Assembly: GCF_020509005.1 (NCBI RefSeq)
Contig: NC_063014.1
Coordinates: 620,001 to 684,000, forward strand
DNA: 64,000 nt
Origin: Fulvia fulva
Lineage: Eukaryota > Ascomycota > Dothideomycetes > Mycosphaerellales > Mycosphaerellaceae
Reading direction: 5' to 3'
Shown piece after piece: positions 1 to 64,000 of the stretch. The position numbers and the translations under genes were made by a program. How positions within the stretch are numbered: position 1 is the stretch's first letter; each line of letters begins with the position of its first letter. The notes under the pieces are model-generated. The model saw nothing but the letters and a program-made list of their open reading frames with translations, was not told the DNA's origin and ran no database searches.

Positions 1-10
1 GCCAGCATGC

Positions 11-397
11 CTAATTGTGGCTCTTCTTTCCGCTGGTATCATGGAGCGCATCCGGAACCTTCTGCTCGACCTTCGTTGGCAGCGCCTCTGCAATCTTGTT
101 TGGCACAATCGTGTGACCCTGGCTGTGGTTGACCTTATCTGGGTTGCCCGTTGGGTGCACGCTCTCTGGAGCCTTGTTCTCTTGCTTTGGAGTCAATCCT
201 TGGGCAGCGGAAGTCGGTACTTTGGAGTTCTCAGGTCCGCCAATGTTGTGGGTGGAGGCGGTTGGGTTGGAGGTGTCGTGGATCTTGTTGGGGAGGGCCT
301 CTTCAACGCCGATGGGTGCTTTCTCTTGGACCTTGCCGGGAACCTTGGGGTTGTTCACTGGGTCGGTGGCGTGGGAGGCGTGGGTTGTTTCAGGCAT
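11..397 (-). CDS. small Pro/Lys/His/Asn-rich disordered protein, 128 aa
   Basis: Single-exon frame of 128 codons from ATG (395-397 on the minus strand) to TAG. The context before the start is CAAAATGCC, and the leader upstream is rich in CA and AAC runs, as is common before fungal genes; both favour a real gene. The product is hydrophilic, with no signal peptide or membrane segment and no recognisable domain. It contains loosely repeated motifs: ALPNKIHDTS near residue 35, VPNKIAEALPTK near residue 100 and VPDALHDTSGKK near the end. Low sequence complexity suggests an intrinsically disordered protein, perhaps stress- or conidiation-related, but that role is a guess. Plus-strand open frames over the same bases lack fungal codon or start context. 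The function is unknown. Confidence 0.7.
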   Translation of the reverse strand: MPETTHASHATDPVNNPKVPGKVQEKAPIGVEEALPNKIHDTSNPTASTHNIGGPENSKVPTSAAQGLTPKQENKAPESVHPTGNPDKVNHSQGHTIVPNKIAEALPTKVEQKVPDALHDTSGKKSHN

Positions 398-530
398 TTT
401 GAGGGTTGAGGCGGCGTTGATGGACTTAATTGTGGTGGGTGTTGTTTGGTAGAGTTGGCTGGTCGTTTGACTGCTTGGACTTTCGGGTTGTTGTTCTGTT
501 GCTGAACTTACTGTGAGGTCTACGGGTTGT
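398..530 (-). promoter_or_regulatory. 5' leader of the 128-aa protein gene
   Basis: Read on the minus strand, this stretch is rich in CA, AAC and CAAC runs and ends directly at the start codon at 397. Such pyrimidine-poor, CAA-rich leaders are common upstream of translation starts in filamentous fungi. No TATA box stands out, and the transcription start cannot be placed. Confidence 0.4.
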
Positions 531-2488
531 TATATGGCCTTTCTTGCTCGAGTACGTGCTATGAGCATGCTGTGACGGCATCACATATTGCAACGATAGC
601 ATTGTGGAGCGCTCCAGTATCGCCTGACATCAGACATGCCGCCAGATCCTGGCCGTTCGCAGTGGCGATATCTGGGATGGAGGTGTTGTGTGTCAGGAAG
701 AAAGGCGATTGATGTCGAAATAATCAAGTCATTTGCCGAACGATGGGGCTTGTTGTCGGAGCCTGCTACGGCTTTTGGTCTGGCCGATCATCTCGCTTTC
801 CACCCGGAATGCATCGACATCACCGACTACTGGCTGGAGTTGTCAAGACTGCGGATGCGATCTTGATGAGAGGCGTCATGTCGCAATCGATTCTGCTGTG
901 GAACGCGAGACCTGGCGTGGGAAGTGGCTGTGCTCGAGCACGCCACTGCATTCGAACGAAGACGTGAAGGACGCTCTACTCCATGTACTGATGAGGGAAG
1001 ACATGGATGCCAGGACACCAGAGAGAAGAGTGTCAGCGCATACGACTCGTCATGACCTGAGGCGCAGCTGTAATCTGTCTTGTCGGAATACCCTGTCCGC
1101 TCTGTTAGATCGGCATCACTGCGAACATGAAGTACAGTATGCAGGCCCTCGTGACTGGCATCGTTCCTGTGGACGGATCCGAGAGACTGATGGCCGCTTC
1201 ATATCGACGACGACAACGTGCTGTGGGGACAGCCTGAACAGGCAGTGTTGAGGATGACGAGCGAGTACTCCTGGTGGATACCAGCATCAGCCGCCATAAT
1301 GGTATAGTCGACAACGAAGGGATGATCCGATGGAGTGCCGATGACGACGATGTTGACTAAGTCGCAATTTGCGATGCACGAGAGTTTGATGCAACGCCAC
1401 AAGCTTCGCCGCACCCCAGCAATCGCCGCACCCCAGCTCGGATTCTCGCGTTCCGACACATGGTGTTGCTGGCTTGTATCAATTGCCACACACGCTCAAA
1501 ATACACGATATGTAGCTCAAATTGCTCAGAATAGCATCGCGAATACAGAATTTGAGAGCCTGTGGGCACTATAGCGGGCTCCATGGTGTGTTGTTGTATG
1601 TGGTGAGGTGGTGAGAAAGCAAGAAACGCGTGAATCTCGACACGGGCGCATGAAGCTTTGGTGGGGCTCTCACCAAAATCCCATGCCGAGGCGTCAACAC
1701 CAACCTCTCGGCAACACAACGTGTTTTTACGCGATATGAGTATGCCGAATGTAGAAACAGATAGCTGCGAACACATTGGGAAAAGAATCAAGTTGATATG
1801 AGCAATATTGGTGGTGTTGATGATAAGTAGTCACTGGGGTGCAGCGATTGCTGGAGTGCGGCGAAGCTTGTGGCGAGGAAGTCGCGCAAAGCAGCAAGAC
1901 CCCGGCCAAGAACATGGTTGCTTCCTTGACAAGAGTCCATCTGCCATAATAATCCATTCGAGCTTTCATCCTGCATCCTGGACTTCACCTCGAAGTCGGG
2001 ACCGCTATGCATACAGTATGGTGTCAAGGAGATTTGATGGCTGTCAAGACTCAGATTCTGGGCAAAATCACGCCCTGTTGAAGATTCGCAGAGATGAGTT
2101 TTACTCGACAGCGAAACAAAAAATGCTCAGTTGGCGTTCTAGAGTGGACGTCAAAGATGACAACATAGGACCAACAGACAGGACAAGCATGGGACCACTA
2201 ATGCCGTGATCTAAATGGCAAGTGGTGTTTGGGCTGCCAAGCCGAGGCGCCGCGGTCTGGTGAACATTACTTTGGAAAATGATGTCCAACGGTGGCATAG
2301 CCAAGGGCTCGACGCGCTACAAGGCTCGACTGTATCGTGCGGCCTTACTGCTAATAAGCTACACGCCCGCGCTTTCAGGCAAAGGCTTTTACTTCAGTAA
2401 TAAGTCGAAGCGCTCGGAAGCGCTCGGTGGCAATCAACTTTTTCGCCTGCCCGTGGACTATGGCTCGGACCAGTCCCATCGACGGGTG
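531..2488. other. intergenic stretch, no convincing gene
   Basis: Open frames on both strands here are 60-170 codons long, overlap each other, often begin at GTG or TTG, and show neither fungal start context nor splice-site structure. CpA and TpG are present at normal levels, so the DNA has not been through RIP. The only structure seen is the inverted repeat pair at 1395-1436 and 1834-1875. Confidence 0.5.
1395..1875. repeat. inverted repeat pair, 42-bp arms
   Basis: Bases 1395-1436 and 1834-1875 are reverse complements over 42 bp with two mismatches, both transitions. Each arm contains an internal near-duplication of a GCACCCCAGC-type motif next to AAGCTT. The arms enclose about 400 bp of unremarkable sequence. 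The pair could be a foldback or MITE-like remnant. No target duplication was found. Confidence 0.6.
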
Positions 2489-2606
2489 GTAAAGGACGAG
2501 AGCTATCAACTGAGACAACCGTCCCGAGGCAGATCTCATCAACTTCGACAGACAAGTGTGCCAGTTCAGACCCATTGCTGTGGGCTTGATATTTCTCCTC
2601 TTCCAG

Positions 2607-2801
2607 GCTCTGCTAGCACTTCCCTTCCCCGAAGCAGTTCGTCGCGCGATCGTCTCCTTCCGTCGTGCTGGATATCCGGGAACTTTGACCACTTCCATGC
2701 TCATCGGGCTGATGGTTCTCGGTGCGCGCGAATATCTTCCGAGCTCCACTGGACTGGACATTGAGTGCATGAAGCGCGATCTTCGGCTAAAGATCTTGTA
2801 G
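2607..2801 (+). CDS. possible 3'-terminal exon of an unrecognised gene
   Basis: From 2607 the frame GCT CTG CTA GCA CTT CCC is open to TAG at 2799-2801. It has strong C-ending codon preference (ATC, GTC, TCC, TTC, CTC), unlike the surrounding sequence. It is preceded by TTTCTCCTCTTCCAG, a good splice acceptor with a pyrimidine tract. A possible donor (GTAAAG) lies near 2489, but no upstream exon with a fungal start could be fixed. The 64 encoded residues include a hydrophobic stretch (SMLIGLMVLGA) and a basic tail, and match no family I recognise. The exon could be a decayed gene relic. The opposite-strand frame over 2375-2818 is probably its shadow. Confidence 0.3.
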   Translation, partial: ALLALPFPEAVRRAIVSFRRAGYPGTLTTSMLIGLMVLGAREYLPSSTGLDIECMKRDLRLKIL

Positions 2802-2966
2802 CATGAGGAGAGGTACATATGCTATGTACTTTCAGTGTCACATGCTAGACTCCGGCTTCGTTGCGCTAGTCTGGATCCGAAAGATGGTGTATCGCCAGAG
2901 AGTCTGAGTTGTGGCATCGCTGTTCCTGCAATGCTTGATTGGAGGACTATAGACTATCGTACCGTA

Positions 2967-3127
2967 TTGCATAACATCTGCCACGGTCATTTCGGATCCT
3001 CAGCATCTCGGAAGCGTGTCGGAATATACGCCGCTTCGACAGCTAAACTATCCTTGTCGTGAGAGGATGTACCCGCGCGCTACCGAGATGCTGAGGATCC
3101 GAAATGACCGTGGTAGATGTTACGCAA
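2967..3127. repeat. hairpin-forming inverted repeat, 45-bp arms
   Basis: Bases 2967-3011 and 3083-3127 are reverse complements over 45 bp with two transition mismatches, separated by 71 bp. Each arm contains GCATCTCGG/CCGAGATGC and GGATCC. As RNA or single-stranded DNA it would form a long stem-loop. It lies about 440 bp upstream of the secreted-protein start, in otherwise gene-free DNA. Confidence 0.7.
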
Positions 3128-3563
3128 CACGAAAGTCAACGAGGCATGCTGAAGTTCCGAAGTGTTTCAGATATCTCACCGCGAGGCTGTCGCTTCCAAA
3201 GGCGGCAATTCCCATTCAGGCAGGCGGCTCACTCCACCACCAGAGCCCGTAATCTCTATTCTTCACCCTGCCCGGTCCAGGCAGCGCAGATGAAAACTGG
3301 AGCAAGCATTGTTAGGTGAACCTTCTTTTTGATTGCTTGGCAGGATGTTAGCGATGGCATCCCACAACTCCTACAGGGTCCCTTGTCAAGCAATAAAATA
3401 AGCAACAACCAGCTCTTTCTCGATCACGACGACTTATATGGGCAAAAGGGAGGCGAAGAATTCAATGTCAAGCCGCATCCGTTGGTCTTCATACGACCGA
3501 ACTACACTCGTTTCCACGCACGCTGCACACCACATTCGTTTTTAGTCACTCATTTCATTAATC

Positions 3564-6222
3564 ATGAAGCTCACTTCGTTCCAGGTCGTTGCGGTCTTGG
3601 CCATTACGGCAGCAGCCTTCCCAGTCGACAGTGAGGACATCGATTCTCGCCTGCAATGTTGATGCTGACATTCGAAAAGCCAATAATGCAATCGCAGCCG
3701 CCAAACCGTTGCATCAACGTGATCTAGCTGACCACTACGGTCTCTCTCTATCGACCGGTCATGCACACAAGCGCCAGCCTGGCAGATCGGGCAAGTTTGG
3801 AAAGCACAGCAGTACCGGGAAGCAGTCTACCGGTGCTTCGTCTCCGGCCAAACAGAGTCTCGATGCCGCACAGAAATTCGCTGCTGCTCCCAAGGGGGCC
3901 AAGCCTGGTAAAGCTGTGCCCGTAGCAAGCACTGGTGGTAAGTCGCCTATCACGGCGCGCGGACCTGTGTTCATGGCTAATGCTGCATCGCATAGGCACG
4001 GGCGGACGGCCTTCGTACGCTGCCAACACAGCAACAGACCCATCGCAAGACCATGATGGTGGAGTCGGAGAATCAACAGCGGACACTGCTGCGCCATGTA
4101 AGTCTACGCGATCCGGCAGCAGATCAAGAGGCTGATCTATTACAGCGTACCAAGCAACAACAGACTCCACCGACCCGACGACAGACAGTGCCGCTCCATC
4201 TTACGGCGGCTCTAGCAGCTCTGGCCAATGCATTTGCCCAAGCTCTTCGTCCAGCGAGCCCACCGATTCTGTCAGCTCTACCGACTCCAGTGACTCCTCC
4301 CCGAGCCCATCCTCGTACTCGTCCTCCGCTTCAAGCTCCTCTTGCGATTGCGGTACCTCTAGCTCCAGTGATGACCCAAGTGAGTTCACAAGCAGGCCGT
4401 CATATTAGTAAATAGTGTGGCTGACAGAATTTATAGCCTCTTATGATTCAACCGAGCCATCGACTGGAGAATCGGGTACAGACGAAGAAGATTGCCCTCC
4501 GGAGGAAGACGATTCGACTGAGCAAGGTCCGTTCAAGATCCTTGATTCCCAATAGATGCTGACTTGCTTGCAGACCCAGGTATGGGCGAATCTGAGGCTC
4601 CAACTAGTGATGACTCTGCCATGCCTTCCTACGGTGCCATCACTTCACCAGAGACTGAAGAAGAGCCTACTGGGTACTATGAAGCAGCATCTCCATACGG
4701 TTGGTTTTGTAAGGCTTGATCTCACATCGGAGAGTCGCTAACATTTGTTCAGGAGCAGAGCCAACAGAGGAAGATGCGACTCAGCCGGAAGAGGATCCCA
4801 GGAAGCCAAAGACAGACACAACCGAGATGGCAGCACCAAGCTATGGTTGGTCTTGATGTTCTCACGATACCCTCGACGGGACTCGCTGACAATTTTTTAG
4901 ACGCAACGTTGACCGAGGAACAGTCTGGTGAGTTCATGCTGCCTCAAGCCCTACAGACAAAAGGGTGTTAGCCATACTTGAGAAGGACGTGGCAGTGTCT
5001 CAGACTGTGGAGATCGTGAGGTAAAGCGCCTCGTGCAGCGGATGTGTCGCACACTTCACGTTGTTCTGAGCATGCTTAGTGCCCTCCAGGATCTTGCAAA
5101 GTTACGTGACATCGGACTGACAAGATTACAGCAACACCTGACGAGGAAGACGCAACACAACTTGAAGAAGATGCCGAGAAGCCTGAAGGCGCCGAAAAGC
5201 CCGAGGGATCCGAGGAGGAAAGTGATGCTGCCAAGCCCGAGGAATCCGAAGACAAGGAGATGCCAACTGGTTCCGAGACTTCCTGTGGTTCATGCAAGGG
5301 GGCCGAAGAGATGCCAACCCAGCCTAAGCCAAAGACTCCAACTGATGCCACAGCTCCGCCAGCAAAGAAGCCAGTTGAGGCTCCTACAGGAGATGAAAGC
5401 AAGATGCCAGCCAAGGCTCCTACCGCTGCGAAGACGCCAGCTGGAGCTCCAACAGTAGATGAAAGCAAGAAGCCAGCCAAGGCTCCTGCCGCTGCGAAGA
5501 CGCTAGCTGAGGCTCCTACAGGAGAGGAAAGCAAGAAGCCAGCCAAGGCTCATACCGCTGCGAAGACGCCAGCTGAGGCTCCTACAGGAGAGGAAAGCAA
5601 GAAGCCAGCCAAGGCTCCTACCGCTGCGAAGGCGCCAGCTGAGGCTCCTACAGGAGAGGAAAGCAAGAAGCCAGCCAAGGCTCCTACCGCTGCGAAGACG
5701 CTAGCTGAGGCTCCTACAGGAGAGGAAAGCAAGAAGCCAGCCAAGGCTCCTACCGCTGCGAAGACGCCAGCTGAGGCTCCTACAGGAGAGGAAAGCAAGA
5801 AGCCAGCCAAGGCTCCTACCGCTGCGAAGGCGCCAGCTGAGGCTCCTACAGGAGAGGAAAGCAAGAAGCCAGCCAAGGCTCCTACCGCTGCGAAGACGCT
5901 AGCTGAGGCTCCTACAGGAGAGGAAAGCAAGAAGCCAGCCAAGGCTCCTACCGCTGCGAAGACGCCAGCTGAGGCTCCTACAGGAGAGGAAAGCAAGAAG
6001 CCAGCCAAGGCTCCTACCGCTGCGAAGACGCCAGCTGAGGCTCCTACAGGAGAGGAAAGCAAGAAGCCAGCCAAGGCTCCTACCGCTGCGAAGACGCCAG
6101 CTGAGGCTCCTACAGGAGAGGAAAGCAAGATGCCAGCCAAGGCTCCCACCGCTGCGACACCATCATACGTTTCCGGTGGCCCATCAAAGAAGCTTTTCAG
6201 ACGTGTGGCATTCAAGGCTTGA
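3564..6222 (+). CDS. secreted repetitive Ser/Glu/Lys-Pro-rich protein, nine exons, inferred 695 aa
   Basis: The ATG at 3564 opens a typical secretion signal (MKLTSFQVVAVLAITAAA, then FPVD). Inferred introns are 3631-3679, 3938-3995, 4098-4145, 4380-4436, 4527-4573, 4700-4752, 4846-4900 and 4928-5131. Most have GTGAGT, GTAAGT or GTTGGT donors, branch motifs such as CTGAC, and AG acceptors; the first could instead end at 3697. The joined frame is 2,088 nt with no internal stop. Product order: signal peptide (1-18), a Kex2-type Lys-Arg at about 53-54, a Ser-rich segment with a few Cys (about 143-220), acidic segments sharing a PSYG-like motif, an acidic Glu-Lys-Pro stretch, twelve 22-residue repeats (about 415-674), and a basic tail containing SKKLFRR. 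No enzymatic domain is visible. A cell-wall or extracellular structural protein, adhesin or effector-like protein is plausible. The long last intron could hide an exon, but I found no donor there leaving phase 1. Confidence 0.75.
5377..6157 (+). repeat. 66-bp coding tandem repeat, 11.8 copies
   Basis: Unit starts fall every 66 bp: 5377, 5443, 5509 and so on to 6103; the twelfth unit is incomplete. Each encodes a 22-residue unit of the type EAPTGEESKKPAKAP plus TAAKTPA. The unit ends vary (KTPA, KAPA or KTLA), and units 4-6 and 7-9 carry the same order of variants, giving a 198-bp higher-order repeat. The array keeps the reading frame. It also leaves an antisense frame open at 5550-6230, which is an artefact of the repeat. 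Confidence 0.95.
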
Positions 6223-6545
6223 GCACTCACCTGGCATGAGCACGCTTCATCTCATGGTCGCATCTGAGGAGGGAATGGCCAAGTAGGGCGCTGGGTACAG
6301 AACCCCCCGGAAGTGTAATGTTTTATATCTCTCTTCATGCACGCTACGTTGTATACAACGAAGAGAGTTCGTAGCATTCTTTACAGTGCCGCGTATGATC
6401 TTGATGGTCTTCTGGTGCTTGATGCCCCAAACTTGCTTGCAGCCCACCTATGCACTATGAAGTCACAGTATGACCGTCGTGACTGGCGTGGGGGCTGTAC
6501 GTCTCTAGTACAAACTCTCAATTGCATCGTCTTATAACATAAGAG
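6223..6545. other. 3' flank of the secreted-protein gene, host side of the transposon border
   Basis: CpA and TpG are normal here, and no open frame with gene-like features is seen. TGTAATG and TTTATAT near 6315-6330 may serve 3'-end formation, but no signal can be assigned. The change to RIP-type composition begins around 6550-6700. Confidence 0.5.
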
Positions 6546-8678
6546 GTAGAGCTGCACTGGGCTTTATCAAGTATTCCACGCGTCGTACACCAACACGAGA
6601 TGCTTTCGGCATTTCCTTTCGAAGCAGACGGCATCGTCTACGTCCTCTTTAGTTCTTCTAGAATCTCTCTATTACGAAGGTGCTAGACTCCCTAGCGATG
6701 GCGACGGCGACGACGTCGAATACCGTCGTATTTTCCTACATTAGCGACGCGTAGGACGTTTAGCGCATTATTAAGCGTAGCGACCGAGCGCTAGCCACAC
6801 CGGAGTACGAGCTTGCGAGTACGTAGGTGAGGCGTCAGCGAGAGAGTGAAGCTCTATACCAGCCCTCAACTAGCCTTGGCGCCCGCTCTGATTGGTCAAC
6901 TTTCAAGTTTTTGGGTCACGTGACCTCCCGCACTGTGCCTATTGGCGAACTCGCAAACATATACTCGTCACTAACGCCTATGTCGTCGTATAATAAGCAC
7001 TGTACGTCGGGTAGCGGTAGCGTAGATCGTACGCTACTTTATAGTCTAGAAGGGTTAGTAGAGAGCTCTACTCTACTACGCTTACCTTTAGAGGTTTATA
7101 ACCGCTAATAGTACATTTGGTTTAGGGGTCTATATCTAGACTAATACGTCTTTTATTCAAATTAAAAGGTTACTAATTTCTCCTATATAGTGTTCTCTAC
7201 GTAAGAGTTCTACCGCGTTATTATATATACTTCGATTATATCTTACGTATACTTTAAGTAAGGCCTCTTCTCTATTAATAACTAACTTGTTTCCGCCTCT
7301 AATACTAAACTTAAGACGTAATGTTTCGGCTTCAACTAGTATCTCTCTAAATACACCCTCGTTCTATTCTATTATAGGTCTCAAACAACTTAGTAAAGGC
7401 TTATACTAGTACTAAAGAGTATAGATACCTTCGAAGGTACTTCGCGTAAAGTTATACTTAAATAGCATTTTAGATACTATATAGTATATAGTATAGTAAA
7501 GAGCCGAGGACGGAGGTAAGAACTAATACCTTACTATAGTAGTGTTATATCTCTAACGTATAGAATATAGCGGCGTATATATACTCGGCGCTACTTTCGC
7601 TCGTATTTAAGGTAGGTCCCTAACGCTCTTTAACATTTTAACTAATACTTACTAGGGTTATAATAAAAAGTCTCTCCCTTCTATAACTACGATAGTACTT
7701 TCAATAGAGCGTTCTACGTATAGGCGTCGATCTAGGTACCGGCCCCGCTATACTCTTATCTACCGCTACTACTTATTATCGTTATAAAGTCTAATACTAT
7801 TATAGTCTATAACTCGGGTTAGTTAAGATTCTAAAGGAGGCTCCTATAACTTACTAAGTCTTACTACTCTATTATTAGTCTCTTAGTACGACGTAAGTAT
7901 AAGGTAATCTATACTAACGTAAAAGTCCTCTAGTACCTTTAAGAGATTCTCTAGAAGAGAACTAGAATCTCGTTTCGAGAAGTACGTAAATATTAAGATA
8001 TTAAGCTTACTACCTAAAGGTTAGTATATAACTAAAGGATTTTTATACGGAAACTACTCTACCTAGAGTCCCGGACCTTAGTAAACTATTCCGCCGCTAA
8101 TCGTAGCGCTTCCAAATAATATACTCTATTAATAGACTATCGGTAGCCTATATAAAAAATTTACCTAGAGATAGGAAGCCTTTTATTATATCCGAGATAG
8201 TACCCGGATCGAGCCGGCTATTATAGAAATCTAGCTAGGTACTAGCTAGCCTTAAGCTTAGGGAGAGGTTCTACTACTATCCGGAGGACTATACTATAGT
8301 AATACTATCTTTATATAGTGGTTAAGAAGATATAACCTCGAGATATACGTTCTTCTTACATACTCGCGTATATAGTATATCCGTTATAGCTCGGTACTAT
8401 TCCGTTAAGAAAGCAGGACGACTAGACTTTATAATACTAGCCTTATACTACAATATCTCCTGAATTATAGATCCTAAGAGATAAGTTTAATCTATACTAA
8501 TAGGGGTAATAGTAGTTAAATAAGGACTAGTAATAACGTTAGTAGTACCGTATTTGCCTCTAAGATATACTTCGTATACCATAATATTAACCTTCTACTT
8601 AAGGAAGTAGTAATCATTACGTTAGAAGTATAGGAAGTTATTATATAGGCTTATATAGAGTATTTGAAAAGTAGAGTA
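6546..8678. other. RIP-degraded repetitive sequence of unknown type
   Basis: The stretch is rich in TpA with very few CpA or TpG, apart from an island at about 6830-7020 that keeps normal dinucleotides and contains CTGATTGG (a CCAAT-box core) and the palindrome GTCACGTGAC. From about 8130 to 8665 one plus-strand frame is interrupted mainly by TAG, at codons RIP could have made from CAG or TGG, so decayed coding sequence is likely. I recognise no protein family in it. Confidence 0.5.
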
Positions 8679-10601
8679 ACGTGCTTTACTACCAAGCGGG
8701 CTATACTACTAAGCGGGCTATACTACCGAGTAGGCTACTTTTACTAAGAACTATAACGTACTTTACTACCGAGCGGGCTATACTACCGAGCGGGCCACTT
8801 TTACTAAGAACTGTACCACTTCTATAGATATAGCTATATAACTACTATTATAGCGTATATTATCTTCAAACGAGGCCAAACTGACCTTAGCTATCTAGGC
8901 TACGAAAGGCGACGCGACAATTACGAATCGACTTACTATAAAGGTATACGACGCGTCTTGAACTACACTAGGGTATTGATTGAATAGACGACCTCCTCTA
9001 GGTGACTACGAGCCCAATTCGAAGAAGCTTATAGATCTAGAAGAGAGGGTGATACTTGAGTATATACTCGAGCTAGATCTTAGAGGTTTCCCGCTATTGA
9101 AGGCTAGTATACGAGTAATAGCCGATTTATTGCTATAAGAGAAGGGTCTTAAGCCCGCTAGTCTTAATTAGACAGACAGGTTCATTAGGCGGTATCGTAA
9201 GCTAAAGGTTCGTATAACACGTAGATACGATTGTTAGCGAGCCCTAATAGAAGATCTAGACGTTATCGAGAAGTAGTTCTTACTTATACGTAATATAAAG
9301 GAGAAGTATAGTATCCTTAGCTAGGACACCTATAACTTCGACAAGATAGGGTTTATAATAGGTGTCATTACGTCTTAGAGCGTCGTTACGGGTTTAGAAA
9401 GGCGTAGTAGAAAGAGGAAGGTCGTTTAATAGGGTAATAGAGAATAGGTAATAGTGATTAAGACTATCTATATAGACGGAATAGCGCTCCTACCCTACGT
9501 TAATACAGGCAAATAGCACATTAGTACCTAGTACTAAGACGGTAACTTAGGTCTAGACTAGACAATTGGGCTAATAGAGAACGACTAGACTAATAATAAG
9601 TTCGGTATACGGTAGCTAGAGTATTTCTAGAAGTATACTATAGCTCGTACGACTAGGGTATAGAGACTACTTATTATCGATAGCTACGAGAGCTATAACT
9701 CGAAGGTATTCTAGAATCTATATAAGGAATATAAGATCTTGGCCCTATATATACTATCGTACGCCTCGTACTTACTCTAGCTATTAGATATAGGTTACTA
9801 TTCGCCTTTAAAGAAGGTATACGGTGCTTAGCTCTCGGGCTTAGTACGCTAGCGCATCACTTATATCGATAAAGTAGAGTTCCTACGCGCCTTCTAGGTA
9901 GCCTATAACGCTATATTTAGACAGGAGAACATCCTATTGAGCTTTAGAGGCGCTGGTTTAGTTTTATTCAATCTATAGGTAGTAATAGACAAGCTTAATG
10001 TCAAGCTACGTACGCTAACCCCTCTAGCTCCGGACTCTACCCCTTAGGAGTCGAAGACACTACGAACTACAAAAGAATTCGACTCTCAATCGACACTAGT
10101 AACGAATAAAATGCGTGCCCGGGCAGGTTTATTGCTAAACTCGTTATAGGAAGGGGTGTATTAGCTTATAAAAGGGAGTAGAGAGCTAGCGTATTAGATA
10201 GCTCTTATACGAAGCGAGATTAGTAAGCTACGTAAGTCTAACGAGGCCCTTATATAGCGGAAAGCACGAAAGCGCAAGTATATTTAGTCTAGAGGGTCTC
10301 TAACCTTCGATAAGGCGTCGTAATTAATACCTCTAGAGGATACTAGGAGGTAGGAAGTAAGTAGAGAGTCGCTAGATAGTGTTCGGCTAGTACTAAGGCT
10401 ACGACGCTATAGGCGATATAGTAAGTCGGGGTATAACGTATGTACCTATTAAGTAGACTTACTAGATAGCGAAGAATCTATAGAGAAATTGTCCTCCTAG
10501 TAACGATTCTATAGGATGTCGTCGTATTAAGATACCGTCGTAATTAAAGTAGAAGTAGTATAGTTCTTAGTAAAAGTAGCTCGCTCGGTAGTAAAGCACG
10601 T
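8679..10601 (+). mobile_element. pogo/Fot1-like DNA transposon copy A, RIP-degraded
   Basis: The element has terminal inverted repeats beginning ACGTRCTTTACTACCGAGCG at both ends and is flanked by TA at 8677-8678 and 10602-10603, the expected Tc1/mariner-type target. The left end carries the terminal block twice (8679-8753 and 8756-8823), so the minimal element may start at 8756. Its interior encodes a degraded DDE transposase. A shorter relative with the same termini lies at 26589-27721. Confidence 0.85.
8860..10330 (+). pseudogene. pogo/Fot1-like DDE transposase relic
   Basis: The frame can be followed through TAG and TAA codons at RIP-type positions. In order it shows an N-terminal helix-turn-helix segment (SSNEAKLTL, then EERVILEYILELDLRGFP near 9050, a CENP-B/pogo-type DNA-binding domain). 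The catalytic core follows, with YNFDKIGFIIGV near 9330, GNRE and a YIDGIALLPYV stretch near 9470, LLIIDSYESYNSKVF near 9670, and LLDIGYYSPLKKVYG near 9785. These match the order of DDE-1 superfamily motifs. The final stretch is charged and low in complexity. Many nonsense changes mean no functional protein is possible. Confidence 0.85.
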
Positions 10602-10603
10602 TA

Positions 10604-11656
10604 TATATTATATATATCTATCTAGAATAGATAAGTATTACTCTTAAAGAGGCTATAGGTAACTAATTATTTACCTAATTCCTAGCGTACGTAGCCTTGA
10701 GTTTTTATAATAGGCTATTACCTATATATACGCTTAGATTACAACATACCCCCTTAGCTCGTACGCTAGAGTAAGTGAGCTAATTTCTATATAATCGCGT
10801 ATACCCTATTATAACTACTCCTCTATCTATAGTAGTAACGTTAGGCCCCCGGTATTACTACTATTATAGTAAGAGTAAGTTAGTTATTTGAAGTTAAGTA
10901 AGCTAAGGTAAGCTTTATACCCCTTATTTATTCCTTGCTTACTACTATTATTTTCTATATAATAAGGTATAGATTATATAACTATTACCGGTAAGATAGC
11001 TTAGGTAATAGTCCCGTTATACGGACTTTTACTATTACCGTACTAGCGTATATTTACTTAAACCCGCGGGTACGTACCTAGACCCCGCGCCCGCTAACTA
11101 ATCCGACTAGCGGCTTAGCGCCTATATATAACTCTCGCGCCCTCCGCGCCTCTCTTAGATAGAACATCTATTTGACTTATACCTTACCCGGCTACGTACT
11201 TATTCCTACTTATAACATTTACTTAGGTATATAATTATCTTACTTACCGGTAAGTATTAGAGGTTCTAAGTCCGATCTAGGAGTAGCCTTAGTCCTATCG
11301 TATACTTAAATATATTATTATCGTCCGCTCAACTTTATAAAATTATCCGATAATTACTCTATACTAAGTAACCTCGCTTTAGCGAAGAGTAAAAAAGCTC
11401 GCTCCGCCTATAGGGAGTATAAGATACTAGTTAGTAGCGTAATATACTAGGCTATCTATAATAGAGCTTATACTATATAAGGTATAATAGGGCTCTAATA
11501 GGTAATACCGGAGTAACGGTATCGGAAAGTTAAAAAGGTACCTTTAGGGTACCTTACCTTCTATACTTTTCAAGGTTATTACCTTAGAGTAGTAACCCCT
11601 TTTTATCCTAGGTATATATACACTATATATATAATACGAAAGCGGCGGTAATATAG
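10604..11656. other. RIP-degraded sequence, probable LTR-retrotransposon interior (left part)
   Basis: TpA-rich with almost no CpA or TpG. It continues across the LINE A insertion into 13570-14205: the two sides share the 15-bp LINE target duplication gcggcggtaatatag. No domain was recognised. The right continuation ends in a purine-rich tract just before an LTR-like start at 14209, so this may be the 3' part of a plus-strand LTR element. Confidence 0.45.
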
Positions 11657-13554
11657 ATAGATAGATATTTCATTTGCCCGATATAGTGCCTCTCGGCCTA
11701 TACGGGTCTAGAGCTATAGAATACCTAGGGTAGGAAACCTGCATATACAAGTGAAAACCTCCCTCCTCTACCTCTGGTTTGTTGCTGTGAGTGATCTGCT
11801 TTCTCCTTCCACCAGGGTGCACTAGCGTCTGGGGCTGAGCCTCCTAGACTACCTTGCCTGCTACCCTGAGCTTTCACCTCTTCCTCCTCCTCCTCCCCCT
11901 CCTCTTACTGCTGCTGCTGCTTCCCTCCCTTCGATCCACCCCTCTGTCTCTTCAGCAAGGGAGAATTGAGCTAAAAACTTTTCTGATATAACCCATTTGA
12001 CCATTCTCTGCAGGTCTTCCTGACTGTTAACAAGGGCCTTGTATCGTCTGTCCCTTGCTTTTGCTCTCCAGATCTCTCTTCCCCTTGACCAGTCTGGGCA
12101 GACAAGCAGCATGTGCTCAGGGTTTTGGGAAGGGTAGCCACAGGGGCATGCCTTTGTGTTGTATCCTGGGACTCGTCTTTGATGTAGATATGCTCTAAGC
12201 CCAATGTGCTCAGAGCGAATTTGGATTGCTAGGCTTGCCTCAGCCCTCTTGAGGTTGGTGTAGAGGATGTAGTTGTATCTGCCAAACTGTTGGAGAGCTG
12301 CTGGTGTTCCTGGTCTCTGTGGTTTGATTCTCCACTGTTTCTCCCAGAGAAGTCCTGCGATTGTTTAGACAGTGTCTGCTTCTTCTTGTCTTGTTTGTCC
12401 CTCTGTCTGCCTGTTCTCTGTTGAGCCTCCTGTGCTTCAAGCTGGGCTTGGAGAGTGTAGGCTTCTTCTAGGTCTGCCTTCTTCTAGGGGGTTCTTGCTG
12501 GTCTCGCTGGTGCAGAGGGGTCCCTTTGGAGTCTAATCTTTGCGGCTGCTGCATCAATAGCACTCTGGACTGGGTAGTCTGATGTCTTAAGAGCATACTG
12601 GCATCTCATCCCAAGAAGATAGTGTTGGATTGGTGGTGTTCCAGACTCCATCTCAAGAGTTGTTGTTAGGGTGGACTTGTATGCTCCCATCACCCTTTTG
12701 AGGCATTGGCTTTGGACTCTGTTTAGGGGGGCTTCTATCCTCTGTGGGATCTTCTTGTCTGCTGTCCAGATCTGGGCTCCATATAACATAGCTGGCTTGA
12801 CAATGACTTTGTACATAATCCTGGCTTTCTCGAAGGTAGCTCCCCAGGTGGATGCAGTCAGTCTCTCAATGGATTGTCTGTTCTGGTTTGCCCTTGCCTG
12901 TGCCTTCTTGACTTGGGGTCCCCAGCTGAGCTTTGGATCAAGCCAGACTCCAAGCACTCTCAATTCTTGTTAGGGGTGCGTCTCATGGCCCTGGATGTTG
13001 ATGGATGCCTGCATGTTGTGTCTTGTCCTAGCCTTGCTGAAGTGGATGAGCTGATACTTGTCTGGTGCGAATTTCACTCCATGTCTCTTTACCCACTGCT
13101 CACATGTTTGGTGCCTATCTTCTAGGATTCTGCAGTTCTTTTCTGTTGATTCAGACCAAGCTAGGATGTTGGTGTCGTCTACGAAGCCTGAGGCAGATGA
13201 GTTGGGAGTTGTCAGGAGTGGGATCAAGCCTTCCATGAACAGGAGGAAGAGGATTGGGGCCAGTGTTGATCCTTGAGGAATGCCAGTAGAGATTGGTGAG
13301 GGATCTGATTTGTGTGTGCCAAGTAGAAGGCTTGTGCTTCTTCCCTGAAGGTAGGACTTAGTGAACTGAACCATCCAGTTTGGTAAGCCCTTTTGTCTGA
13401 GGATGTATAGCAGTCTAGGGTGTGACACATTGTCAAAGGCTCCAGAGATGTCCAGGGAGAGGAGAATGGCTACTTTGTTGTTCTTCTGATGCCAGAGTGT
13501 CTTGACCTGTTCAGTGATGAGTTCAATTGCTAAGAGGGTAGATCTCTGCTTGCT
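11657..13554 (-). mobile_element. LINE A: young, 5'-truncated Tad-type non-LTR retrotransposon
   Basis: An exact 15-bp target duplication (gcggcggtaatatag) flanks it at 11642-11656 and 13555-13569. On the minus strand it starts inside the reverse transcriptase domain and ends in a 3' UTR with an (ATCT)n tail at 11657-11668. CpA and TpG are at normal levels (12601-12660: 6 CpA, 5 TpG, 1 TpA), in sharp contrast to its host sequence. It therefore inserted after the surrounding DNA was mutated, or escaped RIP as a short or single copy. Confidence 0.9.
11861..13552 (-). pseudogene. LINE A ORF2: reverse transcriptase C-terminal part
   Basis: The minus-strand frame begins at QRSTLLAIELITEQVK and runs through SLDISGAFDNVSHPRL, GIPQGSTLAPILF and the catalytic FVDDTNILAWS (about 13174-13185). 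It continues through the thumb (LRVLGVWLDPKLSWG, AYKSTL) and ends with a C-terminal zinc motif of the type C-x-C-G-x7-H-x4-C near 12100-12145. Two in-frame stops, TAA in CCC-TAA-CAA near 12967 and TAG near 12485, look like single C-to-T changes. A further frame break lies near 12240. No RNase H domain is seen between the thumb and the zinc motif. The endonuclease and most of the RT fingers are missing because of 5' truncation. Confidence 0.85.
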
Positions 13555-13569
13555 GCGGCGGTAATATAG

Positions 13570-14205
13570 TAATAAGGTAGTATAGTAATACTAGTAGTAG
13601 TCGGAGGTATTTCTTACGTTCTAATTAGACGCGCCGCTTTTATTACGCGCGCGTACGCTACTACTAGTATTAGAGGTATTTCTCGCCCTTACGCTATTAG
13701 CTAATAGGAGTCTAAGAAACACCTATTAATAATAGTACTAGGGCCGTACCTAGTAAATAGTAGGCGCTTACCCTAGCGTCATTATCTTCTTTAGTATTAG
13801 TAGCTACTAGTAGCCGTATTCTACGCCTACTAGCGCTTCTAGAGAGGTACCCGTAAACGGACCCGAGAAAAGCGACCGATAGTAGGAATACGAGTAATAT
13901 ATATTAATACGAATAGGAAGCTTCCTATATAGCGCCTATAACGGAGGCCTTCGTAGACTTCGTAAATCGCTACGACTCTCTCGGTATCCGATATAGTAAG
14001 GATAATAACAGTATAGTAAGGCGTAAGAGCGTAGCGATAGACGACTTAACGACCGACGACAAAGACGACGTTATAGAGGACAAAGTAATAGATAATAAAG
14101 CGATAGATAATAAAGCGGAGAATCTAGAGGACGATACGACCTTTATATAGGCCTACGTCGTAAGGAAGAATAGTACTAAGGACAGGCCGATTTTTAGAGG
14201 GGGGG
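13570..14205 (+). other. RIP-degraded LTR-element interior (right part), ending in a polypurine tract
   Basis: This is the continuation of 10604-11656 on the far side of LINE A. A plus-strand frame near 14040-14200 gives an acidic segment (VIEDKVIDNKAIDNKAENL) followed by a basic end. Bases about 14195-14205 are a polypurine run (agaggggggg) directly before an LTR-like TGTCACGGG, as expected upstream of a 3' LTR. The family was not identified. Confidence 0.4.
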
Positions 14206-14208
14206 TAG

Positions 14209-14395
14209 TGTCACGGGCCTAGGCGGACGTCTAGTGAACGGCAGTCGGTCACGTGACTCGGCACGGGCCGGCCCGTATACCTCGGCTTATATATTAACTT
14301 TCCGTACCTCGTGCTCCTCTTAGATAGCCTGTCTAACAACTTTGTTATTTGCCCTATATTAAGAACGGCTCCCTTATAGCACGACTACTTAGTAC
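14209..14395 (+). repeat. probable LTR of an unclassified LTR element
   Basis: It begins TGTCACGGGCC after a polypurine tract, holds the palindrome GTCACGTGAC (about 14245) and a TATA-like TTATATATT (about 14285), and is followed by gag-like coding sequence. It keeps several CpA and TpG dinucleotides, unlike its neighbours. The right boundary is not certain because no second copy lies in the window. Confidence 0.45.
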
Positions 14396-15062
14396 GCTTC
14401 TATAGATAAGATAATAGAAGATCTAGCCCGGCGCTACGGTACCCGTAATACCTATACTAATACTATGACTAAGCTTAATAGTCTATAGTAGAGTAGTAAG
14501 GAGAAGTTTAGTAACTTCTACCTATCCTTCCGTAAGAACGCCGACATTATTAACCTTAATAACGGCGCGAAGGAAAAGAAACTCGAGAAGGACTTTCTAC
14601 TCCGTAAGTTAAACTCGCGCTACGATAACCGTATTATAAACGAGGATATAGTTAATATAACCCTTAAGCAAGTCGTGTCTACGCTATATAACTACGAGGA
14701 CAAGTTTAAGGCGTTTAACCTTAAGTACGGTAAGACTAGTAATAGTAATAAGACCTAAGGTAACAAGAAGACTACTAAGGGTAACGACGATAAGAAGGAT
14801 ACGGCTTCGGGTAGTAGCGGTAATAACACTAACCCGAACGCTAAGACTAAGTTGGCTAATCGACCTTAGGCATTTTAGTATCTCTAACCTTTAGATACTA
14901 CTCGCGCCTAGGAATATATCGATTAGAATCGGTACTTAAAATGCGAATAAGAAGGTTACTACCGTATCGATACCGATTAGTACTCCCTTCGAGATGTCGC
15001 CCGCCGCCTATTTACGCTAGGCTATAACCTAAGTAACAACCGCCGTAACGGTAGTCATAGTA
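14396..15062 (+). pseudogene. gag relic of an LTR retrotransposon
   Basis: The plus frame reads EDLARRYGTRNTYTN, then SKEKFSNFYLSFRKNADII near 14500 and KLNSRYDNRIINEDIV near 14610. A Lys/Gly/Asn-rich linker follows, then a decayed zinc knuckle near 14930 in which expected Cys and His codons have become Tyr (TGC to TAC, CAC to TAC). These are RIP-type changes. The relic is cut at 15068 by the 3' LTR of Copia A, whose target duplication (gtaac, 15063-15067) sits at its end. Confidence 0.6.
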
Positions 15063-15067
15063 GTAAC

Positions 15068-15302
15068 TATTAAATAGGTATAGGTAGATAGTAGCGGAGT
15101 AGAGTAAGAGATCAATCTTTAACTAACTAATAGCACGAGTATATAGCAATATATTAGGGACTAATATGTTAATTGTGTTAGATGTCTATCTAAGCTAAAG
15201 GGGAGAGAAGGTATCTCCCTATAAGCTGAGTTATTATAGATGCCTTAGGCTACTAGATCACTTCCTAATTATTAACTCCCTTTAAGATACTATATCTTAA
15301 CA
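15068..15302 (-). repeat. 3' LTR of Copia A, 235 bp
   Basis: It is the same length as the two LTRs of Copia B and aligns with them end to end as reverse complement. It ends in CTTAACA on the plus strand (TGTTAAG at the LTR start). Confidence 0.9.
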
Positions 15303-18300
15303 CTCCTACTCATCTCGTATAGGAGGTTACAGTCTGCTCACTTCCTATTAATAGTACTTAGACCTTTTTATGATAGGTTAAGCTAGCTTACAAACCTCTA
15401 GAAGTGTGGACTAGTCTTTAGTTTTATAAACCCGTCTATAACTATCTTAGAGGTTAGGGTGTACTTAATAGCAATAAGCCTCCTCTACTAAAGTTTCCTA
15501 ATAGCGTTATAGGTAATGTTAATGTGCTTCGACTTGTTATAAATATGTACATCTTTTACTAGGGTGAGGGCAGCTTGATTATCACCTCTTAATTAGACTG
15601 GTCTCAAATTTGATACAGTCTCCTAGTTTCTAGTGATTCTTAGTTAATAGGAACAGTCTCCTACTAACTCTAGACAATCTATTTCTCTTAGTAGTAAAGC
15701 TAGGAATTAGGACTGCTTCGTATATACATTTCTAGCTATATATTCAGCCTCTATTATAGATGTTACTATAGACTTTTGCTTCTTGCTTATCTAAGAAACT
15801 AGTGCCCTATAGAGGAAGAAGACATACCTAAGGATTGAGACTCTGTCTACTTTGTCTATTACATAATAAGAATCACAGTATATAATAAGGTGTCCTTTTC
15901 TAGACTTTAAGAACTGAAGTCCTAGATCAGGGTATAATCTTAGGTACCTAGTGATCTTCTTCAAAGCCTTTATATAGTAGGTAGATAGGTCACTCACAAA
16001 TGAGCTCATCCTTCCTAGGGCGAAAGCAATGTCTGGCCTTATAATTGTTACTAGCTATATCTAAGTACTATTAATACTCTAGTACTCTGCCTTGTCACAC
16101 CTCTTATCTATATAGCTTGAAGGTTTGAGGGCCTTATAGCTGTCTATAGGTAAGTGTGTAGGTGCTGCCTTCTTATAGTTCATTCCTATCTTAGCTAGGC
16201 TATCCCTAACAAAGTGTCCTTAGTCAAGTTTCAGGATTCCTCTCTTCCTATCCCTTATGACTCTTATGCTAAGGATCTTTTCAGGTTCACCTAGATCTTT
16301 AATCTTGAAGATCTTGCTAAGTTCTCTTTTGAACTAGAGAACATCTATTAACTTTAGTGTAGCAATTAAAATGTCATCTACATATATAAGGATTATGATC
16401 TCCCTCTTCTTATAGATAAGTAGGTATAGATCTACTTCTGACTGTGTGAATCCAATCTCTCTAAGCTTTGACACATAGAGTTGATTCCAATCTCTAGCTG
16501 CTTGCTTAAGTCTATATAAGCTTTTAAGGATTTTGAACACTATGTTTAGTAGAAGCTCAACTCCTAGTAGTGGTAACATAAAGATGTCTTTATAGAGGGT
16601 GCTTTCTATGAATGTATTGTTCATATCCACTTAGTAAAGATAAAGATCCTTCTTATATACAATAGCTATAAACACCCTAAGGGTGTCCTGTCTTACTATA
16701 GGTATCAATGTCTCTATAAAGTCAACACTAAACTTCTGTAAGAAGCCACTTATAACTAGTCTAGCCTTGAACTTTTCAATAGCTCTACTAATGCTTCTCT
16801 TAATATTAAAGACCTATCTTGATGTAACTAGATTTGCTCCTTTTAGTAGAACAGAATTTTCCTAGGTGTTGTTACTCTATAGAGCATCTAGTTCCTTTTG
16901 GATTGCTTCCTTCTAAAGATGTCCCCATTTCTTGTCATTTATAGTATCCTTATAGGATTTTGGAATTAGGACCTCTTGCTTATATAAAATGGCTTCTATA
17001 GTTCCTATAAAGGCCATTTCCTTAACTTCTTCTAGGAATTCGCTATCCTATAGTATTGAACTGTCTACTGATTGTATAGCTACAAAGAAAGCTTAGTAAA
17101 AAGCAGTAAGGTTCTCTTAGAGGTCTATTGCTTCTCCTACTTTAGTAGTTAGTTCGGGCTTAGGGACTATAGATTTTAGGGCTTTCTGTTTCATGTTATA
17201 GCCCTTAACATTATAGTCAGCCTTTCTCTTTCTAAGGGATGATTTAGGGACCGTTACTTATGACCTAGTAACGTCTATTTCCTAGGGATCTAGGGAGCTT
17301 CTCTTAATTAGCTGATCGATTTTCTGAAATTCCCCTACGTTCTCCGGAGGTTAGGGAAGTTGCACAAACAGCTTTCTCGGCTAAGCGACTTTAGGGCTCT
17401 TAATTGGCTGATCTATTTCGGGGGTACTTTAATAGACGCCTAAATAGTAGGTAGATTGTCCTAAGGATACGTTCTTCCTCGGCCTTCCTAAGGGCTTCCT
17501 AGCTAGTACACTACTTAGTAGATTTAATGTTAGAACATTAAGACCTATATCACCTCTAGGCTAGTCCTTAAAGAAGTCTATATATGTGTGTTGTTTAACA
17601 GCTCTTATGTCTAGTTCCTAAAAGAGCTAGGCTTTAGCTATGTTTTTAATATACCTAATAAATACTACTTCTTTACCCCTCTTTATTAGCTTGTCACTTC
17701 TTACCTATTAAGGTTAGGATCTTGTGTCTATATAGACAACAGCTTTGTATCCCTAAACTTTTAAATAGTTAATGGTCGGTTTAATACTATCAAAAGCCTT
17801 ATCTAGTAAAACCTTGAACCTATTATAATCTAGGCCATTTAGTAGTTTGTTCCTTATATAAGTTTGGGCCTCTAGTGATTTAGGCCAAAATTTAACCGGC
17901 ATTTTAGCCTCTTTAAGCATTGCCCTTATAGAGTCCTCTAAGGTTTGTATTGACCTCTCAACTAGTCCATTCTATAGAGAGTTGTATACCTTAGTCGGCT
18001 CGAGCCTAATCCCTAAATCCTTCTCCTACTGCTTTACTAATATAATAAGTTCTTTTGTATTGTTAAGCCTTACTGCTTTTAGCTACGCTAATAATTTTCT
18101 CTCTGCTTTGATCTTCTAGTTCTAGAGAGCAACTAGAGCATCTTCTCTTTTCCTAAGAGGAAAGGTCCACTTCTTCCTTTAGAAGTTGTTAATAATCTTA
18201 AGCTAGTATTTGAATCCTAGTCTTGAGATTAGTAGTGGGCTATATATATCAATAGATATAAGGGCAAGTCTTTTAGGTCTTCTCTCTATAACTTTGCCTT

Positions 18301-20010
18301 TGTACTTCTTTATCTTTGCTATTAAACATACTCTGCACTAGTGAAAGCTATCCTTAGGGATAGGAATAGGCTCTTTTAAGTCTGTTACCTTATAAAGATT
18401 CTAGAGCAAATTCTTCCTAAAGTGTGCAAATCTTCTATACTAAAGCTCCTACTACTTCAGGTCGGTCTCTAATTAACTAGTCACAAAGGCATTCTCTATT
18501 AATAGTGCATATGATGAGTAATGTGCCCGTTCTTATAGGAGAGGAGAAATCTTATCAATGAATAGAACCCCCCTAAGGAGCTTTATCTAGACAACAGTCT
18601 TACTAGAGGGGGAAACAAGAGAAAATAATAGAGGTTAAACACTAAACTGCTTGCTAAACTAGTTCTATAAAACCAGGTTTACTCCTAGCTTAGGTATAAG
18701 TAGGACATCTTCTAAAACAACTTTTCTACTAGCTCTCCTACTTATCTCTACATTCCTAATATAAGTGGCCAATAAAAACCCACCTCCTACTTTGATCTAT
18801 TTCTTCTTTATTAAAGGAGCTATAGATCTAAAGAGGCAGCTTTAGTCAGTTATATAGGATAAAGCATAGGAGTTAAGTAACTACTCTAACGAGGGGAACT
18901 TGCCTTAGACTTCTATAGTTAAGTAAGCCACTTCATTATACTCATCATTATCAGACATTGTCTCTAGGGATGAGCTATATAAGTTACGTAACTCTTAGGC
19001 GGAAACCCCTTTTCTAGTCTTCTTTACTTTAGAGGTATAAGACTAGGCCTAGTTCTTCTAGAGCGACAGTATATTAGAGCTGAGTTTCTTTACCATTTTC
19101 TTCAGTTCTTCTATAGAGGACTTCTCTCTTAGTGTCCTTCTTAAAGTAGGTAGTAGAGTTCTCTTCTTCTTAATATATGTTATATTCTAGGAAGATGGTG
19201 GTTAGGAATAAGATCTAAGGACCTTTCTTGCCTTAGGTAGACTAGGGCAGTCCTTGATTAGATGATCCTTCCTATAGAGAAGGCAGGAGAGTAGTCTTAC
19301 TAGACCTAAGGGCTTGACCTAGGTGGCTACTATGCTATACTTAGCCTTAGAGGGATCTAACCTAGCTTCTTAAGCTTTAAGGATCTTTAAGGTCCTTTTA
19401 TAATCTATCTTTAGCTAAGCTATAATAGTATCCCTAGCTATATAGTAGTTAGGTAGTAGTGAGCTTAAGAGCTAGGTCATCCTTATATTAGCTTTCCTAG
19501 AATGCTGACCCTCTAGGTCAATATTAGCAATCCTTTTTCTAAGAGAAACTAGGTGTGTCTATATAGATCTAATAGTAAACTCTTTACTTATCTTAAAGGT
19601 CACAAATTGCTTTATAAGCTTATATATATAGGTTAGTAGTACCTAGCTATACTTATTCTAGAGATACACCTACTTCTTAGTAGCTCTTATAGATTTATAT
19701 AAGCCCTTAAGCTCAAATTCATCTTCTTCTATAATCCTACTAAGGATACTGAAGTTATATACTACATTATGTCTTGTCTATGTTAGCGTATTAAGGATCT
19801 CTTTAGTTATAGCCTCTTCTTAGATTTTCAGAGTCTTGCCATTAATGTTGTTAAAAGACACTTCTATTAGGTTATTAATTATAAAGAATGCTAATTGGCT
19901 CTCTATCTTATATCTCTAAAGGTTGAACTATCTCTTCTAATTGTCCCTCCTAAGAATTGGGATTTTGCCTCCCTTCTCCTCTATCTTCTCTTAGTATAAA
20001 TCTATAATAG
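15303..20010 (-). pseudogene. Copia A gag-pol relic
   Basis: Read on the minus strand from about 20010 down, it shows the order of Ty1/Copia polyproteins. A gag with a CCHC knuckle (one Cys now Tyr) near 19290-19330 comes first, then a protease segment with a degraded Asp-Ser-Gly region. The GAG-pre-integrase stretch has CRVC, and the integrase has LVERSVQTLED. The reverse transcriptase includes SLYRLKQAARDWNQL and the catalytic YVDD (about 16373-16384), and the RNase H region includes DLSTYYIKALKKITRYL. One RT segment of 98 codons (16334-16630) is uninterrupted. Elsewhere TAG codons at RIP-type positions break the frame. Confidence 0.85.
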
Positions 20011-20053
20011 ATTGGATATAATGAAACAAGGTGTATATATTCCAAAGTAGTGG

Positions 20054-20163
20054 TGTGAGAACCTTAGCGAGTATAAATCTAAGATATAGGAAAGCTACCT
20101 AAGAAAACTCTAAATATAAAGCTAAGCGCTAAGCCGGCGGTATATTCGGATAAGAACGTTATA
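20054..20163 (-). repeat. 3' LTR of Gypsy B, about 110 bp
   Basis: It starts TGTGAGAACC directly where Copia A homology stops and ends ..ACGTTATA (CA to TA by RIP) directly before a tract that is polypurine on the minus strand. The second LTR is outside the window, so the length rests on these internal signals only. Confidence 0.6.
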
Positions 20164-20701
20164 TCCTCCCCTACTAGACCCTAACACACCTATATCAGCC
20201 TAAGGCGGCCAGCCTGATCGCCTATATACTTAAATCGATAACAAAACAGATCTTAAAGCTTTAGCTTCCTTCGTCGTAGCTTCCTAGCCTACGACACTTT
20301 AGCTTACTTTACTCCGTATATATAACTGCCTTACGCGGCTTAACTCTACTACCTAAGCTCACTACGAGCTCACTGACCCCGTTAGATGACCTCGCCGCGA
20401 GCTTCTTACGCGTATACGCGCCTTCCTTTATCGTTAGAAGCTCGTAGTATTAGGTAGCTCGTATAGAACGTAAGTACAAAAGCACGCTCTTATTCCAAAT
20501 AAATCTGACTACAAACATTAACCCTTAAGCTTACTAAGTCTTTAATAACCTCTTCGCCCTTCGGTAGCTTCTTCCTTAACCTTCTTTAGCCTTAGCTAAC
20601 TTATTCTTAATCAGATTAGGGTATATAAGCCGCGCCGCGGTGTCGGCGTTAACGTAGTAATACTAACGTGTTTTAGACTCCTTTCTTCCTTATAGCTCAC
20701 T

Positions 20702-22339
20702 ATAGCTCCTGTCCCGCGCTCTCCTTAAGGCGAGGAGTTAATAGCTTAGATAGACGCTCTTACCGTTACCTATACTTCGGCCGTGTCTAATAACTTCCCG
20801 CGGCTCCCCGTTTGTACTAAGACGCGCCTTCCGGATATACCTACCGGATAGTTAGCCGGTTAGTAGACTCGGCTCTATACCTTCTAGTTTAAAGTCTAGT
20901 TCTCTCGCGACGTTATTAAGCTAGACGATTAGATCGCGCTATAGTTAGCCCGTATCGCGCGCTAGTATCTAAGGATCGATAGAGGAGCTAGATTCTTTAA
21001 GATAATTTATATACTCCCTTCGCGCTATAGCCGCTTCTAGTTTAGCGGCGTTCTAAAGCTAGTAGCCGCGTTAGACTCCGACTTCGACGTCTTCGAAGAG
21101 GTCCCTAAGTGCGGTATTCTAAGGTAGCCTATCGCTTTTAGACCGGATACCGTATAAACTAGGCTAGCGGCGATCGTCTTTAGCTACTATAGCGGCCGCT
21201 CTAGATCTATACAATATATATAAAGCTACCGTTCTAAGGGCGATACCGAGCGTCCGCTAGGAACCTTTACTAAGTACTAGTAACTTAGCCTACCGAGTAG
21301 TAAGCTAGAGAAATACGACTAGGAGGATCCTAAGCCTAATACTATAGGCGACTTTACCTTTATCGAGCGCGGCGGCTATACTAATTGTTTCTAGACTAGT
21401 AAGTACTCTACCTACGACCGTAGCCGCTCTCGTACTAAGTTTAGCTATACTAAGCGGTCTTCTCGGTTAAAGGACTCTAAGCGTCTAGTCACCCCTAGTA
21501 AGGTAGCTAACTTCTCTAATCTTCCCTAGGCCTACGATATTACTTAGGTCACGGAGTCTAGTTAGTTCTAGAACACTAAGTTTAAGTATCGTAATCTAGC
21601 TTAGATTGACGCCCCGATCCTAGCTATATATAGTCTAGTCTTCTAGGTTAGTCGTAAGCCTTATACTACCCGCGACGCCGCTAGCCGCCTAAAGGCCGCG
21701 TTAAAGGCTAACTTAGCTTACGTCCGCGCCTTTATTCGCGAGAACGCCGAGACTAATACAAATAGACCTAGCTAGGAGGAGAACACCTTAGATAAGGAGG
21801 ACGACGGCTTATTTGTATTACTAACTAAGCCTAGTAAGTCCGCTAGTATACCTAAGGTACCTAGGAAGCCTCCTAGTAAGAAGCCCGTATCTTTAGCTAG
21901 TAAGAAGCCCGCGGCCTTAGCTAAGAAGAAGTCGGCTCCTAGGACTCGGCGTGGCCCTCGGTAGATGTCGCCGCGCTATACCCTAGACCGTAACGAGCCG
22001 TAGGAGGGTCTAAGCGATACCTCCGACTACGTTAGGTAGCTCCGCGAGATTCCGGTATAGACGCCTCTCCTAGAAGACTCTAAGGGTAAGGGCGAGGCGG
22101 TCGTGACCTCGCCTACGCTCTACGGTCGTATAGCTAGTCCTCCCGTTCTTCTAGTAGCTAAGCGGTTTAGGCGGTTAATCGCGACTAGACGTACTTTACG
22201 ATTCGGCTCGATTACCGAGAGGCCGAGAGAGGCTATAGTTCTATCTAGCTCCTTAGCTCGTTCGCCTATACCGATAATAGAGGATAATAATAGAGAGGAT
22301 CTAGAGGTAGTACCTAGCAATTTCCGGTTCCTAGGTTAG
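20702..22339 (+). pseudogene. long antisense accessory frame of Gypsy B, family unknown
   Basis: About 545 codons in one plus-strand frame, opposite in direction to pol and placed between pol and the 3' LTR. Nearly all interruptions are TAG (a few TAA) at codons that RIP makes from CAG, CAA or TGG. The frame shows ALDSDFDVFEEVPKCGIL near 21070, ERGGYTNCF near 21370, many Arg-Ser segments, and ASRLKAALKANLAYVRAFI near 21690. A Lys-Pro-Ser stretch (VPRKPPSKKPVSLASKKP, about 21850) follows, and then 78 uninterrupted codons to TAG at 22337. The start codon is not clear. I do not recognise the family. The basic, Ser/Arg- and Lys/Pro-rich character suggests nucleic-acid binding, which is inference. 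Confidence 0.55.
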
Positions 22340-22399
22340 AAGTAAGGCTCTAAGAGCCTAGATAATAATGAGCCCGAGGCTACTTTATAATTTAGTACT

Positions 22400-23760
22400 A
22401 CGTTCTTGTTTTATATAAGCGATAGGTAGCCGAGTAGCCTAACTTAAGAGTACTATAGACTAATAACCCTAATTAATGATTCTTACGACCTAACTCCCTT
22501 AGCGCCGCTTTAGTAACTAGGCTTACTCCTATAGTTTCTTCTTCGTTATCCGCTACCTTAGTCCCTTTAGACGAGCGGTCTTAGCTACTACCTCGGCTTC
22601 TTAAAGTAGCTACTACGATAGGTTAGCTTATCTAACCTCCGGGTCTACTAAGTCCGGTATGTCTATATCTAAAAGGCTATTAGCCGCTTTAGGTTCGGCT
22701 ATAACTTCGTCCGCTACGCTTAATCTAAGTAATATTCCCTAAGGTAGGGCTAACTCTTTTTTGTCGGCCTAGGGATAGAGCGTCGAGCTGAACACTTTAA
22801 TCTCCCTAACCGGTATCTCCTACAGGACCTTAGTAGGTTTAGCTAGGGTAGGGATAGCTTCCTAAGGACTTTCTTATTATAGAGGCTAACGATCTTCCTA
22901 AGTGTCCTTCTCGAGTAGTAGGGAATATACCTAATCTTACTCCTCGCCTACTCTTCTTAACTTAATCTAATAAGATCGCCTTTAAGACCTAAGTACTTTA
23001 GCTAAAGTCTTTTGCTCGCTTCTTTTCCTCTAAGTATTCTTCGTAACTCTTAGGTCTCGCTAAACTTACTCTAGCAAGTCAGCTTCTCTTCTTTAACCTT
23101 CCTCCCCTACTAAGAACCCTCGCGCTCCTATATAAGGTTAGCTACGTTCTTTCGTAGTCTAGAGTTCAACTTGTTTCTTTAACCACTTAGCCTCCGGTAT
23201 GATTGAAAGGTCCTTTAGATTAAGACTCGTGTCTTAACTAGTACCTAGAACTTCCTTAAGTTCTAGCTTATCTTCTAAAATACCGGACCTATCTAGAAGT
23301 CTCCTAGCTAGATACCGATGCTAGAATTTAGCTAGATCCCTACACACGGCTAATACAAGCCTATTCCTATAGACGAGATGCCTTAGAATCCTACCCGTAG
23401 GAGTCTAAAGTATATACGTCCCTAGGAAGCTCGCTTTACGGATCTTATAGGGTCTAAAGTACTTAGGGTCTAGCTTACGCGGATCTAGGTTTATTAGTAA
23501 GACCTATTCTCCGACTTTATGTCTTAGCTATACCTCCGGCGGAAGTAACTTTAGACTTATTAGGTTCCTAGTCTAAGCTCGAGAAAGTAGTCTTTTATTT
23601 ACGAGCTAACGCGTATAGCGGACGCGGACGGTACGCTTCCTATAGTCGTTAACTAAGACATTCTTAGCTCGTAGCTCGTTCTCGTCTTCTAGGATTCCTA
23701 GGTATTAGCTATATATAAGGTAGAAGGGGCTAAGGTAGGTTATTATATACTAGCGGCATC
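22400..23760 (-). pseudogene. Gypsy B pol, integrase C-terminal end and tail
   Basis: On the minus strand the clearest piece is DENELRAKNVLVNDYRKR, followed by KVGE*VLLINLDPRKLDPK and LGTYIL*TPTGRILRHLVY (about 23380-23720). This is the post-catalytic end of Ty3/Gypsy integrases (GDxVL ... GPYRI ... LGTYxLxxPxGxxLxxLVHGNRL). A long charged tail follows to about 22400 with no recognised domain. TAG stops at RIP-type positions are frequent. Confidence 0.6.
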
Positions 23761-23774
23761 TAGTATAGTAGATC

Positions 23775-24318
23775 GCTTTTATTAAGGCTATTCTAACGAT
23801 ATATAAAGTAGGCCACTGCCTCTAGAATTAAGGGAGTTCTACCTTATTTAATCTAGATAGCTTAAAGTTCTCTTCACCCTGTTTCTTTAGCTCTAAACGC
23901 CGCGGAGGTGCCTAGCTACATTAGGCAACTCCTAGGTAATAGTAGTCTAGGCTACGGTACTAACGGCGCCTACGGCTCTATAGGCGAAGCTCCCCTAAGA
24001 CAACTAGTAGTAACTTATAGAGGACGCAAAAAGTATAGAAACTAACGATTAGCTCCTATACCGGTCTCTATAGGTAATGATTACTTAGCTACGTACGGCG
24101 CTTGTACTATCGTATTACCGAGCCTAATAAGAAATAAGGACGACGTCCTAGGCAATTAGTAAGGCCACCCGGAATCAACACCCCTATAGCTAGGTATCGG
24201 TCGCGGCATCGATACTAGGCCCCCGCCTAACGTACGATGTAGTTACGATCCGTATTATAGTAAAGGAAGACTAGGCCGAAGTTACGAAGCTATCGAATAA
24301 GGAGCTCGCCTAACAAAT
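23775..24318 (+). mobile_element. LINE F, 5' end: 523-bp chimeric module plus start of truncated ORF1
   Basis: Bases 23775-24297 are a 523-bp module also present at 39838-40360 at the head of LINE C. From 24298 the sequence changes to LINE gag coding sequence, whose continuation lies at 32412-32488 and 48061-48515 after two LTR-element insertions are removed. Compared with ORF1 of LINE G, the coding part starts roughly 150 residues in. The module is therefore fused to a truncated LINE and is not its natural leader. Confidence 0.7.
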
Positions 24319-24681
24319 TGTTATATCTCGTTCTAGGGCTAGTCTTAAAAGAGAAGAGTTAAGTCACGTAGCGGTATTCTTTAGAGAGGCTAAGGCGGGC
24401 TAAGAGTAAAGTACAATAATTAGAGTAGAGGTCGTATTCTAATTAGTAAGATCGTAATATAAGTTGAACGCCTCGAAGCTATAAGGGCATCTCGTCGTTC
24501 CTAAGTATAAACGAGATCCTACTACCTATTCGAGTAGTCTAAGTAGTCTAAGTATAAGCAGTCTAATTAGTCTAATCATCTTATATAGTCTAAGTACTAT
24601 AAGCGATCCTTTACTAAGCGCTTAGCCTAGTAGTTACCTAACTTTCTAGATCTCTAGACGCGTCGTGACCGAACCGTAATA
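24319..24681 (-). repeat. 3' LTR of Gypsy A, 363 bp
   Basis: It begins TGTTATATCTCG and ends CGTAATA (CA to TA). It is the same length as the LTR at 32049-32411 and differs from it mostly by transitions. It contains a cluster of AGTCTAAG-type short repeats near 24530-24600. Confidence 0.9.
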
Positions 24682-24819
24682 CTATCCCCCTTCTAGTCTA
24701 GCTTCGTCCCGAAGCTTACTTATAGCGGGCGATTCCCGTAGATATCTCTCCTAAGGATGTCGTACTCTTCTTCTAAACGTCGCTAACGCCTTACTCTTAA
24801 AAACAAATCTTTAGGCATC

Positions 24820-25398
24820 GAATTGGCTCCTTATTCTAATTGTTAGAAGGCGCGGTCGTCTAGAGCGGTCTAAAAGTATATCGTAGGTACCCGGTCGGGA
24901 AAGTGTTTAGCTTATATTAGGAAGGAGTATAAGGATTATAATATACGCCTTACGCGTACTAACTAGGAGCGTTTACGCGATTCTCGCGACAAGCTTAAGT
25001 TAGAGTTAGAAAAGATCGAGGAAGAGGAGGTGCGTCTAAAGATACGTAAGATCTATCTTCGGAAATAACTTCGTCTAGCTAAGCGTCGTACCGATAACGC
25101 GGTCGCGTCTAAGCTCGATTCTTTAGAGGAGGAAGAGGCACGGGAGGAGCTATCCCTATTAGAGTAGTCGTCTAGTATTGAGGCCTCTTCTACGCCCTTT
25201 CCGTTTTATAATATTATTAAGATATCGGTAGAGGACTAGGTAGGGATTTCTAGTGTCGTACCCTAGGCCAATTCTTCCCTCCTATCCCCTCTCCCGGAGA
25301 GTAGTCGGTCGTAGTAGTATATACTCGTTATTTCTCGTATTCTCGGAGCTTTTATTAATAGTTAGTTAGGTTCCCCTTTATTCCTAGGTATTTTCTAA
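24820..25398 (+). pseudogene. antisense accessory frame of Gypsy A: zinc-cluster-like plus coiled coil
   Basis: A 193-codon plus-strand frame lies between the pol 3' end and the 3' LTR, opposite in direction to pol. The first third reads YIVGTRSGKCLAYIRKEYKD. The Tyr residues fit TGC-to-TAC RIP changes of a zinc-cluster-like Cys array of the form C-x8-C-x2-C-x6-C. A heptad-like charged segment follows (RDKLKLELEKIEEEEVRLKI, about 25000-25065), then RLAKRRTDNAVASKLDSLEE, consistent with a coiled coil. From memory, similar Cys-array plus coiled-coil frames occur beside Gypsy pol in many fungal genomes. Its role in the element is not established to my knowledge. Confidence 0.65.
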
Positions 25399-28300
25399 GT
25401 CGTCGTATCCTTTCTACTTAATAAGGTATCGCTAACCCTTCTTATCTAGGATCCTTTCGACTTTAAATTCGTTTTCTTCCTCTAGTTAGAAGTAGAATGC
25501 TTCTTAGTATAGCGTCTTAGGGTCTGCTAGTTCTAACCTAGAAATGTAGAACACTAGGTAGATTTTTGCGTCCTTTAGTAGTTATAGTCGGTAGTTAACT
25601 AGTCCTCGTAACTCTTTAACGAGAAATGGTCCGACTTTTATATAGTCTAGTTTCCGGGGTTTTCTTCTTATTCTAAGGTTTTTTATAAGAAGATAGACCT
25701 TATCTCCCTTTTTAAGCTAAGGTACTATTTGTCGTTTCGCTCGAGATACGGAGAGCTTGTTCTATATCTTCGTCATTTGCTTATTTACGTCTTCGTATAC
25801 CTTTCGTAGGTCCGATATTATAGTAATACCTCTTTCTACTTACGGGTGTTATCCCTCTTTACCGAATAGTATAGGATGCTTTCCGTAGTTCGCGAAGAAA
25901 GGAGTTTCGTCTATAGTTTCAGACTTATAATTGTTTAAGGCTAGTTATAATATAGGTAGGAGTAATATCTAATTGTCCTACGCGTAGTTAACGTAGTACC
26001 GTAGGTATTGTTCTAACGTTTAGTTCGCCCTCTCGGTCTAACTATCCGTCTATAGGTAGTATGCTATAGATAGTTTATGTTTAATTCCGATCGTAGCTAC
26101 TAGCGTTTTCTAATAGTTTGACGTAAATAGCTTGTCCCTATCTATAATAAAGAACTTAGGGAATCTATAGTATCTGACTAACTTGTCTAGAACGAGGTAT
26201 CCGAGTTGTTCTACTATATAAGTTTCGCTCGTAGGTATAAAGTGTGTATATTTAGTTAAGCGATCGACTATAACTAGGATTATATCGTAGGTTATACCCG
26301 TCGCTTTGTCTATTAAGTTAGGTAACTTAGTAATAAAGTCTATAGTTACTTCGTCCTATAGTTACGTTAGTAGCGTCCTAAATTATATTTGTCTATATTT
26401 CTCGTATCGTATAGCCTTATTCCGCTAGTAGTATATATTCTCGCTAATATACTATAGTACCTTTTGTCTTATCTATAGGAATAAGAAGCTACGCTATATA
26501 ATCTCGAGAGTCTTCGTAGTTCTAGGATGTCTATACGTATTATTATCGTAGTGTTAACGTATATATTCTTGTTCTCGTTCTTTCGGTAACGTGCTTTACT
26601 ACCGAGCGGGCTATACTACCGAGCGGGCCACTTTTACTAAGAACTATACTACTTCTACTTTAATTACGACGGTATCTTAATACGACGACATCCTATAGAA
26701 TCGTTACTAGGAGGACAATTCCTCTATAGATTCTTCGCTATCTAGTAAGTCTACTTAATAGGTACATACGTTATACCCCGACTTACTATATCGCTTATAG
26801 CGTCGTAGCCTTAGTACTAGCCGAACACTATCTAGCGACTCTCTACCCACTTCCTACCTCCTAGTATCCTCTAAAGGTATTAATTACGACGCCTTATTGA
26901 AGGTTAGAGACCTTCTAGACTAGATATACTTGCGCTTTCGTGCTTTCCGCTATATAAGGGCCTCGTTAGACTTACGTAGCTTACTAATCTCGCTTCGTAT
27001 AAGAGCTATCTAATACGCTATCTCTCTACTCCCTCTCTATTACCCTATTAAACGACCTTCCTCTTTCTACTACGCCTTTCTGAACCCGTAACGATGCTCT
27101 AAGACGTAATGACACCTATTATAAACCCTATCTCGTCGAAGTTATAGGTGTCCTAGTTAAGGATGCTATACTTATCCTTTATATTACGTATAAGCAAGAA
27201 CTACTTCTCGATAACGTCTAGATCTTCTATTAGGGCTCGCTAACGATCGTATCTACGTGTTATACGAACCTTTAGCTTACGATACCGCCTAATAAACCTG
27301 TCTGTCTAATTAAGACTAGCGGGCTTAAGACCCTTCTCTTATAGTAATAAATCGGCTATTACTCGTATACTAGCCTTCAATAGCGGGAAACCTCTAAGAT
27401 CTAGCTCGAGTATATACTCAAGTATTACCCTCTCTTCTAGATCTATAAGCTTCTTCGAATTGGGCTCGTAGTCACCTAGAGGAGGTCGTCTATTCAATCG
27501 ATACTCTAGTGTAGTTCGAGACGCGTCGTATACCTTTATAGCAAGTCGATTCGTGATTATCGCGTCGCGTTTCGTAGCCTGGATAGCTAAGGTCAGTTTG
27601 GCCTCGTTTGAAGACAATATACGCTATAATAGTGGTTGTATAGCTATATCTATAGAAGTGGTACAGTTCTTAGTAAAAGTGGCCCGCTCGGTAGTGTAGC
27701 CCGCTCGGTAGTAAAGCACGTTACTTAATATTTCCCTTATACTAGTACGAACTATTCTTCCGTGTCCTAAAGAACGCGTACTATATTATTGAACTCCTTA
27801 ATATTAGCGCTTAGGCTTCTATCTAGATTAGCCTTAAGTACTTATTATCGTACTAGTTCCTTTCCTTCTATATAGTCGCTTCTTCGGCCTAGTACGTCGG
27901 CCCTACTATTGTCCTTTCCTACGGTATAGCGGATTTCGAACTTATACTATCCGAGTAGTTCCGACTAGCGGGCCTATCTTCGGGTTAATACTTTTGTCGT
28001 AGTGAAGTAAGTGAGATTCTTATAATTAGAAAGAATCGTTAGCTTAGGTACTCCTTCCGTATATACTCTCTAGTACTATATAGTAGCGATAATAGCGAGA
28101 AGTTCCTTATTATAGATGTCGTAGTTTTGTTCCGCGGGTATTATTTTTCTCGAGTAATAGGCCACTAGGTGTCGTCTCCTATTATACTCCTACGTAAGAT
28201 ATACTCCTATAGCTATATCCGATACGTCCGTTTCGATCTAGACTTCTTTTGTACCGTCGAATAATTGAAGTGTAGGTATAGAGGCGTATTGTTCCTTAAG

Positions 28301-29900
28301 AAGGTTAGACGCCTATTTTTCTCTATTGCTCTATATCTACTTAGTGTCTTTCCGTATAAGTGCGATTATAGCCGCGGCTATCTTAGAGTAATCCTTAATA
28401 AACTTTCGGTTATAGTTTACTAGTCCTAAGAATGATTATACGTCCTTAATATTAGCCGGTTCTAGCTATTCTCGAATAGATTATGTCTTTACTAGGTCGA
28501 TTTAGATTCCTATTATACTAATAATAAATCCTAAGAACTTAACCTGTTTCTTAAAGAACTCGTATTTCTCTAGTACCGTCTTAAACCCTACTCGAGTGAG
28601 CCGTTTAAAGACGTCCTAGACTTTCGTAATATAATCCTTTAATAATCCCTTAGTATAGACGAGGATGTCGTCTATATAGGCAATGACGTACACGTTAAGA
28701 AGGTCTCTTAGTGTCTTATTAACTAGGTCTTAATAGGATACGGGTGTATTAGTCAGACCTATAGGTATAACTAGGAACTCGTAGAGTCCGTATCGGGTCC
28801 TAAATACGGTTTTCTATTCTTCTCCTTCTACTATCCGTGTAGCGTAGAAGGCGTCTCGTAGGTCAATTTTTGTATACTAGTCCAATCTAGTAAGTCTACC
28901 TTATACTTCTTCGATATTTAGTAGTAGGTATCGGTTCTTAATTATAATCTCGTTTAACTTCCGGTAGTCTTATACGAGTCGTAGTTTCCCGTTTAGTTTT
29001 AGAACAAATATATATAGAGCCCCCGCGCTAGAGGTAGATCGTCTTATCTATCCTTTAGCAAGTTTCTCCTTTAGCTATTCTCGTAGGGTTACTAGCTCTT
29101 TTTCGGACATCTGATATAGGGGTCCCTATAGAGGCTCTTTCCCTAGCTAAATGTTTATCTTATGATCCTATAGGCGGTGCTTAGGAAGTATATCTTTGCC
29201 TTTTTCCTCTTTAAAGAGTCTTTTCTACTTAAGGTACTCTTTAGGGATAGCTAGTTCCGATATACTAGTATCCTTTAATAGTACATTACGTCTATCCGTT
29301 CCGGTGACTTCGTAATCTAGCGGCCCTACGCTAGTATCTATCCCGGTAGAAGGTAGTTCTTCTGTCCTTCTGTTCGGCGTAAGCTTAAATACGTTAAGCT
29401 ATTTCCTTACCTTATCTACTATCGTCCGCTATCGATACGTAGGCTAAATACTAATAACGTAATTATATTCCCTAAATATAAGTACTCCTTTCTTCTAGTC
29501 TATAACTAAGTTATACTTTCTTAACTAAGGTATACCTAATACTATGTCATAACTAGCTATATTAGTAACATCTAAGGTGATTTCCTTCTAGTACCGTTAG
29601 ATAGTAAGTAGTAATAGTATCGTCTCCTATTCTACGCTAGGTAACAATAATCCGTCTACTACGATTAACTCGTAACCCTATTTCTTCTTTAGGGTAGCTA
29701 ACCCGTTTCTTCTTATAAAAGACTCGGAGACAAAATTCCCCGCTACTCCGGAGTCGATTATAACACTAGTTCTATATCCGTTACCGATTACTTTAGTTTA
29801 GAAAACTATTAGTAACGTCGATGCTCGAGCTTCTATATTATATAACTCTCTTTAGTCGCTTATTCCTAGGGAGTTAATCCTTTTCCCGAATAGTATATAG
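25399..29900 (-). pseudogene. Gypsy A pol relic: protease, RT, RNase H, integrase, chromodomain
   Basis: Read on the minus strand from about 29900. The aspartic protease region has SYDIVLGIP near 29540. The reverse transcriptase has YIDDILVYTKGLL near 28690 and KFLGFIIS near 28540. RNase H has YYSRKIIPAEQNYDIYNKEL near 28110-28170. After the pogo insertion (26589-27721) the integrase resumes with HHCC-type and DD35E regions (IDFITKLPN near 26340, FIIDRDKLFTS near 26150, TERANQTLEQYLRYY near 26020). The end carries KKGDKVYLLIKNL near 25700 and a chromodomain (NEFKVERILDKKG, RYLIK*KGYDDLENT, about 25390-25480). Stops are mostly TAG. Confidence 0.85.
26589..27721 (-). mobile_element. pogo/Fot1-like transposon copy B, internally deleted
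   Basis: 1,133 bp with ACGTGCTTTACTACC terminal inverted repeats and flanking TA dinucleotides at both ends, inserted in the integrase region of Gypsy A. The N-terminal DNA-binding part of the transposase is present on the minus strand, including 92 uninterrupted codons at 27339-27617. Relative to copy A, the segment from just after GNRE to just before the C-terminal basic region (about 730 bp, the DDE core) is missing, with a join near 27045-27055. The element could not make an active transposase but keeps both ends, so it is a non-autonomous derivative. Confidence 0.85.
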
Positions 29901-31990
29901 TTTACTATACTTCGTGCCTAGATACTTCGGCTAGAACCTTTAGCCCGTTACTCTATATCTATACTTATAGTCTATTACGTTCCTAGATCTTCTACGTTTC
30001 TAAGTAGAGAGCCCGTACGTACTATACTACTTCTCGTAATTCGTCCGATACGAATGTTTCTAACGGTATAAGGTATCCTATACTAGTTATCTTACTTCCG
30101 ATCGGTAGTTGTTCGCTTACCGCCGTAGCGAGATTCTCCGTAACTATTATAGCTAGATAGTTCTATACTATATTCCGTATTATATCGAGTATTCTATTAA
30201 ACTCGATTAGGTATAAGTGTCTTATACCGGAAATCTTAGGTAGGAATTCCTCGTGTCTCCGTTATAGGTAGATAATAAGCTCGTAGAGCTTCTTTAGCGT
30301 GTCTACCGTAAACGTACTAATTTTATTATCGTCGTTAGTTTCGCTCTCTTCTCCTTCGGATAAGTCTTCGCCTAACTCTTCCGGATACGGATCTTCTTCG
30401 ATAGTATCTAGGCTAGGTTCTTCTTACGTATCGGAGAGTAGTAGTGACTACGATCCGTTCTATCCTAGGTCCTAGTTTTCCTTATCGCTATTATCGAAGT
30501 AAGATTCGTTAATATCTAGTTCCCGAAGCGTAGCGTCTTGCCTATACTACACTCCGAGAGTACCGCGCGGCTACTACGGCTAGTACCCTGCCCCTGACTT
30601 AGCGGAGTAGTGTGTTTAATATAAGTCTTAATAATAGAATCTCTAATAAAGGGTTCCGTAATTATTTCGAGTACTCGTATCGGCCTCGTAGTCGACTCGT
30701 CGTGTTATTATACCGAATTCTCGTTTCTCCTTTCGTTCGATCTCGTCTATTACTTCCTACTATTATCGGTAGAGGTTATTATATTATTATATTACCGTAA
30801 GATCTATATAATCCTCGTAGAGGTGTATCTAGGTATTAATCTAGTCGAATATATTATCGAGGTTCTTTTTCTCTTATCGGAGTTCGTCGAGTCCTTTCTA
30901 GTATATTCTTATAAACTGTTATAGCTAGTCCTCTTAACCCTAATATCCTCCTCGTCCTTATAAGGGGTCTAATGAAGGTTCTCTAATAACTCTTCCTTCT
31001 ACTCCCTAAGTATAGTCGGTATCTCCTAGAGATCTAACCCTGCTCCTAGGTTTACTAGTTCGTAGTTATATTGAATTAAACTGTTCGCGGCGTACTATAT
31101 TTTTACCGTAACAATCCCTTACTATATAGCCTTCCTTACTATAGGCGTAGTATATTAGTTTTCCTTTTCCTTTAAAGGGCTTTCCTCGGCCCTTGCCTCT
31201 ATAGATCCTATTTCCTCGTTAGGTAATATCTAGTTCTATTAGCTATAGTCTATAGTAGGGCTGGCTCTATCGTAGGAAGTTCGCCTTCGCTACGGAACCT
31301 ATAGTAGGTTTACGATCTAGAACGTATCCTACTATACCTTATACCTTAGAGTCGTATTTCCTTTCCTAGTACCGTTCCTATAGCTAGTCGTCGATATCGA
31401 TCGACGCTTTTATTAGCTACTCGAGGTTATTAATCTGTCCTCCGTATCTTATAAGCTCACCCTTAACGGAGTCCTTAAGTCCTTGTCGGAACATTATTAT
31501 TAGCGCCGTCTAGTCCTATCCGGTAACCTATCTATATTCTTTAAACTTAGCTATATACTCCGAAGTAGATGTCTTTTGTTTTAGGTATTAAATAATTTGT
31601 ATAGCCTACTATATTTCGTTCGAAGTCCTAAAGATCGACTTTATCTTGTCTTTAAAGAGTATATAGTTCCTAAACATTCCGGTAGGGTCTCGTTATCCTA
31701 TACCGTTAAGGTTGTCCTTAAGGTAAGGTTTGATCTAGTTCTACGTACTTCTATAAAGGAACGTAATAGCGAAAATGGTCCGTTTATCGGGATCGACTAG
31801 GTTAGACATAAGGTATATATCTATCTAATTGACCTAGTTGTCGAACTTGGCTCTATCTCTATAGAAGAGGTTAGGCTTAGTAGCCTTAACGTCCTTCTTA
31901 CTAGGAACGGGTTCGTTATCGTTATTAGACTTATCGTCCTTTATAGTAGTTGTCTATAGTAGCGTACGGTAGATACTTCCTACTTTACTA
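29901..31990 (-). pseudogene. Gypsy A gag relic
   Basis: On the minus strand from about 31990. KFDN*VN*IDIYLMSNLV near 31830 and DPDKRTIFAITFLYRS near 31780 mark the retrotransposon gag capsid domain. IMFRQGLKDSVKGELIRYGG near 31450-31510 follows, then a zinc knuckle near 31120-31160 in which Cys and His positions read as Tyr (YYAYSKEGYIARDC). A Ser/Asp-rich region follows toward the protease. Many TAG codons break the frame. Confidence 0.75.
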
Positions 31991-32048
31991 GGGGCGGGTA
32001 TTCCCCTTCTAGCTACCTAAGTAGTACTTATCCTAAGGGCGTTTAAAG

Positions 32049-32411
32049 TGTTATATCTCGTTCTAGAGCTAGTCTTAAAAGAGAAGAGTCAAGTTACGTA
32101 GCGGTATTCTTTAGAGAGGCTAAGGCGGGCTAAGAGTAAAGTACAATAATTAGAGTAGAGGTCGTATTCTAATTAGTAAGATCGTAATATAAGTTGAACG
32201 CCTCGAAGCTATAAGGGTATCTCGTCGTTCCTAAGTACAAAGGAGATCCTATTACCTATCCGAGTAGTCTAAGTAGTCTAAGTATAAGTAGTCTAATTAG
32301 TCTAATCACCTTATATAGTCTAAGCACTCTAAGCGATCCTTTACTAAGCGCTTAGCCTAGTAGTTACCTAAATTTCTAGATCCCTAGGCGCGTCGTAACC
32401 GAACCGTAACA
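32049..32411 (-). repeat. 5' LTR of Gypsy A, 363 bp
   Basis: Equal in length to the LTR at 24319-24681. It begins TGTTATATC and ends CCGTAACA, keeping the CA end that the other copy has lost to RIP. Confidence 0.9.
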
Positions 32412-32488
32412 CGAATTAGTTAACTAGGGGTAGTCGTAGTAAACTAATAGTCTAACTGTACTCTATAGATCTATACTAGCTCTACTAC
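32412..32488 (+). mobile_element. LINE F, second fragment (ORF1)
   Basis: 77 bp between the right end of Gypsy A and the left LTR of Gypsy C. The first five bases duplicate the Gypsy A target, and the last four (ctac) reappear after Gypsy C at 48061. Joined in order with 24298-24318 and 48061-48515 it gives one gag-like frame. Confidence 0.6.
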
Positions 32489-32758
32489 TATTAACGAGCT
32501 AAGGGCCCCTTTAGACCCTAAAATTTACGCGTCGAATCTCGTTAACCTTTAACGGTTGATTACGTAGTAGGGGTGTATAGGGGTACTACTAAGATATATA
32601 TAGCTAGGAGGCGACCTTAGTAGGAAGCAGGATTTTTACTAAGAATCTCTCTATAAGGCGAAAACACGGGAATCAAAAAATTTTAGAATTATTATCTTTA
32701 AGGACTACTATATATATATTTCACGGCCCGTAGACCGGCAAATATATATACCTACGCG

Positions 32759-33837
32759 GTCGACGACGAGAATCACCTGTACGTGGTGTCGGCTACGAAC
32801 CTCTCGTCTAGCTACGAGAGAGCCAAGTATTCTCACGCTAGAGCGTCGTGGGCGCGACGGGCGCGCAACGTAGGCGAAGCCGCGGCGAACAGAGGACTAC
32901 TAGCAAAACGGGTATGAAAACCATCCGACGAGCGTGTACTCGTGTCGGGAGCGAGTCCCTCTTCTTTCTACGTGTAAGAAGGGCGCGGAACCGTGGCCTA
33001 TACGCTCGATAGGACACCTCTAGTATAAGTGCAGAATTTTCACCTCCGGAGACCGCAAACCGAGCGGGCTGAGCGACGAACATTAGACGAGCGGACTATA
33101 GAACAACAACTGAGCGGACTATACAACGGCGTCGAGCGGACTACGAAACAATCTGGTGTTTGCCAGCGGGCAATGCGGTAGGTAGGTGGACACGCGACGA
33201 AGCCTGTAAGGGCATATTAAACACCCGGTATAGGAACGAGGGTTTTGCCTAAGGCACTGCCTGTCCCGCTACACAACGCACCTAGTCTGACATGGTAGAT
33301 TGCGACGAGGAAAAGACGATAGCCTGAGCAAGGAAAAGACGGCTGTTAGGACGGGGAAAAGACGTACAATGCAAGTGGATTAGTTCTGTGATCGGGGAGG
33401 ATCGAGGGCAGGGTGATAAGGAACTTCATATTGGTTAGTAGGTAGAAACGTAAGGAGTACGCTGCCCGGCGTGGTGTGTGCCCCGAGCAAACCTACGAGG
33501 CATAGACGGCCGCTTTCTAGAGATAGGCTGCGGTAACGCGAAGGGCGTCAAAACCTAGGGCGTGGTGTACACTGGCAGCGACGGCTGACACTGTCTGTAT
33601 AGCCCGAGAGGACGGATGCGCATGTCGGTCAATAGAGAGCACTAAAGGGCTTAGGCCTATGGAGGTGGATATTGGCTTAAGGAGCAAACAGGGAGGGAGG
33701 GCGTAGAGGGAAGCTTTTGCTCCGGGCTAACCTCTCGAAACGAGGCTACACGGTGGTGCTAGATGAGTGGGAAAGCGCGGTTAAGACTTGTCACCTTATC
33801 TCGTAGCTAGCTTACTAAATACGATTCCTTCCTTGCC
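32759..33837 (+). other. 5' module 1 (1,079 bp), copy in LINE B; possible ncRNA origin
   Basis: It aligns over its full length with 54335/54336-55413, with the same 3' end base although the LINE sequences that follow are different. No long frame or known RNA family was recognised. It has short inverted repeats able to form hairpins (CACC..GGTG near 32775, CTCTCG..CGAGAG near 32800-32820, CCTCTCGAAACGAGG near 33732) and two triplets of short repeats: GAGCGGACTA at 33089, 33112 and 33134, and GGAAAAGACG at 33309, 33332 and 33355. CpG is high and RIP light. A discrete RNA copied by template switching is the best explanation; a LINE-specific leader is less likely because two subfamilies carry it. 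Confidence 0.7.
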
Positions 33838-36611
33838 CGAAGGACCTGGGCACCTGGAAGAGAGGGGGACTCCAAGGCACGATCGACCTCTCCTGGATCT
33901 TAGATAGCCACTACCACACGGTAACCTACTGTGGGATCGAACATGAACTCGAGGCGTCGTTAGACCACATGCCAGTCAGGACCTCTATTGCGACACAGAT
34001 ACAACGCACACTAGCGAGAACCCCTAAGCCAAACTAGGGAAAGGCCCACTAGGCCAACATCTAGGCGTACCTCGATGACTCCAAGAGGCTAGTCCAGATC
34101 GCGCAGCAGCAATACAACAGTAAAGACGAGATAGACGAAGCAGTCTAGGGGTTGATAGACGAAATAAGAAAAGCGACCTCACTTCACGTTCCGCTTGCCC
34201 AACTAACGACATAGTCCAAACCATACTGGACGCCGGAGTGCACTGCGGTAGTAAGAGAAGCAAGGAGAGCCCGCCGGGTGTGGACGAGCAGCCATAGCGA
34301 GGAGGCCTAGAACGTATATAGGGAGGCATGCCAACAGAAGAAAGCCATAATACGGAGGGAGAAAGCAGTCGGCTGGAGGGCCACAGTGGAAGAAATCGCC
34401 GGCAAGCTAGAGAGGATGTGGAAGCTAGCGAAATGGGCCCGACAGGACCCTACACAGGGCCCCTCCTTCTCTATCCTAGCGCTACAATCGCCTAGTGGCC
34501 CGGTTAGCGACCCCGAGGCCAAGGCGCGTCTACTGGCTAGCAAGTTCTTCCCACCCCTAGTCGAGGCTGATCTAAGCGACATAAACAGCTCTACTCCCCT
34601 AGCCCCTAGCATCGCGGTCTAACAGGAGGTGTCCGAGGGAGAAGTTACCGCTGTGCTGAGGAAGTTGCCGGCGAAGAAAGCCCCGGGGCCGGATAGGATC
34701 CCAAACGAGCTACTAAAGAAGTGTAGAGATCAACTAGCCCTAGCAGTTATAGCGATCTTCAACGCCTGCCTACAGACCGGATACCACCCGATAGCTTTTA
34801 AACAATCGACGATAGTGGTCCTACGCAAGCCGTAGAAGGAAGACTATACGTAGGTGAAGTCGTACCGCCCAATTGCGCTCCTTAACACTCTTGGGAAGGC
34901 GCTTAAGAAGCTGGTTGCAACGAGACTCTCCGAGGCGGCAGAGGAACACTCCCTACTCCCGGACACCTAGATAGGTGCGCGCCTATAGCGATCGACGCTA
35001 TCCGCGATGGAACTTATCACCTCTTAGGTAAAGGCTATCTGGTATAAGAATAGGGACAAGGTGGCTTCCTTACTTAGCCTAGACATATCGGGAGCCTTCG
35101 ACTACGTGTCACACCCGCGGCTTCTCTACATCCTAAGGTCGAAAGGACTCCCTGAGTGGCTTGTCAACTTCGTACGGTCCTACCTCCAAAACCGCAGTAC
35201 GTCGATCCTGGTCGGCCAGTACAGAAGCCCATTTCAAGTAGTCCACACTGGAATCCCGCAAGGCTTAACGCTAGCACCTATTCTGTTCCTCTTCTTTATA
35301 GCGACGCTGCTCCCAGCCCTAGAATCCCAGAACACCGCTACGAGCGGCTTCGTAGACGACACAAACATCCTAGCGTGGTCTTCCTCGACTAAGGAGAACT
35401 GTAGGCTACTAGAAGAGAAGCACAAGATCTGCGAGGACTGGGCTAGGAGGCACGGGGCTCGGTTTGCCCCAGAAAAGTACAATCTGATACACTTTACGCG
35501 CCGGCCACGGTTCCACAATATGCAAGCTTCTATCCAGATACAGGGGCACACGACTAACCCGGCAAATCAGCTCAGGATCCTCGGACTATAGGTGGACCCG
35601 GCGCTACGGTGGAGGAAGCACGTATAGGCAATATTACGGAAAGCTGAACAGAATATAGCATTATACTAGAGGCTCACTGCGTCCACATAGGGGGCGGACT
35701 TCCGGCAGTCACGACTTCTATATACGGCTATTATACGGCCAGTCCTTACCTATGGCAGCCAAGTGTGGTCCTTAGGCGAGAGGGCCTGCCCATCGAAGGG
35801 ACTCGTCGCGCCGCTAGCGAAGATCCAAAACCAATGCCTAAGGAAGGTCACCGGGGCATATAAGTCGACACTAACGAGGATGCTTGAGCACGAGACCGCT
35901 ATACCGCCGATCGACCTATACATCCAGGGACTACGGACCTCCTACTTAGGCAAGTCGGCACAGTACCTAGTACAGAAGGTCATCGCCAGTGCAGTCGCAA
36001 GGGCCCGCGAATCAGTACTAGCGCACAAGGGCATTCGACCCGGAAACGAGCCGAACTACCGGGCAAGGGACGAACAGCTAGCAACACAATAGGAAGGTGA
36101 GAAATCGTTTGTAGAGCAACTATAGAAAGAGAGGTGGAACAACCAGGTTGTAGGGCATAGTGGACGCCCTTAGCCAGCGGGACAACCTAAGGAATGGTCA
36201 GCTACAAAATCCGCGGTCAAGCACCCCCCGAAGCTCATCTACTACCGCCTTACGAGGGCACAGAGTAGCATAGCAACCCAACTACGAAGCGAACACATCG
36301 GCCTCTAGGGGTACCTATCATAGAGGAAGGTTCCAGGATACACGAATACTAGCTGCCCCTGCGGCTATCGCTCCCAGAACGTACGGCACGTACTCCTCGT
36401 CTGTCCGAGGTAGTCGCTAGGAAGGGGGGAGTGGATGGCAAAGGCGAGGAACCGGACGATTGGGGTACTTCTTAACAACGCTGAAGACCTACGGCGTATT
36501 ACGAACTGGATACTAGAGAAGGGCTGGCTAGAACAGTACCGCCTAGTAGGAGCAGTACAGGAAGAGAGGACACGACGCAGCGCGACGAGACCGGCTGGGA
36601 GCGGGGGCTAA
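33838..36611 (+). pseudogene. LINE B ORF2: endonuclease end, reverse transcriptase, C-terminal zinc motif
   Basis: The frame opens with the last part of the apurinic-type endonuclease (GTIDLSWILDSHYHTVTY, then SLDHMPVRTSI near 33960). The RT domain shows KKAPGPDRIPNELLKK near 34675, VKSYRPIALLNTLGKAL near 34860, SLDISGAFDYVSHPRL near 35075, GIPQGLTLAPILF near 35255 and the catalytic FVDDTNILAW near 35349. A thumb segment (TGAYKSTLTRML near 35855) and a C-x-C-G-x7-H-x4-C zinc motif (about 36352-36405) follow, then TAA at 36609. No RNase H domain is seen. About 15 TAG codons at likely Gln or Trp positions disable it; 35061-35591 is the longest uninterrupted part (176 codons). Confidence 0.85.
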
Positions 36612-36858
36612 CGGGGTAGTGACATGGACTACGCACGTTCAGAGGGAAAGCTAATCTAGACAAGGAGTAGTCGGGGGCGGGAAGGGTTTTCACCTATTCG
36701 GGTTTCCCTTTGTACATAACAATAGATATATACCTACATAGGCCGGATAGGGTCCTAGAACAGGGGAATGACAAATCTATCTATCTATATACCTACGCGC
36801 AAACTATCCTAAGGACACTAGGCGCGCCCTTACTTACTAGGGTGGTTAGTCGTCTATA

Positions 36859-37060
36859 TTCTAGTAGTTAATAAGGGGGGGGTTCAAGTATAAACCTAGT
36901 GGCATTATTAGTACATTTTAGTGAAATCAAGGTCAAGGTCGACTCGAAGTCGAAATCTCAAGGTATTAAGGCACCTAAGGTCAAGGTTCTTAGTATTAAG
37001 TAAAGTAGTATAACGTTACGAGCAAGGTTACGGTTACGAATAATATTATAAGTTTCAGTT
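36859..37060 (+). other. Gypsy C leader between 5' LTR and gag
   Basis: A non-coding stretch just after the left LTR with a G-rich run (aaggggggg near 36880) and AAGGTC-type repeats. The tRNA primer-binding site should lie at its left end, but RIP prevents a confident match. Confidence 0.4.
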
Positions 37061-39800
37061 ATGTCTTTATCGAGGTTCGAGTCGTTTGCTAGTATTAGAG
37101 CTGGCCGAGAGTTACTAGAAAGTCTAACAAAGGCCTATAGGCCTTATAGGGAGGCCACAATCCTAGAAGGGATAGAAGACTCGGATGGCGACGAAGACAA
37201 CACCCCGGAGGCTTTAGGCTCTAATAAGGGCAAGGAAAGAGCACGACGAAATGACTAAGAAGAGGATGACTTAAATAAGGGCACTATAACGTTAGGAATG
37301 CCCTATAATCCGGATGCAATAGCAGCCTTATTTAGCCGTCTTACTGTTACTATAGAAAATGTAGGACCTCGCTTCCCTACTCTAGGGAGTCCGGAAAACC
37401 CCCTCTTAAATAGTAGGAACGCTACTAAATTCTAGGTGAGGTTCAATGATCTTATAGACTAGTATCCACTAAGGCTATTAATTAAGAAAGACAACTTCTA
37501 GGGTCGTTTTGAGCGTAACTACGAGACTACTATCCGACGTTTAGTAATAAGGTTAGAGGGATAGTAAGTAAGGCGGAGTACCTTTAGGAGGTCCTTCTTA
37601 GCTAAATTTTCGAGATTCGATGCCTATTCGATATTAGGAAGTCGAGAATATCTAGAAGAGATAGTCCGGGCCGAGTAAGGGAAAAGCCCCGAGGAATAGG
37701 ATATAAAGGAGTTTATCCGTCGCTTCGTAGCCTCTAGTGACCTAATTGATCTCAAAGACCTCGATAACAGCTCCCGTAGCCGTCTTCTACTTTAGAGGCT
37801 CCTAGAGTCAGTTACTAGGGCAGTTTATAAGAAATGTAGGCTCTATCCGAAGTAGCCTAAGAAGTTTCGGCGCTTTTAAAAGATACTAGACGAGGCGACA
37901 AGTATCGCTAATAGTAAAGAAGGATAGAAGGCCGTGTATACGGACTTTCTACTTACTTTACCGTAGCTTTATCGGTCAGTTATAAAGCAGATGCCGCGCT
38001 TAATCCCTAAGATTAATATACTTAACAAACTAGCTATTTCCGCTACTATCGACAATAAACTTATTTAGAAAATAGTAGAAATGAGTATTCGGGCTTACTA
38101 ACGAGGTCGCGCGGCGGAGGTTAGATCCTTTAACCCTAGTGAAAATCAAAGGTCTATATAACTAGAAAACCCCAATTGCATGCCTAAACTATAGGTTTAC
38201 TTAATATAGCGCCCGTAGTTATAGATCCGCGAGTAGTCTAAAGCGCTTAATAGGTACTATTATAACTATAGTAGTACGGAACATTAGGCTAATAGGTGCC
38301 CCGCGATACTAATCCTTGTCTTATAAGGGTATGTCTTTTTAGCGACGAATAACTAGTAGTATCTAGAAAAGAAGACCGATCTAAATCCCCCTAAGTTCAA
38401 CTTCCGACGGGACTATAGTAAACCTAAGCTCCTTTATATACTTCCGTAGCTTAAGGAACACTATAGCCCGATTCTATTTAATAAGGACATGAAAATCCCT
38501 ACGCTTCGGAAACAATAGATAGGTCGAGATTATACTAGTATCTTAAGCGTAAAGCTTCCTAACTACTCTAAACCTCTACCTAATAACCGACACCTTATAG
38601 AATACGGCCCTTAAGATGTTAGATCTAGGTAGTAACTAACGGCCGCTAGTAGTTACTAGATCTAGTTTAAGGAAGAAGAAGAACCGGCTCTATAAGGATA
38701 TAGGATCATAAACTACGACGAGTTTAAGGTTAAGGCCTACCTAATCTAGAGTAACAAATCTCGAGGCAAAGCTCTAGTAGGAATCATAAAAAACCTGAAT
38801 CCTCGAACTAGGTCTAGTATATAGGCATTAAGGGTACGAGCCGAGGCCGCTAAAGCTATACGATAAGAACTCGAAGAGGAGATCCGGTAGGAAGAACTCA
38901 GTTAGTAGGAGGCGGAGAAGATTAGAGACGCCGGTTCTAGGGCTAGTAGAAGCTAGTTAACGGTAGCGTTAGGGGAGACTCTTAGAAGGACATCTAACCC
39001 TCGAGCGGAATTAAGGCCTATGCCCTCGGAATAGCCGGTAGGGCCTATTAACGCCCTATTCGTATAGCGTAAACGGTTATAGAATATAAAGACGATAAGG
39101 ATTAATAACTACGTCCAACAGTACGGTATAGGAGATAGGCCCGTTACTAAGGAGGAGGGAGTGACCTATTAGATTGATCAAATCCTTTAGACTACGTTTC
39201 TAAACGTTAATGCCCGGGACTAGTTTCGGTATAGTCGCTAGTTCAAAGCTGCCTTGTTTAGGAGAGTAGTAAATACCCCTAATCTATAGTATAAGCTTAC
39301 TACCGTCTATAAGTTAGCTAGCTAAGAAGGGACTAAAGTCCGTACGAGTTATGTCGCTACCTATAAAGACGAGGAAGAAAGCGCTAATAAAGAAGTCTTT
39401 CGGGATGATTATTAAGCTCGCTTTATAGGTATGTTCTTAACGATGTTATATAGTAAGGATGCTACCCCTACCGCCGAGCTATACAAGAATATTAAAAAGA
39501 TCGGTCTCTCTAGTATACTAGACGATTTTGTAATAGTACCTAGCCCTTAGGTAGTTACCGAGCTTAGGACTAGTAAAGATTAGACTCGAGCCCTACTTAA
39601 CGAGGGATCTAAAGTCAACATTATTAGCCCGAGGATAGTACATAAGTTTAGCTTGCCTATCGTACCTAGCGCCTACTTGTCCTTTCGAGGAGCGGGTAGA
39701 AGAGCGAAGTTTAAGGAGGTAATTTCAAAGCTTTATACTTAGGTGTTTAGTATATATTAATAGAATACATCATTATATATAACTGACTAGTGAATCCGGA
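37061..39800 (+). pseudogene. Gypsy C gag relic
   Basis: The ATG at 37061 begins MSLSRFESFASIRAGRELLE, followed by 65 uninterrupted codons with an acidic stretch (GIEDSDGDEDNTPEALG). The capsid-like part includes RFNDLID near 37440 and REYLEEIVRAE near 37645. A zinc knuckle decayed to YYYNYSSTEH*ANRC lies near 38260-38300 (Cys to Tyr by RIP). Later segments are Arg/Glu-rich (EAEKIRDAGSRASRSQLTVA near 38910). The frame runs on to about 39750 and is then cut by LINE C near 39833. TAG codons are frequent. Confidence 0.75.
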
Positions 39801-39837
39801 CTATCGATCTCTACGCTAAAACACGACATATTCGAAA

Positions 39838-40360
39838 GCTCTTATCAAGGCCATTCTAACGATATATAAAGCAGGCCACTGCCCCTAGGACTAAGGGAGT
39901 TCTACCTTATTTAATCTAGACAGCTTGAAGCTCTCTTCACCCCGTTTCTTCAGCTCTAAACGCCGCGGAGGTGCCTAGCTACATTAGGCAACTCCTAGGC
40001 AATAGTAGCCTAGGCTACGGTACTAACGGCGCCTACGGCCCTATAGGCAAAGCCCCCCTAAGACAACTAGTAGCAACTTATAGAGGACGCAAAAAGTATA
40101 GAAACTAACGATTAGCTCCTATACCGGTCTCTATAGGTAATGATTACTTAGCTACGTACGGCGCTTGTACTATCGTATTACCGAGGGCAATAAGAAATAA
40201 GGACGACGTCCTAGGCGATTAGTAAGGCCACCCGGAATCAATACCCCTATAGCTAGGCATCGGTCGCGGCATCGATACTAGGCCCCCGCCTAACGTACGA
40301 TATAGTTACGATCCGTATTATAGTAAAGGAAGACTAGGCCGAAGTTACGAAGCTATCGAA
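39838..40360 (+). other. 5' module 2 (523 bp), copy in LINE C; possible ncRNA origin
   Basis: It aligns over all 523 bp with 23775-24297 and ends at the same base (..GCTATCGAA), although the LINE sequence that follows differs. It contains TATATAAAG about 20 bp from its start and a CTCTTCACCCC pyrimidine run about 85 bp in, but no long frame. This copy keeps more CpA than the other, even though its LINE part is heavily mutated. Confidence 0.65.
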
Positions 40361-43140
40361 TCCTAGGTACCTAGAAGAGAGGGGGACTCTAAGGTACGAT
40401 CGACCTCTCCTAGATCTTAGATAGCTACTACTATATAGTAACCTACTATAGGATCGAATATATACTCGAGGCGTCATTAGACTATATACTAGTTAGGACC
40501 TCTATTACGATATAGATATAACGTATACTAGCGAGAACCCCTAAGCTAAACTAGGGAAAGGCCTACTAGGCCAATATCTAGGCGTACCTCGATGACTCTA
40601 AGAGGCTAGTCTAGATCGCGTAGTAGTAATACAATAGTAAAGACGAGATAGGCGAAGTAGTCTAGGGGTTGATAGACGAAATAAGAAAAGCGACCTTACT
40701 TTACGTTCCGCTTACCTAACTAACGACATAGTCTAAACTATACTAGACGCCGGAGTACACTACGGTAGTAAGAGAAGCAAGGAGAGCCCGCCGGGTATAG
40801 ACGAGCAGCTATAGCGAGGAGGCCTAGAACGTATATAGGGAGGCATACTAATAGAAGAAAGCTATAATACGAAGGGAGAAAGTAGTCGGCTAGAGGGCTA
40901 TAGTAGAAGAAATCGCCGGCAAGCTAGAGAGGATGTAGAAGCTAGCGAAATAGGCCCGATAGGACCCTACACAGGGCCCCTCCTTCTCTATCCTAGCGCT
41001 ACAATCGCCTAGTAGCCCGGTTAGCGACCCCGAGGCCAAGGCGCGTCTACTAGCTAGCAAGTTCTTCCCGCCCCTAGTCGAGGCTGATCTAAGCGACATA
41101 AACAGCTCTACTCCCCTAGCCCCTAGTATCGCGGTCTAATAGGAGGTGTCCGAGGGAGAAGTTGCCGCTATACTAAGGAAGTTACCGGCGAAGAAAGCCC
41201 CGGGGCCGGATAGGATCCCAAACGAGCTACTAAAGAAGTGTAGAGATTAACTAGCCCTAGTAGTTAAAGCGATCTTCAACGCCTACCTATAGACCGGATA
41301 CTACCCGATAGCTTTTAAACAATCGACGATAGTGGTCCTATGTAAGCCGTAGAAGGAACACTATACGTAGGTGAAGTCGTGCCGCCTAATTGCGCTCCTT
41401 AACACTCTTAGGAAGGCGCTTAAGAAGCTAGTTATAACGAGACTCTCCGAGGCGGTAGAGGAACACTCCCTACTCCCGGACACCTAGATAGGTACGCGCC
41501 TATAGCGATCGACGCTATCCGCGATAGAACTTATTACCTCTTAGGTAAAGGCTATCTGGTATAGGAATAGGGACAAGGTAGCTTTCTTACTTAGCCTAGA
41601 TATATCGGGAGCCTTCGACTACGTGTTATACCCGCGGCTACTCTATATCCTAAGGTCGAAAGGACTCCCTAAGTAGCTTGTTAACTTCGTACAGTCCTAC
41701 CTCTAAAACCGTAGTACGTCGATCCTAGTCGGCTAGTATAGAAGCCTATTTCAAGTAGTCTATACTAGAATCCCGTAAGGCTTAACGCTAGTACCTATTC
41801 TGTTCCTCTTCTTTATAGCGACGCTGCTCCTAGCCCTAGAATCCTAGAACACCGCTACGAGCGGCTTCGTAGACGATATAAACATCCTAGCGTAGTCTTC
41901 CTCGACTAAGGAGAACTGTAGGCTACTAGAAGAGAAGCACAAGATCTACGAGGACTAGGCTAGGAGGTACGGGGCTCGGTTTGCCCTAGAAAAGTACAAT
42001 CTAATACACTTTACGCGCCGGCTACGGTTCTATAATATATAAGCTTCTATCTAGATATAGGGGCATACGACTAACCCGGTAAATTAGCTTAGGATCCTCG
42101 GACTATAGGTAGACCCGGCGCTACGGTAGAGGAAGTACGTATAGGCAATATTACGGAAAGCTAAACAGAATATAGCATTATGCTAGAGGCTCACTACGTC
42201 TATATAGGGGGCGGACTTCCGGTAGTTACGACTTCTATATACGGCTATTATACGGCCAGTCCTTACCTATAGTAGCTAAGTATAGTCCTTAGGCGAGAGG
42301 GCCTACCTATCGAAGGGACTCGTCGCGCCGCTAGCGAAGATCCAAAACTAATGCCTAAGGAAGGTTACCGGGGCATATAAGTCGATACTAACGAGGATGC
42401 TTAAGTACGAGACCGCTATACCGCCGATCGACCTATACATCTAGGGACTACGGACCTCCTACTTAGGCAAGTCGGCATAGTACCTAGTATAGAAGGTCAT
42501 CGCTAGTGTAGTCGTAAGGGCCCGCGAATCAGTACTAGCGTATAGGGGCATTCGACCCGGAAACGAGCCGAACTACCGGGTAAGGGACGAATAGCTAGTA
42601 ACATAATAGGAAGGTAAGAAATCGTTTATAGAGTAACTATAGAAAGAGAGGTGGAACAACTAGGTTGTAGGGTATAGTAGACGCCCTTAGCTAGCGGGAC
42701 AACCTAAGGAATGGTTAGCTACAAAATCCGCGGTCAAGCACCCCCTAAAGCTTATCTACTACCGCCTTACGAGGGTATAGAGTAGCATAGTAACCTAACT
42801 ACAAAGCGAACACATCGGCCTCTAGGGGTACCTATTATAGAGGAAGGTTCTAGGATATAAGAAGACTAGCTGCCTCTACGGCTATCGCTCCTAGAACGTA
42901 CGGCACGTACTCCTCGTCTGTCCGAGGTGGTCGCTAGGAAGGGGGGAGTAGATAGTAAAGGCGAGGAACCGGACGATTAGGGCACTTCTTAATAACGCTA
43001 AGGACCTACGGCGTATTACGACCTAGACACTAGAGAAGGGCTAGCTAGAACAGTACCGCCTAGTAGGAGTAGTATAGGAAGAGAGGACACGACGTAGCGC
43101 GACGAGACCGGCTAGGAGCGGGGGCTAACGGGGTAGTGAT
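40361..43140 (+). pseudogene. LINE C ORF2 relic (endonuclease end and RT)
   Basis: Collinear with LINE B ORF2 from the endonuclease end through the RT motifs (KKAPGPDRIPNELLKK near 41190, SGAFDY near 41610, FVDD near 41865) to the C-terminal zinc region near 42870. Gln, Trp, His and Cys codons are widely converted to stops or Tyr, so no stretch of frame is long. Confidence 0.8.
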
Positions 43141-43303
43141 ATAGACTACGTACGTTTAGAGGGAAAGCTAAACTAGATAAGGAGTAGTCGGGGGCGGGAA
43201 GGGTTTTCACCTATTCGGGTTTCCCTTTGTATATAACAATAGATATATACCTATATAGGCCGGATAGAGTCCTAGAACAGGAGAATAACAAATCTATCTA
43301 TCT

Positions 43304-46300
43304 GTATATTACTAGATCGACATGTTTGTCTCCGCTAATCTAGATTCGCCTACGATCCTTAGCCGCCCTTAGTATAGGAAGGTACGACTAATAGGCCGTA
43401 ACTACGACGATAGATTATAGGAGGGAACAATCGCTAGTAGGAAGGGTAAAAGTGTAATATTTACGGCTATTATAGGTACTAACAAGTACAAAACTCTTTA
43501 AGAACTTCTATAGTCCTCGAAAAATGCGAACGCGGGTTAATTTACGGTAGTCAACCCGCTATAAGTATTAGAAGTCCGGTTTTAAAACAAGTCCGCTTTT
43601 CGAGTCTAGTCGGGGAGACCTTAGTAAATATATTAGAGGCGGAGTGTTCTAACGATACGGCGCGTCGACATCGATAAGAAGGTATAACGAAGCTAAAACC
43701 TAAGCCTATAGACACGACTGTCTTCGACTACTTTAAGAACTACCGCGGCCCCGTATTATAATAAAGAGAAAATGTCCTCGACCTTAGCCCGTATTCGAAG
43801 AAATTGCTAGGACTGCTTGGGAATCGCTAATACTTAAGCGCTAAGGTGACTACTAACGCTCTAGGAGAGTAGGTTATTACAAATATATACTCCGTATAGG
43901 GCGACTAGTATACGGAGATCCTGAAACAGGGCCAGATTGATAGGTAGGCTTAGAAACGAGACGTATAGTTATATAGACCCGGTATTAGGATGCCGTATAT
44001 ATTTACTATATATAAGCGTAAAGCTCATAAGAAAAGACCTATTAACGCGAGCGTTTACGAGAGGCCTTAGTCGAAAGTAGATAGTGATATAGATTAGAAG
44101 CGAAAGGCCCTTTACTAGGAATCTCTAATACTAGTAGAGTAAGGCCCGTTCGATAGGAGGTATCTTATTAAAAAGTTCTCTAGTATCGAGCGCGGCTCGA
44201 GGATTATACCTAAAAGGCTCGCTAGTATTAAGGTTAGTATCGCTCTCTCGGCTAAGGAAAGACAAATGTTTAAAGAAATGCTCTTTAACCGAGAAGGTGT
44301 CCTAGCGTAGGATTTTAGCTATATACGGCAGATTAGACATAATGTTATACCTCCTTAGAAGATTATAACGATTACGTATAAACCGTAGTAGGCGCGGAAC
44401 ATTCGGTTATACCTAAGCTTACGAGCGATTATAGAATAGATAATCCGCGCTCGAATTAAGAACAGAAATCTTAAGTATAGTTAAGGTACTTATACGAATA
44501 CTTAGTTCTTAGTAGTAAAGAAGGTCGAGCTAAATAGTAAAGCTATACTATATAGGTTGATCAACTCCGCTATACTCTTAAACGAGGTAACGATAAGGGA
44601 TACGAACATTCCCCTAGATACGGACGGGCTCTCGGAAGACTTTACTAGGTGTAGGTAGCCTCTTTAGTAGACTTGTTTTCGGGGTACGACTAGATCACGC
44701 TTAACGAAAGTAGCCGAGACTTAACGGCCTTTATAACGCCTCTTAGGCTTATACGGTACATAACGTTACTATAGGGTACGACGAACTTAGTTACTTAGTT
44801 CGTACGGGTAGTAACCAAGGTGTTAATAGACTATATTTCTTACCGAGCAAAATTATTTCTTAACGATATCGGCGTAAAAGGTCCTACTAAGGACTATAGT
44901 AACGCTAAGGTAGAGCCTAGCCTTCGACGATAGGTCGTAGAACATATTTTGTCCCTTAATCTTATTCTTACGGACCTAGAGAGGGCCGGAGCGGTAGTCG
45001 TAGAGGAGAAGTCGCAGTAGCTTTATAAGACCCTAAAGATCGTAGGCTATATTACTAGCCCGAGCGGCCGCTATCTAGATCCTAAGGTAGTAGCTAAGAT
45101 CTTGAACTAGCTAACCCTAAAGTACGTAAAGGACGTTCGAGTTTATATTAGGATCTATATTTACTTCCGGACTTAGGTCCCCTAGTTCGTGATCGTCGCT
45201 CGGCTAATATATAAGCTTTTAAGGAAGGACGTCGAGTTTATCTAGACTAAGAATATATAGTTCTCGAAAGAGAACCTAGTAAGATTCTTAGTAATAGTAC
45301 TAGCGTTAGTAACTATCTCCTACGCCCTAGGAGCTAGTAGGATCTTCGTTTCTATTAATATAAGTAGCATTAGGTAGGGTTACGTAATATCGTAGAAATC
45401 ACTAGATAACACTCGACGAAGATACTCGGTAAGGTATAAGAGCGGTACCTAGAACGTAAAGGAGGCTAAGTACGATATAGGAAAGCGGGAGTGCCTCGGA
45501 GTACTAAAGGGCCTTAAGAAGGTATAGCGCTACCTCGTAGGAGTAGACTTTATCCTCGAAGTTAATACTAAACCGCTAGTATAGTAGTTAAATCGGCTAG
45601 TATCCGACATTCTAAACTCTATAATAGTGAGGTAGGTTACTTAGATCCGGCTACTTACCTTTAAAGTAAGGCATGTCGATAGGAAGAAGTACTCCGGACC
45701 GGATGTACTGTCTTATAAACTACCTATAGCTAAGGAGTTTACGGAACCTAACGATAATATTAATGAGATAATTAACGACAAATTCTTCCGTTACGCCGAG
45801 CTAGTTAACACTTTCCCCGTTATTCTAGAGCGTAAACGACTCCTCGAACCCTAGTATAGTAACAATTCCGAGCTTATAGCTTATATTCTAGTATATCGAA
45901 CACGACCGGAAGGGGTCACCCGGGCTAAGTATCGAAACCTCGTTAAGAAGAGTCCTCGGTACTACTTAAGAGACAAGCTCTTATTTTATTAGCGGCGAAG
46001 GGGTGTACCGATGTAGCTAGTAGTAGACGATAATAATACTTAGAAAGAGATCGTAATACACTATTACAAAAAGTATAGTCACCGGAGGATAGAGCTAGTA
46101 TATAATCTTATTACTAGCCGGTATTACTAGGAGGGCTACTTCTCCGACGTATCGGATTAGGTAAGGACTTGTACTCCTTACAACTTTCGCGAAGGCAACT
46201 AGAGAGTAGGGGAAATGTACTTATTAACTTAGTAGGTTATAGGAGAGAGGTAGTACTACGATCCCGTCTACGTATATAGAAACGGGTACTTACTTATCGC

Positions 46301-47370
46301 CCGAGAAGCTCTAAGTAGGTAGATTAAGGCGAAGGTCGTACGGAAGCCTCTAAATTTACGGGCGATTACTAAGTTCCTATACAAGATAGTGTTTAGCCGG
46401 TATAGATACTACTATGAGATTGTACTTAATAACGCTAGTATTAACGAAGGGGAGGTAGAGAGGATACTTATTAGTATAGGTATTAAGTATATCCGGATCT
46501 TACCCTACTATCCGTAGTTAAATACAACTATAGAAGTAGGATATCGACCTGTTCTAGCTATATTAGCTAAGCTTACTAAGAACACCTATAAGTCCTAGGA
46601 ACGATAGATTACTATAGTGCTTTAGGCTAATAGAACTACGGTATCTAGAATTACGGGCATAACGCCGGCGGAGGTTCTATATAGCTATCGTACTGTTCTC
46701 CTAATCGAGGTGGAATACCCGATATAGGCGAACTATAAATAGGGATCTATTAGATTAACGGAGGAGCTATTAGCTATTCGGGCGCGTTAGTTATAGGTAC
46801 GGGACATAAGTCTTTAGGAGTTATAGTTACGAAGAGTAAGGCTTCGTACCCTAAGTAAGGAATACTTCGATACTAAACGTAGTATTAACTTCTAGAGGTT
46901 CTAGGTCGGAGATCTTGTAGTCAAGTTCGACAAGCCGTATAAGGATGACCTATCTAGAAAGATTAGGTACCGCTAGCTTAGGCCGTATCGTATAGCTAAG
47001 GTGTACTCGGGGTTTAGTATATACGTCCTTAAAGAGCTTAATAGTACGAGGTTAAAGGGTGTATAAGCCCGAGAGAACCTAAAGCTGATCCTATAGTTAA
47101 GACCGGACCCGGAGCTTAATCTTCCTAACGCTAAAGACATTATAGCGCTAGAGGATAGGGTTGATGTCGAGAATATCGAAAAAGGCGATCTTCCGAATAA
47201 GAACAGACCTACTACGTCCGAATCTAACGACAAAGAGGATGACGATATACTTCTAATAGGCATTAATAGGGCTACTATACTTCCGGAACTAGAATCTAAG
47301 CCGACGAGACTATAGGTACGGCCTTATAACCTTACTACGGAGGAGATAGCCAAATTCACTAGGATTTAGA
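43304..47370 (+). pseudogene. Gypsy C pol relic: RT, RNase H, integrase
   Basis: It resumes after LINE C. The RT palm includes FLNDIGVKGPTKDYSNAK near 44855 (the catalytic Y/F-x-D-D with one Asp read as Asn) and WHK-type flanking segments. RNase H lies near 45420-45720 (GLKKVQRYLVGVDFILEVNT near 45510, RHVDRKKYSGPDVLS near 45675). The integrase zinc and core region covers 46000-46760 (SIGIKYIRILPYYP near 46480, ANRTTVSRITGITPAEVLY near 46625). The end has GDLVVKFDKPYKDDLSRK near 46910 and the usual PYRIAKVY..YVLKEL stretch. A short acidic tail follows. TAG stops are numerous. Confidence 0.8.
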
Positions 47371-47731
47371 TCAAAGGAGGGATAGGACTCTATTATTTCT
47401 TTTTCTTAGGCGTAAGGAGTTCACTTAGTAGTTTTGGTTTCTAACCTTAGTTTAACTAGCTTCTAGTTATAGTACCTAGTTTCTAGGGTGCTTAACCGAT
47501 TTCTAGGCTATATCCTTAATTTAAGAGTAGGCTTACTATAAAGACTAGACTTTAACTTAGCCTCCTTAGCCCTTATAGAATAAACTTGCGATCTCCTTAA
47601 TATCTCTAGACTGACTACTTGACTAGACGCCGGATCCGCCTTCTTTACGTATAACTTGTAGGTATAGTTTCTTAGTCTATATTAGCGTAGCGGAGGTAAA
47701 ACTAGAGACAGTTTTGTAATAGGGGAGGATA

Positions 47732-48060
47732 TATTAACGAGCTAAGGGCCCCTTTAGACCCTGAAATTTGCGCGTCGAATGTCGTTAACCTTTAACGGTT
47801 GATTACGTAGTAGGGGTGTATAGAGGTACTACTAAGATATATATAGCTAGGAGGCGACCTTAGTAGGAAGTAGGATTTTTACGAAGAATCTCTCTATAAG
47901 GCAAAAACACGGGAATCTGAAAATTTGAGATTTATTATCTTTTAGGACCACTATATATATATTTCACGGCCCGTAGACCGGTAAATATATACACCTACGC
48001 GTAAACTATCCTAAGGACACTAGGCGCGCCCTTGCTTACTAGGGTAGTTAGTCGTCTATA
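47732..48060 (+). repeat. 3' LTR of Gypsy C, 329 bp
   Basis: It begins TATTAACG (TG to TA by RIP) after the polypurine tract and ends GTCGTCTATA. It matches the two-part left LTR over its whole length. Confidence 0.9.
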
Positions 48061-48515
48061 CTACTACTAGGAGGCACCTAGAGGCGAAGCTATAGTAGGT
48101 ATCTAAGGTTACGGTATTAGCGAAGGTCTTAACAAAGTAATTTACGATCCTAGTCTACGATATACCTAAGGAGTTCGACCTGACTAACTAAGGTCACCTA
48201 CGTACTCTCTAAGAGGACAACCCGGTCACTCTTAACTCTCTAATCTAGAAGGCGACTTAGCTCTATAGAAAATAGCTAGAAGGTAAGAAGGCCTCGGCGC
48301 TAATAGTATAGCTATAAGACGCGAAAGCGGCGGATCTAGTAATAGAACAAGGCCTAATCTAGTAATATAGCCTTAAGATAGTAGAAAAGTACTCCTTATC
48401 CTTTCGTGTCCTCTAATAGTTCAAATGCTAATAGTATAGACACTAAACCTATACGTATATAAATAAGTAGGTCTACTCGAACTATATAGGAGACTAGATT
48501 AGGGACCTAAGAGTT
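48061..48515 (+). mobile_element. LINE F, third fragment: ORF1 with decayed zinc knuckle
   Basis: It continues the LINE F gag frame interrupted by Gypsy A and Gypsy C. FTILVYDIPKEFDLTN near 48150, KKASALIV near 48285 and IEQGLI**YSLKIVEKYS near 48345 match the layout of LINE G ORF1 (KRASSLILWVTTLEQ ... LDQGL). Knuckle-type positions near 48420-48480 have Cys read as Tyr. The right edge, where LINE G begins, can only be placed within about 48490-48520. Confidence 0.6.
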
Positions 48516-48521
48516 GGGAAA

Positions 48522-49814
48522 ATGGCGACGACGACGGCAGTAGACGACCGAGAGCAAGGGGGAGACGAGTGGAGGACGCTCTACAAGAAGGCGGAAGAGA
48601 TAGTGGCGGCAGAAGAAGGGAGGTTTCCGGAGAGAGCACTAAAAGGAGTAATAAGCGAACTGCTCGGGGGACTGAAGGCGCTCAAACGACAAACAAGCAC
48701 TACGATCAACATGGCAATCGAGGCAGCAACACGAAACGCAAGAAACAACCCTCAAAGAGACCCGAGACAGACCTAGGGCCCAACGACCTAGGTAACAATC
48801 GCGAGCCAACTCACCCCCCCTCAAAGCACAGTACTACGAGTCTATATTACGGACCAGAAAGAGAAGGAAGAGATAGGAAAGATGACCGGGAGGGAGATAG
48901 TCGAGAAGATCGGAGTAAAGGGAATAGTAGGGGCAAGGGCAGACAACAAAGGGGTCAAGCTGTTTACAGCACACGTATAGGACAAGAAGACCCTCGAAAT
49001 AAATAAGGAGTAGACACTAAAGATCGGGAGCACAGCGAAAGTCTCCCATCAACAGTACATAGTAATTGCGCATAGGGTCCTACGAACCTTTGACACACAA
49101 AGGGATACACCAAACCTCTAGAGGCAAAACTAGGTAACAGCACCAGGACTATAGATCATAAAGACAGCGTGGGTCAAGAAGAAGATAGAGGAGGGCAAGA
49201 GGGCCTCCTCGCTGATCTTATGGGTTACAACACTAGAGCAAGCGAACAAGGTCTTAGACTAAGGGTTGTACTAGGACTTTGAGAGGCTGGATGTAGAAAT
49301 CTATCAGAGCAACTACAGAATCCTTTAATGTTTCAACTGTCAACAGTACGGACATATTGCCCCAAAGTGTAGCAAAGCCACACCAGTCTGCTCACACTAT
49401 GCTAGTGATCACGCGACCCAAGAGTGCCAAAAACGGAAGGAGGACACAAGATGCGTAGCATGTGGGAGAAAACACCCGGCATGGTCAAACCAATGCCTAG
49501 TTAGACTATTAGCCCAGTAGAGAGCGCGGGAAGCAAGGGTAACAACACTAACCAGGTTCCTAGTAGGTAAACAGAAACAACTAGAGAGAACCACCCACCC
49601 GAATAAGAGACCCCGGCTATAAGAGGAGCCACAAATAGTGCTAGCAATAGGGAGACTAACGTTCTTATACAAGGCAGCGTAGAGCAATGGACAAATGAGA
49701 ATCAACCAAATGATAGGGAGCCAACCCCAAAGGGAAGAACAGGAGGAGGGACGGGAAAACCAATAGCAAGACTAACAGCAAGACCAAACGGACCTAGACA
49801 CAAACATGTCCTAA
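48522..49814 (+). pseudogene. LINE G ORF1 (gag-like, three CCHC knuckles)
   Basis: From ATG (MATTTAVDDREQGGDEW) to TAA the frame is 431 codons, with in-frame TAG at about a dozen positions where Gln or Trp would be expected; the first 84 codons are clear. The N-terminal third is charged and helical in character (LYKKAEEIVAAEEGRFPE). The centre is an RNA-binding-type segment (GKRASSLILWVTTLEQ preceded by KKKIEE near 49180). Three knuckles lie near 49330-49500: CFNCQQYGHIAPKC, CSHYASDHATQEC and CVACGRKHPAWSNQC. The C-terminus is Gln-rich. This is the usual ORF1 layout of Tad-clade LINEs. Confidence 0.85.
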
Positions 49815-49819
49815 TGCCT

Positions 49820-52800
49820 CACACTAACAGACTATTAATCATTCAGTATAATGTGAACAGAAGCAAAGACAAGGTCCAAAGGAGCTTTCTACAAGCCTTA
49901 GACCCGGAGGAACACCACATTATAGCAATACAGGAACTATAGATCAACCTACACTCTAGGATTCTATCAACTGTACGAGACCCGAGATACCACATAGTGA
50001 TAAACAGAACCGAGGGAGTCCTACGAACTTGTATCTATGTCAGTAAGAAGGTACTAGCAGAGGACTAGCAGGCCTGGCCGAGAACCGACAGGGATATCAC
50101 TATAGTGTAGCTCAAAATAACTCAAGGCTAGGTCCTGATCTATAGCGTATACAACCTACCTCTAGAGTCCGGAAGCAGCACACAACTACACACGCTAGGA
50201 AGGCTCCCGGAAGCAATGGACCAACAAAACCACAACATCGTGATAGGAGATTTCAACCTCTACTACCTAAAGTGGGGATCGGACTTCACCCTAGTACACC
50301 ACTTCTTAGTAGGGAGGCTTATTGGTTAGATAGAAACAGCCTAAATGGACTTGATCACGCCAAAGGGAACAGAAACTTAGGCTAGAAACAACAGTTCTAG
50401 CACGCTAGACCTATGCTTTATGTCCCACGCCTTAACACGACGGGTAGAAAGCTGCATAGTCAATGACCAACTAGAGTCCTCATCAGACCACTATCCAATC
50501 CAAACCGACATCTAACTCACAGTTGAGGAGGAGAGGGAACCTGAGAGGAGGCTCTGCTAGAAGCTGGCCGAGTAGACACTAGTATAGCAGCGGCTAGAAG
50601 GCGAACTAGAACAGGTGAACATTGACAACATACACACAACGGAGGGGATTGACCAAGCAGTAGAGCAGCTGATAGAAGCTATACAAAGGGCAGCCCAGGC
50701 CTATATACCTAAGAAGAGATGGTCGCTATACCAGAAGCTATACTAGACACTAGAGTGCATAGCCAAAGTCAAGGAGGCAAGGAGAGCAAGAAGGAGATAG
50801 GAGCAACGGCGTACCTAAGTAAACTAGGAAGCCTATAATAACGCGTGCAAAGCAAAGAAGGCGCAGATTAGAAGAGACAAGACGCAGGAGTGGAGGTCAA
50901 CTATAGGGATGATCACAGAACACCCGGAACAAATCTAGACTAGCAGAATAGGCTAGGAAACTAGACGAGGAACGAAACTCCCCGCCCTAGTTTCCCTTAA
51001 TATAGGACCAAGACGGGGAAACGCAAACCACTCCGATAGGGAAAGCGAAAGCATTCGTAGACCACTTCTTCGGGACTTAGGTAGAGGCAGACCTAAGCAA
51101 CATCCTAGGAACACGCATTCCTCCGCTAAGGGAGGCTAACTAGCAAGTGTCTACTATAGAGATCGGAAACATTATCAAGAAACTGAAGGGCAACAAAGCC
51201 CTAGGCCTAGACAAGATCCCTAACTGTTACCTAAAAGCTAGCAGTAGCCTCATCACTCCAGTGCTTACGCCAATCTTTACCTAGTGTATAAAGCAGGGGT
51301 ATTGCCTAAAGGCTTTTAGGCAATCACTGACTTGCGTCCTAAGGAAACCCTAAAAGGAAGACTATACCAAGTTGAAGTCATACAGACCAATTGCGTTGCT
51401 AAACATACTAGGGAAGCTCCTAGAGAAGGTCGTGGCTATAAGGCTCACCGGAATAGTAGAAGAACACAACCTCCTCCCGGCAACGCAAATAGGGGGGAGA
51501 CAAAAGAGATCTACCCTCATAGCAGTCGAACTGATCATAGAGCAAATCAGACACATCTGGCACTATAGTAACAATAAGGTAGCCTTACTGCTTTCACTAG
51601 ACATATTAGGGGCTTTCGACAACGTGTCCTACGTAAGGCTCCTACACATCCTTAGAATGAAAAGCATCCTAGCCTAGATAGTACACTTTGTGCAGTCATT
51701 CCTTAAGGACAGAACAACCCAGATCCTCCTAGGGTCCTTTAAAGCCCCGCAGACCCCAATTACGAACACGGGCATCCTATAGGGCTCTACACTCTCCCCA
51801 ATTCTGTTCCTCCTCTTTATGGCCGACCTGACCCTACTCCTAGAAACAGCAAACACCTTAGCATCGGGGTTCGTAGATGACACAAATATCCTAGCGTAGT
51901 CGGGGTCTATAGAGGAAAACTGCGCACTCCTAGAGGAGAGACATAGACAATGCGAAAAGTGGGCAAGAGAGCATAGGGCAAAATTCGCACCGGACAAGTA
52001 CCAACTTATCCATTTTAGCAAGGCAAAGACAAAACACAACTTGGCAGTACTAGTAAAAATCCGGGGGTTCGAGACCTATCCTATAAGGGAACTCAGAGTC
52101 CTTAGGATATGGCTAGACCCGAAACTCAGCTAGGGACCATAAGTGAAGAAGGCGTAAGCGAGAGCGGACACCAACAGACAATCAATCGAGAGACTCACTA
52201 CGTCAACCTAGGGGGCGACCTTTACAAAGGCCCAGACCATGTACAAGGCCATTGTCAAGCCCGCAATGCTATATAGAGCAGCAATTTGGGCAGCGGAAAA
52301 ACACATCCCGAAGAGAATTGAGGACCCCCTTAACAGAGCGCAGGCAGCCTGCCTAAAGAGAGTACTAGGGGCATACAAGTCAACCCCTTACAGGACAATA
52401 GAAATGGAATCAGGTACAGCCCCTATCAGGGAGTACCTCCAGGGCATGAGGTGTCAATACGTAGAGAAGACATCAGCATACCTAGCCTAGGGAACCATCT
52501 AAGTAGCTACTCAAAGGATAAGAACCTAGTGGGAGAGGAGGAGAAGACCTAACCGGCCACACATGATCCTATAGAAGGAAGCAGACCTAAAAACATCACA
52601 GGAAATCCTAGCAGCCCTTGAACAGAGAGAAGCTCTGAGGGAGCAAGCTAACACAGGGGACAAAGGGAAAAAAAAGCAAAGCCAAGCAGAAAGGATCGCA
52701 GGTCACCTATAGGAAACGCGTTAGAACCAAAAACCGGTGAGGCCAGGAGCCCCACCAGCGGCCAGGACCTTCGGGAGGTATAACTACCTTATCTACAAAG

Positions 52801-53218
52801 ACCTGAAGAGGGCGGAAGCAAGCATAGCTATCCAGATTCGCTCTAAGCACATTGGGCTGAGAGCATACTTGCACCAAAGAAGAGTCCTAGGATACGATTC
52901 CAAACGTTGCCCCTGTGGCTACCTATCCCAAAACCCGGAGCACATGGTGCTGAACTGTACTAAGTGGGCAAAAGGGAGAAGCCAGTGGAGGGCGAAGGCA
53001 AGAGACAGGCAATACCAGGCTATTATCCAGGACAGACAAGATATAAGGAGAGTGACAAGATGGATCCTTAACGAGGACTACCTAGAGCAATTCTCCCTAG
53101 TAGTAGAAACGGAAAGGTAGATAGAGAGGAGGGAGAGAGAGAGAAGAGCCGGGGAAACAGAAGGGAGAAAGGGAATCGAGAGGAGGACATCACTAGGGTT
53201 ACGGGCAAGGTAGTTATA
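49820..53218 (+). pseudogene. LINE G ORF2: endonuclease, reverse transcriptase, zinc motif
   Basis: The endonuclease starts near 49835 (RLLIIQYNVNRSKDKVQ) and has HHIIAIQEL near 49915, NIVIGDFNLYYLKWGS near 50235 and SSDHYPI near 50480. The RT follows with a proline-glycine fingers region near 51200, YRPIALLNILGKLLEKV near 51378, SLDILGAFDNVSY near 51595, GSTLSPILFLLFMADL near 51785 and the catalytic FVDDTNILA near 51870. The thumb (LGAYKST near 52365) and the zinc motif (CPCGYLSQNPEHMVLNC, about 52910-52960) lead to the end near 53218. TAG codons and at least one probable shift near 51050-51330 disrupt it. Confidence 0.85.
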
Positions 53219-53421
53219 GGGTAACAACCATAACACTAGCGTACCCTGAAGGAAGGAGAACGAAAGGACAAGACAGGAAAGAACGAGGAGGGCAAAGACG
53301 AGGAGGTTTTCATCCGTTAATCGGGTTTCCTACCTACATAAATAGACCTAAATAGCGAGAGACCTGCATAGGCCATAGGGCACTAAAACAGGCGAATGAA
53401 TAATCTATCTATCTATATAGA

Positions 53422-53980
53422 CGAAGAAGGCGGGAGCGATATTACCTCCCTCTACGTAGGTAGTACCTAGATACACAACCTATATATATAACCGCTAGCC
53501 TCGAGGTCTAGCCGCGACCTAGGGGTCTATAGACACCTAGATAGTACGCTTAAGAGACAAGGATTCTACATCGTAGTAGGAGACTTTAATATATACTACC
53601 CTTCCTAGGAAAGCCTTATATAGCCGCACCCTATAGCCGACGAAGTACTCGACTTAATAGCGAGAAACGTAATTGCCCTTAATACCCCGAAGGACCTAGA
53701 CACCTAGAAGAGAGGGGGACTCTAAGGCACGATCGACCTCTCCTAGATCTTAGATAGCTACTACTATACGGTAACCTACTATAGGATCGAACATATACTC
53801 GAGGCGTCGTTAGACTATATACTAGTTAGGACCTCTATTACGATATAGATATAACGTATACTACTAAGAACCCCTAAGCTAACCTAGGGAAAGGCCTACT
53901 AGGCTAGTATCTACGCGTACCTTAACGACTCCGAGAGGCTAGTCTAGATTATGTAGTAGTAATATAATAGTAAAGACGAG
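53422..53980 (+). mobile_element. LINE E fragment: endonuclease domain, RIP-mutated
   Basis: The frame shows DEEGGSDITSLYVGST near 53423, YIVVGDFNIYYPS near 53575 and GTIDLS near 53735, then TSI near 53838, matching the end of the LINE B endonuclease. It belongs to the LINE B/C subfamily by sequence. It could be the continuation of LINE F with the segment between gag and endonuclease missing, or a separate copy. It is cut at 53981 by Copia C. Confidence 0.7.
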
Positions 53981-54103
53981 TGTTAAAGTGAATGCCCGTA
54001 TACTAGCGTATATAGTTACGTATAGCTATAGACTAGGGTTATATCTCTACTATTAGACACCTAGCGACCTATAATAATATTAACTATTAATCTATAACTA
54101 ATA
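53981..54103 (+). repeat. 5' LTR of Copia C, about 123 bp
   Basis: It begins TGTTAAAG where LINE E stops and ends ACTAATA (CA to TA) directly before the primer-site-like GGTTATAAGCCCGGG. There is no second copy in the window to confirm the length. Confidence 0.6.
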
Positions 54104-54335
54104 GGTTATAAGCCCGGGGGCGTTATTCGATACCTATAGATGTACTAGACACTACTAATACGTACTATAGTACTAAAAACGACCTTTAGAGGTGCTATTG
54201 TCGCCGCCGTAACGTTACCGTCGCTATCGTATATACGCTAAGGCCGGAAATCAGAATTTTTACTAGACCCTTTAAGCGATATAACCGTAGGCTACGGCTA
54301 TACGACGAGCCCTACATATATATATACACGATTAG

Positions 54336-55413
54336 TCGACGACGAGAATCACCTGTACGTGGTGTCGGCTACGAACCTCTCGTCTAGCTACGAGAGAGCT
54401 AAGTATTCTCACGCTAGAGCGTCGTAGGCGCGACGGGCGCGTAACGTAGGCGAAGCCGCGGCGAACAGAGGACTACTAGCAAAACGGGTATAAAAACCAT
54501 CCGACGAGCGTGTACTCGTGTCGGGAGCGAGTCCCTCTTCTTTCTACGTATAAGAAGGGCGCGGAACCGTGGCCTATACGCTCGATAGGACACCTCTAGT
54601 ATAAGTACAGAATTTTCACCTCCGGAGACCGTAAACCGAGCGGGCTAAGCGACGAACATTAGACGAGCGGACTATAGAACAACAACTGAGCGGACTATAT
54701 AACGGCGTCGAGCGGACTACGAAACAATCTAGTGTTTGTTAGCGGGCAATGCGGTAGGTAGGTGGATACGCGACGAAGCCTATAAGGGCCTATTAAACAC
54801 CCGGTATAGGAACGAGGGTTTTGCCTAAGGCACTACCTGTCCCGCTACACAACGCACCTAGTCTGACATAGTAGATTACGACGAGGAAAAGACGATAGCC
54901 TAAGCAAGGAAAAGACGGCTATTAGGACGGGGAAAAGACGTACAATACAAGTGGATTAGTTCTGTAATCGGGGAGGATCGAGGGCAGGGTGATAAGGAAC
55001 TTCATATTGATTAGTAGGTAGAAACGTAAGGAGTACGCTGCCCGGCGTAGTGTGTGCCCCGAGCAAACCTACGAGGCATAGACGGCCGCTTTCTAGAGAT
55101 AGGCTACGGTAACGCGAAGGGCGTCAAAACCTAGGGCGTAGTATACACTAGTAGCGACGGCTAACACTGTCTATATAGCCCGAGAGGACGGATGCGCATG
55201 TCGGTCAATAGAGAGCACTAAAGGGCGTAGGCCTATAGAGGTGGATATTGGCTTAAGGAGCAAATAGGGAGGGAGGGCGTAGAGGGAAGCTTTTGCTCCG
55301 GGCTAACCTCTCGAAACGAGGCTACACGGTAGTACTAGATAAGTAGGAAAGCGCGGTTAAGACTTGTCACCTTATCTCGTAGCTAGCTTGCTAAATACGA
55401 TTCCTTCCTTGCC
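54336..55413 (+). other. 5' module 1, copy in LINE D
   Basis: Collinear with 32759-33837 from first to last base (the first G overlaps the target duplication). Most differences from the LINE B copy are CpA or TpG changed to TpA. The GAGCGGACTA and GGAAAAGACG triplets and the terminal CCTCTCGAAACGAGG hairpin are conserved. Confidence 0.8.
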
Positions 55414-56990
55414 TCGACATCGTAGGAGCCTTCGACAACGTCTCATACTAAAGGCTAATATATATCCTATAGCAGAAAGGCATCCCCTAGTAGGCAACGA
55501 CGTTCGTCTACTCCTTTCTCTAGGAACGGACGACATACCTAGTCCTAGGAAGGTACACGTCCGACCCGGTAAAGGCAGAGACTAGAATACCTCAGGGATC
55601 TACTCTCTCCCCTATCCTATTTCTGATATTTATGTCTGATCTAATCCCCCTACTCACCTCTCCGCAAACCTTAGCATCGGGGTTCGTAGACGACACAAAC
55701 ATCCTAGCCTAGTCAGACTCGACAGAAGAGAACTGTCGCCTCCTCGAAGATAGGTACAAGAAATGCGAGGAGTGGGCAAAGAAGCATAGTGCCCAGTTCG
55801 CCCCTAAAAAGTACTAACTTATACACTTCAGTAAAGCGAGAACACACTATAACATGAAGGCGGCGATAAGAATCCAAGGCTACGAGACAAAGCTATTAGC
55901 GGAGCTACGAGTACTAGGGATCTGGCTCGACCCGAAGCTAAGCTAGAATGTATAGGTTAAGAAAGCCTAGAGTCGAGCACAAGTTAACGAGGCCTCGATA
56001 AAGAGACTTACGGCATCTATATAGGGAGCAACATTCGATAAGGCAAGAGTAATGTATAAGGCGATCGTCAGACCAGCTATACTATACGGGGCACAGATTT
56101 AGGGAATAGGAGGCGTAGGCAAGCCGATCCCGAAACGGATAGAGCAACCCCTAAACAGGACATAGGCAGGCAACCTACGTAGGGTACTAGGCGTATACAA
56201 GACAACATTAACATACACGGTAGAACTGGAGACAGGAACACTACTAGTCGGCCAGTATATCCGGGGAATGAGAATTCAATACGCGGCAAGGACGACAGGT
56301 TACCTAGTACAAACTACGATCTAGGAGGCAAAGAATAAGATAGAAAGCTACTACCGGAGAGGGGCCGGACATAGGACAAGCCAAAAAGAGGATGACCTTA
56401 CTACCTTTACGGCCGTATAGACAAGTACCGAATGGCTAGTACGAAAGGAGGAGGAGCGTAGGACTCGCTAGGCCGGCGGGAGTAAGGCTAAGACCTAAAG
56501 CCTAGTAGAATAGATAGCGAGCTACCTATAGGAACAGGACTAGAAAAGGAAGCCCCCTAAGACAATAGGCCCGATAGCGCTCCGAGCCTTCTAGAGACAC
56601 AATTACTAGCTATATAGGGACCTAACAAGGGCCGAAGCAAGCATAGCGATCCAAATCAGGTCCGAATATATTAGATTAAGGGCCTACCTATTTAGAAGAC
56701 GAGTACTAGACATCTATAGCCTAGCCTACTAGTATAGCTACCTATCGCAAAACCTAGAACATATACTACTACGATGCCCGTAGTAGGCGAGAGGCAGGGG
56801 AAATTGGAGGCACTAAGCGGGAAGGAGAGACTACAAGTCAATCATTAGGGACAAAGGTAACATTCGCCGAATCTCTCGGTAGATACTATAGTAGGGTTAC
56901 CTCTAGTAGTTTAGCCTCGCTAGCGAGACGGAGGAGTAGATAGACAAGAGGCGGAAGCTAGGGGGTAGCAGATAGGGTAGTCATTAGGGC
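55414..56990 (+). pseudogene. LINE D ORF2 relic (RT to zinc motif)
   Basis: It begins at LDIVGAFDNVSY in the RT palm, then RIPQGSTLSPILFLIFMSDL near 55590, the catalytic FVDDTNILA near 55683, LRVLGIWLDPKLS near 55905 and a thumb segment. A C-terminal zinc region near 56725-56780 has some Cys read as Tyr. The RT fingers, endonuclease and ORF1 are absent and replaced by module 1. TAG codons interrupt it throughout. Confidence 0.8.
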
Positions 56991-57185
56991 AGGCCTATAA
57001 CACTAGCGTACCCCTAATAAGGGAAAATTAAGACAACAACTAGGAGGAAAAGATAGGCGGGAAGGAGGAGGGGTTTTCACTAACACGGTTTCCCCTCTAT
57101 ATATACGAAAACAAGATAGTATAGCTATATAGGCCAAAGGGCACTATAACAGCTTAATGAAATATCTATCTATATACACGATTAG

Positions 57186-57608
57186 TAATACTAGTTACAC
57201 TACGTACTAAGGCCGACGCGCCTATAAGTAAGCGGCGTCGTTATAGCTATTACTAAATAAGGAGGTAACGGTAAAAGAACCAATATCCGACCTTTACGGC
57301 CTATATATCTCCCTTAGTAAAACAGGTCTATAGTACTATAGTACTTATATAACAGATATATATATAAGGGATTAGATTATATAGTCATAGACATATATAT
57401 TAGGCTAAGTAGCTACAATATATAGAGTATAAGTACTCGTCCCTTCTTAGAGTATAAGTACTCGTTATCCTCTTTAGCTATTATATCCTCGTTAATTAAC
57501 GTCACTACTATTAAGGTTACTAAGAACAAGCGTATCGAGCTACTAACTCGCCTAGAACAAATCACTATATAGATACGCTTCATCGACACACTACTTATTA
57601 AGAGCGGG
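57186..57608 (+). other. Copia C interior between LINE D and Copia B
   Basis: RIP-type composition. It contains a 17-bp direct repeat (agagtataagtactcgt at about 57424 and 57450) and ends in the Copia B target site gcggg (57604-57608). A plus frame near 57500-57600 (KNKRIELLTRLEQ) may be the start of Copia C gag, continued at 63234. Confidence 0.4.
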
Positions 57609-57843
57609 TGTTAAGATGTAGTATCTTAAAGGGAGTTAACAATTAGGAAGTGATCTAGTAGCCTAAGGCATCTACAATAACTCAGCTTATAGGGAGATAC
57701 CTTCTCTCCCCTTTAGCTTAGATAGACATCTGACACAATCAACATATTAGTTCCTAATATATTGCTATATGCTCGTGCTATTAGTTAGTTAAAGATTGAT
57801 CTCTTACTCTACTCCGCTACTATCTACCCGTACCTATTTAACA
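57609..57843 (+). repeat. 5' LTR of Copia B, 235 bp
   Basis: TGTTAAG...TTTAACA, followed immediately by the primer-site-like GGTTATAAGCCCGGG. Confidence 0.95.
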
Positions 57844-58249
57844 GGTTATAAGCCCGGGTTTATGTAGGAATAAGAGCAACCTATATTAGTATAGGTTACT
57901 TATATCCCTTGCTATCGTAGTAGAAAACATCTAGGAATTAGAAGTCTACCCCGTCTATCCTATTAAGGAGCTTAGTTCGATACTAAGTAATAGGTAACCT
58001 AGACAAGGACTCTATACGGCTTACTTAAAGCTAATACCTTGAAGATACTCTATAGGTAGAACTGTATCGAGATACTATTAAGAAGGACTTCAAGTAAGTC
58101 ATTTGAAGCTCTACTAGAAGAGACAGACCTATATCCTAGCCCCGAGACCTTATACCGCTCCTTCCTTACTTTACTAAGTAGGCCTTAGTATCCACACCTA
58201 CGAACTTTCCTATTCTATACTAGAAGCCTTAGTAGGATCTAAGCCACTA

Positions 58250-61200
58250 CTTTGGAACATACACACCTTGTCTTATTATATCCAATCTATTATAGGTTTG
58301 AACTAAGAGAAGATAGAGGAGAAGGGAGGCAAAATCCTAATTCTTAGGAGGGACAATTAGAAGAGATAGTTCAACCTTTAGAGATATAAGATAGAGAGCC
58401 AATTAGCATTCTTTATATTTAATGACCTAATAGAAGTGTCTTTTAATAACATTAAGGGCAAGACTCTGAAACTCTAAGAAGAGGCTATAACTAAAGAGAT
58501 CCTTAATACGCTAATATAGATAAGACATAATATAGTATATAACTTTAGTATCCTTAGTAGGATTATAGAAGAAGATGAATTTGAGCTTAAGGGCTTATGT
58601 AGATCTAGAAGAGCTACTAAGAAGTGGGTATATCTCTAGAACAAGTATAGCCAGGTGCTACTAACCTATATATATAAGCTTATAAAGCAATTTGTGACCT
58701 TTAAGATAAGTAAAGAGTTCACTATAAGATCTGTATAGACACACCTGGTTTCTCTTAGAAAAAGGATTGCTAATGTTGACCTAGAGGGTTAGTATTATAG
58801 GAAAGCTGATATAAGGATGACCTAGCTCTTAAGCTCACTACTACCTAACTACTATATAGCTAGGGATACTATTATAGCTTAGCTAAAGATAGATCACGAA
58901 AGGACCTTAAAGATCCTTAAAGCTTAAGAAGCTAGGTTAGATCCCTCTAAGGCTAAGTATAGCATAGTAGCCACCTAGGTCAAGCCCTTAGGTCTAGTAA
59001 GACTACTCTCCTGCCTTCTCTATAGGAAGGATCATCTAATCAAGGACTGCCCTAGTCTACCTAAGGCAAGAAAGGTCCTTAGATCTTATTCCTAACCACC
59101 ATCTTCCTAGAATATAACATATATTAAGAAGAAGAGAACTCTACTACCTACTTTAAGAAGGACACTAAGAGAGAAGTCCTCTATAGAAGAACTGAAGAAA
59201 ATGGTAAAGAAACTCAGCTCTAATATACTGTCGCTCTAGAAGAACTAGGCCTAGTCTTATACCTCTAAAGTAAAGAAGACTAGAAAAGGGGTTTCCGCCT
59301 AAGAGTTACGTAACTTATATAGCTCATCCCTAGAGACAATGTCTGATAATGATGAGTATAATGAAGTGGCTTACTTAACTATAGAAGTCTAAGGCAAGTT
59401 CCCCTCGTTAGAGTAGTTACTTAACTCCTATACTTTATCCTATATAACTGACTAAAGCTGCCTCTTTAGATCTATAGCTCCTTTAATAAAGAAGAAATAG
59501 ATCAAAGTAGGAGGTGGGTTTTTATTGGCCACTTATATTAGGAATGTAGAGATAAGTAGGAGAGCTAGTAGAAAAGTTGTTTTAGAAGATGTCCTACTTA
59601 TACCTAAGCTAGGAGTAAACCTGGTTTTATAGAACTAGTTTAGTAAGTAGTTTAGTGTTCAACCTCTATCATTTTCTCTTGTTTCCCCCTCTAGTAAGAC
59701 TATTGTCTAGACAAAGCTCCTTAGGGGGTTCTATTTATTAATGAGATTTCTCCTCTCCTACAAGAACGGGCACATTACTTATTATATGCACTATTAATAG
59801 AGAATGCCTTTGTGACTGCTTAATTAGAGACCGACCTAAAGTAGTAGGAGCTTTAGTATAGAAGATTTGTACACTTTAGGAAGAATTTGCTCCAGAATCT
59901 TTATAAGGTAATAGACTTAAAAGAGCCCATTCCTATCCCTAAGGATAGCTTTTACTAGTACAGAGTATGTTTAATAGTAAAGATGAAGAAGTACAAAGGC
60001 AAAGTTATAGAGAGAAGACCTAAAAGACTTGCCCTTGTATCTATTAACATATATAGCCCACTACTAATCTTAAGACTAGGATTCAAATACTAGCTTGAGA
60101 TTCTTAATAACTTCTCTAGGAAGAAGTGGACCTTTCCTCTTAGGAAAAGAGAAGATGCTCCAGTTGCTCTCTAGAACTAGAAGATCAAAGTAGAGAGGAA
60201 ATTATTAGCGTAGCTAAAAGCAGTAAGGCTTAATAATGCAAAAGAACTTATTATATTAGTAAAGTAGTAGGAGAAGGATTGAGGGATTAGGCTCGAGCCG
60301 ACTAAGGTATATAACTCTCTATAGAATAGACTAGTTGAGAGGTCAGTACAAACCTTAGAGGACTCTATAAGGGCAATACTTAAAGAGGCTAAAATGCCGG
60401 TTAAATTTTGGCCTAAAGTACTAGAGGCCTAAACTTATATAAGGAACAAACTACTAAATGGCCTAGATTACGATAGGTTTAAGGTTTTACTAGATAAGGC
60501 TTTTGATAGTATCAAACCGACTATCAACTATTTAAAAGTTTAGGGACATAAAGCTATTGTCTATATAGACACAAGATCCTAACCTTTATAGGCAAGAAGT
60601 GACAAGCTGATAAATAGGGGTAAAGAAGCAGTGTTTATTAGGTATATTAAAAACATAGCTAAAGCCTAGCTCTTTTAGGAACTAGACATAAGAGCTGTTA
60701 AACAACACATATATATAGACTTCTTTAAGGACCAGCCTAGAGGTGATATAGGTCTTAATGTTCTAACATTGAATCTACTAAGCAGTGTACTAGCTAGGAA
60801 GCCCTTAGGAAGGCCGAGGAAGAACGTATCCTTAGGACAATCTACCTACTATTTAGGCGTCTATTAGAGCCCTCCCGAAATAGATCAGCCAAGTGAGAGC
60901 CCTAAAGTCGCTTAGCCGAGAAAGCTGTTTGTGCAACTTCCCTAACCTCCGGAGAACGTAGGAGAATTTCAGAAAATCGAATAGCTAATTAAGAGAAGCT
61001 CCCTAGATCCCTAGGAAATAGACGTCACTAGGTCATAAGTGACGGTCCCTAAATCATCCCTTAGAAAGAGAAAGGCTGACTATGATGTTAAGGGCTATGA
61101 CATGAAATAGAAAGCCCTAAAATCTATAGTCCCTAAGCCCGAACTAACTACTAAAGTGGGAGAAGTAATAGACCTCTTAGAGAACCTTACTGCTTTTTAC

Positions 61201-62990
61201 TAAGCTTTCTTTATACCTATGTAATCAGTGGACAGTTCAATACTATAGGATAGCGAATTCCTAGAAGAAGTTAAGGAAATAGCCTTTATAGTAACTATAG
61301 AAGCTATTATATATAAGCAAGAGGTCCTAATTCCAAAATCCTACAAGGATGCTATAAATAATAAGAAATAGGGACATCTTTAGAAGGAAGCAATCCAAAA
61401 GGAACTAGATGCTCTATAGAGTAACAACACCTAGGGAAATTCTGTTCTACTAAAAGGAGCAAATCTAGTTATATTAAGATAGGTCTTTAATATTAAGAGA
61501 AGCATTAGTAGAGCTGTTGAAAAGTTCAAGGCTAGACTAGTTATAAGGGGCTTCTTACAGAAGTTTAGTATTGACTTTATAGAGACATTTGTACCTATAG
61601 TAAGACAGGACACCCTTAGGGTGTTTATAGCTATTGTGTATAAGAAGGATCTTCATCTTTACTAAGTGGATATGAACAATACATTCATAGAAAGAACCCT
61701 CTATAAAGACATCTTTATGATACTACTACTAGAAGTTAAGCTTCTACTAAATATAGTATTCAAAATCCTTAAAAGCTTATATAGACTTAAGCAAGTAGCT
61801 AGAGATTAGAATCAACTCTATATGTCAAAGCTTAGAGAGATTGGATTCATATAGTCAGAAGTAGATCTATGCCTACTTATCTATAAGAAGAGGGAGATCA
61901 TAATCCTTATATATGTAGATGACATTCTAATTGCTACACTAAAGTTAATAGATGTTCTCTAGTTCAAAAGAGAACTTGGTAAGATCTTCAAGATTAGAGA
62001 TCTAGATGAAGCTAAAAAGATCCTTAGTATAAGAGTCATAAGGGACAGGAAGAGAGGAATCCTAGAACTTGACTTAGGACACTTTATTAGGGATAGCCTA
62101 GCTAAGATAGGAATGAACTATAAGAAGGCAGCACCTACACACTCACCTATAGATAGCTATAAGGCCCTCAAACCTTTAAGCTATATAGATAAGAGGTGTA
62201 ACAAGGCAGAGTACTAGAGTATTAATGGTACTTAGATGTGGCTAGCAACAATTACAAGGCTAGACATTGCTTTTGCCCTAGGAAGGATAAGCTCATTTGT
62301 GAGTGACCTATCCACCTACCACATAAAGGCTTTAAAGAAGATCACTAGGTACCTAAGATTATACCCTGATCTAGGACTTCAGTTCTTAAAGTCTAGAAAA
62401 GGACACCTTATTATATACTGTGATTCTGATTATATAATAGACAAAGCAGACAGAGTCTCAATCCTTAGGTATGTCTTCTTCCTCTATAGGGTACCAGTTT
62501 CTTAGATAAGTAAGAAGCAAAAGTCTGTAGCAACATCTATAATAGAGGCTAAATATCTAGCTAAAAATGTATATATAAAGTAGTCCTAATTCCTAGCTTT
62601 ACTGCTAAGAGAAATGGATTGTCTAGAGTTAGTAGGAGACTGTTCCTATTAACTAAGAATCACTAGAAGCTAGGAGACTGTATCAAATTTAAGACCAGTC
62701 TAATTAAGAGGTAACAATCAAGCTACCCTTACCCTAGTAAAAGATGTATATGTTTATAACAAGTCGAAGTACATTGACATTGCCTATAACGCTATTAGGA
62801 AACTTTAGTAGAGGAGGCTTATTGCTGTTAAGTACACCCTAACCTCTAAGATAGTTATAGACGGGTTTACAAAACTAAAGACTAGTCTACACTTCTAGAG
62901 GTTTATAAGCTAGCTTAACCTGTCATAAAAAGGTCTAAGTACTATTATTAGGAAGTGAGCAGACTGTAACCTCCTATACGAGATAAGTAG
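58250..62990 (+). pseudogene. Copia B gag-pol relic
   Basis: Gag runs from about 58250, with a CCHC knuckle near 58995-59030 (CLLYRKDHLIKDC, one Cys lost). The protease region is near 59430, and the GAG-pre-integrase stretch with HFRKNLLQNLYKV is near 59870. The integrase has LVERSVQTLEDSIRAIL near 60330 and a GLDYDRFKVLLDKAFD stretch near 60462. A GRPRKN linker lies near 60812. The RT has KARLVIRGFLQKFSIDF near 61527, MNNTFIERTLYKDIF near 61671 and the catalytic YVDDILIATL at 61912. RNase H has an 89-codon uninterrupted piece (62236-62505: LATITRLDIAFALGRISSFV) and DGFTKL near 62862. TAG codons at RIP-type sites are scattered through it. Confidence 0.9.
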
Positions 62991-62993
62991 GAG

Positions 62994-63228
62994 TGTTAAG
63001 ATATAGCATCTTAAAGGGAGTCAACAATCAGGAAGTGATCTAGTAGCCTAAGGTATCTACGATGACTCAGCTTATAGGGAGATACCTTCTCTCCACTTTA
63101 GCTTAGATAGACATCTAACACAATCAATATATTAGTTCCTAATATATTGCTATATACTCGTGCTATTAGTTAGTTAAAGATTGATCTCTTACTCTACTCC
63201 GCTACTATCTACCCGTACCTGTTTAATA
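62994..63228 (+). repeat. 3' LTR of Copia B, 235 bp
   Basis: Same ends and length as the 5' LTR. It keeps some CpA and TpG sites that the 5' copy has lost, and the reverse at others. Confidence 0.95.
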
Positions 63229-63233
63229 GCGGG

Positions 63234-63768
63234 TATTATTAATAACTCTATAAGGCTAGACCTACTTAAGACATAGATGTAGGCGAAACCGACGCTATAT
63301 ATAATAAGTAGGCAGAGCCGTAGTATAAGAAGCGCTTCTAGGCCTATACCGAGGTCCTTAATAGATATAGTACTACGGCCTACGAGATCGTTCTTAAGGT
63401 ACGAGAAGCAAATAAGTTAGTACGACAGGCCCTTAACGACCTTAAGGCACAGTTTAAGAAGGATAAAATGAACTAGGCTCGGCAAGCACTTAAGAAGCTA
63501 CTTACGACTCACCTCGCGTCCTTAAATAGCGATATTATAGTACTCGGTCACGTAATTAAGATACTATTAGTAGAACTAAAGGACATCGATATACTAGTAA
63601 CTATACTAGACATCCTTCTAGTCTACTAGTTCCTACGAGCCCTATTCGACGAATATAACTAATTTATTGTTAGCTACATTAATAGTTACTCCTACTTCCT
63701 AGGCGAGCCGAATAGACTATAAGCAACACTAAATAATATAATAGCGGTAGTAGCTAACTTCTAGCTAA
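63234..63768 (+). pseudogene. gag-like relic of Copia C
   Basis: The plus frame reads ALNDLKAQFKKDKMN near 63430, KKLLTTHLASLNSDIIVLGH near 63490 and VELKDIDILVTILDILLVY near 63570, with TAG at likely Trp or Gln positions. The position downstream of the Copia C LTR fits gag, but no diagnostic domain is visible. Confidence 0.4.
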
Positions 63769-64000
63769 GTATATAGATAGATAGATATTCTATTAAGCTA
63801 TTGTAGTGCCCTTCGGCCTATATAGCTATACTATCTTGTTTTCGTATATATAGAGGGGAAACCGTATTAGTAAAAACCCCTCCTCCTTCCCGCCTATCTT
63901 TTCCCCCTAGTTGTCGTCTTAGATTTCCCTTATTAGGGGTACGCTAGTATTATAGGCCTACCCTAATAACTACCCTATCTACAACCCCCCTAGCTTCCGC
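63769..64000 (-). mobile_element. LINE H, 3' end (continues past window)
   Basis: An ATAGATAGATAG run at about 63775-63786 is the (ATCT)n tail of a minus-strand LINE. The adjoining 3' UTR resembles that of LINE D (GGGGTTTTTACTAATACGG, then CGGTTTCCCC, on the minus strand). Coding sequence should start beyond the right edge. RIP-mutated. Confidence 0.8.

Follow-up and report, generated by a model that had tools for sequence, protein, structure and literature searches.

A non-coding module of about 1.1 kb joined to truncated LINEs at variable points in Cladosporium fulvum

The genome of Cladosporium fulvum contains chimeric retroelements in which a constant non-coding module of about 1.1 kb is joined to LINEs truncated at variable points. 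There are 112 distinguishable LINE breakpoint groups in 250 junction reads, some of them only one-base slips apart, and at least four LINE families carry module junctions. By analogy, the simplest classification is with the MINE elements, which makes C. fulvum a second fungus with chimeric retrotransposition of this type, and on a larger scale. The module probably represents a single non-coding RNA, reverse-transcribed over its whole length, onto whose 3' end the LINE reverse transcriptase (RT) would have switched, a reading to which we give a probability of about 0.6 on the basis of the sequences compared.

The two chimeras of the window

The window analysed is a stretch of 64,000 nucleotides (contig NC_063014.1), and its two chimeras, B and D, are presented in table 1. 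Alignment and genome search confirmed that positions 32759-33837 and 54335-55413, identified as one module in a preliminary description, are two copies of it. As described there, the module is followed in B by the endonuclease region of a LINE and in D by the RT region of a different LINE family (for the latter, the RT score comes from a related family, not from D itself). The outer target duplications, of 14 bp in B and 15-16 bp in D, were also found, with one outer pair per wholly covered element, so that module and LINE were inserted as a single unit. The fixed 3' base proposed for the module was upheld in part: the G at 33835 and 55411 surely belongs to the module, and the exact end is known to within one or two C.

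Table 1. Positions of the components of chimeras B and D in the window.
Feature	Position	Strand	Remarks
5' target site duplication, chimera B	32745..32758	+	14 bp; exact repeat TATATACCTACGCG 5' of the module and 3' of the LINE
Module, chimera B	32758..33835	+	GGTCGAC...CCTTCCTTG; from 31-copy alignment and genome search
5'-truncated LINE, cluster 1, chimera B	33836..36785	+	begins within the endonuclease region
3' target site duplication, chimera B	36786..36799	+	exact repeat of the 5' copy
5' target site duplication, chimera D	54321..54335	+	TATATACACGATTAG, 15 bp; 16 including a T that is also a module base
Module, chimera D	54335..55411	+	RIP-mutated
5'-truncated LINE, cluster 0, chimera D	55412..57170	+	begins at LDIAGAFD of the RT
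3' target site duplication, chimera D	57171..57185	+	repeat of the 5' copy

In chimera B, the initial G of the module is common to the module and the target duplication. The LINE breakpoint of B is also found in locus L030, and the intact reference L008 reads ...ATAC^CCCGAAGG (the caret marks the break); that of D is a hot spot, a one-base slip of the L005 group. Compared with the 31-copy consensus, the module copy of B has 21 differences and that of D has 56. Their divergence is mostly RIP-like, since nearly all of these differences (20/21 and 55/56, respectively) are C>T or G>A.

Module copies and junctions in the genome

The genome-wide searches covered an assembly of 67.17 Mb in 14 contigs; the host is a tomato-infecting fungus. 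The exact module 3' end is present at about 273 places (245, plus 28 with a different next base). None of the 259 places examined is a stand-alone module: each continues 3' into a LINE, directly or after a short additional sequence, or into another module copy. The module could be followed over its whole length in the long loci, where it is intact to the same 5' end in 60 of 62; most other places are known from the 3' end only. Outer duplications of 12-16 bp were found in 10 of these 62 loci, B and D included; the LINE end of most of the others lies outside the stretch examined. Full-length copies with constant ends were also recovered by a genome search with the window module (40 of 658 candidates scored, match extent bounded by the query ends): among the matches listed, 40 of 41 span query base 1 to 1077-1079, and the remaining one, covering 296-1079 only, adjoins another module copy. 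Three candidate stand-alone sources were rejected. L113 (C5) had seemed to stand alone, as no LINE matched 3' of it, but the match in its 6-kb region is a 14-mer shared by chance, next to an aquaporin-like frame; L108 and L111, 96.5% identical to the module, are older copies of it that adjoin LINE-like sequence of another kind.

The module terminates in ...CCTTCCTTG, then C or CC also present in the LINE. At 100 of 102 breakpoints the LINE reference has these C's as well, so that the fixed base is certain only within one or two C. Apart from them, the tabulated 3' boundary is constant. The combination of a constant module 3' end with a variable LINE breakpoint, on which the preliminary description rested, extends to all 112 groups, the biggest of which comprise 22 and 19 reads; 238 of the 250 reads fall in groups with a LINE reference. 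Few breakpoints lie just 5' of the ORF1 start (L002, L025 and L075, judged by eye), and the module is not the general 5' UTR of full-length LINEs.

The LINE breaks obey the rule R-Y^C(C), with Y at -1 in 101/102 and R at -2 in 88/102 breakpoints; RYC, a relaxed form of GYC, is found at 86/102. The rule also holds where the broken RNA is the module. A GAC lies a few bases 3' of the break at 43 of 102 used sites, compared with 151 of 1,070 unused RYC sites. Microhomology at the G was rejected, the LINE base at -1 being the G of the module at 1/102 breakpoints. The C common to the module end and the LINE is a possible microhomology, indistinguishable from a C that ends the module itself.

The haplotype of the module and the LINE part vary independently of each other. 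At one and the same breakpoint, L048 and L054 have no LINE difference over 900 positions and five module differences; L010 and L043 have one and six, respectively, and L042 and L056 two and seven. Conversely, ten identical modules are found at ten different breakpoints. As one breakpoint with a near-identical LINE part has different haplotypes and one haplotype many breakpoints, the joinings were repeated and independent. There are also module-module-LINE doubles (L020, L107, L118 and L119, and probably L046). The pairs L031/L048 and L005/L010 share a breakpoint and are alike in both parts with different flanks, so that in these cases the chimera may have been re-mobilized as a unit.

Joining mechanism and source of the module RNA

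The likeliest joining step is template switching during reverse transcription. The source RNA would be about 1,079 nt long, beginning with GG and ending in ...CCUUCCUUG(C). The LINE machinery would nick an A+T-rich target, and reverse transcription would begin at the 3' end of the LINE RNA. The RT would halt within its template at R-Y^C(C), the cDNA would be extended on the module RNA, from its 3' terminus through to its 5' end, and the chimeric product would be inserted as one unit. In this manner, several source haplotypes would have been joined to LINE RNAs from four or more families, and sometimes to the module RNA itself. We infer that this second RNA was copied. Several observations count against this reading: no untemplated bases were found at the junctions compared; positions -1 and -2, not yet copied, matter at the break, which simple RT drop-off fails to explain; no stand-alone source turned up at the 259 places; and the two pairs alike in both parts may reflect re-mobilization of a chimera.

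Alternatively, the RNAs might be joined first, the LINE RNA being cut at R-Y^C and its new 5' end ligated to the 3' terminus of the module RNA before the chimeric RNA is retrotransposed. A rule that spans both sides of the break, the GAC more common than expected 3' of it, the apparent precision of the joints and the validity of the rule when the module is the broken RNA all argue for such a joining, and an RNA ligation model is described for U6/L1 (PMC13174262). However, module-module-LINE elements would take two ligations. In addition, RT pausing can also stem from template context, and we know of no cutting or joining enzyme with a preference for R-Y^C. We regard RNA joining as possible, if rather unlikely.

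Either joining model would accommodate a source other than an ordinary nuclear gene of the assembly, namely an extrachromosomal one, left-out sequence or chimeric copies that are transcribed and processed. The lack of a stand-alone copy at 259 of the 273 exact 3' ends is consistent with this, as is the absence of the mitochondrial contig of 179.1 kb from the 14 contigs; WEIRD, the module of the MINE elements, was likewise without a solo copy in the then incomplete genome, according to passages of PMC2104539. Nevertheless, one haplotype found at three breakpoints (L013, L017 and L022) has seven RIP-context changes and G743A in common and therefore points to a nuclear DNA source. The G+C content of the module (56%) and the lack of a match in viral contigs for the one module 35-mer searched also speak against the absence of a nuclear gene, which we consider doubtful.

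That the module is the normal 5' region, a promoter or UTR, of one or more LINE- or SINE-like elements, ready-made chimeras of which spread with internal deletions, is disfavoured and very improbable: the module is never alone at the 259 places, some breakpoint groups are large, a few copies adjoin ORF1 and the two pairs above are alike in both parts with different flanks, but 112 groups in at least four families share a single 3' end, haplotypes and LINE parts combine independently, and the outer duplications denote single insertions.

The module itself has no sizeable ORF: the longest ATG frame in the standard code is 52 aa in sense and 91 aa in antisense, and the longest frame with TGA read as W is 123 aa. 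Comparison with Rfam covariance models, at E up to 10, revealed no group I or II intron and nothing near a gathering score. Telomerase RNA was rejected, as the telomeres are TTAGGG and the template AACCCTAA is absent from the module, and so was a Pol III SINE (simple patterns give no A or B boxes, and there are three internal TTTT). Unusual stability is not supported, because the minimum free energy is no better than that of 100 dinucleotide shuffles (z = +1.3; -1.4 to +1.7 in 150-nt windows). In a scan for a guide, in which 18-nt windows of the module were paired with RYCC sites, 61 of them used and 120 unused, the best duplex had t = -3.3, compared with -3.8 for the shuffled module. With neither an intron family nor a guide found in the module, it is very improbable that its terminal G joins R-Y^CC (with GAC nearby) in accessible RNAs, its own copies too, by RNA-guided or ribozyme-like transesterification, much as an intron begins to reverse-splice, where R and Y would be the bases tolerated by guide U and G via wobble pairing and LINEs would only record the products.

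Comparison with MINE elements and other chimeras

The MINE elements of Magnaporthe grisea are WEIRD-MGL and WEIRD-MgSINE chimeras (n = 33, with GCC∗ sites; PMC2104539). As far as the passages of that paper go, the features in common are a 5' part of about 1.1 kb (here complete in 60 of 62 long loci and probably copied from a non-coding transcript), a 5'-truncated LINE as 3' part in the same orientation, outer duplications (12-16 bp here, within the 10-20 bp expected of MINE-type elements), no solo copy, double chimeras and similar junction sites (G-Y-C∗, of GCC∗(A/U) type, there and R-Y-C here). In C. fulvum, LINEs truncated at variable points are joined directly and in the same orientation in 112 groups, and both outer duplications (10/62 long loci) and a GCC∗-type site (RYC at 86/102) are found. 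The module is likened to WEIRD by description (length, non-coding nature and position), not by sequence. The differences from the MINE elements described (PMC2104539) concern the numbers (33 chimeras against about 273 exact module 3' ends), the partners (one LINE and one SINE against at least four LINE families) and the doubles (module-SINE-LINE against module-module-LINE).

In U6/L1, U3/L1 and other mammalian L1 chimeras, a truncated LINE is likewise preceded by a host non-coding RNA in sense orientation, and template switching or RNA ligation is likewise proposed; their partners are known small RNAs, whereas here there is one anonymous 1.1-kb RNA (passages of PMC13174262). No terms for a junction motif like RY^C occur in those passages ('microhomology' and 'pyrimidine' are absent). 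The LINE parts of the chimeras code for endonuclease, RT and CCHC ORF1 domains, and by domain content only they resemble LINE/Tad1 of C. fulvum, Tad1 being reported as 16.3% of the genome (PMC9453070, PMC10823647). The terms 'chimeric' and 'target site duplication' are absent from the passages of PMC10823647, and those of PMC9453070 mention no such module. Among the best-ranked results of a literature search, there were no fungal chimeras of this kind besides those of PMC2104539.

In the literature searched, MINE elements have so far been a curiosity of one species. The present elements, a second and more extensive set from an ascomycete only distantly related, provide about a hundred sequenced junctions, with which one can ask how LINE RTs or RNA-joining enzymes pick their points. 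They also raise the question of where the gene of the RNA is, given RIP and complete chromosomes, and how that gene survives hundreds of copies. One anonymous long RNA would be the common partner of several LINE families, and a repeated, rule-bound fusion of unrelated RNAs would be written into the genome.

Module copies and their ends

Two stretches of the window had been described as copies of one module, and alignment bears this out. The composites B and D, as described previously, each carry one outer target duplication (14 bp in B, 15–16 bp in D); the LINE part resumes in the endonuclease region of one family in B and in the RT region of another in D. Such outer duplications, where visible, show that module and LINE were inserted as a unit by the LINE machinery.

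The search covered 67,169,167 bases in 14 contigs, of which C3 holds the window. The published account of Cladosporium fulvum Race 5 describes a telomere-to-telomere assembly with repeats heavily affected by RIP and with LINE Tad1 making up 16.3 per cent of the genome (PMC9453070). An aquaporin exon of the genome studied here is 93 per cent identical to Dothistroma septosporum.

The 3'-terminal 14 bases (GATTCCTTCCTTGC) have 246 matches genome-wide, and the reversed control has none. One match was discarded as due to chance, leaving 245 true TTGC junctions, all of which were read. At 28 further places the same module end occurs with TTG followed by T (26) or A (2) instead of C; these include 12 at a single LINE hot spot (3 read as loci, 9 by pattern match alone) and the LINE-fused loci L255 and L256. 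The total is about 273 exact 3' ends, a count that leaves out RIP-damaged ends. Among the 259 of 273 ends covered (245 TTGC and 14 of the 28 others), there is no stand-alone module copy.

The whole module was seen in the long loci; most other places were read over only the 101 bases surrounding the 3' end, and the whole module there is extrapolated from the long loci. The complete 5' end is common to 60 of the 62 modules in long loci, the exceptions being L046, which looks like module-module-LINE, and L049, which begins at module base 487. In 56 of 59 cases a G precedes GTCGAC, and in L012–L016 this base lies outside the target duplication; the RNA therefore probably begins with GG or with a cap-derived G. 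The module has a G+C content of 56 per cent, no sizeable ORF, no match to Rfam families, no excess folding stability and no telomere template, though the telomeres are TTAGGG; simple pattern searches showed no Pol III boxes.

Features located in the window and on contigs, and LINE hot spots (a slash marks the break)
Feature	Location	Details
Module of B	window 32759–33837	
Module of D	window 54335–55413	
Open frame built of repeats like APTGEESKKPAKAPTAAKTPAE	window 5260–6222 (+)	320 aa; antisense frame open as well
L061–L063	C1 8.826–8.835 Mb	three copies, one breakpoint, spacing about 4.67 kb
L115–L117	C9 0.928–0.956 Mb	three copies, one breakpoint, spacing 11–17 kb
Hot spot TAT/CCCTCGACATC		22 reads, and 9 for its one-base slip
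Hot spot CTC/TCACTGGACATA		12 places
Hot spot AGC/CTAGACATATC		5 reads

LINE families and independence of the joinings

Junctions were grouped from 250 reads: the 245 TTGC reads, the loci L024, L253 and L254, and extended second reads of L108 and L111. For 238 of these, the group has a LINE reference that departs from the reads 5' of the break; for the other 12 (10 loci) the LINE was recognized from reading frames, judged by eye. Linking loci at 85 per cent identity or more gave clusters of 101, 83, 30, 16 and 6 reads and three single-locus clusters of 2 each, with 8 reads left unassigned. Identity is 31–52% among four ORF1 types and 45–60% among three ORF2 pieces. There are at least four LINE families, a lower bound because ORF1-only clusters and one ORF2-only cluster may belong together.

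Four loci (L020, L107, L118 and L119) are double joinings, with a second, 5'-truncated module between the first module and the LINE; L046 looks like another. The module lies just 5' of LINE ORF1 in L002, L025 and L075, and a short stretch absent from other copies (35 bases in L256) separates it from the LINE start in L011, L093, L100 and L256, both assignments being partly by eye. These near-full-length cases look like LINE transcripts begun upstream in flanking DNA. The two local groups in the table may be local duplications or nested insertions.

We compared 64 modules with one change-free copy, keeping RIP-context changes separate, and used the 49 with at most 40 differences for haplotypes. 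Ten copies, each at a different breakpoint, have the same sequence across 1,078 bases. Seven copies, from six breakpoints, carry haplotype C109T-A111G-G314A-A733G-T895C, in some cases along with extra changes. Pairs that share a breakpoint and are near-identical in the LINE can still differ in the module: 5 module differences against 0 of 900 in the LINE for L048 and L054, 6 against 1 for L010 and L043, and 7 against 2 for L042 and L056. In L031 and L048, and in L005 and L010, both parts agree (0–1 differences) and the flanks differ; L005 and L006, and likewise L039 and L041, have flanks in common and look like duplications. Gene conversion among copies could mimic part of this pattern.

Sequence at the LINE break

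Break statistics are based on 102 breakpoint groups having a LINE reference. The base at -1 is a pyrimidine in 101 (G once, A never) and that at -2 a purine in 88; the first copied base is C in 100 and the second in 73. This RY/C pattern is found at 70 of the 77 breaks with a reference at least 98 per cent identical, and several of the 16 exceptions among the 102 are one-base slips within C runs. The C at +1 is partly a product of the TTGC search, the less selected figure being 245 of 273 places; R and Y lie outside that selection. RY precedes 86 of 100 C breaks, against 24 per cent of C's in the LINE background (p ~ 1e-39, breakpoints in related LINEs being not fully independent). GAC at +3 to +12 accompanies 43 of the 102 used sites, against 151 of 1,070 unused RYC sites and 17 per cent of all positions.

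The hot spots of three clusters, with ORF2 pieces 45–60 per cent identical, fall within three bases of one place, in the codons preceding LDI(A/S)GAFD. The hot-spot loci L010, L021 and L024 break at homologous RT codons in three LINE clusters. RY/C is also found at the breaks within module RNA itself, in the four double joinings.

Source of the module RNA and the joining step

RIP should strike a nuclear gene for the RNA as it does the copies. Chimeras L013, L017 and L022, at three different breakpoints, share the haplotype G83A-C109T-C144T-G314A-G366A-G449A-G494A-G743A, which includes seven RIP-context changes. This speaks for a nuclear source on at least one occasion; it looks as though the RNA had come from a copy already hit by RIP. 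A module gene may lie among the remaining 14 of 273 ends or in sequence outside the assembly; alternatively, the chimeric copies themselves may be transcribed and then processed.

The RYC breaks closely match the junction sites of the MINE elements of Magnaporthe grisea, mostly G-Y-C* in Table 3 of the published description, in which the authors grade the motif as necessary but not sufficient and report finding no microhomology with the WEIRD module (PMC2104539). WEIRD is there described as expressed, non-coding and 1,113 nt long, with no solo copy in the then-incomplete genome (PMC2104539). The C. fulvum module resembles it in description, with no sizeable ORF, a length of about 1.1 kb and no solo copy among the 259 ends covered.

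The fixed ends, the sense orientation and the independent joinings strongly imply that a second RNA was copied in full. For the joining itself, two models may be considered. Joining of the two RNAs before reverse transcription would explain more directly why the break depends on bases at either side of it. Template switching by the RT, the published model, would join LINE and module with no extra enzyme, and we consider it about twice as likely.
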